Part shown: positions 1 to 64,000 of the stretch, one piece after another
How the letters are laid out: every line of letters starts with the position of its first letter
How positions within the stretch are numbered: position 1 is the first letter of the stretch
Assembly: GCA_036898135.1 (NCBI GenBank)
Contig: JBAHVR010000288.1
Coordinates: 341,501 to 405,500 of the forward strand
Source: Oncomelania hupensis
Lineage: Eukaryota > Mollusca > Gastropoda > Littorinimorpha > Pomatiopsidae
Reading direction: 5' to 3'
Length of the DNA: 64,000 nt
Notes under the pieces: model-generated
Told to the model about the DNA's origin: nothing
Seen by the model: the letters and a program-made list of their open reading frames with translations, nothing else
The model's database searches: none
Translations under genes and position numbers: made by a program

Positions 1-159
1 CAAAAATCAGTTGGATGAATTACCAAAATCTAAAGAGATTTTCTATTGCTATGATGAATGATTTGTAGGAAAATTGCATGCATAACAGACCCATAACAGT
101 AATTATACTGTCAAAGAAGGGACATTCGCAAAGGCCTCACGGCCTATTTTGTCCTCACA

Positions 160-185
160 CTACTACTACTACTACTACTACTACT
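160..185. repeat. (ACT)n microsatellite
   Basis: About eight uninterrupted ACT units lie upstream of the first coding exon. Nothing else is recognisable in positions 1-292, which may hold the promoter and 5' UTR of the SAP-SWIM gene. Confidence 0.9.
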
Positions 186-292
186 TATCGGGGGTTGTTG
201 TTCAACCTCGCCATATTGGTTTATTAATATTAAACCACTTTCGCTATTAGTTTTCCGAGTTATTTACGGTATTGTACGCAATTTTGGGTGCC

Positions 293-1967
293 ATGGCTGC
301 TAACTACGGATCCTGGACGCTCGAGGGATTGAAAGGCGAGTCGAGAAGGAGGAATGCTCGGATTTCTGGTAGAAAAGAGGAGCTGATTGAAAGGTGAGAG
401 TGACACTGAGAGAGCTCTAGCCTTGTTCAGCCACAGGCTGCGAAGTCCGTAGGCCTCGCCTCAATTACTTACTATACATAGTATGTAATTGAGGCGAGGC
501 CTACGGACTTCGCAACATATTATACATAGTATGTAATTGAGGCGAGGCCTACGGACTTAAAAGCCTGTGGTTCAGCCTTGTTCAGTTGTTACTTACACTA
601 ACAGTACAAAATTTGTAACAGTCATGATGCTAGTGCAGTATTGAAATATATTATTATAGTATTATACGAATCACTTTTTATCGGCGTAAAATCACAGGGT
701 TAATTTTCATACAGATTTTCACTCTTATTCGACTCCTATTCGACATTGGATCAATCTCACCTTTCACTCCACATTTCGTCCCCGTGCGTGAAGTTTTGAG
801 ACCTCAAAGGATATATATTGTAACAATAAGTGGTGAGTGTGCTTTGAACTTGAAAATCTGAGTTGGATCCGTGTTTGCTTACAAATGTTCAAATTTGAGC
901 TTTGGAGTCGAATACGAGTAAAAATCTGCATGAAACTTAACCCTGTGATTTGATGAAGTTTTGATAACTTGTAAAGTTTGTCTTAATGATAATCAATGTA
1001 TTTAGGCTTACACAGAGTGCTTTGATATACAGTTGTCCACAAAGGGATATTTCTCCTTATAATTAAGAAATCGTGTGTAGTAGAAAACAAAAGAGTTCAA
1101 CAAAAGTGCACACAATGTATAGCATTGAGGATACTTTTTTTCCAAGTGTAATGCCTACTAATGGGATACGACAGTAAAGTTTTAAAAAATAATGCTTTAA
1201 TTTTTAATTTTCAAGACTATTAAATAATATAAAATTCAAAGCATAGAAGAGAAAAATGCATGCACATACATTGCACAGCTAAAATAAAACTAATCAGTAT
1301 TTTATCATCTCTTTCCTTTGTTGCAGGCTGGAATCTTACGACCGAAATGCTGACTTTGGGCAGAACAACGCAGTCCAGCCAGAGTACCACATGCAGCTAC
1401 CCACCCCAGCTGACTTTAAAGACATCCACGCTGACTTGGATGTTCCTCCCACCTCTGCCACGGATGTTTCAACTTATCTTTACACCGTCAGCAAAGAGCT
1501 TCACAATGATGAAGCTGCACAGCTCTACAAATGTAGGCACATAAACTTCATGCGTGTTTGTATCCAGGAAAATGCTACATTTGTGAAAGGAGAGGTCAGG
1601 GCACAGTTTAAAACGAAAGTGACATACTGTGTGGACGTACAGCTGTGCAAGACTGGTGTCATTCTGCAGGCCCAGTGTGAATGCGCCAGTGGCATGGGTC
1701 CAACTGCCCATTGCAAGCACGTAAGATGCATGCTGCTAGGCTTGCTGGACTTTGGAGAAAAGAGAACCGTGGACACACTGACAACTTGCACGCAAGTGTT
1801 GCAAACATTTCACCAGGCCAAAAAGCACCTTGGCTCTCCAATGAAGGCGGCATCATTACCAATTCATGACAAGAAACTGTTGGCGCATGATTTTGACCCG
1901 CGGACACCTGCACTACGCAGCATGAGCTCTTACTCTGCATTCTTCTATGGCATCATGATGAACTCGG
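293..1967 (+). CDS. SAP and SWIM zinc-finger protein, exons 1-2 (partial gene)
   Basis: Exon 1 (293-393) starts at an ATG in good context and encodes a SAP-like helix-extension-helix (LKGESRRR..ISGRKEELIER). It ends AG|GTGAGA, and exon 2 starts at 1327 after a pyrimidine tract and TTGCAG. Joining them in phase (exon 1 leaves 2 nt) completes the SAP motif as ..ERLESYDRNADF, which strongly supports the intron. Exon 2 has a SWIM zinc-binding signature, CxCx(10)CxH (CECASGMGPTAHCKH, coded near 1675-1720), and runs to a likely donor GG|GTACAG at 1967/1968. SAP domains bind DNA; SWIM fingers bind DNA or protein. In invertebrates this pair often precedes a YqaJ-type nuclease, but I see no such domain here. 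Without the intron, reading continues past 1967 into low-complexity sequence to 2329. The rest of the gene is outside the window, lost to insertions, or beyond very long introns. It may itself belong to a repetitive family. Confidence 0.72.
431..570. mobile_element. 140-bp foldback element in intron 1
   Basis: The ends CCACAGGCT and AGCCTGTGG are inverted copies. Just inside them, a 26-base arm (about 445-470) is inversely repeated twice on the right (about 485-510 and 533-558), so the right arm is duplicated. TTCAG lies directly outside both ends (426-430 and 571-575), a possible 5-bp target duplication. No coding capacity. A non-autonomous foldback or MITE-like insertion is the best description; the superfamily is unknown. 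Confidence 0.65.
688..951. mobile_element. MITE-like element with ~46-bp terminal inverted repeats, intron 1
   Basis: The arm at 688-733 and the reverse complement of 906-951 match over about 46 bases with a handful of mismatches; both contain AATCACAGGGTTAA or its complement at the outer end. The roughly 170-base centre has no reading frame. I could not define a target duplication. From 952 to 1326 the intron is AT-rich with no recognisable feature. Confidence 0.6.
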
Positions 1968-2339
1968 GTACAGTAATACTAATAATAATACAGGATGCTA
2001 TGTACGCGCCTTTCCCCAAATCAATCAGGATCAAAGCGCGGCGATCTGTACCAACATACACGCTCACCTGTCTCATCCACCCTCACACACACAACAAATA
2101 CACATCCATCACTCAAACAGGTGGTGTAAAGGCAGGGAGATCGCTATTGGAAGACGGAAAGAAAATCGAAGAAAATTGTGAATTGCATGCATCCAGTACC
2201 ATTATTGAAGGGAGGGAGGAAACCGGAGTGCCCAGAGAAAACCCTTTAAAAAAAAAAGAACTACAAGAAGTTTCAGACATTCTTTCCAGTTTATTATTAA
2301 ACAAATGTTTGCCTATTACTATTAGATAGCTTTTTCATC
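1968..2339. other. Low-complexity flank after exon 2
   Basis: Contains a short (AAT)n run at about 1979-1990, an ACAC-rich stretch near 2088-2100 and an A9 run near 2250. The reading frame that continues here from exon 2 looks non-conserved and is probably intron. It ends at a target duplication of the next retroposon. Confidence 0.45.
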
Positions 2340-3050
2340 ACCCCTTGGGGTCATGAGCAATTTTGCCAATGTAGATTGTTCTAACCTATAAAGGGAACAG
2401 TGAAAGCCCCAGTTGAAAACCTGTCTTGCCTTTGTAGGCATGACAGATTCACTGCGGCAACAGTACCCCCGTTGGAGTGCCGGGGGTTTCAGTATAAATA
2501 GTATCCCCACTTTATGGAAATTTAGTGCTTTAAATTCCCACTGTTGCTATCTTCCTCATATACTCTTTCCCATTCCTGCTCTGTCCTATCACTCTGCTAT
2601 ACTATCTTCTTCTTCGCTAGATCAATGACCTACCTTTTTTCTTGAAAACTCTTCCTGGACAAGACTCCTTGTTTGTGTATGAGGTCTGTTGGATCAGCTT
2701 GGGAGTGTTGGACGCTTTCTGCTGGGTGGTCACTAGGGCTTCCTATGATGTTAGTATTTAGCAATATAGGCATTTTATATGTATATGTTTCGTTGATGAT
2801 TTGTAATGATGGTTGTATTCTATTTTGTTTTTGTAACCGGGGGTTCGCGTAGTTGAGGTAAACCCTCAGCCGTCCCCCGCGTGGGATGTCTTTATTGTAA
2901 AGTGACTGGACGGTGGAGGGCGTTCAATTTTCCCACTAGGGTTGTTTCAGCAGATCTTTTATGCGGATCGGGGGTTGTCCGGTCCTGATTTGGCTCGGAG
3001 GAGTCCGCTGGACCTAAAGCAACAATAAATCAATCAAAAAAATCAAATCA
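2340..3050 (+). mobile_element. ~0.7-kb retroposon, copy 1
   Basis: Starts CCCCTTGGGGTCATGAGCAA and ends AACAATAAATCAATCAA plus A-rich tail. It is flanked by a perfect 12-bp duplication AGCTTTTTCATC (2328-2339 and 3051-3062). Near-identical copies lie at 11877-12581 and, inverted, 35248-35943; a diverged one begins at 63824. It has no conserved long reading frame, an internal TATAAATAG, and a GTCC-GCT-GGAC mini-hairpin just before the tail. The 12-bp duplication and simple-repeat tail indicate LINE-type target-primed insertion. I see no tRNA-like promoter, so it may be a non-autonomous LINE derivative rather than a classical SINE. Confidence 0.85.
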
Positions 3051-4088
3051 AGCTTTTTCATCTTCTAAATAAAATAAATGTGCCAAATAATCCCTGACAA
3101 AATAAACAATTCACTCAAAAATAACTAAGGAGAGCAAATGAGATTCAAAGAATTCAATAAACTATATGTAAGATTTACTTGCTTGTTATTTGAAATGTCC
3201 TTTACTTTGCATTTATTGCATATTGTAAGCCCTGGACTGGCCAGAGCTTATTTTTACATGAACTTTTATTATTAATTTTTCTACAACTATCTATTATCAT
3301 ACTCCCTCAAACTTTTTATTGAAGAATGTGCAGAAAAATAGCTTTTATTTAAAATACAAATTCGTAGCAGAAGTTATCCTTGTTTCCTCCCTTGCTGTGT
3401 CTGCCAAGATTTAGCAACCCACTTTGGAAATGAACTCCAAGCCTAAGGTGAGGAAAATTTCTTCATTCTGACTTTATTTTGACTTTATCTTTTTATGAAC
3501 ATGTAGAAATGTTACATTGGATACTATTCGAGCAAACGATGAAGTGGAACTGTCGTAATTCTGCTACAAAATAACTTTCTTTATTTCTGTGTGATGAGGT
3601 GTAGGCCTATCATACGGTACATTCAGAACCAAGAACTAATTTATTGAACAGCAGTTTAGATCTGAAGAATAACAATGCTGGAAAATTATACTGCAATTTG
3701 TGTAATCATTTGTGTAGCTTTGAGTGAATATTTGGTGACTGGAAACGTTGCATACTGAGAATTTATGTTTTATTCATGTGAAGCTTCGACCGGTCAAATA
3801 GTCATAATATGAAGAAGACTGTGACTGTTTGGATCTAGCTGTGGTTGATGTACTTTTAGACGGAATCTAGAGAATCCGCTTGATCAAATGTAGTAAAAGA
3901 ACGTAATTTTTCTTGTGCTGTGGAACATTAGAGTGTAATTGTGTGAAAATGTTTAATTTAATTATAAAAAGGATTCGATGTTCAATGTGCCAAAAGTCTC
4001 GAAGTTTAGCGTGTTAACCAGCGAGATGTGTTTTCTATTGATTGCCTGTGCACCGTTTTTTTTTTATTTTTAGTTTGAGAAAATTTGG

Positions 4089-5297
4089 TGTAGCCGTGCT
4101 GGCTACGAGTATTTCTGACCATACGATATGTAGGCCTAACTTTGTTCTCTGTTATGTTTAAACTAACTGTATGAAATAACTTGATATACATTTTTCAGAT
4201 CCTTTAAAGCATATAACCATTAGACGCAGCGTTAAATTCTCTATTAGAATATATTTATTTGTGATTTATGTAGCAATTTTGAATTAGAGCGCGATGTTTA
4301 GGATAGCGCGATGCATATCATGTTGATAAAGACACCGCGCTGTTGTACTGAGTGCTCAGCTGCCGCTGAGGCTGATTATTTTGGCCGGTTTTAACGGATC
4401 TACCCGCTCGCCTACAAAACATGATAAGAGTATAAATTGTGAATGATGCTAGTGTAGCAAAGATTCTCCACTGTAACACCTTAGTGTGATATTTTCCGAT
4501 GTCTTAGTTCATTCTCTAATAGTAGATACTTAAATAAAATATTAGTTTTATAGGGACATACACATTGAAAGGGAAACAGTGAAAAGCTGTCAGAAGGCTA
4601 TAAAGGTAACTGTAAGTTGTTGTGTTAGATGTTTTCTAGTTTAGTTCGCTATAGTCGGAACCCAGAATAGTAACCATTCCATATTGTATATCATTGGAAA
4701 GAGGAGACGTTGTTCTTTCTTTGTCATTACTATTATTATTTATAATTGTATTAAATTAAAGAGTTATTATGAGTTTAGAGTCGTGACATTCTTAGGAGCA
4801 GCAGCCAACCCCCTCTTAAATTGCGTATTATTTTTATTTCGTAGCAGATAGGTCCGACATTGTTATAACAGTAGAAAGGTTGTATTTTTGCGTTTCTACC
4901 AATATATAATTTGTATAGTATTCGTTTGCGTTTCTAGCCTTATGCGTCAAAGTAAGTTTAGTTACTAACACAAACTTAGCCAGCGAGCCTAGATTTTGGG
5001 GCGGGTAAGGAATGCGTAAAAAGCACGGTCGCTGCGGCTGACGGTCCGAAATAAAAGCAAAACACAAAACTCGGCAGGGAGAGAGCACATGGCACCACGC
5101 AGTAGATAAGGTTCGTGCCACTCGAGCAATGCCTTTGCTCTTAGTAGCCTATGATGTACTTCGAATAAATAATTTTTCAACGGTCATCACGAACTGGCGT
5201 TGGGGAAGAGAGAGAGAGAGAATGTGTGTCTTCACCATAGCCTCCATCACATAACACCATCTTCTCTCCAGACACCACACCACTCAACACCACTACA
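4089..5297 (+). repeat. 5' LTR (1,209 bp)
   Basis: Begins TGTAGCCGTGCTGGCTAC and ends CAACACCACTACA. It matches the 3' LTR pieces at 11682-11876, 12582-13377 and 18541-18765 in order. It contains TATAAATTG near 4430 as a possible promoter and CGAATAAATAAT near 5163 as a possible polyadenylation signal. A GA-rich run lies near 5206-5220. Confidence 0.93.
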
Positions 5298-5302
5298 AAT
5301 TT

Positions 5303-5320
5303 TGGCGCTGCGAGCAGGAT
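5303..5320 (+). promoter_or_regulatory. Primer binding site, tRNA-Ser-like
   Basis: TGGCGCTGCGAGCAGGAT starts five bases after the 5' LTR. Its complement reads as a tRNA 3' end (..CCTGCTCGCAGCGCCA) resembling eukaryotic tRNA-Ser acceptor and T-arm sequence. Assignment to Ser is from general knowledge of tRNA sequences and was not tested against this genome. Confidence 0.7.
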
Positions 5321-5329
5321 TCCTGAAAG

Positions 5330-6298
5330 ATGACAAACCCAAGGAAGGCATCTAAGAAGGCAAAGCAGCTGAGAAACCGACCAGTGGAAATCGAGAGTGA
5401 GGAGACTGCCATCATCCAGGAAGGAGGGGCCCACAGAGGCGACACCACGCCTCATCGCCCATCCAGTCACGAGTCTTCCACCCACGCACCCTCTTCGAAC
5501 ATGCAGAAGCTGTGGATGATGCCACCCCCCAAACTTCCAACCTTCACGGGGGATGGCGATGACGTCGAAGATTTTACCCAAGAGGCGCGACGGATCCTGG
5601 GCCACTGTCAGCTGGATGGGGGTACGGCTATGGAGTGGCTGCTACAATCTCTCCGCGGCTGTGCCCGACAGGAAATCATCCAGCGGGCAGATGTAAAAAC
5701 GGCAGAGGAGGCCCTGGGTGTCCTGGAGGACACGTTCGCCGACCAGAGGGGAGTCACCAGCCTTCTCAGCCGATTCCACAGCCGGCAGCAAGGAGCAGGT
5801 GAGACCGTGCTACAATATGGCCATCATCTTCAACAGCTGGCCCAGCGGTCGAACGCCAGAAAAGACGGCAGCATCCCGGACGAAATGCTGCGAGATAAGT
5901 TCGTTGAGGGGCTCCAATCACAAGCCCTTCGACGGGAGCTCCGCCGCATCATTAGGGGAGAGGATGTCTCCTACCTGCAGGCCAGAGCGGAAGCCCAGCG
6001 CTGGCTGAAGGAGGAGGACCGTGACGGCGAAAGCGTGACAACCCAACAGCAGACGGCAACGCTGGTGCCCGACCCCCAAGGAATGGCGGCTCTACAGAGT
6101 CAAATAGCGGAGCTGAAGGAGCAGCTGCAGCGGCTAAAGCAACGCCCACAGTCGGCTCCCCAACGTGACACCAGAACCGCCATCTGCTGGTTTTGCGGCC
6201 GAAGGGGGCACCTCCAGAGGAGCTGTCCTCAAAGACAACCCCACGGCCAACCACCACGAGGACAGCCAGCACCACGAGGGCAGCAGGGAAACTGCTAG
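5330..6298 (+). CDS. gag: Gypsy Gag polyprotein
   Basis: The 322-residue frame starts at the first ATG after the primer site. The middle (about residues 60-230) resembles a retrotransposon capsid (KLPTFTGDGDDVEDF..EARRILG; later YGHHLQQLAQR..DKFVEGLQ). A coiled-coil-like stretch (ALQSQIAELKEQLQRLKQ) follows, then one zinc knuckle CX2CX4HX4C (CWFCGRRGHLQRSC, about residues 286-299). The tail is rich in Q, P, R and G. Gag would form the particle and bind element RNA. The frame is intact. It stops at 6296-6298, six bases after a slippery heptamer that allows a -1 shift into the protease frame. Confidence 0.9.
   Translation: MTNPRKASKKAKQLRNRPVEIESEETAIIQEGGAHRGDTTPHRPSSHESSTHAPSSNMQKLWMMPPPKLPTFTGDGDDVEDFTQEARRILGHCQLDGGTAMEWLLQSLRGCARQEIIQRADVKTAEEALGVLEDTFADQRGVTSLLSRFHSRQQGAGETVLQYGHHLQQLAQRSNARKDGSIPDEMLRDKFVEGLQSQALRRELRRIIRGEDVSYLQARAEAQRWLKEEDRDGESVTTQQQTATLVPDPQGMAALQSQIAELKEQLQRLKQRPQSAPQRDTRTAICWFCGRRGHLQRSCPQRQPHGQPPRGQPAPRGQQGNC
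6286..6292 (+). promoter_or_regulatory. -1 ribosomal frameshift site G GGA AAC
   Basis: In the gag frame the bases read CAG GGA AAC TGC TAG, matching the X XXY YYZ slippery pattern. A -1 slip here enters the frame that encodes the DTGS protease. The same heptamer works at gag-pro junctions of some retroviruses. I did not establish a downstream pseudoknot. Confidence 0.65.
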
Positions 6299-9200
6299 CC
6301 CCCGTTGTCCAAACTCAGGCAACGGGGGGCAAGGGCAGTGAAAGGCTGATTGGCGAATGCCCCACGACAACCGCACGCCTCAATGGCCGAGTTGTGCAAG
6401 CTCTCCTCGACACGGGCAGCGAGGTAACGACTGTGACGGAGACCTGGGTCACCGAGAATCTTGGTGACGTTTCTCTTCATCCCACCTCAAGCTGCGGGCA
6501 GTCAACGGCGCAGAGGTACCCTACTCCGGTATCCTGGTCGCCGAGCTGCAGTTGGACGGGACCACGTTTTCAAGTGTTCCTATCCTGGTCGTCAGGGAGC
6601 CCACGGAACCGGTCATGAGGGAACGCAAGAAACGCCTGCCGCTGTTGGTCGGAATGAACGTCCTGGGAGAGTGGATGACAGCCAGACCGACCAGCTTACC
6701 TCAAGGCCTGTTTGCGTCCATCCAAGAAGTGCGACATGACAACACCTTCGTCCAAGGCATCGCCAAGACAGCTACCCAGACAGTGGTTCCACCTTTCGCC
6801 ATGGCCACTGTGCGAGTGACCTCAACGCAGCGGCCTACGCGGCAGCTACTGGCGTCACCTTTAACACAACCCCTGCCTGGAGGTCTGCTGATCGTCCCGA
6901 CCCTCGTCAACGGTGACGTTTCACGGCGATATGTGAGAGTGGCCAATCTCTCAGAGGTGGACGTCATCCTTCCAGCCCGGACTTCACTGGCGTCACTACA
7001 GGCAGTAGACGATGTCCAAGGAAAGGACGAGGTGGCATTCACCGCCACAGTAAATGAACTGGTGGTCACCATCGGAGCACCAGCAGGACAGATCCCCAAG
7101 AACACCATTTCCTGCCCCACTTTCGATGGCACAACCAGACAGCGGGAACTTCTTCAACAAGTCCTGGACAAGAACAGAGAAGCCTTTATCCAAAACGAGT
7201 TGGATTTGGGCTACACGGACATCGTCCAACATCAACTGCGGACGAGAGACGAAGTGCCCGTCGTTCAACCCTACAGGCGCATCCCACCTCACCAGCTGAA
7301 GGAAATCCAAGACCACATCAAAGGCCTTCTGGAGAAAAACATCATTGTCGAGAGCCACAGTCCATATGCGGCACCAATCGTCGTTGTGCGAAAGAAAGAT
7401 GGGTCCGTTCGGCTATGCGTCGACTATCGCCGCCTCAACGCCAAGACGGTGGGTGATGCGTATCCGCTGCCTCGCATCCAGGAGTCCTTTGACGCGCTGG
7501 TTGGGGCCCAATACTTCTCCACCTTGGACCTGGCCAGTGGGTACCACCAAATCGCCATGGACCCCCGAGATCAACACAAAACGGCCTTCGTCACTCCTAT
7601 GGGCCTCTATGAGTACACCAGGATGCCCATGGGCCTCATCTCGGCCCCCGCCACTTTCCAACGACTCATGCAGACGACGATGTCCGACTTCATTTTCAGT
7701 TTTCTGCTCGTCTACCTAGACGACCTGCTCGTGTACTCAAAGACTTTCGATGAACACCTCCAGCACCTTGATCGGCTTCTACAACGTATCGTCAACACCG
7801 GCCTAAAGCTGCGAGTTGACAAGTGCCAGTTCTTCAGACGAGAGGTCACTTACCTGGGGCACACGATCTCTGCCGATGGCGTCAGCTGCGAAGCGGGGAA
7901 GGTCGAAGTCGTCCAGCAGTGGCCCGTACCCAGAACAACGACCGAGCTGCGCAGTTTCCTCGGTTTTGCCAGCTACTACAGGCGTTTCATCAAGGGATTT
8001 GCCCGTATTGCTGGCCCACTACACGACATAGCAGCGGAAGGAACGAAGCTCCGACGGAAGAAGACAGCCGACATCACTCACCTGTGGACGTCTAAACATC
8101 AAGAGGCGTTCAGCGCGATGAAGACGGCTCTTACCACGGCGCCAGTCCTCGCTTATGCCGACTTCACCCAGCCGTTCCTGTTGGAGACTGATGCCAGCCA
8201 TGACGGTCTCAGTGCCATACTGTCCCAAGAACAAGACGGCCAGCGACGGGTTCTCGCCTACGCCAGCAGAAGACTGCGACCGACTGAGAAGAACCAAGCA
8301 GCGTACAGCAGCATGAAGCTCGAATTTCTTGCTATGAAGTGGGCCATCACCGAGAAGTTCCGAGATTATCTCCTCGGGGCAACCTTCACCATCCTCACCG
8401 ACAACAACCCTCTGGTCCACTTCAGAACAGCCAAACTTGGAGCCATCGAGCAGCGGTGGGCGTCACAGCTGTCGCAGTTCAACTTTGACGTCAAGTATCG
8501 GCCCGGTGTCACCAACCCGGCTGATGCGCTGTCTCGCCTGCCACTTCACGCAACGTCGACTCCGGTGCCTGCAGAAGTGGCACATGCTTGCGAGGTGTCA
8601 GCGACCTGTCAGCAGCAGCATGTACAGAGTAATGATCTCCAACAACTTCCTGAACTGAATCGTCTTGCGTCCGGCGACACGGCTGACCCAGATTTCATCA
8701 TCCCGCAAAGGTCACCCGAGAATCTCCGTCAGAAGCAGCTCGAGGACCCTGGAATCCAGCCGGTGTTGGCAGCCTGGCCCAACAAGCCTCCACCTGGGGA
8801 CAGCCGTCCACTGCGACTGCTACTCAAGCAACATCCACGACTGACCTGCAAAGATGGTGTGCTGTATCGTCAGGTGACAGATCCAATCCAGGGCAGATGG
8901 GACCAACTGGTGCTACCAAGTTCATTGCGGCCAGATGTCCTTGCAGCAATCCACAACAAGATGGGACATCAGGGTTTCGAGCGCACCATGACACTCCTGC
9001 GACCAAGAGTCTACTGGCCTGACATGCACAGCGATGTCAAGCAGTACGTGGCCAACTGCAACACCTGCATCATCAGTCGACGTCCTGTACCACTCAAGAC
9101 CACGTCGACTCCTGTCCTGGCCAGCCGCCCTCTGCAGATATTGGCCATCGACTTTACCAGACTGGAGCCTGCAACCGACGGCCGAGAGAACGTTCTCATC

Positions 9201-10229
9201 CTTACGGACGTTTTCTCCAAGTTCACACAGGCTGTTCCAACTCGAAACCAGGAAGCACAGACGGTGGCCAAAGTTCTAGTCAGCGACTGGTTCCAGAAAT
9301 ACGGCGTGCCAGAAAGAATCCACAGCGACCAGGGTCGAGATTTCGAGTCCAAATTGGTCAAGGAGTTGTGTACATCATATGGCATCAGCAAGTCGCACAC
9401 CACTCCTTACCATCCTGAAGGAAATGGACAGTGCGAGCGTTTCAACCGTACGCTCCATGACCTGCTGCGCACCCTCCCTGCGGACCAGAAACGACGATGG
9501 CCCCAGCACATTGCAGAAGTCGTCCAAGCCTACAACAACACTCCACACGCGTCCACAGGCTTCTCCCCGCACTTTCTGCTCTTCGGGCAGGAACCGCGAC
9601 TGCCTGTGGATGACTTGCTTGGACGACAAGAACCTGCAGCAACTGGAGCCGTGGACTGGGTCCAACAGCATCGGCAGCGACTCCTTGATGCTCACAGACG
9701 GGCGTACCAACAACTGGTGAGAGCCGCCGAGACCAGGACTAAACTCGCCGACCAAAGAGCAGCTGACCATCCCTTGGCCGTCGGAGACTACGTCTATACC
9801 AGAAACAGAGTGGTGGGTCGGAACAAAATCCAGGACTTCTGGCGACCTGAGCTGCATCGCGTCACCGCCCGCCGGGATCCCCGCCTGCACGTCTACACCA
9901 TCCAGCCAGTAGCAGGTGGGCCAGAGCGGGTGGTGAACAGAAGAGATCTCCAACCCGTGGGTCAACACTTCGATCTGCTCATCCCACCTCCTGACCCACT
10001 CGAGACCATGCCTTCCAGCGAGAGCGACGAAGGAGAGCCTGAGACCTGGATGGGGAGTTTTCCTGACTCTCTCCCTCCTACCATGGTCACCATCAACCAC
10101 AACGGGCCAGCCTCTGCATGGGAGCCAGCGCCTTTGGTGCAGGCACCCCCAGCGCAGATGGCCGCCCCAGGAAGAACTCCGATTGATCTTCGACGTTCTG
10201 CACGACTGGCACAACGAACAAACACGTAA
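6290..10229 (+). CDS. pol: Gypsy Pro-Pol polyprotein (one frameshift in protease)
   Basis: The protease has LLDTGSEV (coded about 6399-6422). Near 6480-6486 the frame changes by one base, so protease and the rest are no longer in one frame; this looks like a single-base lesion. From ATG 6552 a 1,225-residue frame is open to 10229. Reverse transcriptase carries YLDD (about residues 387-390) after the TLDLASGYHQI and PFGL-type (here MPMGLISAP) motifs. RNase H has ETDASHDGLSAILSQ and TDNNPLV. Integrase has an H-H-C-C zinc finger (H..GH..C..C), then D (LAIDF, ~866), D (HSDQG, ~925) and E (GNGQCERF, ~961). The C-terminus has a GPY/F-like region and a proline-rich tail. All catalytic residues are present, so the enzyme domains may be functional apart from the protease break. 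Confidence 0.9.
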
Positions 10230-11663
10230 AGGTAGGCCACATTTGTTTTAAATGTGTAGGCCAAGATACAATTTTATAGTTTGCACATAGAAACGTAGAC
10301 ATTTAGATATATATTTAGGATTAGAAATGAAGATTTTATTTTGCCAGTGTATATATTTAGGTTTAGGAAATGAAGTTTCATTGTGACAGTATCAAGAACA
10401 GTATAAAATATCTAAGCTGTGCAGATATATTTGAGTAAAAGACATAGAGGAACCAATCGTTTTCACAAACTTTGTGCAAAGACAGAGAAGACATTTGACT
10501 TGTGTTTTAGATGTGCGTATTAATAGATTAGTGTTTGTTGTGTAACTTAGTAATGTCTTCGTTGTGCCACGTCGTTGCGATAGTATTAATAGCAGTTGGA
10601 CAAAATAGATTTTAAAGAGATATCTGTGGAAGAGATATATAAATGACTGAAGAAACTTTGGTGCCAAGACTGAAAAGAACATTTTAGTTTAGATGAGTTA
10701 TATCGATGTGTTATTATTGTTTTAATAGAATTATTTTTGCTCCATTAAATTCCTTAATTAGTACAATTTTGTTTGTGTTGATTCAATAAAGAAGTTCTAG
10801 TTGTTTAGTTTACATATACCTTCGTGATGTCACGGTATGAGTGTCACAAGGTCGTTTATATTGTAATCAATGTGATCTTGCGTTAAACCATGTTTTATTG
10901 GTAGCAAATAAATGACGTTTGTAATAAATATTTTGCATTAGGATTTTGTTTTCATGCTGGTGCGTTTTTGAACGTTTATGTAATATATATAATGTATGTC
11001 TTGTTTTGATTTTACTGCACTATGTATATATGCTTTGTTATGATATTCAATGTGATGTATATTAATGATGCTGTAGATAATTATGTCAACGTTCATGCTT
11101 TGTTTGAAATTGAAATGATAATGTTTTGATGTGTTTCATTTTTTAATGCCCATTCTATCTGTAATTCTGAATGTTGCTCTTACATGCCATTTTCTTTTAA
11201 TCTCATTCTCGTTTCAATTCTCCTCATCTTAATTCATCCCTCTAGTCGATGTTTATGCTGCACGGATATTTCATATATAGGCTTATTATGAGAGTGAAAG
11301 TTTTAAACAAAATGTTTAATGTCACCTATGTGACTGATTATGAATAGTAAGCGTGTTGAATAGTGTGTTTAAATGACATGTGATATTGTTTGGCTATGTT
11401 GTACCATGGACTTTGTTGTATGATGTTGGTTCACTGTTAAATACATAACTAACTATCTAGCAAAGGCAATGCCGGGTCCGCGATATAACTTATTTTCGTT
11501 TTGGTCGGATTCGTACTTAAATGTGCGTTTCAAAGAAATTGTTTTCTCGTTTTCAGAATCGCTCTTGTTGTTGTTCGGTTCTTATGTACGACGCGATTAA
11601 TGGTAAATCCATGTCCGTTTGTCTTAAGATACGATGGTTCTCTCAGCGCGGACGCTGAGTTTT
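10230..11663. other. Non-coding spacer between pol and 3' LTR
   Basis: About 1.43 kb, AT-rich, without a conserved reading frame. It belongs to the element, since it lies between pol and the polypurine tract. An env gene would sit here in errantiviruses, but no such frame is present. Confidence 0.6.
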
Positions 11664-11681
11664 GAAAGAGTCGGGGTGAAA
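11664..11681 (+). promoter_or_regulatory. Polypurine tract
   Basis: GAAAGAGTCGGGGTGAAA ends immediately before the TG of the 3' LTR. It is purine-rich with two pyrimidines, the expected plus-strand priming position. Confidence 0.6.
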
Positions 11682-11876
11682 TGTAGCCGTGCTGGCTACG
11701 AGTATTTCTGACATACGATATGTAGGCCTAACTTTGTTCTCTGTTATGTTTAAACTAACTGTATGAAATAACTTGATATACATTTTTCAGATCCTTTAAA
11801 GCATATAACCATTAGACGCAGCGTTAAATTCTCTATTAGAATATATAAACTTTATTTGTGATTTATGTAGCAATTT

Positions 11877-12581
11877 ACCCCTTGGGGTCATGAGCAATCT
11901 TGCCACTGTAGATTGTTCAAACCTATAAAGGGAACAGTGAAAGCCACAGTTGAAAACCTGTCTTGCCTTTATAGGCAAGATAGATTCACTGCGGCAACAG
12001 TACCCCCGTTGGAGTGCCGGGGGTTTTCAGTATAAATAGTATCCCCACTTTATGGAAATTTAGTGCTTTAAATTCCCACTGTCGCTGTCTTCCTCATTTA
12101 CTCTTTCCTATTCCTGCTCTGTCCTTCACTCTGCTATACTATCTTCTTCTTCGCTAGATCAATGACCTACCTTTTTTCTTGAAAACTCTTCCTGGACAAA
12201 ACTCCTTGTTTGTGTATGGGGTCTGTTGGATCAGCTTGGGAGTGTTGGACGCTTTCTGCCGGGTGGTCACTAGGGCTTCCTATGATTGTACTATTTAGCA
12301 CTATAGGCATTTTATATGTATGTGTTTTATTGCTGATTTATAATGATGTTTGTATTCTATTTTGTTTTTGTAACCGGGGTGTTCGCGTAGTTGAGGTCAA
12401 CCCTCAGCCGTCCCCCGCGTGGGATGTCTTTATTGTAAAGTGACTGGCCGGTAGAGGGCATTCAATTTTCCCACTAGGGTTGTTTCGGCAGATCTTTTAT
12501 GCGGATCGGGGGTTGTCCGGTCCTGATTTGGCTCGGAAGAGTCCGCTGGACCTAAAGCAACAATAAATCAATCAATCAATC
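11877..12581 (+). mobile_element. ~0.7-kb retroposon, copy 2
   Basis: Same family as 2340-3050, ending in a clean (AATC)n tail. It is flanked by the 12-bp duplication ATGTAGCAATTT derived from the host LTR. The empty site in the 5' LTR (near 4268-4282) proves the insertion boundaries. The 78-codon frame at 12210-12443 is not kept in the other copies. Confidence 0.92.
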
Positions 12582-13377
12582 ATGTAGCAATTTTGAATTA
12601 GAGCGCGATGTTGAGGATAGCGCGATGCATATCATGTTGATAAAGACACCGCGCTGTTGTACTGAGCGCTCAGCTGCCGCTGAGGCTGATTATTTTGGCC
12701 GGTTTTAACGGATCTACCCGCTCGCCTACAAAACATGATAAGAGTATAAATTGTGAATGATGCTAGTGTAGCAAAGATTCTCCACTGTAACACCTTAGTG
12801 TGATATTTTCCGATGTCTTAGTTCATTCTCTAATAGTAGATACTTAAATAAAATATTAGTTTTATAGGGACATACACATTGAAAGGGAAACAGTGAAAAG
12901 CTGTCAGAAGGCTATAAAGGTAACTGTAAGTTGTTGTGTTAGATGTTTTCTAGTTTAGTTCGCTATAGTCGGAACCCAGAATAGTAACCATGCCATATTG
13001 TATATCATTGGAAAGAGGAGACGTTGTTCTTTCTTTGTCATTACTATTATTATTTATAATTGTATTAAATTAAAGAGTTATTATGAGTTTAGAGTCGTGA
13101 CATTCTTAGGAGCAGCAGCCAACCCCCTCTTAAATTGCGTATTATTTTTATTTCGTAGCAGATAGGTCCGACATTGTTATAACAGTAGAAAGGTTGTTTT
13201 TTTTGCGTTTCTACCAATATATAATTTGTATAGTATTCGTTTGCGTTTCTAGCCTTATGCGTCAAAGTAAGTTTAGTTACTAACACAAACTTAGCCAGCG
13301 AGCCTAGATTTTGGGGCGGGTAAGGAATGCGTAAAAAGCACGGTCGCTGCGGCTGACGGTCCGAAATAAAAGCAAAA

Positions 13378-13795
13378 TGGATCTGTACCTCCGGCTCCTG
13401 GTCCTCGCCCAGCTCCCCCTAAACAGGCCCCCAGGGGTACCCATGCCCAGCCTGACCAACCTAAGAAAGCCCCCCAGGTGAGGACTGCTGACAAACCTCC
13501 CTCGGATGTCGCACGGTCTGTGCGATACGGGGGAGCTCGCCGTTCCCTGGCCTTTGGGACAGGTTCCCCTGGTCCCCCACGGGGCGCTAGGGAGCCTGCT
13601 CCCCAACAGTCAACACAGCTGGGGACCGTCCTCCCCCAAATTCTACTCCAACTGTCAGACCTGGAGGCCCCATTGATGGCTGGCCTCGATGCTCTGCCCC
13701 CTGAACTGGTTTCAACACGTGCAATATTCTCCACGCTTTTCACACTACTGAAGTCTATCTGTACAATCCTAGCCCACAATGCCACCCAAAACTAA
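13378..13795 (+). pseudogene. LINE ORF1 C-terminal remnant
   Basis: The frame covers only the last part of ORF1: a Pro/Gly/Arg-rich stretch followed by a helical end (LSDLEAPLMAGLDALPPELV..) that matches the end of the intact ORF1 at 51202. The N-terminus and zinc knuckles were lost to 5' truncation. It stops 17 bases after the ORF2 ATG, as in the intact copy. Confidence 0.8.
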
Positions 13796-16700
13796 ACAAC
13801 CTTTGACCCACGGACTACTGTTTCCGTTCACACTCATCTCCATAATGAGTGCCCTACAGATATTCCAATACAACTGTAGATCAATTGGAACACTCAATGA
13901 TTCACTTCCCCTGCTATCTAAGGAGATTGACCAGTGCCACGTCTTATGTCTCCAGTCGCTCAATTGCAAAAGAGGCAACTTACCATTTATAACTGGTTTC
14001 CATTATCCACCCACGTACACCTCAGGTGAAGCAGACAAAATTTATGTCGCCACTTATATCCGATGGGGACTGTCGGCCGTCGATCTTGGTCCGGTCGACG
14101 AAGGAGAGGGTGGCGGGTTCACTGCCTCCCTCCGGATCTCTATTGAGGGACATGGCCTAACAGGCCCAGTTCAGATATTGAACTATTATAACCCGACAGG
14201 ATGCCTCAATTTCGAATGGCTGGCTCCTGTTGTGGCTGAGGGAAACTGGATAGTCCTAGGTGATTTTAACAAGCGGGACGGTAGGTGGGAGGATGGCTAC
14301 CCCACTTTTTCCTCCGCTATAGGCGATGCCCTGACCGAGGCAAACCTAACTGTTATTAATGACGGATCCTTCACAAGAGTGCCGGACAGTGCCGTCCAGT
14401 CTAGAACAGCCATCGATCTATGTTTCGTAACACCTGACCTGGTGCCTTGCACCACCTGGACGGTCTCTCGTGACCCGGCATTCTCAGACCACCTTCCGAT
14501 TATAATAACCTTGGATGGCAGGCCCGCCTCCGCGGACCCACCGCCGGCCCGGGTTAATTGGAACCGGGTCGACTGGGAGGGGTACGCCTCCGACTTAGAC
14601 TCCTTCATATTACCCTCGGATCTCACCCTAGACGAGACGGAAGCCCGTCTTCGAGACGCGATGACTTCGTCTCTGTCTCGCCACACACCAGCCGCGCATT
14701 ACCGGACCGCCGGGGCCTCAAAACCCTGGTGGAACGAAGAGTGCCGCCGCGCTGTACGAGAGAAACATCAGGCCTATAAACGGTACAAGACTCTAAACTC
14801 CCCTACCACGTACCAGGACATGCGAACTACGAAATTTACCGCCAAGCGCATTATTGCAGCGGCCAAGCGCGACTTCAGCATAGCCAAGCTAACGGAGTCA
14901 CAGTCTCTTAGTGACGTATGGGCCAACCTGCGACGATTGCGAGGCAACTACCGTCCACTGGACCCTATCATGACAGATGGTCACAATACTTTTTCCTCGG
15001 CCAACGAGAAAGCTGAGGCCTTCCTCTCGCATTTCGTCTCTGCCAGCGATGGCTCCGGCCTACCGCCTGGCGAGAGAGAGAGGAGACACACCTTTGAGAT
15101 GAATGTCGACCCTGAGCCTGCCTTAGAACCGATTAACAATCCATTTACTCTTTGCGAAATGGCCCGGGCTTTAAAATCGTGCCCTACGAAGAAAAATGCC
15201 GGGCCAGACGGCATACACTATTTAATGATATCCAAAGCACCTGCCTCCTTTAAGGCAACTTTACTCTCTCACTTCAACACCTGCTACTCTTCCGGGGCTA
15301 TCCCTGACTCTTGGCGGCAGGCCACGGTCGTGCCCGTCCATAAAGCTGGGAAGCCCCGCAACACTATCAACAGTTATCGCCCCATTTCTCTCACCTCACA
15401 TGTATGTAAGGTGTTTGAGAGAATGGTTAAACAGCGCCTGGAATATTTTTGTACCGCCAGGAAAGTGATCCCCACCCTGCAGGCTGGCTTCCGCCGGGGG
15501 AGGGGCATCACGGACAACCTAGTCAAGCTCAACGAGCACGTCAGGAGAGCCCTCCAGAAGCGGAGAACTGTCCTGGCGTGCTTCTTTGATGTTTCTCGAG
15601 CCTTTGACACTATCTGGCATGCCGCTCTCACCAATAAGTTAAAATCTCTGGGGGTCGACCCACCCATCAGAGCCTTCGTGTCTGCTTTTCTTAATAACAG
15701 GAGGATACGGGTCCGCTGGGGGGGAGCCCTCTCTGGGGAGGGTGTTCTCCTCATGGGGGTCCCTCAGGGATCCGTGATTGCCCCACTACTCTTCTCAATA
15801 GCCCTTTCCGGTATGGGCCTTAGCCCCCCACACTCATCAGTCATCACAATGTATGCGGATGACATCGCCTTATGGCGAACCACCAGTAGCCGATCTCTGC
15901 GTCCGCAACATTTCTTATTCCGCAGATATCTGGAAAACTTCCAACAAGACATAGACTTTGTGTCCACCACCCTTAGGGAAGTGGGCTTATTCTTTGCCCC
16001 AGATAAAACAGTATTCATACCTTTCTCCTCTCACTGGCAATCGATATTCAAAACACTGACCATTCGAGTCTCGGGTACTCTTGTCCCTGCATCAAGGAAA
16101 GTCCGTTATCTAGGATTCATTTTCCAACAGAACGGTAGATACGGTTCCCATGAGGACCGTAACAGGAATAGTGCGGCGCGGGCCATCTCTGTCATCTGGT
16201 CCGTTCGCCGGGAGACGTGGGGTAGTGACCCAAGGACTCTTGTGTCATTGGTTCAGTCACTGGTCCGCCCCCGGCTCACTTTCGGAGCAGAACTCCTATA
16301 CGACCTACCAGCTCACCATATATCTAAGATGGAGGGCCTTGAGTGCAGAGCCCTGCGCATCGCTCTCTCCCTCTCTTACACTACACCAGTGGCCATGGTA
16401 TATCGGCTGGCTGGTCTATTGCCCCTGAGACATCTCTTTGTACAGACCTGCTCATCTTACATCATTAGAGCTGGATTGGTGGATAACACCACAACAGAGG
16501 AACTCACACACTCATTCATGTGGCCTATCACGGCCCGCCCCCTAGTCGGGATCGCCGAGGCGGTCTCCAGAGTGCTCGGGGACCCCTTTGGACGGGGAGT
16601 ACGAGTGGACCCAAACCCTCCTCCCCGACCGCCCTGGGAACTCTGACACTACTCGAGTATATACCGATGGATCTGTTTTGCCGGGCGGGGAGGCCGGCTA

Positions 16701-17496
16701 CGGCTTCTGTGTAGACGGAGGTCAGACCGTCTCGGGCGGCCTCCCGCCGGGCACGACGGTGCTCGCTTGCGAGCTGATAGCTATTAGAGAAGCGCTGCAC
16801 GGAGTGGAGGATCTTGCCCTCCCCGCCGGCACCACTGTCTCTGTCCTCTCAGACTCTAGAGGCGCCCTTCGGTGCGTCGAGGGGATGGGTGGCCTCACCA
16901 GACCTGGTGTGGTTCATTCCATCCTTGACTCCGTATCTGGTCTAGCCACAAAGGGAACCCAGGTTCACTTCCACTGGATTCCCTCTCACGTCGGTCTTGC
17001 AGGCAACGAGAGGGCAGATCGGGCGGCCGCCGCTGGATCGGCCGGGCTGTCCGACTTCTCCCTGCCTCTGCGCCCATCCCCAGCCGAAATAAAAACTCAG
17101 GTTCAAAGCAAGTTGTGGCGTAGGTGGGATGACGAGTTTCACGACTGGTGCGGAGATGGATGGCACCGCACCCTGGTTCATGGACGCCGTCCCATGCCTC
17201 TCTATTCTAACTGCCCTCCTCATCTCGTCACAATCATGCTACGATTGTGCACGGGAGTGCGTCCTCACCCCTACTTTCCTGCACAGTGTACCTGTGGTGC
17301 TGAGGTCAATTATGATCACTGTATCCTCTCCTGCTCGGCTCTTGAAACTGACTTTTCTACAGTCAGGTCTTTCTGTCGCACTCTGCGTCTGAGCTCTGTA
17401 GCCGACGTGGTAGCGTACTCACTTTCTTGTGACTTCGGCCTCCTCCCGAGGACGGCGGCATGTATCTACCACTCCAGTGTGGCTGCACACCTATAG
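13779..17496 (+). pseudogene. LINE ORF2 (endonuclease-RT-RNase H), frameshifted
   Basis: The first 955 codons (13779-16646) hold an APE-type endonuclease (FQYNCRS, LGDFN, SDHLPI) and reverse transcriptase (YRPISLTSH, FFDVSRAFDTIWHAAL, GVPQGSVIAPLL, YADDIALW). The frame then stops. RNase H resumes in another frame at about 16650-17496 (YTDGSVLPGG, LSDSRGAL, HFHWIPSHVGLAGNERADRA), followed by the C-terminal Cys/His cluster (C.CG..YDHCILSC). The intact copy has about 35 more residues between these blocks, so a deletion that also shifted frame explains the break. It would not make a full ORF2 protein. Confidence 0.88.
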
Positions 17497-18484
17497 TTCA
17501 CAAGGTCCACAAAGCTGGACCCCCGTTATCTTAGATAGTTTCATATAACTATCCTAACCAAAATCAGACACACTTACCAATCGCTTGACACTTCCAGTAG
17601 ATCTTCCTCAGATCCTGGGTGCAGCTCTAAGGACTGACTATTTTAACTATGTAACAATTGACAAACCACTTTGACATAAGACATTTACCAAACGCTTGAC
17701 ACCCTAGTTGACCCTCATGGGTCCTAGGTGACAGCTCTGAAGGACTGACTATCTTAACCATGAAACAATTGACAAATCACATTGACACAAGACACTTACC
17801 AAATGCCTGACACCCTAGTTGACCCTTATGGGTCCTAGGTGACAGCTCTAAGACTGACCATTTCACCACGGCGTACCTTCAGTTGACCTTGTAGTCCTGG
17901 GTCCCACCCACCATTGACGGAGACACTTACCATAACTGAGACAAGACATAACACATAACATGGCGATGACCCCTCCAGTTGACCCAAAGGGTCCTGGTGT
18001 CATCAAACAAGGACTGACTACCATCTGAATAGACGACTCTCAACTAACAAACACCATGGGACCTAACCAATTATTTACGCCTGAGACCCTCCTTTGTGAC
18101 AGACCCTGTCACGGCTATAGGAAGACATCTCCGTACATAGTTAGACGCTTTCTATATGTGCTTTCTTTTAACCGCCGGACGTAATTACGATAACCAATGA
18201 CTCCCCCGTCCTTTTGGACTGGTAATCCACCATTAACCGACCTGTTTACGGTCCATTCCTACAGAGACTCCCGCATCTTGGGTGTAATTCTTGACATATG
18301 ACGGGCTCCATCCTGTTGTTTTAAAATCTTTTTATCTCCATTTTATAACCCCTCTTAAATGTATATTTGTCCTTTTAAATGTGGTCCTGATAGGATTTTT
18401 AACCCCCCTTGAACTTGAGGCATATAGAAAATTTTAATATATTTTGAAATCTATTTTTTGTAAAAATAAATTCTTAAAAAAATA
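17497..18484 (+). other. LINE 3' UTR
   Basis: Non-coding, with repeated phrases: ACACTTACCAA.., TAGTTGACCC..GGGTCCTAGGTGACAGCTCT and similar units recur at about 17590, 17690, 17800 and 17950. Related phrases occur in the 3' UTR of the intact copy. It includes GTGGTCCTGATAGGATTTT, found in several LINE fragments of this window. Confidence 0.6.
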
Positions 18485-18512
18485 GTCCCCCATATGCTGA
18501 TGTGTAGGGGAC
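18485..18512 (+). other. LINE 3'-terminal hairpin (copy 1)
   Basis: GTCCCC and GGGGAC pair around a 16-base loop containing CATATGC..TGTGT, followed by TATAATCTA and the tail. It is one of ten related hairpins in the window. Confidence 0.75.
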
Positions 18513-20520
18513 TATAATCTATCATACGATACGACGATACGGCAGGGAGAGAGCACATGGCACCACGCAGTAGATAAGGTTCGTGCCACTCGAGCAATGC
18601 CTTTGCTCTTAGTAGCCTATGATGTACTTCGAATAAATAATTTTTCAACGGTCATCACGAACTGGCGTTGGGGAAGAGAGAGAGAGAGAATGTGTGTCTT
18701 CACCATAGCCTCCATCACATAACACCATCTTCTCTCCAGACACCACACCACTCAACACCACTACATTGGGAACTCAGAATCTTTTCTTGACAGTTCGTTA
18801 GTTGTTAACTGAAGTTGCCAGCAGGTCTCATCATAAAACTTATAGTTACGAAGTGTATTTGAGTGACAATTGAATTGTGTCGACACTTACCTGTGTATTG
18901 AGAATGGCCCCAGCTAGGTCAAATGTGCCCAGCTGGTGTCCGATTTGGCAAGCCAATTTTCTTTCGTAATTTAATAATAAGTCCTGTGCTCCGTTGATGC
19001 TAGAAGTCCGACGAAACTGGCTCATGTTTTGCACCGGGAATTAATCACTGTCAACCTTTGAAGAAATAGAAATCTTAGATAGTTCGCGATGCTTCTTCCA
19101 GCTTTGCACCGTTCGTTGTGCATAGGACACCAATATCCGGGTCCCCTGGTTCAAAAACATGGTCTGCTGGCAGAGATTTCATTGGTCAACGGCTATGTTT
19201 TGCTTGCATGCCGTAATAAAAGGACCATTTCTGTGCAGAAATGGTGTGTCTCATATCGTTTTGATAACCGTTAGCACCCGTGAGCTTATTTCCTTTTTAA
19301 AAACTATAGAAGTCTTTTTATTATTGTTTGTGACTTTAGATCCTAAATCAAAGCAGAATTTACATAAGATAATAGCCCGGCCTTGCTCACGTTAAAAAGA
19401 AAAGCGAAAGTGTCAATAAAATGTTAGATCGAAATTGATAAGAATATAAAAACGAAAGTAAATTTTATAAAATTGTTTTACCTTACAGAATTCTAAATTT
19501 TGTAAATAGTATTTGACAGTTAGAATTGTTCAGTTATTTTGTTGAAGAAGTTAGTTATAAAACGTTAGTAATTTATAAATTAGATTTTATTTTTTCTTAT
19601 TATTGAGAAAACCCTCAACGTAAATGGACAGAAATAATTCGGAAGTGTGAAATTTTCTAGAAGTTTAGAACATATATTTTTCTTTTCTCGCTGCCTGGAA
19701 ATAATTAAAGTTGTGGTGTAGTGTAAAATAATTGTTAAACTGGCCATTGTATTATTTTTATATCACAAAGGAATTCATTTCACGAGTTGAAGAAAATAAG
19801 TAAATTCAACGTTTGAACGATCAAAGCAAGTTTTTGTTTAGCCTAACGTCACGTACTAGTATTCTGTTCGTGTGGCTTTTCGTATCGTTTCTATCTGCGC
19901 TAGATCTGTTTGTTATTGTAGTAAAAATTCTTTCTAACTTCCCTGTGAGCGACAGAAAGTGTGAATGTTTTTCCTTATTTGTGGAGGAATTGTTAACACA
20001 AGACATCACAGACGAGCAATACAATAAAACGGGTGCAAGCAAAACAGAGTAGATTTTGTCTGCTCCACGGTCGGTGGAACGTGATGGACCAGGAGGGAGA
20101 TAGAGAAGAAATTCTTTACACTGAGGTGTATGTTAGGTCTCCATTCCTGGTCACTGCTAAAGGAGTGACCGTGGAGTCGGGGAAAATATAAATGAACATG
20201 ATCGCAAGAACATGCATTCAGCACACATAGACAAGACAAAAGAGAAAAGATTTTTATTTATTTTATTTTGATTTTATTTTCATATTTGCTTGTCGGCCGC
20301 GCGCGGCGCAGTGTCTGGGGGTCTTTTTCTCCCCTCCCTCTCCCTCCCTCCTCCGGGTGGTGGGGGGAGAGGTTTTGAGGGGTTGCTCAGCTGTCCTGAC
20401 AAGATTTCTTTTTGGAGTGACCGGTAAAAGGGGAAAAAGGGGGGTTGACCTCGGCGGGGCGGGTGTGAGTGGCTTACAAGTAAGTGGTGTCAAGAAGTGG
20501 GATACGATTAATTGAGTACG

Positions 20521-20760
20521 ATTAATTGAGGCTAATTAAAATTATTTGAAGAATGACACCACTTCCTACAAGTAAGTGGTGTTCAGAAGGTCGGATATTT
20601 GATTAATTGAGGCTAACTGCTGCCTCAGCCCATGTTATTTTAATTGAAGGATTATTTGAAGAATGACACCACTTCCTACAAGTAAGTGGTGTTCAGAGGT
20701 AAAGGTAAAAAAAAAAAAAGGTGTTCAGAAGGTCGGATATTTGATTAATTGAGGCTAACT
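20521..20760. repeat. ~120-bp tandem repeat with internal palindrome
   Basis: The block ATTTGAAGAATGACACCACTTCC.. recurs with a 120-base period (20541 and 20661 phases), and a third partial copy follows a short A-run near 20705. Each unit has a 9-bp hairpin ACACCACTT..AAGTGGTGT (20556-20582 and 20676-20702). From 20761 to 21267 the sequence is AT-rich with (AATA)n and (TA)n runs and no recognised gene or LTR. Confidence 0.75.
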
Positions 20761-21267
20761 GCTGCCTCAGCTGTGCTAGTTTAAGTTGAAGAATTTTGTA
20801 ATTTTCTTACGAGTATTAGTTCCGTGTGTGAGATTGTGTTATGAAAATTCACTTTTTAGCCATGGTTGTTGTGTCTTGTTAGTGATGTTGGAATGCAAGA
20901 GAGAAAGACACTAAATTTTAAGTAAGAGAATAAAGCAGATGATAAAATAGACAGTTCAAATGTTTTATTCTTTAATCACATTTCATTAAACAAGACTATT
21001 TATTATACATTGATTTGAAACAGATTTACCTAGGGATATACTAGTAATGTACAAGGTTAAAATATGTAGTCATAATAAATAAATAAATAATATATATATA
21101 TACCAGTAATAGTAAACACAAATAAATAAAACAAAAATAAATTATGTGCATGACTTTTGGAGCATAGAATTAAATGGAAATTAAAAATCTAGACAGTATA
21201 GGAGCAAAACGAGAGACACGTATTGTTCATTTAAAGTGCACAACACTGGGAAAGTAAGCAAGTCATA

Positions 21268-21600
21268 ATGGCTGACCGTCAAGTGCAAGAAGAAAGAGAA
21301 ATTGCCGAAGTGGAACGCCAAAGAAATCAGCCACTGACTGAAGCAGTGGAGGGAGAATTAATGGAACTTCGACAAAAGCAACGAGAATTACTGACAACAC
21401 CAAGGGAGAATCTACAACAACCCCAGAATCAAGACGAACTCAACCTGCCCAGAGGAAATGGAATATGGGGAGAAGCTCCAGACTATGAATTTAACAACAA
21501 CAATTTTGCTCTACATGGCCCACCGCAACCGGTCACCTATTTTCCTGAGCTGCCAAGAGGAGGTAGTCTGTACAAGGCCCAAGGAAGGAAAACAATGTAA
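21268..21600 (+). pseudogene. Possible Gag remnant of second Gypsy element
   Basis: A 110-residue frame rich in E, Q and R (EEREIAEVERQRNQ..ELRQKQREL), suggesting a helix or coiled coil, overlaps the start of the pol frame. It has no capsid or zinc-knuckle signature. Position just before protease suggests a gag stump left after deletion, but homology is not shown. Confidence 0.4.
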
Positions 21601-24600
21601 TGCTAGCAGTGACATTATCATGAACACACCCCAAGCTCAACATGAACCAGAAGAAGATACAGCAGATAATACATCTCAAATTACTTTGCAAGTGCCAGTT
21701 TACGTTTCAAATGACTCTGTGAAGAAATCAAACTATCCAGTCAATGACAATGTCAGAACAACTAATCAACATAAGGAGAGCCAAGTAAATAATAACACCG
21801 GAATGTTTACTGAAGCAAACCTGTATGGCATTACAGTTGATTTTCTAATTGACACTGGTTCTGCTGCTACCTTGCTTGGAAGTCATGTTTTTCACCTGAT
21901 ACCAGAAGAACAAAGGCCTATTTTGCTTAACACCGACACTAGGCTTGAAGGAATCAATGGATGTAAAGTGAATATCCTAGGTGTAGCAAACCTAGAACTT
22001 GATTTGGGTAATCAGAAATTTGTGGTACCAACTATCATATGTGACATGAATATTGATGCAATTTTGGGACAAGATTTTACTTTTCAATTTGTGAAATCTA
22101 TGAACATTGAGAAAATGCAGTTGATAACAAAAACTGGATACATTCCACTCTTCGTTGGTGGCAAATCAGAAATGGTCTGCCATGTCACGTGTTCTCAACC
22201 ACTTGTCATTCCTGCCAGATCAATTATGAACGTTTTAGTCACAGTTAGTGGCAAACAGTATGTTAATCAGGACATGCTACTGGAACCATCAGATGTAGTA
22301 GTACAAACAAAGCAACTGTACATGACACCAATGATAACTGCTGATAAAATGAACACAACTGCCATTGTGATCAACTTAGCAGAAAAAGACACCAAACTAT
22401 ACCCTAATACCTACCTAGGAACGGCACAGTCAGCGTACCAAGGGAGACAATCTAAGGTCAAGATTGATTTTACTGCTGTTAGAAATGCAAATTCTGAAAA
22501 TAACCACCTTCCTGAATATTTGAAAGATCTATTTGAAAGAAGTACAGTAAATCTCAGTGAACAACAGTCTCAAGTTTTGAAAGAACTACTGATAAAGTAC
22601 CAGCACATTTTTTCAAAATCTGCTAATGACATGGGCAAGACAAACAAGGCAAGATTCCAGATAAACACTGGTCAAGCTGTTCCTATTAGACAAAGAGCCA
22701 GAAGGCTACCACTTGGAAAGAGAGAAGCAGAACGGGAAGAAATTCATTGCATGCTAGAAAGAAATATTATTGAGCCTTCTACCAGTGCTTGGGCTAGTCC
22801 TACATGTCTGGTGTACAAGAAAGATGGTTCCATACGTTTCTGTGTAAACTACAGAAAACTAAATGAAGTCACTATTCGTGATGCTTATCCCTTACCGCTC
22901 ATTGAGGAATGCTTGGATTCTTTGTCAGATTCCAAATGGTTCAGTACTATGGACTTACAGAGTGGCTTCTGGCAAATTCCCCTTGACAGGGAGGAAGACA
23001 GGCAGAAAACTGCATTTATCACTGGTATGGGATTGTACCAGTTCACCGTCTTGAGTTTTGGACTTACAAATGCTCCAGCTGCTTTTCAACGCATGATGGA
23101 AAATGTTTTGCACGGATTGCAGTGGAGTGAGTGTGTTTTGTTTATGGACGATACAATTGTGCCAGCCCCTACCTTTGAAATAGGACTTACAAGATTGGAA
23201 CATGTGTGGCAAAGACTTGAAGAAGCAAATTTAAAATTAAAACCTTCAAAGTGCTTACTTTTTCAATCAGAAATCAAGTTTCTGGGACATGTTGTCAATG
23301 AACAAGGAATTCAAACAGACCCAGAGAAAACCAAGGCTATTAAAGACTGGCCGCAGCCCGAAACTGTAAAACAAGTTCGAAGTTTCCTTGGACTTTGCTC
23401 CTACTATAGGAAGTTTGTGGAAAATTTTGCTGCGATAGCTAAACCTCTACACAAGCTGTGTGAGAAGGGAGTTCAATTTCAGTGGACAGAAGACTGTGCT
23501 TATGCTTTTCAAACACTGAAAGACAAACTTTCAAGTACTCCTATCTTGAGCTACCCCCAGTTAGGAAAACAATTCATTTTAGACACTGATGCCAGTGACC
23601 AGTCTGTAGGAGCAGTGCTGTCTCAAATTGACGATGGTAGAGAAAAAGTCATTGCTTATTACAGTTCAACCTTGACTTCAGCTGAGACTAATTATTGTGT
23701 TTCAAGGAAAGAGCTGTTAGCTGTAATCAAGCCACTGAAGAAATTTCATAATTATCTTTATGGTCAAGAAATTCTTTTGCGCACCGATAACTCAGCTGTT
23801 AGTTGGCTAAAGACTCTGAAAAATCCGTCTGGCCAAGTAATGCGCTGGCTTCAAGAAATCTGTACTTACAACCTGAAAGTTACTCATCGTCCAGGTACAC
23901 AGCACAGAAATGCTGATGCGTTATCAAGACGTCCATGCCCAGCATGCATGAGAGCCCAATGTAAAGAACTAGACTCGGAATTGCCACAAGAGACAGAAAA
24001 TGTGTCAAATGTGCTTCCTGTTGTGCAATTATTAGCAATGGTGATGGAATCGACTCAACAACAAAAACTAACAACTAAGCAAACCTCAAAGACTGCTGCT
24101 GATATTGTGGAGTGTTGTGCAACAAAGCAAACGGCAGACTCTACAAATAAACAGACGCTACCAGGCCAATCCACAGATACGATGTTAAGGTCTAATTCTC
24201 AGACCGAATTATCTCCCTTTACCTGTGATAGTGCTACTTGTGACAGTGCGAACACAGATGGCAAACAATACACAATTGTTACACCAGTACTTCTTGATGG
24301 TTGGGACACTGAAAAATTATGCAAAAAGCAGCTAGAGGATGAAATTATCGGCCCTATTCTGCGTTCAATGGAACATTCTTCTTTGCGTCCAGCTTGGAAT
24401 GAGATATCAGCCTATTCTGCAGAAGTCAAAGCGTTGTGGGCTGAATGGAACCGTCTGGTTTTGTACAATGGAGTCCTGTATAGGCGTGGTGCCGAAGATA
24501 ATTCACTACAAATAATAGTCCCTGGATCACTGCAAAGGCAAGTCCTGGCGCACTCCCACGACATTCCAACTGCAGGTCACTTGTGTGCAGAGAAGACGCT

Positions 24601-25320
24601 GAAACAAATAAAAAGGTCATTTTATTGGCCTAAAATGCAAGACAGTGTAACTATTTACGTTCAACAGTGGTCTTTTCAAGGAAGTATGTGACTTTCTGCA
24701 TATTGACAAAACTCGCACCACTAGTTATCATCCCCAGGCAAACGGTGGTGTTGAACGCTTCATGAGAACATTAACAACATGTTAACCATGTACTGTGAAA
24801 ACAAACAAAAAGTTTGGGACATTTTTCTTCCTCAAGTTATGATGGCATACCGGTCGTCAGAGCACAGTACCACTCAGCAAACGCCAAACAAAATGGTTTT
24901 GGGCAGAGAAATTGTTTTACCTATTCAAGCTGTGGTTGGCCGTCCCAAAGAGATAAAAGCTGAACGACCAGTCACAGAGTACGTCCAAGATTTACAGAAT
25001 TCACTTGTTGAAGCTCATGAAGTAGCTAGGAAGAATATCAGGAAAAAATGCTGCTTACCAGAAAAGGAACTATGATCTTCATGCTCGGAAACGACAGTTC
25101 TCCCCTGGTCAACTTGTATGGTTATTCGACCCAAGACGCACAGTTGGAGTGTGCCAAAAACTTGTCAGCCATTGGAGAGGTCCATACCTGGTAACAAAGA
25201 AAATAGATGACTTGACTTACATGTTGAAGAAAAGTGCAAAATCACCACCTAAAGCTCATCATATTGACAGAATAATAATCTACAAAGGAACAAGAATACC
25301 AAAGTGGATTTGCAAAAATT
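21458..25320 (+). pseudogene. Second Ty3/Gypsy Pol, integrase-deleted
   Basis: A 1,077-codon frame (21458-24691) has protease (LIDTGSAATLLG, ~130), reverse transcriptase with PLPLIEECLDSL, FSTMDLQSGFWQI and LSFGLTNAPAAFQR, and an active site FMDD (~561) in place of the usual Y-x-DD. RNase H follows (LDTDASDQSVGAVLSQ, RTDNSAV, ADALSRRP). The integrase zinc finger starts (H..GHL..) but lacks its C-x-x-C pair. At about 24665 the sequence jumps to the end of the catalytic core (TTSYHPQANGGVERF), so both core aspartates are missing. Further frameshifts follow near 24690 and 25045, and the C-terminal part runs to about 25320. I found no LTRs, primer site or target duplication. This is a dead, partly deleted copy, unrelated in detail to the element at 4-18 kb. 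Confidence 0.85.
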
Positions 25321-25702
25321 AACTCTGTGTGAATTCTGGAGTGTGACAAATTGTCAAAATTGTCTGACGTGATACAGTGTGACTAACTGTTAAATGTGAA
25401 TTGTGATATAGTGTGATTGTGAGTGACAAACTATAAATATTCAAAGTGAAAAGTGATACACTAATGCAGTAAAAAGTGACAAACTAATATCTCCAGGTTA
25501 TTTAAATCCTGTCCTATACTATAAAAAAAAAATTAATAAATAAATAAATAAATCATAAAATAAACACAGTCAGTAGCAAAAATAGAACATTCAGTGTGAC
25601 ATTAGGGAAGTGTTATTTTGAGACCATGGAGTAACTGTTTAGTTGCTTTTTTTGTTGTCATCTGCTGGCAGATGAACTGTGTGAGTGAACTTCGGAATGA
25701 AG
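25321..25702. other. AT-rich flank between Gypsy remnant and piggyBac element
   Basis: Contains repeated GTGACAAACT/GTGTGACT-like phrases (25340-25490) and an (AATA)n run (25535-25553). No gene seen. Confidence 0.45.
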
Positions 25703-26384
25703 TTAACCCATATAATACCAAAAAAAATTTTTGGGTTAATTTTTTAACAAATCTTAAAAATTTCTTTTGCAAATACATTGAAATTAACAAATATGATCAA
25801 ATTTTGGGAGAAAAATATTTCTTAGAGTGGTTTCCCCTGTGTGCGCCTGACGCGCACATGGTACTGAACGGCGGGGGCATGGACAATTAAAGGATAGTGC
25901 TTCGACATGGCTACTTTTTTAATTTCCTTGATGCTTTCTTTGTGATAATAAATTATTGAAGTAGTTGTCGAAGACGACATGATATGGGCGCTTTGGCAGA
26001 TCTGATAGAAGGTCCTTTACTACAGTTCCACCCAGGCCGAGTGGTCCATAGGTGCCGTTTGCTCGAGCACTAGCATAAGGCTCGAACCGGACAACATAAC
26101 ACAGCGGGTCGGCCAATGCCCACAGTTTGAAGCCAAACCTTATGGGCTTTCCTTTGATGAACTGTTTAGAAGAGTGATGACCAAAATAGGAAATCATACT
26201 TTCATCTACTGCCAGCTCTCTCCCAGCTGGGAAATAGAGGAGACACTTTTCATTGAGCATGCAGTAGAAATTTTGGATCTTTGTTAGCTTGTCATTGGGG
26301 TCAAGGTTGGCATTATCAGTAAGGTGCAGATTTTGCATCATGCTGTAGAAGCAATTTCTGCTCATGGCAAAGGAGATGGCAGCA

Positions 26385-27644
26385 TGTAACGAAAGGGGTT
26401 ATTTCAAGAAATTGCGTGTATGCGTGCGTGATTGATTTGCGTGTTCGCCCGTCTCACACTTCCTAACTCTCAAGAATTCTTTTGTCGTCACACCCCCTTT
26501 CTATTACTAGAAAATAAACAATAATCAACAAAGTTCACATAGGTACATACAATTCAATCAATAATATGGAAAAAAAAGCATATATATAGTTCTGTACTCA
26601 CGTACTATGTAGAAATAATCCGTGAATCTTATCATTCACAAAACACACACATAAGTCTCAGTCAGATCATCCACGAATAAAGTCACCAATCACCAAAACC
26701 ACCACTAAAAATCCCGGTCAGATAATCCAAGTATCACCAGTCACAATAAACACCAATATCGACCTGGTCACCGTCGACAGAGAGAGTTATCCCGAGTCTC
26801 AAGGAGACAGAATTCGCTGTGTCCTTTTGTTTCTAATCTCTGTCTCTGTCTATACACTATCTTCCTTTCCTTATCCTTGGCCTTTCTATCTATCTATCCT
26901 GGGGCTTCTCCCCTGTCTATCGTTGCTGTCGCCGCTGCTGCTGTGGCCGCTGCCGCCGTTGTTGCTGCTACTACTGGGGTAGCGGTTGCTGCTGCTGCTG
27001 ATGTGGTAGCGGTTGCTACTGCTGCTGATGTGGTAGCGGTTACTACTCGTGTGGCAGTGGTTGCTGCTGCTGCTGGTGTGGTAGCGGTTACTACTCGTGT
27101 GGCAGTGGTTGCTGCTGCTGCTCGTCTTTCTTCCTCGTCTTCTTCTTTGGCCTCTTCTCTGGCTCCTTCTTCTCCTTCTTCCTCTCCCTCTGCTTCGCCT
27201 TCTCGTCTTCTTCTTTGGCTCTTCTCTGGCCCCTTCTTCTGCTCCTTCTTCTTCTCGTCTTGTTCCTCTTCTTCTTCTTCTTCCACTCCTTCTCCTTTAC
27301 TTCTTCTTTCTTCTTCTTCTTTTTCTTCTTCTTCTTCTCCTTCTTCTTCTTCTTCTTCTTCTTCTTCTTCTTCTTCTTTCTTCTTCTCTCTTCTCTTTGC
27401 CTCGAGGCCCCTCAGCCGGAGACTTCTGCAGACGCAGCTGCCAGAAGTACAAACACAACCACACCGTGGTACACACAAGAAGAGACTGCCCACCAGTTTG
27501 AATGTGATTGGCCAGTCGTCACATGACTAGCTCAGCCAATCAGCATTCAGTTTTCAATAAAAAAAATATTAACATTTTTATCTTCTCACAGGGAGATACT
27601 ACAACAGTCATCGGACCGAAATATTATAAACCCGGTCCGTGACA
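26385..27644. mobile_element. Solo LTR (1,260 bp) inside piggyBac
   Basis: Begins TGTAACGAAAGGGG and ends GGTCCGTGACA, i.e. TG..CA. It is flanked by a perfect 5-bp duplication CAGCA (26380-26384 and 27645-27649). The two extreme ends are also loosely inverted (TGTAACGAA against TGTCACGGA). AATAAA-like sequence near 27555 and a CGGACC..GGTCCG hairpin near 27612-27638 could serve 3' processing. No internal region or second LTR remains, which is the expected product of LTR-LTR recombination. A large non-autonomous DNA element with short inverted ends is a weaker alternative. Confidence 0.7.
26925..27390. repeat. Compound trinucleotide repeats within the solo LTR
   Basis: An imperfect (GCT/GTT)n with a higher-order unit GTGGTAGCGGTTGCTACT at about 26925-27120 passes into (CTT/CTC)n at about 27120-27390. 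Frames through it on both strands are only Leu/Ser/Phe or Glu/Lys runs and are not genes. Confidence 0.9.
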
Positions 27645-29045
27645 CAGCATTATGGCAGTCTGAACTTCGAGACCAGTACAGGTGGCGGCGAGGAAACTGG
27701 TTGTACCCAGACAGAACAATATGGCCAGAAATGTCCGGAACTCCTTCCGAGTGGTATTGAAGCTGTGATCAGCTTTGTCCCTTGAAGCATACAAGTTAGT
27801 TTGCTCAACAAGGTAATCTATCACCTCATCATCGAAAAACAACTCGAAAAACGCAACAGGGCCATGGTTTTGCTGCAGAAACGGTGGTGGCTGGAAGTTT
27901 GGCCATTGCTCTGGAAAGTTCTCCAGGAGGTCCTCTTTTCTCCACTGACATCTAGGCCGCTGTTGGCGTTGCTGCTTGGGTCAGTTTGCATCAGCCTCTC
28001 TCACTGAAGTTGACGGTGCTACAGACAGTCCTTCTTGTGAATCACTGTTCTTCTTCTCCTCCTGCTTTTTCTCTACCGTCGTTATTGGTATCCGAGTCCT
28101 CATCTTCTGGTCCACCAATTCTGCACTCATTGCCATCAGCAGCGAGAATCCTCCCTTCGCCTTCGGCAAGTAGCTGTCGGTGATTCAAATTGTTTATCTC
28201 TCCTCCTTCTTCCTCATATTACCTCTATCTTCATCAGACAGCTGCCCATCTCCTGGAGGAGTCAAATAGATGTCAGCCTTAAAAAAACAAACTCTTCTTC
28301 AAGTCTATTTAACACATCATGAACTGTTAAGTTCCTTCGAGCGTTTCTGAAATACAATAAAAATACAAACTACAAAAGGTGCTGAGATAAAAAATAAAAT
28401 TAAAATATATATAAACCATTGGTCAATTACTTATTTGAATATAAAAATAATTATTTAGCTACAGACAAACACGAGTATGAATTTATAATTAAAAGGTAAC
28501 AAGAATGCTTAACATATAACATGTATATTCTATAAATAATTATTTTTTACATAATATACAATTTTCACCAAAAAACAATGTTCTCTTTCAGTACCATGTG
28601 CGCCTGAAGCGCACTTGTTAAAAAGCAAACACTGGCCCCGTTCGTTACCATGTGCGCTTCACGAGCACAGAGAGGTGACCATAGTAAAATCGAAAAAGTT
28701 CAAGGGGAATTTCAGAAATTTGATAAAAGTAAAATAACATATTTTAGTTAGCATAATAAAGAAATGCATTCAACAATTCGGTCTTCAAAATATCGTAACA
28801 TAACAAAATGCTACTCACCGCAATTGAGAGGACGAGTTTGAAGTTATAATTTTGTTTTCTTTTCAAACATGCGTACGAGACATCATGATTGATGACAGCA
28901 AACGGCGGAAGTCAGTGACACATGGGAAGCTAATCATCAAGCTATTATAAAACAATAGTTTCAACAGTTTTCTCCCATGGGCTATTTTTTTAGCTAACAA
29001 AACGTGAATGTGCGCGTGAAGCGCACAAAGTATTATATGGGTTAA

Positions 29046-29537
29046 ACTGTTACTTTCTGGCACAATTGCGGCTGCCTGCTTATTATTTAGGGAGCAGTTA
29101 AAGTCTCTCAAAAACTTTGGCAAACTTGCTCAATTTGCGGACTAATGGACGGTGCACAGGAAATTAGATTTTGCAAATTTAGTAACTATGTCAATTACCG
29201 TGCTAACATTGGCGTGCTGGTTAGTTAGTCATTGGAGATGGCTTAACTGACAAAGAGGGTGTGGCATGGATCAGTGGCGCGTACGTCTCCACGAGTTTTG
29301 GACGACTTAGTCACTAACCTACGTTTTGTACTGTCACTTGTTTCCAGATAGTGAACATTAACAATACAGTTTACTGTGGAAATAACTGTCAGTCACTTTC
29401 TCTCAGATGGTGTCATTGGTGCTGTGATCAGCAATAGAGAAAGCATTATAACTTATTATTTTATTCCATGCGATCAAACTTAACACAGTGTGAAGTGAAG
29501 TTACGGGAAGTTATGTAGATGATTCCTATTGTTACAG
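29046..29537. other. Flank upstream of the zinc-finger frame
   Basis: No feature is certain. TTGTTACAG directly precedes the ATG of the next frame and could be a splice acceptor. The phrase GTTAGTTAGTCATT recurs near 63760. Confidence 0.35.
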
Positions 29538-30794
29538 ATGGATGTAAAGTGCCCTTGCTGCACGAGAACTTACCTTTCAAGGCGTTTCTTGAGACGGCAT
29601 TTGTTGAGCCATCACCCCACCTCAAAAGCCCCTTCTTCTATGCCCCTGTTGCTGCATGGGCTGAGCATTGATCCCTTGGAGGCAACTTTGTATGAGGGAG
29701 GACAAGTGGCTGTGATCGTTTTTCATCCGGATAGGCTGGAAGAACTGTTGGGACAACTTCCTCCCTTGTGCAAAATGACCACCAGCCTACCCGTACTTTG
29801 CCCTGTGGAGCCTGACCACCCTGCTGCCTTAGTATGGAAAGCAAGAGTAAACTTTCCGTGGAGTTTGGTGCAGAGTATCCGCGTGGACCTTGACAGCTGT
29901 CTTAATTCATCGAAAGATAGTTTAGCTGAGGCCATGAGACAGGCGGGACTGCAAGTTAGGAGGGAGGACCGAGAGGATTCTGCCAACCAGGAGGTGCCTG
30001 AAACTGAGTCCGTTTTCCAGACCTCAGAGCCGGAGCCTGGGACTGTCCGCTCTGCCTCGGTGTCTCAGCTGGTTCCCTGTGAGACGGTGTCTTCGCCTGC
30101 TCCCTCTGCAACTGTGCCTTCACCTGTACTACATACCTCGGACTCTGTGTTTGACCCCCTTACCCCGGAACCTTTGCCAGTCCTCTGCACCCCTGAAATT
30201 CAGCCTGTTTTCCGCACACCTGTTACTTTTGGCATGAGCCCTATATCTAATTCTGAATTTCTGGCCGCTCATGTTCCTCCCACCATTAATCTTTCCCATC
30301 TTTTCCCCCCTAACCCATTATCCGAAGACAGTGAACGAGCAAGGAAACTGTTGATGGCAGGGTTCCCTTCGTTGATTTTGGCTGCACCCAGGAAGTGGTC
30401 AAGAGAGCATCAAGTTACTCTTCCTACAGGGATCCGATGGCCACCGTTGGGATGGGACAAGATGGATAAGGAAGGCAGGTATATTCTATTCATGGAAGCA
30501 GCCTTGGTACTTGGTAGACGAGCGGGTTTTCCTGTGGAGATGGGCCAAAGGGAACTTTTTGATGAGTTCGCAATGCTAATGCTGCCCGGCATGGAATTTC
30601 CAAAACACAAGTATCCAGTGCAAAGTCTTCGTGACATTCTTTCCCGGCATGTCCGTATTGTGGCCGCTGGTCTACCTACAGACACGTCGACGCTGCTCAC
30701 CATACGGTCACTCGCTGCTCAACTGCCAGCTCTCACAGGAGCCAGATGGGAACTGGTGAAAGCTCTTGAAGATGTTGACATTGTTGTACCGTAA
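29538..30794 (+). CDS. Orphan C2H2 zinc-finger protein, 418 residues
   Basis: From the ATG at 29538, the N-terminus has one C2H2-like finger (CPCCTRTYLSRRFLRRHLLSHH). A folded-looking region follows (LHGLSIDPLEATLYEGGQVAVIVF..VNFPWSLVQSIRVDLDSCL). The linker (about residues 150-250) is rich in Pro, Ser, Thr and Glu. The C-terminal ~150 residues look helical and structured (KWSREHQVTLPTGIRWPPLGW..LFMEAALVLGRRAGFPVEMGQRELFDEFAMLMLPGMEFPKHKYPVQSL). I recognise no family for this C-terminus. The frame is long and clean, which contrasts with the decayed elements around it. TTACAG before the ATG could be an acceptor, making this the last coding exon of a host gene. It may also be an accessory ORF of an unrecognised element. 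A 2.56-kb repeat starts 100 bases after its stop. Confidence 0.6.
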   Translation: MDVKCPCCTRTYLSRRFLRRHLLSHHPTSKAPSSMPLLLHGLSIDPLEATLYEGGQVAVIVFHPDRLEELLGQLPPLCKMTTSLPVLCPVEPDHPAALVWKARVNFPWSLVQSIRVDLDSCLNSSKDSLAEAMRQAGLQVRREDREDSANQEVPETESVFQTSEPEPGTVRSASVSQLVPCETVSSPAPSATVPSPVLHTSDSVFDPLTPEPLPVLCTPEIQPVFRTPVTFGMSPISNSEFLAAHVPPTINLSHLFPPNPLSEDSERARKLLMAGFPSLILAAPRKWSREHQVTLPTGIRWPPLGWDKMDKEGRYILFMEAALVLGRRAGFPVEMGQRELFDEFAMLMLPGMEFPKHKYPVQSLRDILSRHVRIVAAGLPTDTSTLLTIRSLAAQLPALTGARWELVKALEDVDIVVP

Positions 30795-30895
30795 ACTGAA
30801 AAAAAAAATAGAAAGAAGTGAAACCAACTACAGCCAATTAAAAGCAGCAGATATTCATAATGCAGGAGCATTATCCTTATTTGGCAGGGGAGCGT

Positions 30896-33451
30896 ATAAG
30901 CCCTGGACTGGCCAGAGCTTATTTTTACATGAACTTTTATTATTAATTTTTCTACAACTATTTATTATCATACTCCCTGAAACTTTTTATTGAAGAATGT
31001 GCAGAAAAATAGCTTTTATTTAAAATACAAATTCGTAGCAGAAGTTATCCTTGTTTCCTCCCTTGCTGTGTCTGCCAAGATTTAGCAACCCACTTTGGAA
31101 ATGAACTCCAAGCCTAAGGTGAGGAAAATTTCTTCATTCTGACTTTATTTTGACTTTATCTTTTTATGAACATGTAGAAATGTTACATTGGATACTATTC
31201 GAGCAAACGATGAAGTGGAACTGCCGTAATTCTGCTACAAAATAACTTTCTTTATTTCTGTGTGATGAGGTGTAGGCCTATCATACGGTACATTCAGAAC
31301 CAAGAACTAATTTATTGAACAGCAGTTTAGATCTGAAGAATAACAATGCTGGGAAATTATACTGCAATTTGTGTAATCATTTGTGTAGCTTTGAGTGAAT
31401 ATTTGGTGACTGGAAAAATTGCATACTGAGAATTTATGTTTTATTCATGTGAAGCTTCGACCGGTCAAATAGTCATAATATGAAGAAGACTGTGACTGTT
31501 TGGATCTAGCTGTGGTTGATGTACTTTTAGACGGAATCTAGAGAATGATCAAATGTAGTAAAAGAACGTAATTTTTCTTGTGCTGTGGAACATTAGAGTG
31601 TAATTGTGTGAAAATGTTTAATTTAATTATAAAAAGGATTCGATGTTCAATGTGCCAAAAGTCTCGAAGTGTAGCGTGTTAACCAGCGAGATGTGTTTTC
31701 TATTGATTGCCTGTGCACCGTTTTTTTTATTTTTAGTTTGAGAAAATTTGGGAACTCAGAATCTTTTCTTGACAGTTTGTTAGTTGTTAACTGAAGTTGC
31801 CAGCAGGTCTCATCATAAAACTTATAGTTACGAAGTGTATTTGAGTGACAATTGAATTGTGTGACACTTACCTGTGTATTGAGAATGGCCCCAGCTAGGT
31901 CAAATGTGCCCAGCTGGTGTCCGATTTGGCAAGCCAATTTTCTTTCGTAATTTAATAATAAGTCCTGTGCTCCGTTGATGCTAGAAGTCCGACGAAACTG
32001 GCTCATGTTTTGCACCGGGAATTAATCACTGTCAACCTTTGAAGAAATAGAAATCTTAGATAGTTCGCGATGCTTCTTCCAGCTTTGCACCGTTCGTTGT
32101 GCATAGGACACCAATATCCGGGTCCCCTGGTTCAAAAACATGGTCTGCTGGCAGAGATTTCATTGGTCAACGGCTATGTTTTGCTTGCATGCCGTAATAA
32201 AAGGACCATTTCTGTGCAGAAATGGTGTGTCTCATATCGTTTTGATAACCGTTAGCACCCGTGAGCTTTTTTTAAAAAAACAACAACTATAGAAGTCTTT
32301 TTATTATTGTTTGTGACTTTAGATCCTAAATCAAAGCAGAATTTACATTGGATAATAGCCCGGCCTTGCTCACCTTAAAAAGAAAAGCGAAAGTGTCAAT
32401 AAAATGTTAGATCGAAATTGATAAGAATATAAAAACGAAAGTAAATTTTATAAAATTGTTTTACCTTACAGAATTCTAAATTTTGTAAATAGTATTTGAC
32501 AGTTAGAATTGTTCAGTTATTTTGTTGAAGAAGTTAGTTATAAAACGTTAGTAATTTATAAATTAGATTTTATTTTCTCTTATTATTGAGAAAACCTTCA
32601 ACGTAAATGGACAGAAATAATTCTGAAGTGTGAAATTTTCTAGAAGTTTAGAACATATATTTTTCTTTTCTCGCTGCCTGGAAATAATTAAAGTTGTGGT
32701 GTAGTGTAAAATAATTGTTAAACTGGCCATTGTATTATTTTTATATCACAAAGGAATTCATTTCACGAGTTGAAGAAAATAAGTAAATTCAACGTTTGAA
32801 CGATCAAAGCAAGCTTTTGTTTAGCCTAACGTCACGTACTAGTATTCTGTTCGTGTGGCTTTTCGTATCGTTTCTATCTGCGCTAGATCTGTTTGTTATT
32901 GTAGTAAAAATTCTTTCTAACTTCCCTGTGAGCGACAGAAAGTGTGAATGTTTTTCCTTATTTGTGGAGGAATTGTTAACACAAGACATCACAGACGAGC
33001 AACACAATAAAACGGGTGCAAGCAAAACAGAGTAGATTTTGTCTGCTCCACGGTCGGTGGAACGTGATGGACCAGGAGGGAGATAGAGAAGAAATTCTTT
33101 ACACTGAGGTGTATGTTAGGTCTCCATTCCTGGTCACTGCTAAAGGAGTGACCGTGGAGTCGGGGAAAATATAAATGAACATGATCGCAAGAAACATGCA
33201 TTCAGCACACATAGACAAGACAAAAGAGAAAAGATTTTTATTTATTTTATTTTGATTTTATTTTATAATTGCATGCTTGTCGGCCGCGCGCGGCGCTGTG
33301 TCTGGGGGTCTTCTCTCCCCTCCCTCTCCCTCCCTCCTCCGGGTGGTGGGGGGAGAGGGTTTGAGGGGTTGCTCAGCTGTCCTGACAAGATTTCTTTTTG
33401 GAGTGACCGGTAAAAGGGGAAAAAGGGGGGTTGACCTCGGCGGGGCGGGTG
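30896..33451. mobile_element. 2.56-kb unclassified repeat, copy 2 (uninterrupted)
   Basis: Matches the split copy at 3226-4088 plus 18766-20468 along its whole length and supplies the empty site of the Gypsy insertion (AAATTTGGGAAC near 31745-31756). CGTA occurs just outside both ends (about 30892-30895 and 33452-33455), a possible 4-bp duplication not seen around copy 1. Small frames such as 32070-32255 occur in both copies only because the copies are nearly identical. The right third is GC-rich with CCCTCCCTCC runs. Function and class unknown. Confidence 0.75.
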
Positions 33452-33480
33452 TGCGTAGCAAACCATTTCACCTGCCACAG

Positions 33481-33980
33481 TGCCATATCTGGAAATGAAG
33501 AATGATCAGCTTTGTTTGAAGAAATCCCATGATTATTATTTTCAAGTGCAGGGCCAGATGTTTTGTTGTGGCGAGCAGATGAAAAGTGTTAACTTCACTG
33601 TTTTCACTTTGTGAGACTTTGCCATCATTAATGTTGAACGTAATGACCAGTTCATTGGCAGCATGATTGAGAAGCTCGAGCATTTCTTTGAAAATCACTT
33701 CAAGCATGTTTTGCTAGAGAAGCTGTTTTTCAAGAAATACAGTGAGCATTTCTGTTGTTAATGAACTCATCACGTTCAACATTTTTTATTGTAAAATGTG
33801 TTGTATATCCTGTATATCTGGTAAACAGGACACCAACGCTTTCCATTCTCAAGTATAAAAACGACCGATTTTGACTAATGTTTTTGTAAAATTATGTTTT
33901 AAAATGCATTTTATATAAAATCATAATCATTATTGGATTTCTTTAAACAGTGAAGATCATTCTTCATTTCCAAATACGAA
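33481..33980. mobile_element. MITE-like element with ~55-bp inverted ends
   Basis: The sequence starting at 33491 (GGAAATGAAGAATGATC) is perfectly inverted at 33954-33970, and weaker similarity extends inward for about 40 more bases on each side (..GAAATCC..GATTAT). The ~400-base centre has no gene. No clear target duplication. Confidence 0.55.
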
Positions 33981-34089
33981 TACATCATGTTGAGCAGTAT
34001 TCCTTTAGTAACGTTTGACTGAAAGTAATTCCCATGTTTAAAACAGCCTTTACATTTTTGTTATTTTAGAACTTTAATAGAAAGAAGGA

Positions 34090-34400
34090 ACAGACTGCTA
34101 ATGTTCACTTGTGATGGTAGTGTACGCTTGGAAAAAGTCTCTTTTGAACAGAATGCAGAAGAAACTGAAGTATTGGATTGATATACATACACTTTAAATC
34201 AAGTATTGATTATGTGTGCGAGTATACATGCATACGAGTGAGTGTGTGAACGCGCAAGTGGGTGTGTACATGTGGAAGTGTTTCTTTTTTTAAGAGAATG
34301 CAGAAGAAGCTGAAAGTATTGAATTGATATGTATATGCACCTTAAATCAAGTTATGATTGAATGTGAGAACGAGCGTGTGTGTGCAAGCGTGTTTGAGTG
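34090..34400. repeat. Diverged two-unit repeat with GT-rich spacers
   Basis: GAATGCAGAAGAAACTGAA..TTAAATCAAG (about 34151-34202) recurs as GAATGCAGAAGAAGCTGAA..TTAAATCAAG (about 34297-34350), each followed by TG/GTGT-rich sequence. The surrounding 33981-34887 region shows no gene. Confidence 0.55.
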
Positions 34401-34887
34401 CATAATCTACTCAACACGATATACTTAGATGCCTTACCTAGTCATCTGTTAGTGTCTATGAATGTTTGTGTTTGCTGCAAGTGTTCGTCATTTGATCACC
34501 TGATATTGACAATTTGTGTGCATTATGTGCGTGTGTGTGCAGTTGATTTCTTAGGAGTTTATGAGCATTGTTTTTCTGAGTTTGTATAAGTTAAGAATGG
34601 ATGTGTGCGTGCGTTCCAATATGGTTCAAAGACTTTCTAACGTTAAACATCTTTCGAGCCCTGAAATTCATTATTATCTTCTTTCACCAAGTAATATTTG
34701 CTGTACTTCTGCATGTCATTTGGCAAAATAAATAACGGTTGTAATTATATATTTGAAAAAAACATTTAAAAAATTTGAATAAGAGTTGAAATAAATAAAT
34801 GTTGCAGGCTCTGAACACCATTAACCACTGTTTTTGTTGCCTAATAAAGTGAGTATGTGTGTGTTTGATGTCTATGTTGTTATTACT

Positions 34888-36895
34888 TTCGTAGGCATTT
34901 ACATGGTTTATCAGCTTCACACACATATAAATAGTACAAACTGTCACAGTCGAGTGAGTCTATCTTTATTCCACAAAAACAGGAAAATTTGCATAGCAAG
35001 TACCCTTCTACAACACTACCATTGCAGAAAGATTTGATTTACCAGATCTTTTAAATCTTGTTTGCCATAAACATACAACTGTAGAACATAAAATACATTA
35101 TTATTACTGTTGTTATACAATTATTATTACAATACTTTCGTAGGCACATAAACATGTTTTATCAGCTTCACACACATATAAATAGTACATATTCTCACAG
35201 TCTAGTCTGCTTTTATTCCACAAAAACTGGAAAATTTGCATAGCAACTGATTGATTGATTGATTTATTGTTGCTTTAGGTCCAGCGGACTCCTCCGAGCC
35301 AAATCAGGACCGGACACCCCCCGATCCGCATAAAAGATCTGCTGAAACAACCCTAGTGGGAAAATTGAACGCCCTCCACCGGCCAGTCACTTTACAATAA
35401 AGACATCCCACGCGGGGGACGGCTGAGGGTTTACCTCAACTACGCGAACCCCCGCCAAATAGAATACAACCATCATTACAAATCATCAACGAAACATATA
35501 CATATAAAATGCCTATATTGCTAAATACTAACATCATAGGAAGCCCTAGTGACCACCCAGCAGAAAGCGTCCAACACTCCCAAGCTGATCCAACAGACCT
35601 CATACACAAACAAGGAGTCTTGTCCAGGAAGAGTTTTCAAGAAAAAAGGTAGGTCAGTGATCTAGCGAAGAAGAAGATAGTATAGCAGAGTGATAGGACA
35701 GAGCAGGAATGGGAAAGAGTATATGAGGAAGATAGCAACAGTGGGAATTTAAAGCACTAAATTTCGATAAAGTGGGGATACTATTTATACTGAAACCCCC
35801 GGCACTCCAACGGGGGTACTGTTGCCGCAGTGAATCTGTCATGACTACAAAGGCAAGACAGGTTTTCAACTGGGGCTTTCACTGTTCCCTTTATAGGTTA
35901 GAACAATCTACACTGGCAAGACAGGGCTCATGACCCCAAGGGGTTGCATAGCAACAGTATGCAAGTACAATATTTTCACTGATGCTAACACTAACCCTTT
36001 TACAACACTACCAATTGTAAATTGCAAATTTAGCAGATCTTTTAAAACTTGTTTGCCATAAACATACAACTGTAGTAAATAAAATACATTATTATTACTT
36101 TATTCCACAAAAACTTGAAAATTTGCATAGCAACAGTATGCAAGCACAATATTTTCACTGATGCTAACATTAACCCTTTTACAACACTACCAATTGTAAA
36201 TTGCAAATTTAGCAGATCTTTTAAAACTTGTTTGCCATAAACATACAACTGTAGTAAATAAAATACATTATTATTACTGTTGTTATTCAATTATTATTAT
36301 TACAATACTTTCTAGGCACATAAACATGTTTTATCAGCTTCACACACATATAAATAGTACATACTGTCACAGTCGAGTCTATCTTTATTCCACAAAAACT
36401 GGAAAATTTGCATAGCAACAGTATGCAAGTACAATATTTTCACTGATGCTAACATTAGCCCTTTTACAACACTACCAATTGTAAATTGCAGAAAGATTTC
36501 ATTTACCAGATCTTTTTAAAACTTGTTTGCCATAAACATACAACTGTAGTAAATAAAATACATTATTATTACTGTTGTTATTCAATTATTATTATTACAA
36601 TACTTTCGTAGGCACATAAACATGTTTTATCAGCTTCACACACATATAAATAATACATACTGTCACAGTCGAGTCTATCTTTATTCCACAAAAACTGGAA
36701 CATTTGCATAGCAACAGTATGCAAGTACAATATTTTCACTGATGCTAACATTAGCCCTTTTACAACACTACCAATTGTAAATTGCAGAAAGATTTCATTT
36801 ACCAGATCTTTTTAAACTTGTTTGCCATAAACATATAACTGTAGTACATAAAATGAATTATTATTACTGTTGTTATTCAATTATTATTACAATAA
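34888..36895. repeat. ~290-bp tandem repeat array
   Basis: Five to six units share TATCAGCTTCACACACATATAAATA.., ..GGAAAATTTGCATAGCAA.., ..CTTGTTTGCCATAAACATACAACTGTAGTA.. and a (TTA)n end. Unit starts fall near 34890, 35140, 36110 (partial), 36305 and 36605. One unit is split by a retroposon at 35248-35943. Later units are most alike, suggesting local satellite-like expansion. Confidence 0.8.
35248..35943 (-). mobile_element. ~0.7-kb retroposon, copy 3 (minus strand)
   Basis: Reverse-oriented copy of the family at 2340 and 11877; its tail reads (TGAT)n at the left end. It is flanked by a 12-bp duplication TTGCATAGCAAC (35236-35247 and 35944-35955), which comes from the tandem unit it interrupts. 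Confidence 0.92.
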
Positions 36896-37928
36896 TAATT
36901 TTCATTATTAGTAGTACTTACAAGCATGTTAAGCATCACAAGATACAACATTCTGTCTAAAGTTGCACAAATGAAAGCATACTGATACTATGTGTCTTGA
37001 AAGAACAGTCTCAGAAGCACTTAAGACACCCCTAAGTATTTTGAATGTTTTCCCCTGGCCAATCAACCTTTCAATATGCACCCTCTTGCTGGAAATTTTG
37101 CGGTCTTTTAGCACCTGTTCATTGCTTAATCTGTTTTTCTTTGACAAAAATGCAGGAATGTTGACCTTGACATCTCTTGCAGCAAACAGATCTTGGACAT
37201 TAAATCCCTTATCAGCCATTATAAAGTCTCCGGGTTCGCACTTTTGTGGCAGATCAGATCTTTCCACGATCTGTCGATCAGATGTTGAACCTCCATATGT
37301 GGGTGAAACATAGGAAATAAGTCCTCCTGGTGTGCATCCTACTAACGTTTTAACAGTGTTTTTGTTCTTGTACATGCTAAATGTGGCCCTCTGTGCAATT
37401 GGATTGGAAGGTTTTTCTACTGGTATTTCTGTACCATCTAAAATAACTCTTGTGCTGGGGAATTTTCTCTGGAAGTCAATGGGAGCAAAATAATGCACAA
37501 GGTTGATATCAGGCCATGTGTTCAGCTCCCCCCATTGTCGCGAGCAAAAATTTGCCCAGGTTATAAAAATATTTTCTGCAGTAGAAACGGACACTCCGCA
37601 CATTCGGGACAAAGGCAGATAATCAATATCTTGCCGCAGTTTACCCAACATCAATAAGAATTGATTGCATGGCGAAATGCATAAAACACTTTCAGTGCGC
37701 AAATAAGTCAAACAATTCACCGCAGGGCCTAAACTTTAAAATACAGCGTGAAATTTTTCGTAGCTTTCCAGTCCTGTACAGTAATGCAGGAGAGCTTTAT
37801 CAAACTCTAGAGCATCGACAGACAGAAAAAAAGGTCTGCTGATGTTTCCTTGTGATGCTGTGTGCGTCTGGATGTTGTCGTCTCTCTTTCTTCTGGGGTG
37901 AGTGTGGAGGGAGTCTCTGCTTGGCCTT

Positions 37929-38218
37929 CAATCTCCTGAAACAAATTACGGGAACATATATCATCTTGAGAAAGTACAACATTCCACTACAGGATGGATC
38001 TGGAACTTTAACCTGTAAATATTCTGACTCATTTTCAATATTACAATCATACTACTCTTGTTAGAAACCATGTTCAATCTCCTGAAACAAATTACGGGAA
38101 CATGTATATCATCTTGAGGAAGGACAACATTCCACTACAGGATGGATCTGGAACTTTAGCCTGTAAACATTCTGACTCATTTTTAAGATTACATACTACT
38201 CTTGTTAGAAACCATGTT
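37929..38218. repeat. ~146-bp tandem duplication including a splice acceptor
   Basis: CAATCTCCTGAAACAAATTACGGG.. begins at 37929 and again at 38075, with high similarity to about 38218. On the minus strand the duplicated segment includes the exon D acceptor (TTTGTTTCAG|GAGATTG), so a second acceptor lies upstream in the intron. Confidence 0.85.
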
Positions 38219-39357
38219 CTTTACATGTATGTGCAATTTGCTTCAAAAATATTACACAAGTATTACAACAAAAAATACAAAATTAGAACATGTACAACCG
38301 TAATGATGATGACAATATTGGAATTTAGAGTTTACAATGTCTCTAGTACCATGGTACTCAATCCAGTGCAAGGAAACAGTTACGAATAATTAAACATGTA
38401 GTGTCTCCTTTTCGACACCAGTAATAAAACAAAAATGTTCATGCTGCCGTCCAGGGTGCTTCAAATAGTGTTTCAAAAGGAGCACATTTAATTTAATTAG
38501 AAAATCAAGTCAAAATGTTTGTATAGGTATCTTACCTGTTCCACCACAATGTTGGATCCTGTTTCAAGAACAGCCTCTGTACAACTTGCATCTCCATTGG
38601 TAGATATCTCCACTTCCATTTCAGCCTCCAAACAGGGTTCAACAGAGTCAGATGGAGAAGCTCCAGTACTCATGACCTGTTAAAGTACCAAATGAAAATG
38701 TAAATTTTTACACAAATCAAACACACATAGGCCGCATGGCAGACATGTCTAACTATACACATGACACAAAAACAATCAAAACAAAAAGAAATTTAAAGTA
38801 AAATTGGCACGAGACAAGTCCTAAATAGTCTAGCAACCAATAAATTGAAAAATATAATTTAATAATAAAAAAATAAAATAAAGTACATGTCGCCTTTGGT
38901 AGATAATCATACATGTGTAAAGCTCTACAGTGTCTACAAATAGCAAAGACACAGGAGTTCAGTCCAATATGGACCTTTTTAAGTAATAAATGAAAGATAT
39001 GGGTACACAGTCTGAAGCTCTGGCTCAGGATCACTGCCTGTACCCCTTTGCTGCTAGCATCTAGCATAGAAGTACTAGAAGACACCTCCCATGCAGACTA
39101 TTACAGTATTAGTATTACATTAAATCCTAGATATATATGTGTTAGTCACAATGAAGGATATCAAAATAAATGTCAGCAAATTACCTTTAATCAATCATGG
39201 TCTGCCATTCTTTGTTCACGAGTACTCGCTGCAATGCTTCTGGGTTTCATCCATTGAAACACAGTGGGACAAGCACCAGGTTTCAGTCGTCGATTTTTTC
39301 GTGTCAAGCATCCTACCAGAAAACATACACAGGTTAATTAATAAGCTGTCATTATTG

Positions 39358-40550
39358 GCGAAGTACCACTGAACAGATTTTCAACCTCAGAATAATCTGT
39401 GAGAAATACCTACAGCACCAACAACACCTAAATCATGTGTTCATAGACTTCAAGAAGGCGTTTGACCGAGTCTGGCATGCAGCTCTATGGGCAACAATGA
39501 AAGTGTACAACATCAGCCCTAAAATTATTGAAGTCATCAAAAGCCTGTATGACAAGGCTACCAGTGCAGTCCTCCACAACAGCGCCATCGGGAACTGGTT
39601 CAGAACAACAATCGGTGTGCGTCAAGGATGCCTACTCTCTCCAACACTCTTCAACATCTTCATAGAGCGCATCATGTCAGATGCTCTTGAAGACCGTGAA
39701 GGCACAGTCAGCATAGGGGGTAGAGCAATCTCCAATATTCGTTTTGCTGATGACATTGATGGATTGGCTGGAGAGGAACAAGAACTTGAACAGCTGGTAC
39801 AGAGGCTTGACACCACCTCCAGAGCCTATGGAATGGAAATAAGTGCAGAGAAGACCAAAATGATGACCAACAACACCAATGGCATCAATACGGACATCAA
39901 AGTCCAAGGGCAATCCCTCAACACAGTGCATAGCTTCACATATTTAGGAGCCATTGTATCAGACAATGGGTCCCGACAGGAAGTCCTCTCCAGGATCGCA
40001 CAAACAACTGCTGCCCTGACAAGGTTGAAGCCCATTTGGAAAGACAGGACCATCAGTCTACATTCCAAAGTAAGACTGCTGCGCTCCCTTGTCATCTCCA
40101 TCTTCCTATATTGCTTGCGAAGCATGGACCCTCACAGCAGATCTCCAACGAAGAATACAAAGCATGGAGGTGAGGTGCTACAGAAACTTCTGGGTATTTC
40201 CTATACCCAACACATCACCAACGATGAAGTCCGACAGACCATCACACAAGCCATTGGACAACACGATGACCTGCTAACAGTGGTGAAGAAACGGAAACTC
40301 CGATGGTATGGCCATGTCACCAGATCATCAGGCCTTGCAAAGACCATTCTGCAAGGCACAGTGCAAGGAGGTAGAAGAAGAGGGAGACCGAAAAAGAGGT
40401 GGGAGGACAACATTCGAGAATGGACTGGTTTGACACTGAGCGAAGCAATCAGGGCTGCTGAGGACAGAGAAAGATGGCGTATGCTGGTTAAACGATCATC
40501 TGTGGTGCCCCTACGACCCTGTGGTTACGGGACAGGATAGGATAGGATAG
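39358..40550 (+). mobile_element. RTE-like LINE, 5'-truncated
   Basis: Only the reverse-transcriptase palm to C-terminus and a (GGATA)n tail (about 40532-40550) remain. The flanks GTCATTATTG (39348-39357) and GTCATTTTTG (40551-40560) are a likely 10-bp target duplication with one mismatch. It lies inside an intron of the THAP transposase pseudogene, in the opposite orientation. Confidence 0.8.
39359..40540 (+). CDS. RTE-type reverse transcriptase, C-terminal part
   Basis: The frame is open from the truncation point; the first Met is coded at 39437. It has FIDFKKAFDRVWHAALW (motif A), IGVRQGCLLSPTLFNIFIE (B), FADDIDGLAG with active-site ADD (C), YGMEISAEKTKMM (D) and FTYLGAIVSDNG (E). The C-terminus has LRWYGHVTR and GRPKKRWEDNI, usual in molluscan RTE/BovB-like proteins. 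Endonuclease and fingers are missing. About 380 residues remain open, but the piece would be inactive. Confidence 0.85.
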   Translation, partial: RSTTEQIFNLRIICEKYLQHQQHLNHVFIDFKKAFDRVWHAALWATMKVYNISPKIIEVIKSLYDKATSAVLHNSAIGNWFRTTIGVRQGCLLSPTLFNIFIERIMSDALEDREGTVSIGGRAISNIRFADDIDGLAGEEQELEQLVQRLDTTSRAYGMEISAEKTKMMTNNTNGINTDIKVQGQSLNTVHSFTYLGAIVSDNGSRQEVLSRIAQTTAALTRLKPIWKDRTISLHSKVRLLRSLVISIFLYCLRSMDPHSRSPTKNTKHGGEVLQKLLGISYTQHITNDEVRQTITQAIGQHDDLLTVVKKRKLRWYGHVTRSSGLAKTILQGTVQGGRRRGRPKKRWEDNIREWTGLTLSEAIRAAEDRERWRMLVKRSSVVPLRPCGYGTG

Positions 40551-40560
40551 GTCATTTTTG

Positions 40561-41038
40561 TGAATATTGTTCATGCACATAAAACATAATTTATTGTGAT
40601 GTACAGGTCAAAGGATATGGATGGTTTAAGAAAGGTGGGAAATGATCATCTACAAGTTTGCTCAATGCAATGGTGGAAATAAAAATAGCCTACACAGTTT
40701 GCCAAACAATGAAGCCTAGGCCTACATTATATCTGTGTGGTTGTAACTGAAACATAACTAAAATCAAAATTACTATACTTAGATGTGCCACTACATACAG
40801 CAGTCTACGGTCCTAAGCCAAGTTAGATCTCCTAATAACTGTGCACACCTTTTGAGAGTGTACAGAGTAATTTCATTTGTTGATCTGTTCAGTGTTCGGT
40901 CATGGGTGACTGTGTATAGAGGTCGATCGAGGTCGATCGACAAGCCCACCAAAATATTAGTAAATACATACAAACAGCAAAATAGCCATAAAAGGTGGAT
41001 GCTTTACAGCTGCAGTGAGCAAAGTATGATTCACTTAC
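40561..41038. other. Intron A-B remainder
   Basis: No independent gene. GGTCGATCGA is duplicated in tandem at about 40921-40940. The donor of exon A is at its right edge. Confidence 0.5.
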
Positions 41039-41612
41039 CAGTAGATGTTGGCGTATCAAGGAAGTCTGTAGGCAGAAAATGCTTCGGGCATACAACACTG
41101 TTTTCTGTCGGAACAATGTTCCTCACGCTTCACTGCCTGAATCCACTTGGCTCGAAGCATCTTCGACTTTGGAAATTTATGACCTACGGGCGTATTACAG
41201 ATAACAGATAACAGATAACAGATAACAGAACTTTATTTCGCCAGGTGACAAGCACGAGGAATACACTTTGATGTTGGCACACATATTATACAAAACACAA
41301 TAACAAAGCCAACCACACCTACGCGCAACCATCCTCTTGCTGACACACTCATACAAGACTAGAGATAATACTGACTGGAATATAGTAGAAACAGAATGAT
41401 CAAATCAAATATAGAATAATACACACACATCCACACACACGTGCGCGCTTTTCTCCGTTATCTCTCGCTCTCTCAATTCTCTTCTCTTATTTTACACACT
41501 CTGTATACATCTATAAATTCTCTCTCTATCACTTCCTCTACTCACTCTCCTCTCTCTGTCTCTCTCTTCCTCTCTTTCTTTCTGTCTTTCTTTCACACAC
41601 TTCTCCCCCCCT

Positions 41613-41617
<5 letters not shown>

Positions 41618-41680
<63 letters not shown>
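41618..41680. repeat. (CT)n microsatellite
   Basis: About 60 bases of nearly pure CT inside the LINE 3' UTR, in a longer pyrimidine-rich stretch (41450-41680). Frames through it are not genes. Confidence 0.95.
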
Positions 41681-41681
<1 letters not shown>

Positions 41682-41707
41682 GCATAAGTCACTGAGATAG
41701 TCCGGGA

Positions 41708-43534
41708 TCATCGGGTGCCAGACAAGGAGTTGAGGTTTGTCACAGCTTGTGGAAAAAAACTGTTCTTGAAGCGGCAGGTACGGGTCTTCATAGTTCTGAG
41801 CCTTTTGCCAGAAGGAAGCAGCTCGAAGAGGTGGTATCCGGGGTGGGAGGCATCATCCACTATCTTTCTGGCTCTGCTCATCAGGCGGTTGGTATAGATG
41901 GAGGCCAGAGAGGGGAGGTCGGTGTCAATGATCTTGCTGGCAGTGGAGACAATATGGTCTAGTTTTTCTTTCTGTTGTTGGGATGCACCCCCATACCACA
42001 CACAGATGGAAAATGTTAGAACACTTTCTACCACAGAGCGGTAGAACTGGGTGAGGATTTCCTTCCTCAGGCCAAATTTTTTCAGCTGCCTGAGAAAGTA
42101 CATCCTCTGCTGTGCTCGCTTGATGATGGAGTCGGTATTGAGATCCCAGGTGAGGTCGCAGGAAATGAGTGAGCCCAGAAACTTGAATGACTCAACTGTC
42201 TCGATGGGCTGGCCGTTGATGAAGAGGGGGTCAATGGGAGTGGCGTTCCGACGAAAGTCGATCACCATCTCTTTGGTCTTGGAGGCGTTCAACTCGAGAC
42301 TGTTGTAATTGCACCATGACACCAGCAGGTCGACTTCCTGCCTGTAGGCTGACTCATCTCCATTGGATATGATGCCCTCAACGGTGGTGTCATCGGCAAA
42401 CTTTACGAGTTGAACTGACTCGTGATGGGAGGTGCAGTCGTTGGTGTACAGGCAGTATAGAAAAGGAGACAGGACACACCCCTGGGGTGCGCCTGTGCTC
42501 AGGGTCAGGAACTGCGAGATGTTGCTGCCTATTTTCACTGACTGGGGGCGGTTGAGGAGGAAGCTCAGAATCCAGAAAGAGATGGAGGGGGAGAGGTTGA
42601 AGAGCTGAAGCTTGTCGAACAGGGTCTGGGGGACGATGGTGTTGAAAGCAGACGAGTAGTCTACGAAGAGGAGGCGGGCGTAGCGATTAGGGGTTTCTAG
42701 CTGCTGGAGGATGAAGTGAAGGGCCAGGGCGACGGCATCGTCGACAGACCGGTTAGCTTGGTAAGCAAACTGGCACGGGTCCAGTTTGCCCTTGGTAGCG
42801 GACTGGAGGTGCTTGAGTACCAGGCGCTCCAGCACTTTCATCACCAACGAGGTCAGGGCCACAGGGCGGTAGTCATTGAGGGAGCTAATTTGGGGTTTCT
42901 TGGGAACAGGTACGATGGTGGAGGTCTTGAAACAGCGGGGGACAGTGGACAAGAGAAGGGAGGAGTTGAAAATCTGGGTAAAAACTGGAGCCAGTTGGGA
43001 GGAGCAGTGTTTGAGAGTGGGGGCTGATACTCCGTCAGGACCACCTGCCTTTCTGCTGTTCTGCCTCTTGAAGAGAGACTCCACCTCCGACTCTGTGATG
43101 GTGAAAGGTGGAGGCTGGTGGGAAGCAGAATCAGGAGGGGAGACTGTGACAGGGATGGTGTTCTGTCTGTCGAATCTGGCATAGAACTCGTTCAGCTTAT
43201 CTGGGAGCTGCTTGTCGTCAGCATCAGCTTGGCGTCCTTTCTTCTTGTAGTCAGTGATGGTTTGCAGACCTTGCCAAACTGCCCTGATGTTGTTGGACTG
43301 AAAGTGGGCCTCTAGCTTTTTCTTATAATCCCACTTTGCACGTCTGATGGCCTTTTCTAACTCATATTTGGCCCTTTTGTAGCTGATCTTGTCGCCGCTT
43401 CTATGAGCTTCTTCCTTTGCTCTCAGGCTTGACTTGAGGCTGTTGTTGAACCATGGCTTGTCATTTGGCCAAGATCTGACTTCTTTTGTTGGAATGCAGC
43501 CTTGTTCACAGAAACTAATGTAGGAAGTTACCAC
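41708..43534 (-). CDS. LINE reverse transcriptase (CR1/L2/Rex1-like)
   Basis: 608 codons. Order: a basic, helical linker (KSSLRAKEEAHRSGDKISYKRAKYELEKAIRRAKWDYKKKLE), RT fingers (NSRKAGGPDGVSAPTLK; TIVPVPKKPQISSLNDYRPVAL), palm motif A (LLFVDYSSAFNTIVP), B (STGAPQGCVLSPFLYCLYTND), C (LVKFADDTTV, active-site ADD), D and E (LELNASKTKEMVIDF; FKFLGSLIS), and a C-terminal domain ending near RTCRFKNSFFPQAV. The domain is open throughout. The upstream endonuclease lies in another frame, so the protein as a whole is split. Confidence 0.88.
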   Translation of the reverse strand: MVTSYISFCEQGCIPTKEVRSWPNDKPWFNNSLKSSLRAKEEAHRSGDKISYKRAKYELEKAIRRAKWDYKKKLEAHFQSNNIRAVWQGLQTITDYKKKGRQADADDKQLPDKLNEFYARFDRQNTIPVTVSPPDSASHQPPPFTITESEVESLFKRQNSRKAGGPDGVSAPTLKHCSSQLAPVFTQIFNSSLLLSTVPRCFKTSTIVPVPKKPQISSLNDYRPVALTSLVMKVLERLVLKHLQSATKGKLDPCQFAYQANRSVDDAVALALHFILQQLETPNRYARLLFVDYSSAFNTIVPQTLFDKLQLFNLSPSISFWILSFLLNRPQSVKIGSNISQFLTLSTGAPQGCVLSPFLYCLYTNDCTSHHESVQLVKFADDTTVEGIISNGDESAYRQEVDLLVSWCNYNSLELNASKTKEMVIDFRRNATPIDPLFINGQPIETVESFKFLGSLISCDLTWDLNTDSIIKRAQQRMYFLRQLKKFGLRKEILTQFYRSVVESVLTFSICVWYGGASQQQKEKLDHIVSTASKIIDTDLPSLASIYTNRLMSRARKIVDDASHPGYHLFELLPSGKRLRTMKTRTCRFKNSFFPQAVTNLNSLSGTR

Positions 43535-43592
43535 ATCAGCTTGCTCATGGATGTCAGCACAGGAGGTGGTCAGTGCCTGCCAGTCCGTACAG

Positions 43593-44318
43593 TCAAAACA
43601 CGCCTGTAGTTCCTGGATAGAGTCTTGATTCCAGCGCTTGACAGTACGGACCTGTGGTTTGCCTGACTTTAGTTTCTGGCGGTAGGAGGGGAAGGAACAC
43701 CATCACGTGATCAGATCGGCCGAGTGGGGGGCGGGGTATAGAGCGGTAAGCGCCGCTAATTGTGCTGTAGCATAGGTCAAGGGTCGCTTTCTCTCTCGTT
43801 GCACATTTGACGTGTTGTTTAAACTTGGGCTGTTGTTTTCTCAAGTCAGCATGGTTGAAATCACCCAGAACGATAATGTGACAGTCAGGGTGTGAATTTT
43901 CAATGTTTGTGATCTGTTTGGAAAGTTCTTTGATGGCAGAAGTAGCGTGCGCTTTGTCAGGGACGTAGACGCCAACCAAAACAATGGAGGAAAACTCTCG
44001 TGGAAGGTAGAAGGGTCGACACTTTACAGTGAGAGTTTCAAGGTTGGGTGCACAGTGTTTGGATAAGATAGACACATCTGTACACCATCGGTCGTTGATC
44101 ATAAAACAAATGCCGCCACCTGACTTTTTCTGTGAATCGTCAGGCGTGCGATCGGCGCGATGAAGCGAAAAGCCGTCGGGTTTTACTGCAGCGTCAGGAG
44201 TAGAGGGAGACAACCACGTTTCCGTGAAGCAAAACACCGAACAATCAGTAAAGTCTCTTTGAATGCTTATTAGGTAGCGCAACTCATCTTTCTTGTTGTC
44301 TAGGGATCTTACAGCCAT
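43593..44318 (-). pseudogene. LINE APE-type endonuclease, frameshifted from RT
   Basis: Contains FCFTETWL, GGGICFMIND, IIVLGDFNHADLR and GRSDHVMVFL, the usual endonuclease blocks (E, N/D and H positions). The N-terminal block is short. After about 43690 another frame continues the expected sequence towards the RT frame, so a one-base indel near 43680-43695 breaks the protein. Confidence 0.85.
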
Positions 44319-44321
44319 ATA

Positions 44322-44468
44322 CTATGCATGTGTTTGAAGCGTGTGAGCAGCAAGGGCCTGTATCTGCCTCCACTCTCTGTAAAAGTTTCCATCTGGGTCG
44401 TCTGTTAGACGTCGGCTAATCCCGTTTACTACTTTTGTCGCTGCTTGAGCGAACTGATCTAGCGCCAT
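44322..44468 (-). other. Short leading frame of the LINE, 48 codons
   Basis: Starts MALDQFAQAATKVV.. and ends ..LQTHA before TAG. One codon later, in the same frame, the endonuclease ATG begins. Either the TAG is a mutation and this is the true ORF2 N-terminus, or it is a small upstream reading frame. The 41 bases beyond it to 44510 look like 5' UTR. Confidence 0.5.
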
Positions 44469-44520
44469 TTTGCAACTGGTGTGCCGAAACTACAATGCGC
44501 TGAGCTGCGCATGTGTGAGA

Positions 44521-44985
44521 AGATAGAATTTTAATTCTGGAGTAGAATTGTAATGTTGAAGTAGAATTTTAATTATGGTCCATAATTTTAATTCTATCTT
44601 TTGACACTAATAAGCTGTGGAAAAGTGTATCAAAAGGCACAATTTTAATTGTGTCACACAATTAAAATTCTATATCACAATTGAAATTATCAAAACCAAA
44701 ATTTTAATTATAAACTAGAATTTCAATTCTAATATAAAATTGTAATTGTGGGCTTTTGACACTAATAAGCTACAGTGTCAAAAGTCAGAATTAAAATTCT
44801 GTTATAGAATTTCAATTCTGCTTTTGATAATTTCAATTTTGTTACACAATTTCAATTCTCGAACATAGAATTTTAATTATGGAAAGTAAAATTTTAATTC
44901 TGAAACATAGAATTTTAATTATGTAATAGAATTTTAATTTTGCCAAGACAGAATTAAAATTCTATACTAGAATTAAAATTCTGGG
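44521..44985. repeat. Dense array of AATT-nn-AATT palindromes
   Basis: About 20 copies of a 12-14-base motif, GAATTTTAATTC or variants with AA, TC, GA or GT between the AATT halves, occur every ~20 bases. Examples: 44526-44537, 44717-44730, 44787-44800, 44806-44819, 44951-44962, 44970-44981. The 18-mer CTTTTGACACTAATAAGC occurs three times on the same strand (44598-44615, 44753-44770, 44986-45003), with a partial inverted copy TGTCAAAAG at 44777-44785. No coding capacity. The full stretch is bounded by the LINE 5' end on the left and the next LINE region on the right. Confidence 0.85.
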
Positions 44986-45003
44986 CTTTTGACACTAATA
45001 AGC

Positions 45004-45526
45004 CGTCATATTGAAGTGTGAAGGCTACGGGTTTTCGCTTCAATTGCTTCTCTGGCCCTGACGTGCATGTATGATTTGGACTTCGGTTCATCGACTACAG
45101 CGTGAGCTTTGGTGCATCTAACCTGTTGCTGCGCTGCCTACTTTGTCTTGGCTTCGCCGGCTGCGCTTCTTCTGGTGTCGGCCGCTGCGTTTTTCTTCGC
45201 TTCGACTGGTTTTGCTGCTGCCGCTGTGTGTTGAGAACTGTTGCTTCGTGCTGTTTCAGTCTCTACGTCGCATTGGTGAATATTGTCTCCATTCCGACCC
45301 CCTTAACTGAAGATTTTTATTGATTAACTTTTTAAATTTTAAATTGACCAAGTCCTGGACTCGGTCCTACAGATTTTTGATAAATCGATTTTCATTAAGT
45401 TTAATTGTGTTGGTCCCATCGTAGGATTTTTCTTACAAGTTGTAGTATGACTTTTAAATTTTAAATTTTTATATTTTGCATAGCCTTTCTTCTCTAAGGT
45501 GGTTTTAGGTTTTTGTCTTCGGTGCG
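45004..45526. other. Leader region before a LINE ORF1
   Basis: Moderately GC-rich (45060-45250), then AT-rich. It is likely the 5' UTR of the I-type LINE whose ORF1 starts at 45527. No other feature is seen. Confidence 0.4.
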
Positions 45527-47518
45527 ATGGATAGGTCCAGTTCGCGAGCGCCACCGTGGCGTCGGTGCCTGGAGGGGGTGACGAGAAAAGATTCGCCGGT
45601 GGTGGTGAAGGCCATGAGCGACACTGTCATTGAGACTTCCCAGGCGTGTGAAGTGCCTGGCCCAATTGAGGGTGACCTGGTCGCCCCGGTTGATATGGGT
45701 CTGGTTACACCTAGCCGGAAGAGAGTTAGAGGAACTCTGTCTGTTTCCTCCTCCTCGTCCTCGGAGGAAGAGTTGATGGTTGACGATATCTTGGAGGAGG
45801 ATATCGGTTCGGTGTCCGATTCGGCTCGCGTGGTGGTGCGTTTGGAACCGTCCGCGGGGACAGCGCAGTGTGAGACTGCTCCCGATCTCCGGAAAGAATC
45901 TGACCACGTATGGTCTACCGTTACAGGTAGGCGTAAAAATAAAAAGGGGACCAAGGCCCTTTCAAATCCGCTACCAGTGCTGAACCATGGCCTTTGCCGT
46001 TACCCAGCTGTAGTTAAATATACGGGACGATCCCAGTCCCGCGACTCTGAAATCGCGCGGCTGGAAGCTCACTGAGCATCTGAGCGCTGCCGTCGGTCCT
46101 ATTGATCGGCTGAGACAGATCGGCGATGGTTTTCTCATAGGGTGTAAGACCCGTGTACAGCAACAAAAGCTAGTTGCACTTACAGAACTCGGACAGTTGT
46201 CGGTGGTGGTTGTCGTGCCGAGCCCTTCGGTGGAGGGTGTCATTCAGGGTATCCCCGTCTCTGTGAGCGAAGAGGATATAAAGGCCAAATGTGAGGGTGT
46301 GGTCGACCCTGATGGCCATGTACGACCGTGTACTATAAAGAGTATCCACCGTTTGAAACGAGCGGATGGACAGGCCTCCAACTCAGAGTCGTTATTGAGG
46401 CGGAAACACTCCCTGATGTTTTGCTCATCAATAGGAGAGATTATCCGGTGCGCCCGTTTGTCGCGGCAGTGGTCCGCTGCTACCAATGTCACAAATATGG
46501 TCATACTAGAAAATTCTGTAATTCTGTACAAATTTGTCCCTCGTGTGGAAAATCTGGTCATTCTGGGGAGACGTGTACTGCTAAAACACGCTCCTGTTCA
46601 AACTGCAATGGTGAGCACTCGGCTACCAATAGTAACTGTCCAGCCCTGAGGGAGCGCATTCTTGCGAATCGTCTCAGGGCATCCAACTACATGCCACGGG
46701 CCCAGGCTCTTTCCCAGGCCCGTACTCAGTTAGCAGCGGACCCTGCGCGGCTTTCGTCGTTGACAAAAACCGCTCGGGGACTCGGTGGTGTCCCTGTTGA
46801 TGTCGTGGTGGGGGCGGCGCTCCCGCCTCCTGGTCGCGATGACAAGCAAGCAAAATCCGTGTGGGGTAATCCTCGAGCCCCCGTCACCCCGGCCGTGTCG
46901 GTTGCTGTGCCACCTCGGTACTCCGTAGACCAGGCCGATCCGTTTCCCCCTTTGATAGCCACCACTTCCAATAGCGGCGTGATTCCCACTGAAGTGTCGT
47001 CTGCGCCTATCTCTGGCGGCAGCGACCCTTGGATGGCAATTAGCAAACTGGAAAACCTTGTGGATAAGTTAACAAGGGTGGTGGCCGGGTTGGCTGACAC
47101 TGTTCGGGTCTTGGCCGCGCGAAAACCGTCCACTTCTAGTCAGGTCATTTCTGACATCGGGGTCCAGTCCGATTTTGCCAGGAGTATGAGTGACGCTGCG
47201 TCCCAGTCATCTCCGGGTAAGGGTCCCGGAGGAAATACTACTGTTAGTGTATGCGATACGCCATCGCAGACTTTGCCGGCTGCAGCTACCAGGTCTTGTT
47301 TCACCCAGGCTGATCGTGGTTCCTCCGATTTTCTTAAACAAATGTCTGATTATGCGAAGTTCTTGTATGTTCACTTCGAGCCGGTTTCCGTTGATTACGC
47401 GCTGGATCTGTTTCGGTGGGGTTTTGCCTCGGGTGCGGTGGATGGAACATGGACCCGGGACACGGTGATGCCTAGGAAGCCTGTCCATCCGCTTCATAGA
47501 CACGCAAGGAAATTGTAA
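45527..47518 (+). pseudogene. I-type LINE ORF1 (Gag-like, three zinc knuckles), frameshifted
   Basis: ATG 45527 opens a Ser/Glu-rich N-terminus (VSSSSSSEEELMVDD) to 46075. The sequence then continues in another frame (~46080-46360: DRLRQIGDGFLIG..VPSPSVEGVIQGIPVSVSEEDI), and returns at about 46360 to a frame open to 47518. This last part has three CCHC knuckles (CYQCHKYGHTRKFC, CPSCGKSGHSGETC, CSNCNGEHSATNSNC), NRLRASNYMPRAQALSQART, and a C-terminal helix (ISKLENLVDKLTRVVAGLADTVRVL). ORF1 of such LINEs binds element RNA. At least two frameshifts make this copy inactive. No ORF2 follows. Confidence 0.85.
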
Positions 47519-47656
47519 TATATTTCTTTCTCTTTGCGGTTTTGCCTCGGGTGCGGTGGATGGAACATGGACCCGGGACACGGTGATGCCTAGGAAGCCT
47601 GTCCATCCGCTTCATAGACACGCAAGGAAATTGTAATATATTTCTTTCTCTTTGCG
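47421..47656. repeat. 118-bp tandem duplication at the end of ORF1
   Basis: GTTTTGCCTCGGGTGCGGTG.. through the ORF1 stop and the TATATTTCTTTCTCTTTGCG that follows is present twice with a 118-base period (47421-47538, 47539-47656) and no visible differences. The duplication repeats the last ~30 codons and the stop of ORF1. Confidence 0.92.
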
Positions 47657-48206
47657 GTTTTGTCGGTTGTAGCTGTTGTTTTTTATTTTTTGTCTGCTTG
47701 CTTTTTTAAATTTTTAATATGTGCGTAACCTATCCGTTTTGGTCCTTGACCATTTTTATCTTTGTTTAGTTTCTATTTTTGTAAATTTAACGACTTTTCG
47801 GGCTAGTATAGCCATTTTTAGGTCCCATTTTTTTTATCCTTATTTTAACTATAATATGGTATATGTTTTTAACCGTGGCCCTGATAGGATTTTATTTTTA
47901 ACCAGCTTTTATATTCAGTCAGCCCTGACCCTGTATCAAAGCTTTACAGACCTGGTCTGTTATCAATATAAAAGTCCTTTTTCAATTTTTGTAATTTTCA
48001 TTCTACTTTGCTCATAAGCGCCCTTAGTCTTAGGCATGTATAAGTGTCCACCTAACCCTTCTGAGCCTATAAGCGTCCACCCAGCCCTTTCGTACGCCCA
48101 CGCTTTGTCTGCGACCCCTTCAGCCTGTGCTATTAAGTCATCTCTCATCCTGTGACCTGTTTATAACGGTCCTAATCTTCGTTCTACCCTCATCGGGAAA
48201 TCTCCT

Positions 48207-48235
48207 GTCCCTTATAAGCGCAAGTTTCTAGGGAC
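48207..48235 (+). other. LINE 3'-terminal hairpin (copy 2), stem variant
   Basis: GTCCCT pairs with AGGGAC: at the inner pair, T:A replaces the usual C:G. The loop contains TATAAGC and GTTTC; GTTAATC follows. Confidence 0.75.
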
Positions 48236-48242
48236 GTTAATC

Positions 48243-48985
48243 ATAGAATACATACATTCACAAGGTGAAGTCTGAAGGAAGAGGACATACTCTCCAATCT
48301 GGCAGTTTTATCGGAACATTTTACTCCAAAACTTTTAAACCAGCACTGAGGACAGTGCCTGGGTCATCCATTGACACAGAGCTGGATATACTCCTACATT
48401 GCTCTACCACGGATCTTCAGCCCTCTAGAGTCTAATACTCTTGGGGGTACTACGAATTTCCTGCTGACTACACTGCCAGAGTCTAAAACTCTGGTGGTAC
48501 AAGATACGCTTTGCTGTCTCCACTTGGCGCTCAAGTTACGCTTTGCAGTCCACCAAGATATGCTTTGCTGTTCACCTCCTGCTGGGGATTGAGCAGTCAG
48601 AAAGGTTCCAAAAGGTTCATCTTAAAAGCAGTCGCTCTGGTGAAGTACCTTTGGCCCTTGGCCCCCTTAGCTATTTAATCAGTAAATCCTCAGAGACCGA
48701 AGTCTCACCCCATAGGTGGGGAGGATAGCCGTCAGCTGCTGTCCCTGCCTAATGGGGGATAGCTTGTGTGGCCACCCTGTTGGGAATTTTGGCATCACAC
48801 ACCGAGTCCTGGACTCGTAGCGGCCTTTTCCCGTTGATAGTAAGGACACGTTTTCATCTATCTTCTCTTTGTTTCTGTTCTTCCATATTGAAAATTCGTA
48901 TTGTCTTTTTGTCTCCTCCGACATTCTGTCCACTTTATTTTTTTTTTTTTTTTTTTATTTTTTTTTTCTCATGTAATTTTAGATA
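48243..48985 (+). promoter_or_regulatory. LINE 5' UTR
   Basis: Non-coding leader with repeated phrases: AGAGTCTAATACTCT.. (48427) and AGAGTCTAAAACTCT.. (48478), each a small hairpin followed by GGTAC; also TACGCTTTGC-like repeats at 48502, 48537 and 48560. A T-rich run (48928-48967) precedes ORF1. LINE promoters are usually internal to this region, but no defined box was identified. Confidence 0.55.
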
Positions 48986-51202
48986 GTGACAATGACCAGC
49001 CCAATACTTGAATCCGACATTGACCCAAATGATGAGATCGATCATGACTCTGACCATGTACACTTACCGGAAGAGCCCCATTGGTGCACTCTCTCGGCCA
49101 GCACATCTGGCTCTGACTCAGAGCCCACGCCTCAGGTGAAGGGACTGAAACAGAAAACGAAGAAGACAACCCACACACAAAAAGATTTTTTACTGTCTGA
49201 CCCAAAGCCAGTAGACTCGGCCAAGGCCAACAAAAAGGCCGCCAGACGTGCACGCGAATTACTCCGACAAAAACGTGCGGGCGTTTGCTCACCTGCTGCC
49301 ACTGAGTCGCTGCGGGGCGCAGGTAGTAACCTGCTGCCTGCGGCTGACATTCAGTCCCCCTTGCATACAAACACACCATCCAGGAAACGAACTTACCCTC
49401 ATACCTCCCAGGTACCACACGCCAAGCGCAGTATCCTGGGCCCGCTCATGTCCGATCTAAATGACGAGGCTGGGATGCCTCCCCCTGATGACAACCCCCT
49501 CGTTGGGGATCCCGAACACCTGAGCGCTCCCAGTGCACATGACACCTCTCCTCAACCAGAACCAATGCTCCAATCAGACCCTCATGTTACCAACATCGCC
49601 CCGCGGGATGGGGCGAAGGACTCCTCGTCCGGCCGGGATCCTCTGCCGGCGCTCTCGCGAGGTAATTCATCGGCTGCTAGGCAGAGTGACTCCGACAACT
49701 TGTCCGGACGAGATAGTTCAGCGCCGGGTAATGGGGCGTCTCGTTCACCTCAAGCTGGCTCTACACCAAAAAAGTCTTATGCTGCGGCAGCGCGTTCCAA
49801 CGCAGCTGCCACTGGCTTCAAACGCACTTATCGTCCTACCCAGTCCAGGATTGGCTCTGAGCCGGTCGCCTACCCGGTCATTATACACGACTGCGGAGGT
49901 GGCCACGCTACCTTTTCTGGGCTGGGGCCATACGGTCAACCTAAACTGCTCAAGAGTCTAGTGGGCGACGTCCTCAGTATTCGAAAGATCCCATCTGGGG
50001 ACCATCTAGTCTCTTGCGTCTCCAAAGCCCAACAAGGACAACTGTTCCGCACCGCTAATCCTAGTGGAATTATTTGGACCACACGTATCCCCTCTGCTAC
50101 CACGGTAGGTGTAATTCGTGGACTACTGGCTGAGGGTGATGACAAAAGTTTCCTATCCCAGGTCAAAGATGACCTAACCCAACAAAATTTGTCGGTGGAG
50201 TCAGTCACACGACTCACCAGAGCCGGAGGGCATCCATCTGCTGCCTTCAAGGTCGTTTTTGGCCTCTTGGCCTTGCCGGAGGTGGTGACGCTCGGCCGAA
50301 CCCGATATGGAGTAGACCCATATGTGGCACCGGTAATGCGATGCACCAAGTGCCAGCTACTGGGCCACGTTCGTCATCAATGCCGTCGCCGTACGGAAAG
50401 ATGTGCCCGATGTGGTAAGGACCACAAAACGAAAGAATGCGATTCTAGTGTCAGAATCTGTGTGAATTGTAATGGCGCACACTCCTCGGCCTGGGGGGGG
50501 GGGGGGTGCCCTGAAGTCGAGATTTGTCGCAGGGCCAATCGGCTCCGTGGATCTAACTATCTCTCCTTTGCGACGGCCGTCGCCCAGGCTAGGACTGGCG
50601 CAGGTAGAGATGGTTCACCGATTGGCACTCAGACGTATTCATTGCGTCACTTCCCTGGCGGGCGCGCACAGACCCTTCGTCAACGCGCACCTAGCATCGT
50701 GGCTGAGGATGGCGTCTTGAGTGGCCCCCTGGTGACGGGGACTGTCGCGGCAGCTGCCGCAGACCTACCGCCTGTGGTGGATGGGGTTGGTGGCACTGGG
50801 GGCGTCTCGGCTCCCTGTGCAGGCCTGCCTCGCTCTCCCAAACCGGATCGTCGCCCAAAGGGTGCACCTACACAGACCTCTCACCGAAAGAAGGATCGCG
50901 CTGTGCGACCCACCGTCAGCTCCCAACGGGAGGAGGCACGACACGCGCGTGCTCCAAACGTTCGCGGTTCCACGACTCTCGGAACTCAGGACGCGCATTC
51001 TTCGATAACTCCCCAAGCCTCGCTGGCAGGGCACGCTCTTCCACAGATGTTGACACAGCTGGCGGACCTGGAGGCCCCTCTTATGGCTAGCCTGGACGCA
51101 CTGCCCCCTGACCTGGCCCCAACACGGGCCATCTTCACTACGCTTTTTATCCTTTTGAAATCTATCTGCACAATACTAATCCATAATGGCCCCCAATCTT
51201 AA
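48986..51202 (+). CDS. I-type LINE ORF1 protein, 738 residues
   Basis: Starts MTSPILESDIDPNDE. The N-terminal half is low-complexity, with basic patches (KANKKAARRARELLRQKRAG). A folded region follows, about residues 290-450 (YPVIIHDCGGGHATFSGLGPYGQPKLL..KFVVFGL-like). Three CCHC knuckles lie at about 453-510: CTKCQLLGHVRHQC, CARCGKDHKTKEC, and CVNCNGAHSSAW..C. The third is crossed by a run of fourteen G (50493-50506) that stays in frame. The C-terminus ends with a helical motif (LPQMLTQLADLEAPLMASLDALPPDLA), also kept in the truncated copy. It would bind LINE RNA as a nucleocapsid-like chaperone. The stop overlaps the ORF2 start by 17 bases. Confidence 0.9.
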   Translation: MTMTSPILESDIDPNDEIDHDSDHVHLPEEPHWCTLSASTSGSDSEPTPQVKGLKQKTKKTTHTQKDFLLSDPKPVDSAKANKKAARRARELLRQKRAGVCSPAATESLRGAGSNLLPAADIQSPLHTNTPSRKRTYPHTSQVPHAKRSILGPLMSDLNDEAGMPPPDDNPLVGDPEHLSAPSAHDTSPQPEPMLQSDPHVTNIAPRDGAKDSSSGRDPLPALSRGNSSAARQSDSDNLSGRDSSAPGNGASRSPQAGSTPKKSYAAAARSNAAATGFKRTYRPTQSRIGSEPVAYPVIIHDCGGGHATFSGLGPYGQPKLLKSLVGDVLSIRKIPSGDHLVSCVSKAQQGQLFRTANPSGIIWTTRIPSATTVGVIRGLLAEGDDKSFLSQVKDDLTQQNLSVESVTRLTRAGGHPSAAFKVVFGLLALPEVVTLGRTRYGVDPYVAPVMRCTKCQLLGHVRHQCRRRTERCARCGKDHKTKECDSSVRICVNCNGAHSSAWGGGGCPEVEICRRANRLRGSNYLSFATAVAQARTGAGRDGSPIGTQTYSLRHFPGGRAQTLRQRAPSIVAEDGVLSGPLVTGTVAAAAADLPPVVDGVGGTGGVSAPCAGLPRSPKPDRRPKGAPTQTSHRKKDRAVRPTVSSQREEARHARAPNVRGSTTLGTQDAHSSITPQASLAGHALPQMLTQLADLEAPLMASLDALPPDLAPTRAIFTTLFILLKSICTILIHNGPQS

Positions 51203-54200
51203 TAAGTTCCTGCTCCTGCTCCTGTTATACCTGAGCTTCCCCATACGTGGAATGGACGCTCTGCAAATTTTCCAATACAATTGTAGGTCCAAAGCGACCC
51301 TTATTAACTCCCTTCCCCTGCTGAACAGAGACATTGAACAGAGCCATGTACTCTGTTTACAATCCCTTAATTGTAAAAGAAGCGACCTCTTGGTCATACC
51401 TGGGTTTCACTACCCCCCCTTATATACAACTGGCGAACACGACAAAATCTATGTCGCGACTTACATTAGGCACGGGTTAACGGCCGTCGATCTGGGACCA
51501 GTTGACGAGGAAGACGGAGGTGGCTTTACCTCCTCCCTCCGTATCACTCTGGAGGGACATGGCCTCTCCGGCCCTGTTCAGATTCTGAATTATTACCACC
51601 CTAAAGGCTGTCGTAGTTTCGACTGGCTCGCCCCCATCGTCTCCAGTGGTCACTGGATTGTCCTTGGCGACTTTAACTGCCGGGATGGGCGGTGGGAGGA
51701 GGACTGCCCTAACTTCTCCACTAGTATTGGCGAAGCTCTTACGGAGGCCAACTTGACCATTCTAAATGATGGGTCTTCCACCAGAATCCCGGACAGGGCC
51801 GACCACTCGAGCTCTGCCATTGACCTCTGCTTTGTGACGCCCGATCTCGTGCCGTGCACTACATGGGCCGTTGCGCATGACCCGGCGTTCTCCGACCATC
51901 TGCCCATAATTGTCAGGGTAGATGGACGTCCACAGTCCGAGACCCCCCCACCCACTCGTGTAAATTGGAAGAGGGTGGACTGGGAGAGATATTCTTCTTG
52001 TTTAGAATCTTTCATGCTCCCTTTGGGAGTTCCCCTCGACGATGCGGAGACCAGCCTGCGGGAGGCCCTTAGCTCCGCCCTTGCCATGAGCGCACCAGCG
52101 GACAATCGCCGGACTACCGGGATCCCAAAACCCTGGTGGACAGAGGAGTGCAGACTGGCCGTGCGAAACAAGCGGACAGCGTATAAACACTACAAGGCAC
52201 TGAATTCACCGGCCACCTACCAGGAGATGCGTTCCACCAAGTTCGCCGCCAAGCGTGTCATAGCCGCAGCCAAGAGGGACTATGGACTGGCCAAACTCAA
52301 CGAGGCCCAAACCTTAGGCGAGGTCTGGACAAACCTGCGTCGATTGCGCGGAAACTATCGACCATTAGACCCTACCATGTCCGATGGACACAGCGTCCTG
52401 TCAACAGCCGAAGAAAAGGCCGAGGCCTTTCTCTCACTATTCGTGTCCGCCAGTGATGGCACACGCCTGCCTCCTGGGGAGGCAGAGAGACGGCAGACCT
52501 ATGAGACAACCTTAGACCCAGAACCTACACCAGATCCACCTACCCATCTCTTCACATTACATGAATTGGCCAGGGCCCTTAGGTCTTGCCCTACCAACAA
52601 AAACGCCGGCCCTGATGGGATTCACTATCAAATGCTAGTTAAATCACCTGCCTCATTTAAGACGGTGCTGCTGTCCTTTTTTAATCACTGTTTTTCCGCC
52701 GGCCGGGTGCCTGACGCTTGGAGGCGAGCCACTGTCGTCCCAGTACACAAAGCGGGAAAGCCGCGTAATAGAATAGACAGCTACCGACCTATTTCGCTCA
52801 CATCTCACATGAGCAAAGTCTACGAGCGGATGATTAAACAGCGACTCAATTACTTTTGCTCTCAAAGGAATGTTATCCCCACCCTGCAGGCCGGTTTTCG
52901 CCGCGGGAGGGGCATAACCGACCATTTAGTAAAGTTAAATGAGCACGTCAGGAGGGCCCTCCAGAAACGGAGAGCGGTCCTGGCGTGCTTCTTCGATGTG
53001 TCGCGTGCTTTTGACTCCGTCTGGCACGCGGCTCTCACCACCAAACTCAAATCACTGGGGGTCGACCCCTCCATCCGATCATTTGTCACCTCCTTTCTTC
53101 ACAATAGGAGGATCAGGGTCCGCTGGGGTGGCGCCCTCTCTGGTGAGGGCAGGCTCCTCATGGGCGTCCCCCAGGGATCCGTGATAGCTCCATTACTATT
53201 CTCTATTGCTCTGTCAGGGATGGGCCTGTGCCCTCCCCATTCCTCTATCGTCACGATGTATGCGGACGACATAGCTTTATGGCGGACCACGAGTAGTCGC
53301 CCCCTGCGGCCTCAGCACCGCCTTTTCCGCAGGGATGTCGACTATTTTCAGACTGACGTAGACTCTGTCTCGTCGACTTTACGGGAGGTGGGTCTTTTCC
53401 TTGCCCCGGAAAAAACCGTTTTCGTCCCTTTTGCGGCTCGATGGGAGAGTGGCTTCAACACCATGAGCATCCGAGTGAATGACACAATGGTACCGGCATC
53501 TAAAAAGGTACGATATCTCGGGTTCATTTTTCAGCAGAATGGCCAGTACAGCTCGCATGCCGAGCGAAACTATAACAGTGCCTCCCGCGCCATCTCTGTT
53601 CTGCTGGCAGTTCGCCGGGAGACCTGGGGCAGCGACCCCAAGGCCCTTGTGGTCCTGGTACAGTCTTTGGTCCGTTCTCGCCTTACCTTTGGGGCCGAGT
53701 TACTATACGACCTACCGGCCTATCGTATACAACGGATGGAGTGCTTGGAGTGTAGGGCCCTTCGAATCGCCCTATCACTCCCCTCCGCCACTTCACCAGC
53801 CATGGTGTATCGCCTGGCCGGTATTTTGCCGCTAAAGTTCTACTTTACCCAGTTAGCATCTTCCTATATGCTCAGAGCGGGCCTGGTCCCTAATACCACC
53901 CGTGAGGAGCTCTTGCCCTCCTTTATGTGGCCGATCACGGCTCGACCTGTCTTGGGGATGGCCGAAGCCGTCGCTAGACAACTAGGTGACCCCTTTCGAT
54001 GCGGAGTCCGCGTTGATAAGAATCCACCCCCTCGTCCCCCGTGGGAACCAACTCCTAGCGTCTTGGTCTTGGGAGACGGTCGCCTTTCTCGTGCGAGCGA
54101 CCTGCCCACTCTTACTTCACTTGCCAAGGAACTTATTGACTCCCTTTCCAGCTCAGTGCGAGTTTTCACTGACGGGAGTGTCCTACCCGGCGGAGAGGCG

Positions 54201-55001
54201 GGATTCGGCTTTTGTTCAGACATCGGCGGTACCGTCTCTGGTGGCTTGCCACCTGGTACCTCAGTCATCGCTTGCGAACTAGTGGCCATAAGGGAAGCCT
54301 TGGGCACGCTGGGTGGGGTCTCTCTCCCCCCCGGCTCCCAGATTTCTGTTCTAAGTGACTCCTTGAGTGCTCTTCGGAGCATCGAGGGGATGGGCAGTGG
54401 CTCCAGACCTGGACTGGTCCATTCGGTCCTCGATTCCGTTTCCTCTCTCGCGTCCGACGGACATCCCGTGCATTTCTACTGGGTGCCCTCCCATGTGGGC
54501 CTTCCGGGCAATGAGATGGCGGACCGTGCTGCCGCCATCGGGTCGACTGGTCTCGCTAAGGCCTCTTTACTCTTACGCCCCTCCGCTTCTGAGGTCAAGG
54601 CCAAGGTGAAGCAAAAACTATGGCGTCTCTGGGATGATGAGTACCTCACATGGTGTGGTGACAGATGGGATCGCACCCTCCTGGGTGGAAACCGGCCGAT
54701 GCCGCTCTATGCCAGCTATCCTCCCCACCTGACTACTATCATGATGCGCCTTTGCACCGGGGTCTGTCCCCACCCTTTCTTCCCCGCCCAGTGTGTATGT
54801 GGCGGGACGATCGACTACGAACACTGTATCTTCCTGTGTTCTGCTCTGGAGGCTGACTTTGCTCCTGTCAGGACAGCCTGCCTTGCCTTGCAGCTGGGAA
54901 ATCTGCATGATCTTGTGGCCTATTCTCTGTCCCTCGACCTTAGACTATTGCTGCGAACAGCTGTGTGCGCGTACCAATCTTGTGTGGCTGCACACCTCTA
55001 G
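51186..55001 (+). CDS. I-type LINE ORF2: endonuclease, reverse transcriptase, RNase H, 1,271 residues
   Basis: APE endonuclease occupies about residues 20-240 (FQYNCRSKATL, VLCLQSLNCKR, VLGDFNCRDGRW, SDHLPIIV). RT lies about 450-780: NAGPDGIHYQM, YRPISLTSHMSKVYERMI, CFFDVSRAFDSVWHAAL, MGVPQGSVIAPLLFSIALSG, YADDIALW (active site ~692), then KKVRYLGFIFQQNG. RNase H at about 990-1110 has VFTDGSVLPGGEAGFG (D), CELVAIREAL (E), VLSDSLSAL (D) and HFYWVPSHVGLPGNEMAD (H, D). The C-terminal Cys/His motif is CVCGGTIDYEHCIFLC. No break is visible and all catalytic residues are present. The enzyme would nick target DNA and prime cDNA synthesis from the LINE 3' end. It starts at ATG 51186 inside the end of ORF1, suggesting reinitiation or coupled translation; MDALQIF at 51252 is an alternative start. 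Confidence 0.93.
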   Translation: MAPNLNKFLLLLLLYLSFPIRGMDALQIFQYNCRSKATLINSLPLLNRDIEQSHVLCLQSLNCKRSDLLVIPGFHYPPLYTTGEHDKIYVATYIRHGLTAVDLGPVDEEDGGGFTSSLRITLEGHGLSGPVQILNYYHPKGCRSFDWLAPIVSSGHWIVLGDFNCRDGRWEEDCPNFSTSIGEALTEANLTILNDGSSTRIPDRADHSSSAIDLCFVTPDLVPCTTWAVAHDPAFSDHLPIIVRVDGRPQSETPPPTRVNWKRVDWERYSSCLESFMLPLGVPLDDAETSLREALSSALAMSAPADNRRTTGIPKPWWTEECRLAVRNKRTAYKHYKALNSPATYQEMRSTKFAAKRVIAAAKRDYGLAKLNEAQTLGEVWTNLRRLRGNYRPLDPTMSDGHSVLSTAEEKAEAFLSLFVSASDGTRLPPGEAERRQTYETTLDPEPTPDPPTHLFTLHELARALRSCPTNKNAGPDGIHYQMLVKSPASFKTVLLSFFNHCFSAGRVPDAWRRATVVPVHKAGKPRNRIDSYRPISLTSHMSKVYERMIKQRLNYFCSQRNVIPTLQAGFRRGRGITDHLVKLNEHVRRALQKRRAVLACFFDVSRAFDSVWHAALTTKLKSLGVDPSIRSFVTSFLHNRRIRVRWGGALSGEGRLLMGVPQGSVIAPLLFSIALSGMGLCPPHSSIVTMYADDIALWRTTSSRPLRPQHRLFRRDVDYFQTDVDSVSSTLREVGLFLAPEKTVFVPFAARWESGFNTMSIRVNDTMVPASKKVRYLGFIFQQNGQYSSHAERNYNSASRAISVLLAVRRETWGSDPKALVVLVQSLVRSRLTFGAELLYDLPAYRIQRMECLECRALRIALSLPSATSPAMVYRLAGILPLKFYFTQLASSYMLRAGLVPNTTREELLPSFMWPITARPVLGMAEAVARQLGDPFRCGVRVDKNPPPRPPWEPTPSVLVLGDGRLSRASDLPTLTSLAKELIDSLSSSVRVFTDGSVLPGGEAGFGFCSDIGGTVSGGLPPGTSVIACELVAIREALGTLGGVSLPPGSQISVLSDSLSALRSIEGMGSGSRPGLVHSVLDSVSSLASDGHPVHFYWVPSHVGLPGNEMADRAAAIGSTGLAKASLLLRPSASEVKAKVKQKLWRLWDDEYLTWCGDRWDRTLLGGNRPMPLYASYPPHLTTIMMRLCTGVCPHPFFPAQCVCGGTIDYEHCIFLCSALEADFAPVRTACLALQLGNLHDLVAYSLSLDLRLLLRTAVCAYQSCVAAHL

Positions 55002-56221
55002 GACTCCTGGCCCTAACCTGGACCGTGTGTTTATATACACCCAGTCGCCGCTTGACTTGACACCACCTCCAGAGTAACGTCCCTGGGACCCCTGCGCCCC
55101 AAACCTGGTTTGACGGCTGCCGGGGCCCGGCGGTCTTGTAGCGATACCCTCCTTAGGATATCTCGGGCGGGGCACCCTGTGCCTCTCCCTTGAGGCTCGC
55201 TACGCCCTTTGACTGACACACCTATCAAGACACCTCATTACACGTAGACACCTTCAGTCGACCCCTAGGGCCTGGGTGCTACTGCTAAGGACTGACGTTA
55301 TAGATATGATGGCGGCAGAGACTCTAGTCCTGTGCCTCTATCTAACACAACCTAAATCTTACCCAACGATTACATTCTTACTATTACTGGCCACCTTATA
55401 AGACCTAGGGTTCGTGTCCCAGTAACCATGGACTGACCTTCCCATTTTGCCACCCGGTTCCCGCGCCTCGGACCTGGTCCGATGGTAGCCCTGGGCTTCC
55501 GTGGTGTGCCTGGCTGACTAGAGATTGTAGGCACCTGGTGCCTACCCTATGCCTAGCCCTTACCTATGGACTGACTACTTATAAAGACTTAACCCCGTTT
55601 GTATGTACCACAGTTGACCCCCTGGGTCCTTGGTGATACCTCTCATGGTCTGACATTCGTGACTGGTTGACCTTCAGTTGACCTTTGTCCTGGGTCCCAG
55701 CCTCACTCTTTTCATATAGGTATCAATGAAAAATCTTTATTGACGCTCCAGACGACTTATGGACAACGACTTTGTACCCACTGACCTCCAGACCCGACTC
55801 GCCGATTTTTGGGATGACTTCTACAAGTCCCCTCACTATAGGCGTATAACCTTTAGGTACCGACATGTTAATGGAACAAGTAGTTAGAATTGTCAATGCA
55901 TAACGACTTTCTCCTCTCATCGACTAGGCACTGTCCCATTTTAACAGTTGTATTTATCCTATAGATGTCCTCTCCTGACACTGGACTGCCATGTTTTAAG
56001 ACTTATCTATTTGACACCTCGACTTGTCAACACGGATGTACATCATCCGTATCACTATATATACATTATTTTCTTCTAATTTTGTCTTATGTTGTCTTGT
56101 CCTTTTATACGTGGTCCTGATAGGATTTTTATCCCTTGATAGGAGGCTTTTAATACAAATTTTTATTCTCCCTAACCCATCTTTGTCCCTATTTTTTATA
56201 ATTTGTCTTCTTAATCACATA
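55002..56221 (+). other. LINE 3' UTR
   Basis: About 1.2 kb, non-coding, with repeated GTTGACC..GGGTCC..-type phrases (about 55256-55290, 55610-55640, 55668-55705) also seen in the truncated copy. GTGGTCCTGATAGGATTTTT at 56111 is shared with 18382 and 47876. Confidence 0.65.
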
Positions 56222-56249
56222 GTCCCCTATATGCTGATGTGTCGGGGAC
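56222..56249 (+). other. LINE 3'-terminal hairpin (copy 3, intact LINE)
   Basis: GTCCCC..GGGGAC with loop TATATGCTGATGTGTC, then TATAATTTTATCAAATCAATC. This copy ties the hairpin to an intact, domain-complete LINE. Confidence 0.8.
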
Positions 56250-56288
56250 TATAATTTTATCAAATCAATCAATCAATCAGACGTTAAT

Positions 56289-56600
56289 CTAAATAACGAA
56301 CGAACTTGTAGTCTTCACAAGATCTAGAGTCTCCTCTCTGAAAATCCTTACCGGGAAGAGAGGGGACTATAAACTGATTTTAAAAAAAAATTGTAGTCTT
56401 CAGGCGTTTTCCGTAGTCTTCAGTAGTTAAAAAGTGGTGTTTCACCCGTCCCCTATACGCTTATGTGTCCGGGGACGTTAATCTAAAAAAACTAAACTTG
56501 TAGTCTTCTTCTTATTACTTAATTTGCCCTCTCCTTGTCCCCTATACGCTTCTGTGTCCGGGGACGTTAATCCAAATAAAAAAAAAATGTAGTCTGCAGT
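56289..56600 (+). repeat. Cluster of LINE 3' ends and tails
   Basis: Three hairpins lie in tandem: 56328-56368 (a 12-bp stem AGTCTCCTCTCT/AGAGAGGGGACT with one T-G pair), 56448-56476 and 56537-56565 (both GTCCCC/GGGGAC). Each is followed by a TATAA or GTTAAT box, an A-rich tail and (T)TGTAGTCTTC or TGTAGTCTGC (56391, 56498, 56588). The first tail (56289-56313) is the continuation of the LINE interrupted at 48242. Confidence 0.8.
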
Positions 56601-58060
56601 GAAGGAACGGAAAACGAAGCTTAACGTCCTATTGCATCAGCGTTAAGGACGATCACCACGTCGCCACCCTGACAACAATGATCATCATCATCTTATCAAA
56701 GATGAGATCCTACGGATCTAAATTTTGTGTGTAGCTGCAAGGGAAGAGGATAAGGTAACATTGAAGGGGAAAGTCCTCCGGTGCGAAATGATTATATAGT
56801 TTAGTCTTAGACTTTGGCCGACGGCGCGGACAATAAAACAGGGTGATGGGTGATAGAATCGTGAAACCCCAAACTTTTTAAACAAATGAATAATTGTATA
56901 TTTTTATAGTTGATCTTTGTGTCGACCGTCTTTCGGATGGCAATGCCGCAAACCTGGTGGCGCGTTGGCGCCATGAAACGGTCTCGGACCGGGTATGGAA
57001 ATATCATTTTTAAATAAAAAAAAAAAAAGCTAATTTTAAATATATGGACGCTATATGTGTTCAATTTTCTTATTTTTTACATATAACCTATCTCAAAACT
57101 TTTAAATGTATTTTAGGATAGACATGCTTTTAACCTTGTCTTTTCTTCTGACAAATTTTATCCCTTTCTCTTTTTGGGATGGGGCCCGGCCACAACACCA
57201 CACGGCTCACAATTCCGTAACTTTTTAATCCACTACGCTCGGCGCTGCGCCGACTTTTTCCCTCTCTTTTCCTCTCTAGACGCCAGACCTGGTTTGGCAC
57301 TATTTTAAAGCTGGCCATTTTTGGCCAAACTTGATTGTCCTTAACATTTAATCATAGGACGTGAAGCTTCGCTTACTGGACACTGTAGTCTGCAGCAGCG
57401 CAGGGCAGTGGCTTCGCTCGTCAGCTGCGAACAAGCGCGGTGGTCCGACAGTCGTGGCAGGACTGTTTGCGGGGGTGGCAGTCCCGCGTTAGCGCTTCAG
57501 GAGGCGTTCAGACCGGCCGGGCGTGCTGTCCACTTCGTTGGATGACCTTCGCTGTTTCTTGCCATACTGAGGTCGAGAACGTTTTGGAGGTACGAAGACG
57601 GAGCGGCTAGCGCCTGACCGGAGATCCCGATACGATACTCCACACAAACTACAAACTTCATTTTCAACTTGGTAGAGCTCCTTCGACTGCGTGGCGGGAT
57701 GGCTGCGGCGAAAGCGCGCCTCGTCGTTGTCTACCGTCTCACTTTCCATGGCTGCTCTTCATTCTCTTACTACGACTAGGGCGACATTGGGACATCTGTG
57801 GAGGGTGGCGACCTCCGGGTTGCAGTTGCACGCAACGCCAGAATTTCCCTGTGCCTGCCTTCACTTCACTCTTGGCTTGACTTCGTGTCACACCACTTCG
57901 CTCCACTACGCTGCGATATCGGCGAATCTTCCACCTTGCGCACAACATTGTGCTACGACGTAAATGCTGCAGCGAATGACTATAAATTCGTCTTCAACAT
58001 CAATCTACGATTTCAACATCAACCTACGACTTCTTATATAATTGTGACTTCAACCATCAC
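56601..58060. other. LINE-derived or unclassified sequence
   Basis: AT-rich to about 57350, then GC-rich (57380-57950). CGAAGCTTAACGTCCTAT near 56617-56634 is inversely related to the loop of the hairpin at 58844-58903. A second TGTAGTCTGCAG occurs at about 57387. A minus-strand frame at 57489-57749 (86 codons, starting MESETVDNDEARF, with a CSLCG pair and a basic C-terminus) is in a likely ORF1 or 5' UTR context, but I cannot recognise it. Confidence 0.35.
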
Positions 58061-58089
58061 GTCTCCTATATGCGTCAGTGTCCGGGGAC
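58061..58089 (+). other. LINE 3'-terminal hairpin (copy 7)
   Basis: GTCTCC pairs with GGGGAC with one T-G wobble. GTTAACCTTATC, a (AATCG)-like tail and TTGTAGTCTGC follow (58116-58126). Confidence 0.7.
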
Positions 58090-58429
58090 GTTAACCTTAT
58101 CCAATCGAATCGAAATTGTAGTCTGCCTTAGGTCCATGTTGACCGAGCAAGCTTTGGGCTCCATGCGAGTCCTTATTCAGGACACATCTTGCTCAGTTTT
58201 GGGCACAAGTTCTACTGAACTTAGTCCTGCGGGACAGACGTCCACCGCTACTGTACATTCCGCATAGATATAGTTATTTTTTCCCACGACAAATCTATTT
58301 TTATCAATATGTTTTAAAATTTTTTATTTAAACTTGTACAAATTTGTCAGCCAATTTGGCCTTTTAACATTAAACCTATTACTAGTCGACTTTTAAATTT
58401 TTTTTTTTATAATTTAGACCCGATTCAGC

Positions 58430-58756
58430 ACTGGCAATAGCCTGGCAGACCTGGTCTGTCCTTATACAAAAATAAATAAGTTTCCTTTTATAACTTGATA
58501 AATACTTATACCATATTATTTACCTTAGCTTTCCTCCCCTCCTCGCTGGCCTTGCCGAACCTCCCCTCAACACCCTTTTTTCGCTTCCCTTTTCGTCTGC
58601 CTTATTTCAACCTGACGGCTTCCCTCCTGCCGGTTGTCGTAGCAGCCGTCGCTGCCACAGGCGCTCCATTTTCATTTTTACCCCTTCAGCAAGATTTCTT
58701 ATTTCAACGAACTACAAACATTTCCTTGTCCCCTATACGCTCATGTGTCCGGGGAC
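58430..58756 (+). mobile_element. LINE 3'-UTR fragment ending in the hairpin (copy 8)
   Basis: AGACCCGATTC.., CAATAGCCTGGC and CAGACCTGGTCTGTC (58415-58465) match the fragments at 47948 and 59146-59190. About 300 bases later GTCCCC..GGGGAC occurs (58728-58756), with a (TGAA)n tail. The stretch 58127-58429 shows no other feature. Confidence 0.7.
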
Positions 58757-58807
58757 GTTAATTTACTTAATGAATGAATGAATTGTAGACGTGTGTTCGT
58801 CTACAAG

Positions 58808-58843
58808 GTGTGATCATATTATTTTCCCCTTTACCAACAACTG
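58808..58843 (+). mobile_element. Fragment of the tRNA-derived SINE body
   Basis: GTGTGATCATATTATTTTCC through ACCAACAACTG matches the SINE at about 63014-63050 without a difference that I can see. It is directly preceded by a small hairpin GTAGACG..CGTCTAC (58785-58804). Confidence 0.7.
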
Positions 58844-58903
58844 CAGCTACAAGGAGGAACAACGAAATAGGACGTTAAGCTTCGTTGTTCCTCCTTGTAG
58901 CTG
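58844..58903. repeat. Perfect 23-bp inverted repeat
   Basis: Positions 58844-58866 and 58881-58903 are exact reverse complements around a 14-base loop ATAGGACGTTAAGC. From 58904 to 59140 there is AT-rich sequence without a gene. Confidence 0.9.
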
Positions 58904-59145
58904 ACAGTTAAAACTTTAGGATCTCTTGGCCTATCGGTTAGGAAGGAGTCCAACAACTCTAAGGCCGTAACCTAGGCCCCCCATTTTTGTTGGGGTTTTA
59001 AATTTCTTAAATTTTTGAAAGTTTTGTAACTCGATTTTATCTATAATTTAGCATGTATAACCTTTTGTAATAATTAAAGATCATTTAGATCTGCTCTCGA
59101 GCGATTCTTAAATTTTGTACATTACTTTTCACATTTTTATATTGT

Positions 59146-59469
59146 AGACCCGATTCTGACCTATCAATAGCCTGGCCAGACCTGGTCTGTCATTCATATA
59201 AAAATAAATTTTTCAATACAATATCCATTTTTCTCCGTTGGGGGGGGGGGGGGGGGATTCGTATTCTTGACCACCTGACTTTCCGGTTACCTTTTTATCT
59301 TCCCGCGGTCCTTGCCGGCCTTCTTCCCTTTTTGTTGAGCCATCTTTGGCATTTTTATATAGACAGCATTTTTGCTGGGTTTTATTGTCCCGAATGTTCA
59401 CATGGGGACGTAAAAATTCCTATATTCCCCCCCTTCCCAGTCCCCTATTCGCGCTTGTGACGCGGGACT
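59146..59469 (+). mobile_element. LINE 3'-UTR fragment ending in the hairpin (copy 9)
   Basis: Contains AGACCCGATTC, CAATAGCCTGGCC and CAGACCTGGTCTGTC (59177), a G16 run (59240-59256), and the hairpin AGTCCC..GGGACT (59439-59469) followed by TTAATTTACCC. Confidence 0.7.
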
Positions 59470-59489
59470 TTAATTTACCCACCTACCTT

Positions 59490-60187
59490 CCACAGGGTGA
59501 GCACTCGGCCGCCAGTCACCTATGTCCGGTCAGGAAGGAGCGTATGCTAGCCAACAGTCTGCGAGCGGTCACCTTTATGCCTCAGGCACAAGCTATTAGC
59601 TTGGCTAAGAATCAGATCCGTTCAGAAGCGACACGGTCATATGCTGCTGCGGGTTCTTCCGCGCGGCGGCCTGATGCGGCCTCCGGTGGCGCAGGGGGGG
59701 GGGGGGGGGTCCGCCTGGAGCTGGTGAACCGGTTCAAATTGGTAGTCCTGTTGACAGGCCGGGCGCGACTGCTGTGGTGCACGCACCGGGTGGCCGGGAC
59801 AGCGGGCCGTTGCCCTGTGTTGGCGGCCGAGATACAGTGGTAGAAAGGGTGGGGGATCCCTGGGTGGCCATCCGGGGTTTGGAGGGGACCATCGAGCGGC
59901 TTACACGGACCGTGACCGCATTGTCGGCAACCGTGGATGCCCTAACTAAGTGTCTGGAGGCTGCCTCCTCGGCTGAGGAGTCTGATGATACTCCTATGGA
60001 GGTACCGGCTAAGGTCACTAGGTGTGATCGGTCTATTCAGGCTTCGACGCCTGCGCCGGTCTTAAGAGAGAAGATTTTGGGAGTTTTGGCCCCGTTACAC
60101 GATGAACTAGGCCAAAATACAGTTAATTATCTGGAGAAGGCCTTAGTGAAATGTTTTCGTGAGCTAGCGTCGCAGGTTGTCTCTTAG
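59490..60187 (+). pseudogene. I-type LINE ORF1 C-terminal fragment, frameshifted
   Basis: Begins inside the third zinc knuckle (GEHSAASHLCPVRKERMLANSLRA..MPQAQAISLAKNQ), comparable to the ORF1 at 46.6 kb. A G15 run at 59694-59708 is associated with a change of frame. The C-terminal helix continues in another frame from about 59774 (WVAIRGLEGTIERLTRTVTALSATVDALTKCLE) to the stop at 60185-60187. The element is 5'-truncated. ORF2 does not follow, although TGGAATTGCGCCGGCTTG near 60284 resembles an ORF2 start. From 60188 to 60538 nothing else is recognised. Confidence 0.75.
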
Positions 60188-60538
60188 GATAAGCTTGCGT
60201 CCGCGGCCAGCGATACTGGCTGATCGTAGCTCACACTTGATTGTAATTTTAATCTGTTTTGATGGGTTTTTAGTCTTTTGGGGTGGAATTGCGCCGGCTT
60301 GCCGTGCGCCTGCCCTGTAATATAAGTGTTTTGTTGTTAGCGTTGTGTTAGGCCTATGTCTATAGCTTGTTTGGGTTGATTGTTATTTCTGATGTATATA
60401 GTTTTAAATTAGATTTATTATTGGTCTTATATATGTATGTTTTATTTTTTATCTTAACGTGTCTGTGGGTTGGATCGGCTGGTTTTTGCCGCTCTATGTT
60501 TATTATAATATAATTAATATACCTCCTCGCCTGGCGCA

Positions 60539-60567
60539 GGTGGGGTGGGGGTGGGGGGTGGGGTGGC
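60539..60567 (+). other. G-rich tract with quadruplex potential
   Basis: Five or more runs of 4-6 G separated by single T (GGTGGGGTGGGGGTGGGGGG..). The pattern fits a G-quadruplex. Confidence 0.7.
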
Positions 60568-60969
60568 TGCTCTACCGACCACGTGGCTTAGCCGTTTGAG
60601 GAGTAAAACCGTTACATCCGCAGGCATGTAGGCCTACCCATCTTTCAAACTCTGTTCTTGTCTTTTAGAAGTCAGGAAATCGGAAAAATACTAGGCCTAC
60701 ATCTTTCATGTAATCTTTGAATGAATAGCGTTCATCGCTATTGCCATGATACCATGGTTACCGGCATGTTTGTGTCGATGACGCAAAGGATTGTGGGAAT
60801 GGATCTATTTTTAACATGGGGCTTGACCTTGGCCCGCGGCCTTGAGCTCTAAACGCTACGCTATGGAGATGTACGAATTGCGTCCGTTGACTAAGATATG
60901 AATGAAAAAAATCCAAGGTAACAGAGCCATCGAGGTGCAGTTCAAGCTTTTGGAGCAGTATGTAGTGAG

Positions 60970-60973
<4 letters not shown>

Positions 60974-61049
<76 letters not shown>
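60974..61049. repeat. (GA)n microsatellite
   Basis: Thirty-eight GA units without visible interruption. Frames through it are not genes. Positions 60568-60973 hold no recognisable feature. Confidence 0.95.
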
Positions 61050-61053
<4 letters not shown>

Positions 61054-61280
61054 AGTAGTGTGTCATCGCTATTTCTGGAGAATAAGCGTTATGAATGAAT
61101 GGCTAATCTGCAGCGCGCGCATTCTAGCCTTGGCCTATCGCTGCACAGCGACATCACGTGACAATAAGAAGTTCCCACACAGGCACAGGCGTTACTGGCA
61201 GTAAAAGGACCTTGCACTTGACCCCAGGGTCAAGCGTTATGGGACCTCACAAGATCGAGCTGTAGGTAGCTCACTGTATA

Positions 61281-61445
61281 AAGTAGTGGCCACATGGATT
61301 ACGTTTTACAGCTTATACCCTGAGTTATGAGATTTTTTCCTGACTTAGGAGTTTATTGGCCACCTTTGACTTAACGTTTCACGGCTTATGCATTAGGTCG
61401 GAGATAGTGGCGCCATGTTTATCACGGCCCGGTTCTAATTTATAA
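61281..61445. repeat. Repeat unit related to 63344-63535
   Basis: AAGTAGTGGCCAC.., TTACGTTTTAC.GCTTAT, GTCGGAGRTAGTGGCGCC and ATGTTTATCACGG recur in the same order at 63344-63535, on the other side of the hAT element. Within each, ..GGCTTACGTTTTACGG..TTATG is itself partly repeated. Confidence 0.7.
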
Positions 61446-61927
61446 ACGTGTCGAGCTGTGTAATATCACTACAACAAGGCACTTGTTATAAATAAATAAA
61501 TGAACTTCACTAAGATCTACAGGGCCGGACCTGGGGAAAGTCGAAGGGGGGGTTACAGGTTCAGCGAAGGCGCGAAGCGCCGAGCCTTCTAGGGGGGTCC
61601 GGGGGCATGCCCCCCCCCCCCCCCCGGACAATTTTTGTTTTGAAGGATGCAAAATGGCGCAATCTGGTGCTATCTGAACCTTTAAAAAGCCATTTGTGTT
61701 GGTCTGGGACTTTGAGCTTTTTTAACAGTTGAACTGACAAACTCTGAGGTACAAAAATTATCCTCTGCACCTCACTTTAAAAAAAACAACAACAACACAC
61801 ACACACAAACATTTATTTATCAGCAGAGATGTTTTGTATACTATTATTATTCACTACTTTTTGTCGATCGCTAACGGTATAAAGCTTTACCTTGTAGTTT
61901 ATGAACATCACCGCCTTGCTTTCACTT

Positions 61928-62603
61928 TCAGTCTTGCTGCACTAGGTTCTCCGGCATTAGTACCATTTGTGAATTGTATCTTCTGGCAAAACAGTTCACT
62001 GCCTCTTTGAAGTCAATATCAACATCCCTGTGCACTTTCAGTAAAGCAAGTCGATTGAGCCTCTGTTGCCCCATTGTAGAGCGCAGGTAGTTTTTCAGGT
62101 TGCGCAACTGACTGTTTGAACGCTCACACTCGGCAGTAGTGACAGGCAGGGTGCAAAGGTTCTTTAGCATGATGAACAGGTTGGGATAAAAATCCCCGTC
62201 ACAATGTTTCAGTGCTTCTGATGCCGTGGATGGGATGATAGCTGTCGCATTCTCAGCAGCACTTCGCCATTTGCAAACCCACCGTTGGTATTCTGCATCA
62301 AGGGTAGCGTTGTCTGGTAGGTCAGACTCCCACAACATTGCCAGTGTCTTCACCCCTTCTGGAACCTGCATGAAACCATCCTGATTGTCTATTAAAGTGT
62401 TTGGCACCAGACAGAGACCATCAACTTGCTAGGTCAGCATTTTTGAACCTCGAGTCCAATTCGGTTGACAGGTGTTCCAAGAAAGGAATGGCAATGCTAA
62501 TCTTGAAATATTCTTCTGGAGTGGCCGCAGGTTGGTTGTCACGGAGAGTCTGTTGGGATGCTTGACGAGGAACAATAACATCAGTTGTCAAAGCATTTGC
62601 CAT
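61928..62603 (-). pseudogene. hAT transposase C-terminal part (P52rIPK/ZMYM1-like)
   Basis: The first piece (62603-62421) has EEYFKISIAIPFLEHLSTELDSRF, the end of the catalytic region. A frame change near 62430 precedes the second piece (62407-61928), which holds the hAT dimerisation domain: YPNLFIMLKNLCTLPVTTAECERSNSQL.., LRSTMGQQRLNRLALLKVH. The BED finger, DDE aspartates and most of the nuclease are missing. The ATG at 62603 is chance; the true protein began upstream in sequence now deleted. Inactive. Confidence 0.85.
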
Positions 62604-62932
62604 TTTGCTGACTTCACCAAACCAGGCAACGAATTATAGTTCATAATTATCAACTTAGCATCTTAATTAATATTTCTAAAAAGTCGTTTTTGGGGGATTA
62701 GGGCAGTATCAAGGTGAAGGTGCTGGAAGAGGCTTGCGGACAGAACAGGAAAATATGGCTGCATTTACTAATTTAGGCTTAGTGGTAGGGTTACTTGGTC
62801 GTTTCAACGGGAAAACGCTTTGGACGTTTCAACGGATCCCTTGAAATGGATTTCCGTTGAATTGTCTATAAATAACTATTTGTACCTTGGACCAAAAGTG
62901 AATAAAAACTGCAATGTTTTAAAAACAATTGA

Positions 62933-63136
62933 CGAGGGGCCGGGTAGCTCAGTTGGTAAGAGCGTCTTGCTAGTAACCGAAAGGTCGCTGGTTCGAATCC
63001 CGGATTGGTCAACGTGTGATCATATTATTTTCCCCTTTACCAACAACTGGCCCGCTGGTGTCAGTATAAATCGGTCCAGTAGTCACCTATATGCGAAAGT
63101 GTCGTGTGACTATAATCTACAAACAACAACAACAAC
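62933..63136 (+). mobile_element. tRNA-derived SINE with LINE-like 3' end
   Basis: The head resembles a tRNA, with A box TAGCTCAGTTGGTAAGAGC and B box GGTTCGAATCC; the anticodon-loop-like CTAGTAA hints at tRNA-Thr. The body includes CATATTATTTTCCCC, and the 3' end carries the hairpin AGTCAC..GTGACT (63081-63111), TATAATCTA and a (CAA)n tail. It is flanked by the 11-bp duplication AAAACAATTGA (62922-62932, 63137-63147). The length of 204 bp is normal for a SINE. It sits inside the hAT remnant, so it is younger. Confidence 0.92.
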
Positions 63137-63343
63137 AAAACAATTGATAAAAAATTAAACCTCTTTGCATAAAACAAAATTATTTTTTTTTTTTTTTTAG
63201 TTTGGAGGGGGGGTTCCGGAACCCAGGTAACCCCCCCCCCCCCCCTGGATCCGGCCCTGATCTACACATACATTCAGAACAGATAATCCAGAGAGAGAGA
63301 AAGAGAGAGGGCGCACAAGTTACTTCCCTTTGTTCTCCCGTTT

Positions 63344-63535
63344 AAGTAGTGGCCACAGTTGGCTTACGTTTTACGGGTTATGAGATTTTTCACTGACCAC
63401 ACCTTATCAGTTTAGTGGACACAACTGGCTTACGTTTAACGGCTTATGTATAGGGTCGGAGGTAGTGGCGCCCACTGAACTAAATAGATCAGTGAGTGGC
63501 GCCATGTTTATCACGGCTCGGTTCGAATTTATAAT
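63344..63535. repeat. Repeat unit related to 61281-61445
   Basis: Same ordered phrases as the left unit, with a short extra segment (CACTGAACTAAATAGATCAG). Beyond it, 63536-63823 holds two copies of TTTTTTGACTGACAAAG (about 63638 and 63710) and AGTTAGTTAGTCATT, but no gene. Confidence 0.7.
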
Positions 63536-63823
63536 TCTTATAATTTATTTTTTTAAAATGTATTTCAAATAATTTAATTTTGTATATTGTTTTTAGTTTT
63601 GATTTTTGAATAGGTGCATATATTATACATCAAATCTACTTTTTGACTGACAAAGCTGTACCCGAGAGGTAAATGTAAGCCCTTGACAAGTGTCGGATAT
63701 GCTATGCGTTTTTTGACTGACAAAGTTGTAGATGCAATTGTTAGTAATCTTCTTGCTTGCTAGTTAGTTAGTCATTGCTTATAGCACCCACACTGCAAAG
63801 AGTTAGTTATTCATTGCTTACAG

Positions 63824-64000
63824 GGTCCAGCGGACTGCAAAGAGCCGAATTAGGACCACAAAATCAAGACCACAACTTCGCTCAAAGAGGACTCGCCCCT
63901 GATCAGCATAAAAGATCTGCCGAAACAACCCTAGTGGTAACACTGAAGGCACTCCACCAGCCGGTCACTTTACAAAAAAACACCCCACGCAGGAGACGCT
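63824..64000 (-). mobile_element. ~0.7-kb retroposon, copy 4 (partial, diverged, minus)
   Basis: GTCCAGCGGACT.., ..GATC.GCATAAAAGATCTGC, CGAAACAACCCTAGTGG and CACTCCACC.GCC.GTCACTTTAC match the family in inverted order, with an internal insertion (about 63858-63890) and many substitutions. It runs off the window. Confidence 0.75.

Follow-up and report, generated by a model that had tools for sequence, protein, structure and literature searches.

The window, a 64,000-nt stretch of Oncomelania hupensis DNA, contains LINEs A, B and C, an array of short insertions and a tRNA-headed SINE, the coordinates of which are collected in Table 1. The LINE A ORF2 has the Pfam domains (endonuclease, reverse transcriptase and RNase H) that characterize the I superfamily, to which LINE A would belong. 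A homologue search returned 46 proteins, mostly unnamed, the best of them at 35-39% identity, and ORF1 had no Pfam match. LINE A is inserted into LINE C, whose tail resumes at 56290. A candidate target-site duplication (TSD) for LINE B, CGGCAGGGAGAGAG, was rejected because a 226-base match to an earlier stretch, at 5072, begins with it. The head of the SINE carries a putative B box, GGTTCGAATCC, read by eye; 12 such tRNA heads were found in the window and the loci examined, the window SINE included, and ARAGORN called no tRNA in the window.

Table 1. Features of the LINEs, SINE and insertion array in the window (positions are those of the window)
Feature	Position	Strand	Evidence or remarks
LINE B, at least to these bounds	13773..18512	+	Ends in hairpin 18485-18512
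LINE B ORF2, two frames	13773-16646, 16546-17496	+	
LINE C	46313..48242	+	ORF1-like frame 46313-47518; hairpin 48207-48235
TATAAG inside LINE C hairpin	48213..48218	+	Starts 20 nt upstream of LINE A nick (48233)
LINE A, full length, 8,037 bp	48243..56279	+	TSD; inserted into 3' end of LINE C
LINE A TSD GACGTTAATC	48233-48242 and 56280-56289	+	Sequence read
LINE A ORF1 frame, 739 aa	48983..51202	+	Open frame; CCHC-like motifs by eye
LINE A ORF2 frame, 1273 aa, uninterrupted	51180..55001	+	Pfam RVT_1, Exo_endo_phos_2, RNase_H (endonuclease, reverse transcriptase, RNase H)
LINE A 3' hairpin, then TATAATTTT and (AATC)n tail	56222..56249	+	TATAAT starts 30 nt before TSD
Short-insertion array	56307..58126	+	Hairpins 56448-56476, 56537-56565, 58061-58089
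Array repeat TGTAGTCTTC	56307, 56392, 56499	+	Sequence read
Array repeat TGTAGTCTGC	56588, 57384, 58117	+	Sequence read
Different 3' hairpin, 11-bp stem (GTCTCCTCTCT...AGAGAGGGGAC), then TATAAACTGAT	56329..56367	+	Separate family, same array
3' hairpin of a further copy, with (AATG)n tail	58728..58756	+	Read directly
3' hairpin, inner stem TCGC/GTGA	59439..59469	+	Read directly; same type in locus L007
AATAAAAA, TATA-like	62901..62908	+	Starts 21 nt upstream of SINE nick
SINE TSD AAAACAATTGA	62922-62932 and 63137-63147	+	Sequence read
tRNA-headed SINE, (ACA)n tail	62933..63136	+	TSD; head from 62936; hairpin 63081-63111

The same hairpin structure was read directly at nine sites in the window (18485, 48207, 56222, 56448, 56537, 58061, 58728, 59439 and 63081). 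The first-pass annotation had counted ten copies, the tenth at 56328; that site holds a different, 11-bp hairpin, unmatched by the covariance model, of a type that occurs eight times in the sequence examined. The model was built from the nine window copies and recovers all of them by construction. In this layout the outer stem measures 6-7 bp and the inner stem 4 bp, with a bulge of 3 nt (usually TAT) on the 5' side and one of 1-3 nt on the 3' side; the inner stem closes a loop that is free in letters and in length (3-5 nt). Downstream follows mostly TAAT, then a simple repeat that runs into a TSD of ~10 bp. The outer stem is AGTCCC/GGGACT at 59439 and, as had been described earlier with the inner stem overlooked, AGTCAC/GTGACT at 63081, in both cases with CTAT next and a 3-nt 3' bulge. 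By sequence the inner stem (NNGC, loop, GTNN) is possible in all nine copies, and in the minimum-energy folds of seven copies it forms as drawn in four and is displaced in three (18485, 56222 and 63081). Folded on their own, these seven exceed shuffles in stability by 2.2 to 4.2 sd, so the window hairpin is not a product of chance. Rfam gave no match in positions 40001-64000, the part of the window searched.

That the pairing covaries, as first proposed, is borne out by an alignment of 58 distinct copies, in which 96.4% of the 10-pair structure is paired as against 93.6% after shuffling, with none of 500 shuffles reaching the observed value, and slid partners pair at most 56.7%. Pair 9-32 is CG in 47 copies, UG in five, AU in three, GU in two and UA in one, and is never unpaired; the six cells with both-sided changes at this pair come from SINEs (five) and one truncated copy, and none from ORF2-bearing LINEs. 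The further proposal that base pairing rather than sequence is kept went too far, as most families have GTCCCC/GGGGAC for the outer stem; sequence and pairing of the hairpin are both conserved. A genome-wide search for the outer stem plus TAAT gave 75 matches, versus five for the reversed pattern; 35 of the 75 belong to one minisatellite and most of the others read the hairpin from the opposite strand, and therefore this search tests the stem and not TAAT. LINE families with 3' UTRs that cannot otherwise be aligned (0.39, against 0.39 for shuffles) are 81% identical in the hairpin region.

The hairpin is downstream of ORF2 in 56 of 70 loci sampled by ORF2 protein, and in 49 of them at 769-1294 nt past ORF2. 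Of the 14 loci lacking it in the DNA covered, three are masked and nine reach 1.5 kb or less; L053 and L071 are long, unmasked and hairpin-negative. The earlier placement of the hairpins at element 3' ends, one ending the intact LINE A and one the SINE, agrees with their position directly before tail and TSD in divergent LINE families that were identified from protein only. The hairpin plus TATAATCTA is common to the LINEs and the SINE, the exact stem of the SINE was found in no LINE among those examined, and the hairpin is present in two tRNA-headed SINE families, the second represented by one copy. We infer from the sequences that the hairpin is recognized by the LINE enzyme: it would be the 3'-terminal recognition site of LINE families that encode endonuclease, reverse transcriptase and RNase H, to which ORF2p would bind to start target-primed reverse transcription, and at least two tRNA-headed SINE families would borrow the enzyme. 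A role of the hairpin in RNA stability, export or 3' end formation instead of enzyme recognition would not be told apart from recognition by sequence conservation alone, yet such a role is quite unlikely, given that the hairpin is present in both LINEs and tRNA-headed SINEs, whose RNAs differ in other respects, that it adjoins the tail where reverse transcription starts, and that the ORF2p of an L2 element is described as binding such a stem-loop (PMC4176376).

The insertion sites of the SINEs were examined in 60 copies, all taken from tandem pairs that lie on two contigs. After 19 copies had been dropped (11 without a found head and eight internal to arrays), 41 original sites remained, which were not chosen for TATA; the flanks of the dropped SINEs, several of which show TATA, were left uncounted. 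The division into array and original sites was set after the flanks had been seen and differs from that of the first script for L102, L116 and L135, which the script had placed inside arrays and which are among the 41, all with TATA. At the original sites the two ends of the insertion share a TSD word of at least 6 nt in 39/41 and of at least 8 nt in 36/41. The motif TATAWA starts 28-42 nt before the SINE at 26 of the 41 sites (24/38 once related targets are removed), as against 0/41 and 1/41 in equal control windows; the other 15 have no exact TATAWA within that interval. A wider "TATA-like" motif, defined post hoc, is present at 31/38 sites, with one and two in the controls. Measured from the first T, the distance to the nick is 21 nt in 15 and 22 nt in nine of the 39 sites with a called nick, a fixed position relative to the target in 24/39. 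Of four solo SINEs examined, two have TATA, one AATAAAA and one GTTAAGC. In their sequences, most original SINE sites examined thus begin 21-22 nt downstream of a same-strand TATA box. A literature search brought up no LINE or SINE described as targeting TATA boxes.

For the LINEs, LINE A fits the SINE spacing and the other evidence is thin. LINE A is alone among the LINEs examined in having both a TSD and a box; a truncated LINE-type copy (L161) has TATATAAAG 22 nt before a TSD read by eye, and a second LINE (L167) has TATAAATAG 28 nt before the start of its likeness to LINE A, which is not a set nick. The 5' flanks of 20 hairpin-only copies are mostly uninformative because these copies are truncated variably; among them, besides L161, L146 has TATA but no TSD was called there, and in L151, L152, L164 and L165 the second hairpin family lies upstream. 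GTTAAT or GGTAAT forms the end of most LINE families.

The TATA motif may reflect a plain DNA preference of the endonuclease, such as for a bendable AT step (cf. the Tn-TA of Bov-B), with promoter and TATA-binding protein uninvolved. A position fixed to within a base or two at most sites is what direct protein-DNA contact predicts, and Bov-B is described as having a T-stretch ~10 nt upstream of its site (PMC13295347); however, C or G directly precedes 77% of the 26 boxes and G often follows, a context like that of core promoters and not of AT-rich DNA. We give this explanation somewhat less than an even chance. Close to an even chance is given to the idea that the elements seek Pol II core promoters and cut ~21 bp past the TATA, the TSD reaching the start site, and that the element's own TATA-like box, beside the hairpin and similarly spaced, rebuilds the target and may substitute for the TATA box of the gene, allowing repeated insertion at the same promoter.

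Repeated insertion at one site, which like the TATA spacing had gone unnoticed in the first-pass annotation, is seen in the arrays. Head-to-tail junctions number 235 of LINE type and, genome-wide, 431 exact ones between SINEs, with none for the reversed pattern, a control that is weak for repeats in both counts. Of the junctions listed, 47 LINE-type and 84 SINE-SINE rows were compared, one of the latter without its stray-letter tail part. Neighbouring insertions share a word of at least 7 nt in 17/32 cases, versus 131/1969 random pairs; a few of the shared words are not TSDs (SINE head in L007, part of a tail in L047). In L079, SINEs and a LINE-type hairpin occur at one TSD; such reuse of the same TSDs by LINE-type and SINE copies is as expected of one enzyme. 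At the sequence level, insertions return to the same nick, and the head-to-tail arrays that result carry one TSD.

Tandem duplication or unequal crossing-over after a single insertion would also yield arrays, and some neighbours are indeed identical or alternating (C1:141588211, C2:9249483), some of the listed LINE-type junctions are copies of one larger repeat, and a hairpin-bearing unit forms a minisatellite at C9:53741148. As the source of the arrays this is nevertheless rather unlikely, because LINE-type hairpins and SINEs are mixed within arrays and neighbours sharing a TSD differ in tail sequence, in tail length and in the letters between TSD and head. Template jumping was rejected as the array source, since a TSD stands between the units, as was a fixed target TGTAGTCTKC, seen in the window, since TSDs differ in other arrays. 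It is very improbable that the tails are copied from the target, each repeat reflecting its site: tail units do vary among close copies of the LINE A group, but in L045 several different tails occur at the same TSD, for which target templating was rejected, and nearly all SINE tails listed consist of A and C.

Recurrent insertion at one nick would be accounted for if the target were rebuilt by the TATAAT or GTTAAT that the element itself places upstream of each new junction, leaving the site open to reuse. The SINE's own TATAAT is 16-28 nt before the junction or nick in arrays; this spacing (in arrays, and 30 nt in LINE A) is looser than that of TATA at original sites. The TATA target would be shared by the LINEs and read either directly or via TATA-binding protein. 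The joint account, a recognition hairpin common to LINEs and SINEs, TATA-spaced insertion and reuse of the same nick via a rebuilt target, is in our judgement likely. A covarying hairpin of this layout in many RNase H-bearing LINE families provides an RNA recognition site that can be tested in clades beyond those studied so far. Of greater weight is the spacing from the TATA box, which would define a target class new to LINEs and SINEs, offer a natural route for RNA-templated insertion into promoters and give an example of an element that bears a copy of its own target signal; other genomes and reporter DNA allow an immediate check.

LINE/SINE pairs with a common 3' end are known in several clades, among them CR1/L2, RTE, Tad1 and plant L1. 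The stringent-type L2 LINEs UnaL2, ZfL2-1 and ZfL2-2 and the eel SINE are described as having a common LINE/SINE tail with a 3' stem-loop required for retrotransposition, bound in the case of ZfL2-2 by a protein region between endonuclease and reverse transcriptase (PMC4176376); the likeness to the present elements lies in the conserved LINE 3' stem-loop and the 3' end common to LINE and SINE. In ZfL2-1, function persists at roughly half the rate when the stem is swapped and is lost when the loop is (PMC4176376), whereas here the loop varies freely and stem, bulge and inner stem are kept; the LINEs here, which carry RNase H, are not assigned to L2. An L1-clade LINE and SINEs of maize and sorghum are reported to have a 3' hairpin with variable stems and conserved flank and loop letters (PMC3747384), a hairpin of another clade, structure and kingdom. 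Bov-B likewise has an insertion signature common to LINE and SINE upstream of the nick, the first TSD base going with the tail repeat (PMC13295347), but the signature described is a T-stretch and TA step, as opposed to a TATA box at 21 nt. Guidance of retrotransposons to the transcription start region is described for TRE5-A of Dictyostelium, whose ORF1p interacts with TFIIIB including TBP, and for yeast Ty3, whose insertion in vitro needs TBP and Brf1 (PMC5911963). TRE5-A (listed there as L1-type) and Ty3 (an LTR element) go to Pol III genes, whereas the TATA box found here looks like one of Pol II.

Nine of the ten places at which the first-pass annotation saw one structure do share it, but the tenth is another hairpin, listed in the table as the second family. 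The loop is, as described there, enclosed by a stem, but in all nine copies it contains an overlooked second helix, which takes the forms ATGC/GTGT, ACGC/GTGT, AAGC/GTTT (48207) and TCGC/GTGA (59439). Folding of seven single copies gave z-scores of -2.2 to -4.2, with the inner helix as drawn in the minimum-energy structures of four (48207, 56448, 58061 and 59439) and displaced in those of three (18485, 56222 and 63081). When 58 distinct copies were aligned and the 10-pair structure was applied to them, 96.4% of pairs were standard versus 93.6% (sd 0.3) in shuffles, none of 500 shuffles reaching the observed value, and changes on both sides occurred at four pairs versus 0.8, figures that are not probabilities because the shuffles ignore the relatedness of the copies. 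Slid-partner controls were 28–57% paired. Five of the six standard pairings occur at pair 9-32 and none of the 58 copies is mismatched there, the two-sided changes at this pair coming from SINEs and one truncated copy; a seventh flanking pair is common, yet unpaired in 17 of 58. The expected covariation is thus present, but the reading that pairing rather than sequence is kept has to be amended, as most positions hardly vary and both are kept.

The location of the hairpin at LINE 3' ends was borne out by sampling LINEs by protein. The last 199 residues of ORF2 served as query, at least 151 matches were obtained, 150 of 8,516 first-look candidates were scored, and 70 loci were taken (L009-L078, L009 and L025 being the window's own copies). 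A same-strand hairpin lies downstream of ORF2 in 56 of the 70, and opposite-strand matches were found in seven, by a scan that is not wholly neutral because it uses pairing and rough sequence likeness. The distance past ORF2 is 769–1294 nt in 49 of the 56, and 158 or 1426–2485 nt in the remaining seven. Twelve of the 14 hairpin-less loci are limited, three by masking (L010, L026 and L069) and nine by a reach of at most 1.5 kb; L053 and L071 are true negatives of this same-strand downstream scan. Masked (N) stretches lie inside LINE loci L010, L021, L026, L027, L062 and L069. The ORF2 tree contains many well-separated families. Among 19 representatives (139 pairs at 45–60% ORF2 identity), identity is 81% over the 41 nt of the hairpin region but no higher than in shuffles for the 3' UTR upstream of it (0.39 vs. 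0.39); by sequence comparison, the hairpin thus stands out as an isolated constrained segment of the 3' end.

The hairpin is common to LINEs and SINEs, as had been claimed: it is carried by the window SINE and by a second SINE (one copy, locus L002), which differs in its tRNA-like head but has a hairpin of the same type; its TSD is TGAAACCTTA. Heads of the window-SINE type numbered 12, that SINE included, in the window and the loci sampled to that point; L052 and one L007 copy represent a subfamily in which pair 9-32 is G-U. None of the LINEs sampled has the SINE's exact stem; the type of LINE A, the window LINE with intact ORF2, is nearest and likewise continues TATAAT.

Features of the window, with related loci of the genome (plain coordinates count within the window)
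Feature	Location	Strand	Details
Second hairpin family	56329-56367		11-bp stem; GTCTCCTCTCT...AGAGAGGGGAC, then TATAAACT
Second hairpin family, other members	L015, L016, L043 (twice), L151, L152, L165
Window SINE	62933-63136		TSD AAAACAATTGA
Hairpin-less LINE loci reaching at most 1.5 kb	L012, L023, L029-L032, L034, L035, L037
LTR retrotransposon, possibly Ty3/gypsy from its look	4561-4640 and 12875-12954 (stretches within the presumed LTRs); ORFs 5327-10229		80-base stretch identical between the presumed LTRs
Reverse transcriptase ORF, further LINE type	41708-43702	-
Reverse transcriptase ORF, another LINE type	39338-40540	+
ORF, possibly Harbinger-type DDE transposase by resemblance	36929-37735	-
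Minisatellite from hairpin insertion	G000:C9:53741148-53743595		At least 35 near-identical hairpin-bearing units, spacing mostly 69 bp

The second hairpin occurred eight times in the window and sampled loci, every time followed by TATAAACT, and frequently within the same arrays as the main hairpin. TATA-like boxes lie upstream of it at L016 and L152, with no TSD called at either. In the LTR retrotransposon, a 226-base stretch at 5072 is repeated exactly at 18540, shortly past the end of LINE B.

Copies are stacked head-to-tail. Locus L045 has LINE-type hairpins and SINEs in succession, mostly with TGTCTTCCCC between, and the pattern recurs with different TSDs at L052, L079, L080, L082 and L085. 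Among neighbours (same-strand hairpins within 700 nt), 17 of 32 have a post-tail word of 7 nt or more in common, versus 131 of 1969 random pairs. Genome-wide, exact head-to-tail junctions numbered 235 for the LINE type, some being copies of one larger repeat, and 431 for SINE-SINE; the reversed pattern was found for neither. In nine SINE arrays with at least two junctions among those listed, 12 of 17 neighbours have 6 nt or more in common beyond the tail itself, versus 18 of 1653 unrelated pairs; a few arrays may have arisen by later duplication. Within the window array, the TSD reads TTC three times and TGC three times, suggesting that the insertions took place at different times. The 3' flanks of the arrays at L039, L052, L079 and L083 have in common parts of a repeat around CAGAAGGCTGTTCTCGTATGCATCTGAGAGTGT; since a TATA box precedes this repeat in L083, one repeated promoter-like sequence may often be targeted.

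For 60 SINEs from the SINE-SINE junctions of two contigs, chosen without regard to the flank, the 96 nt on the 5' side were retrieved; 41 sites remained after removal of eleven without a recognisable head and eight with another element's end upstream. TATAWA starts 28–42 nt before the head at 26 of 41 sites, versus 1 and 0 of 41 in equal control windows at 46–60 and 63–77 nt (binomial tail ~4e-35 at the window's own TATAWA rate). Without three related targets the count is 24 of 38, versus 1 and 0; without L102, L116 and L135, which are counted among the 41 although an initial classification marked them as possibly array-internal, it would be 23 of 38. At the 39 sites with a callable nick, the distance from the first T down to the nick is 21 nt in 15, 22 nt in nine, and 18, 19, 20 and 31 nt in one each; 11 have no upstream TATAWA. 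C or G precedes 77% of the 26 boxes and G frequently follows, and in sequence they resemble core-promoter boxes. Sites without TATAWA include the near forms CCATAAAT and GATAAAAG and, at three, GGACGTTAAGC, a sequence that itself looks like the end of an old element; none of these is present at L114 or L139.

From few cases, LINEs likely have the same target. TATAAG inside the LINE C hairpin starts 20 nt upstream of the LINE A nick, and L161, a truncated copy of LINE type, has TATATAAAG 22 nt upstream of a TSD that was called by eye. In L167, a LINE on contig C7, the part resembling the 5' end of LINE A (93% over 251 nt) begins 28 nt downstream of where TATAAATAG starts; this is compatible with the TATA spacing but not proof, because the masked 3' end leaves TSD and nick unset. 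L146 has TATAAATAG with no TSD called, and the L166 stretch contains no LINE 5' end.

The 3' ends, 5' truncations and TSDs fit target-primed reverse transcription, which would start at the hairpin and tail. The TATAAT of the SINE lies 16–28 nt (median 20) upstream of the junction at 17 array junctions, and LINE A has its TATAAT 30 nt ahead of its junction, so that insertion would restore a TATA-like box near the right distance, which would explain why one nick is used repeatedly. The TATA likeness is weaker in most LINE families, whose ends read GTTAAT or GGTAAT. The signal could be read either by the element's protein or via TATA-binding protein. As transcription usually starts 28–32 nt from a TATA box, a general figure rather than one from these loci, the TSD would extend to where transcription begins. 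By analogy with ZfL2 (PMC4176376), we infer that the LINE enzyme binds the hairpin.

According to one source (PMC10294476), three of eight bivalve SINE families have a known LINE donor, and the I superfamily is represented in molluscs by the Nimb and Ingi clades, besides an unplaced group in O. sinensis. No description of LINE or SINE insertion at TATA boxes emerged from the literature searched, chiefly openly accessible papers; among the target systems described there, TRE5-A and Ty3, both at Pol III genes, come closest (PMC5911963).
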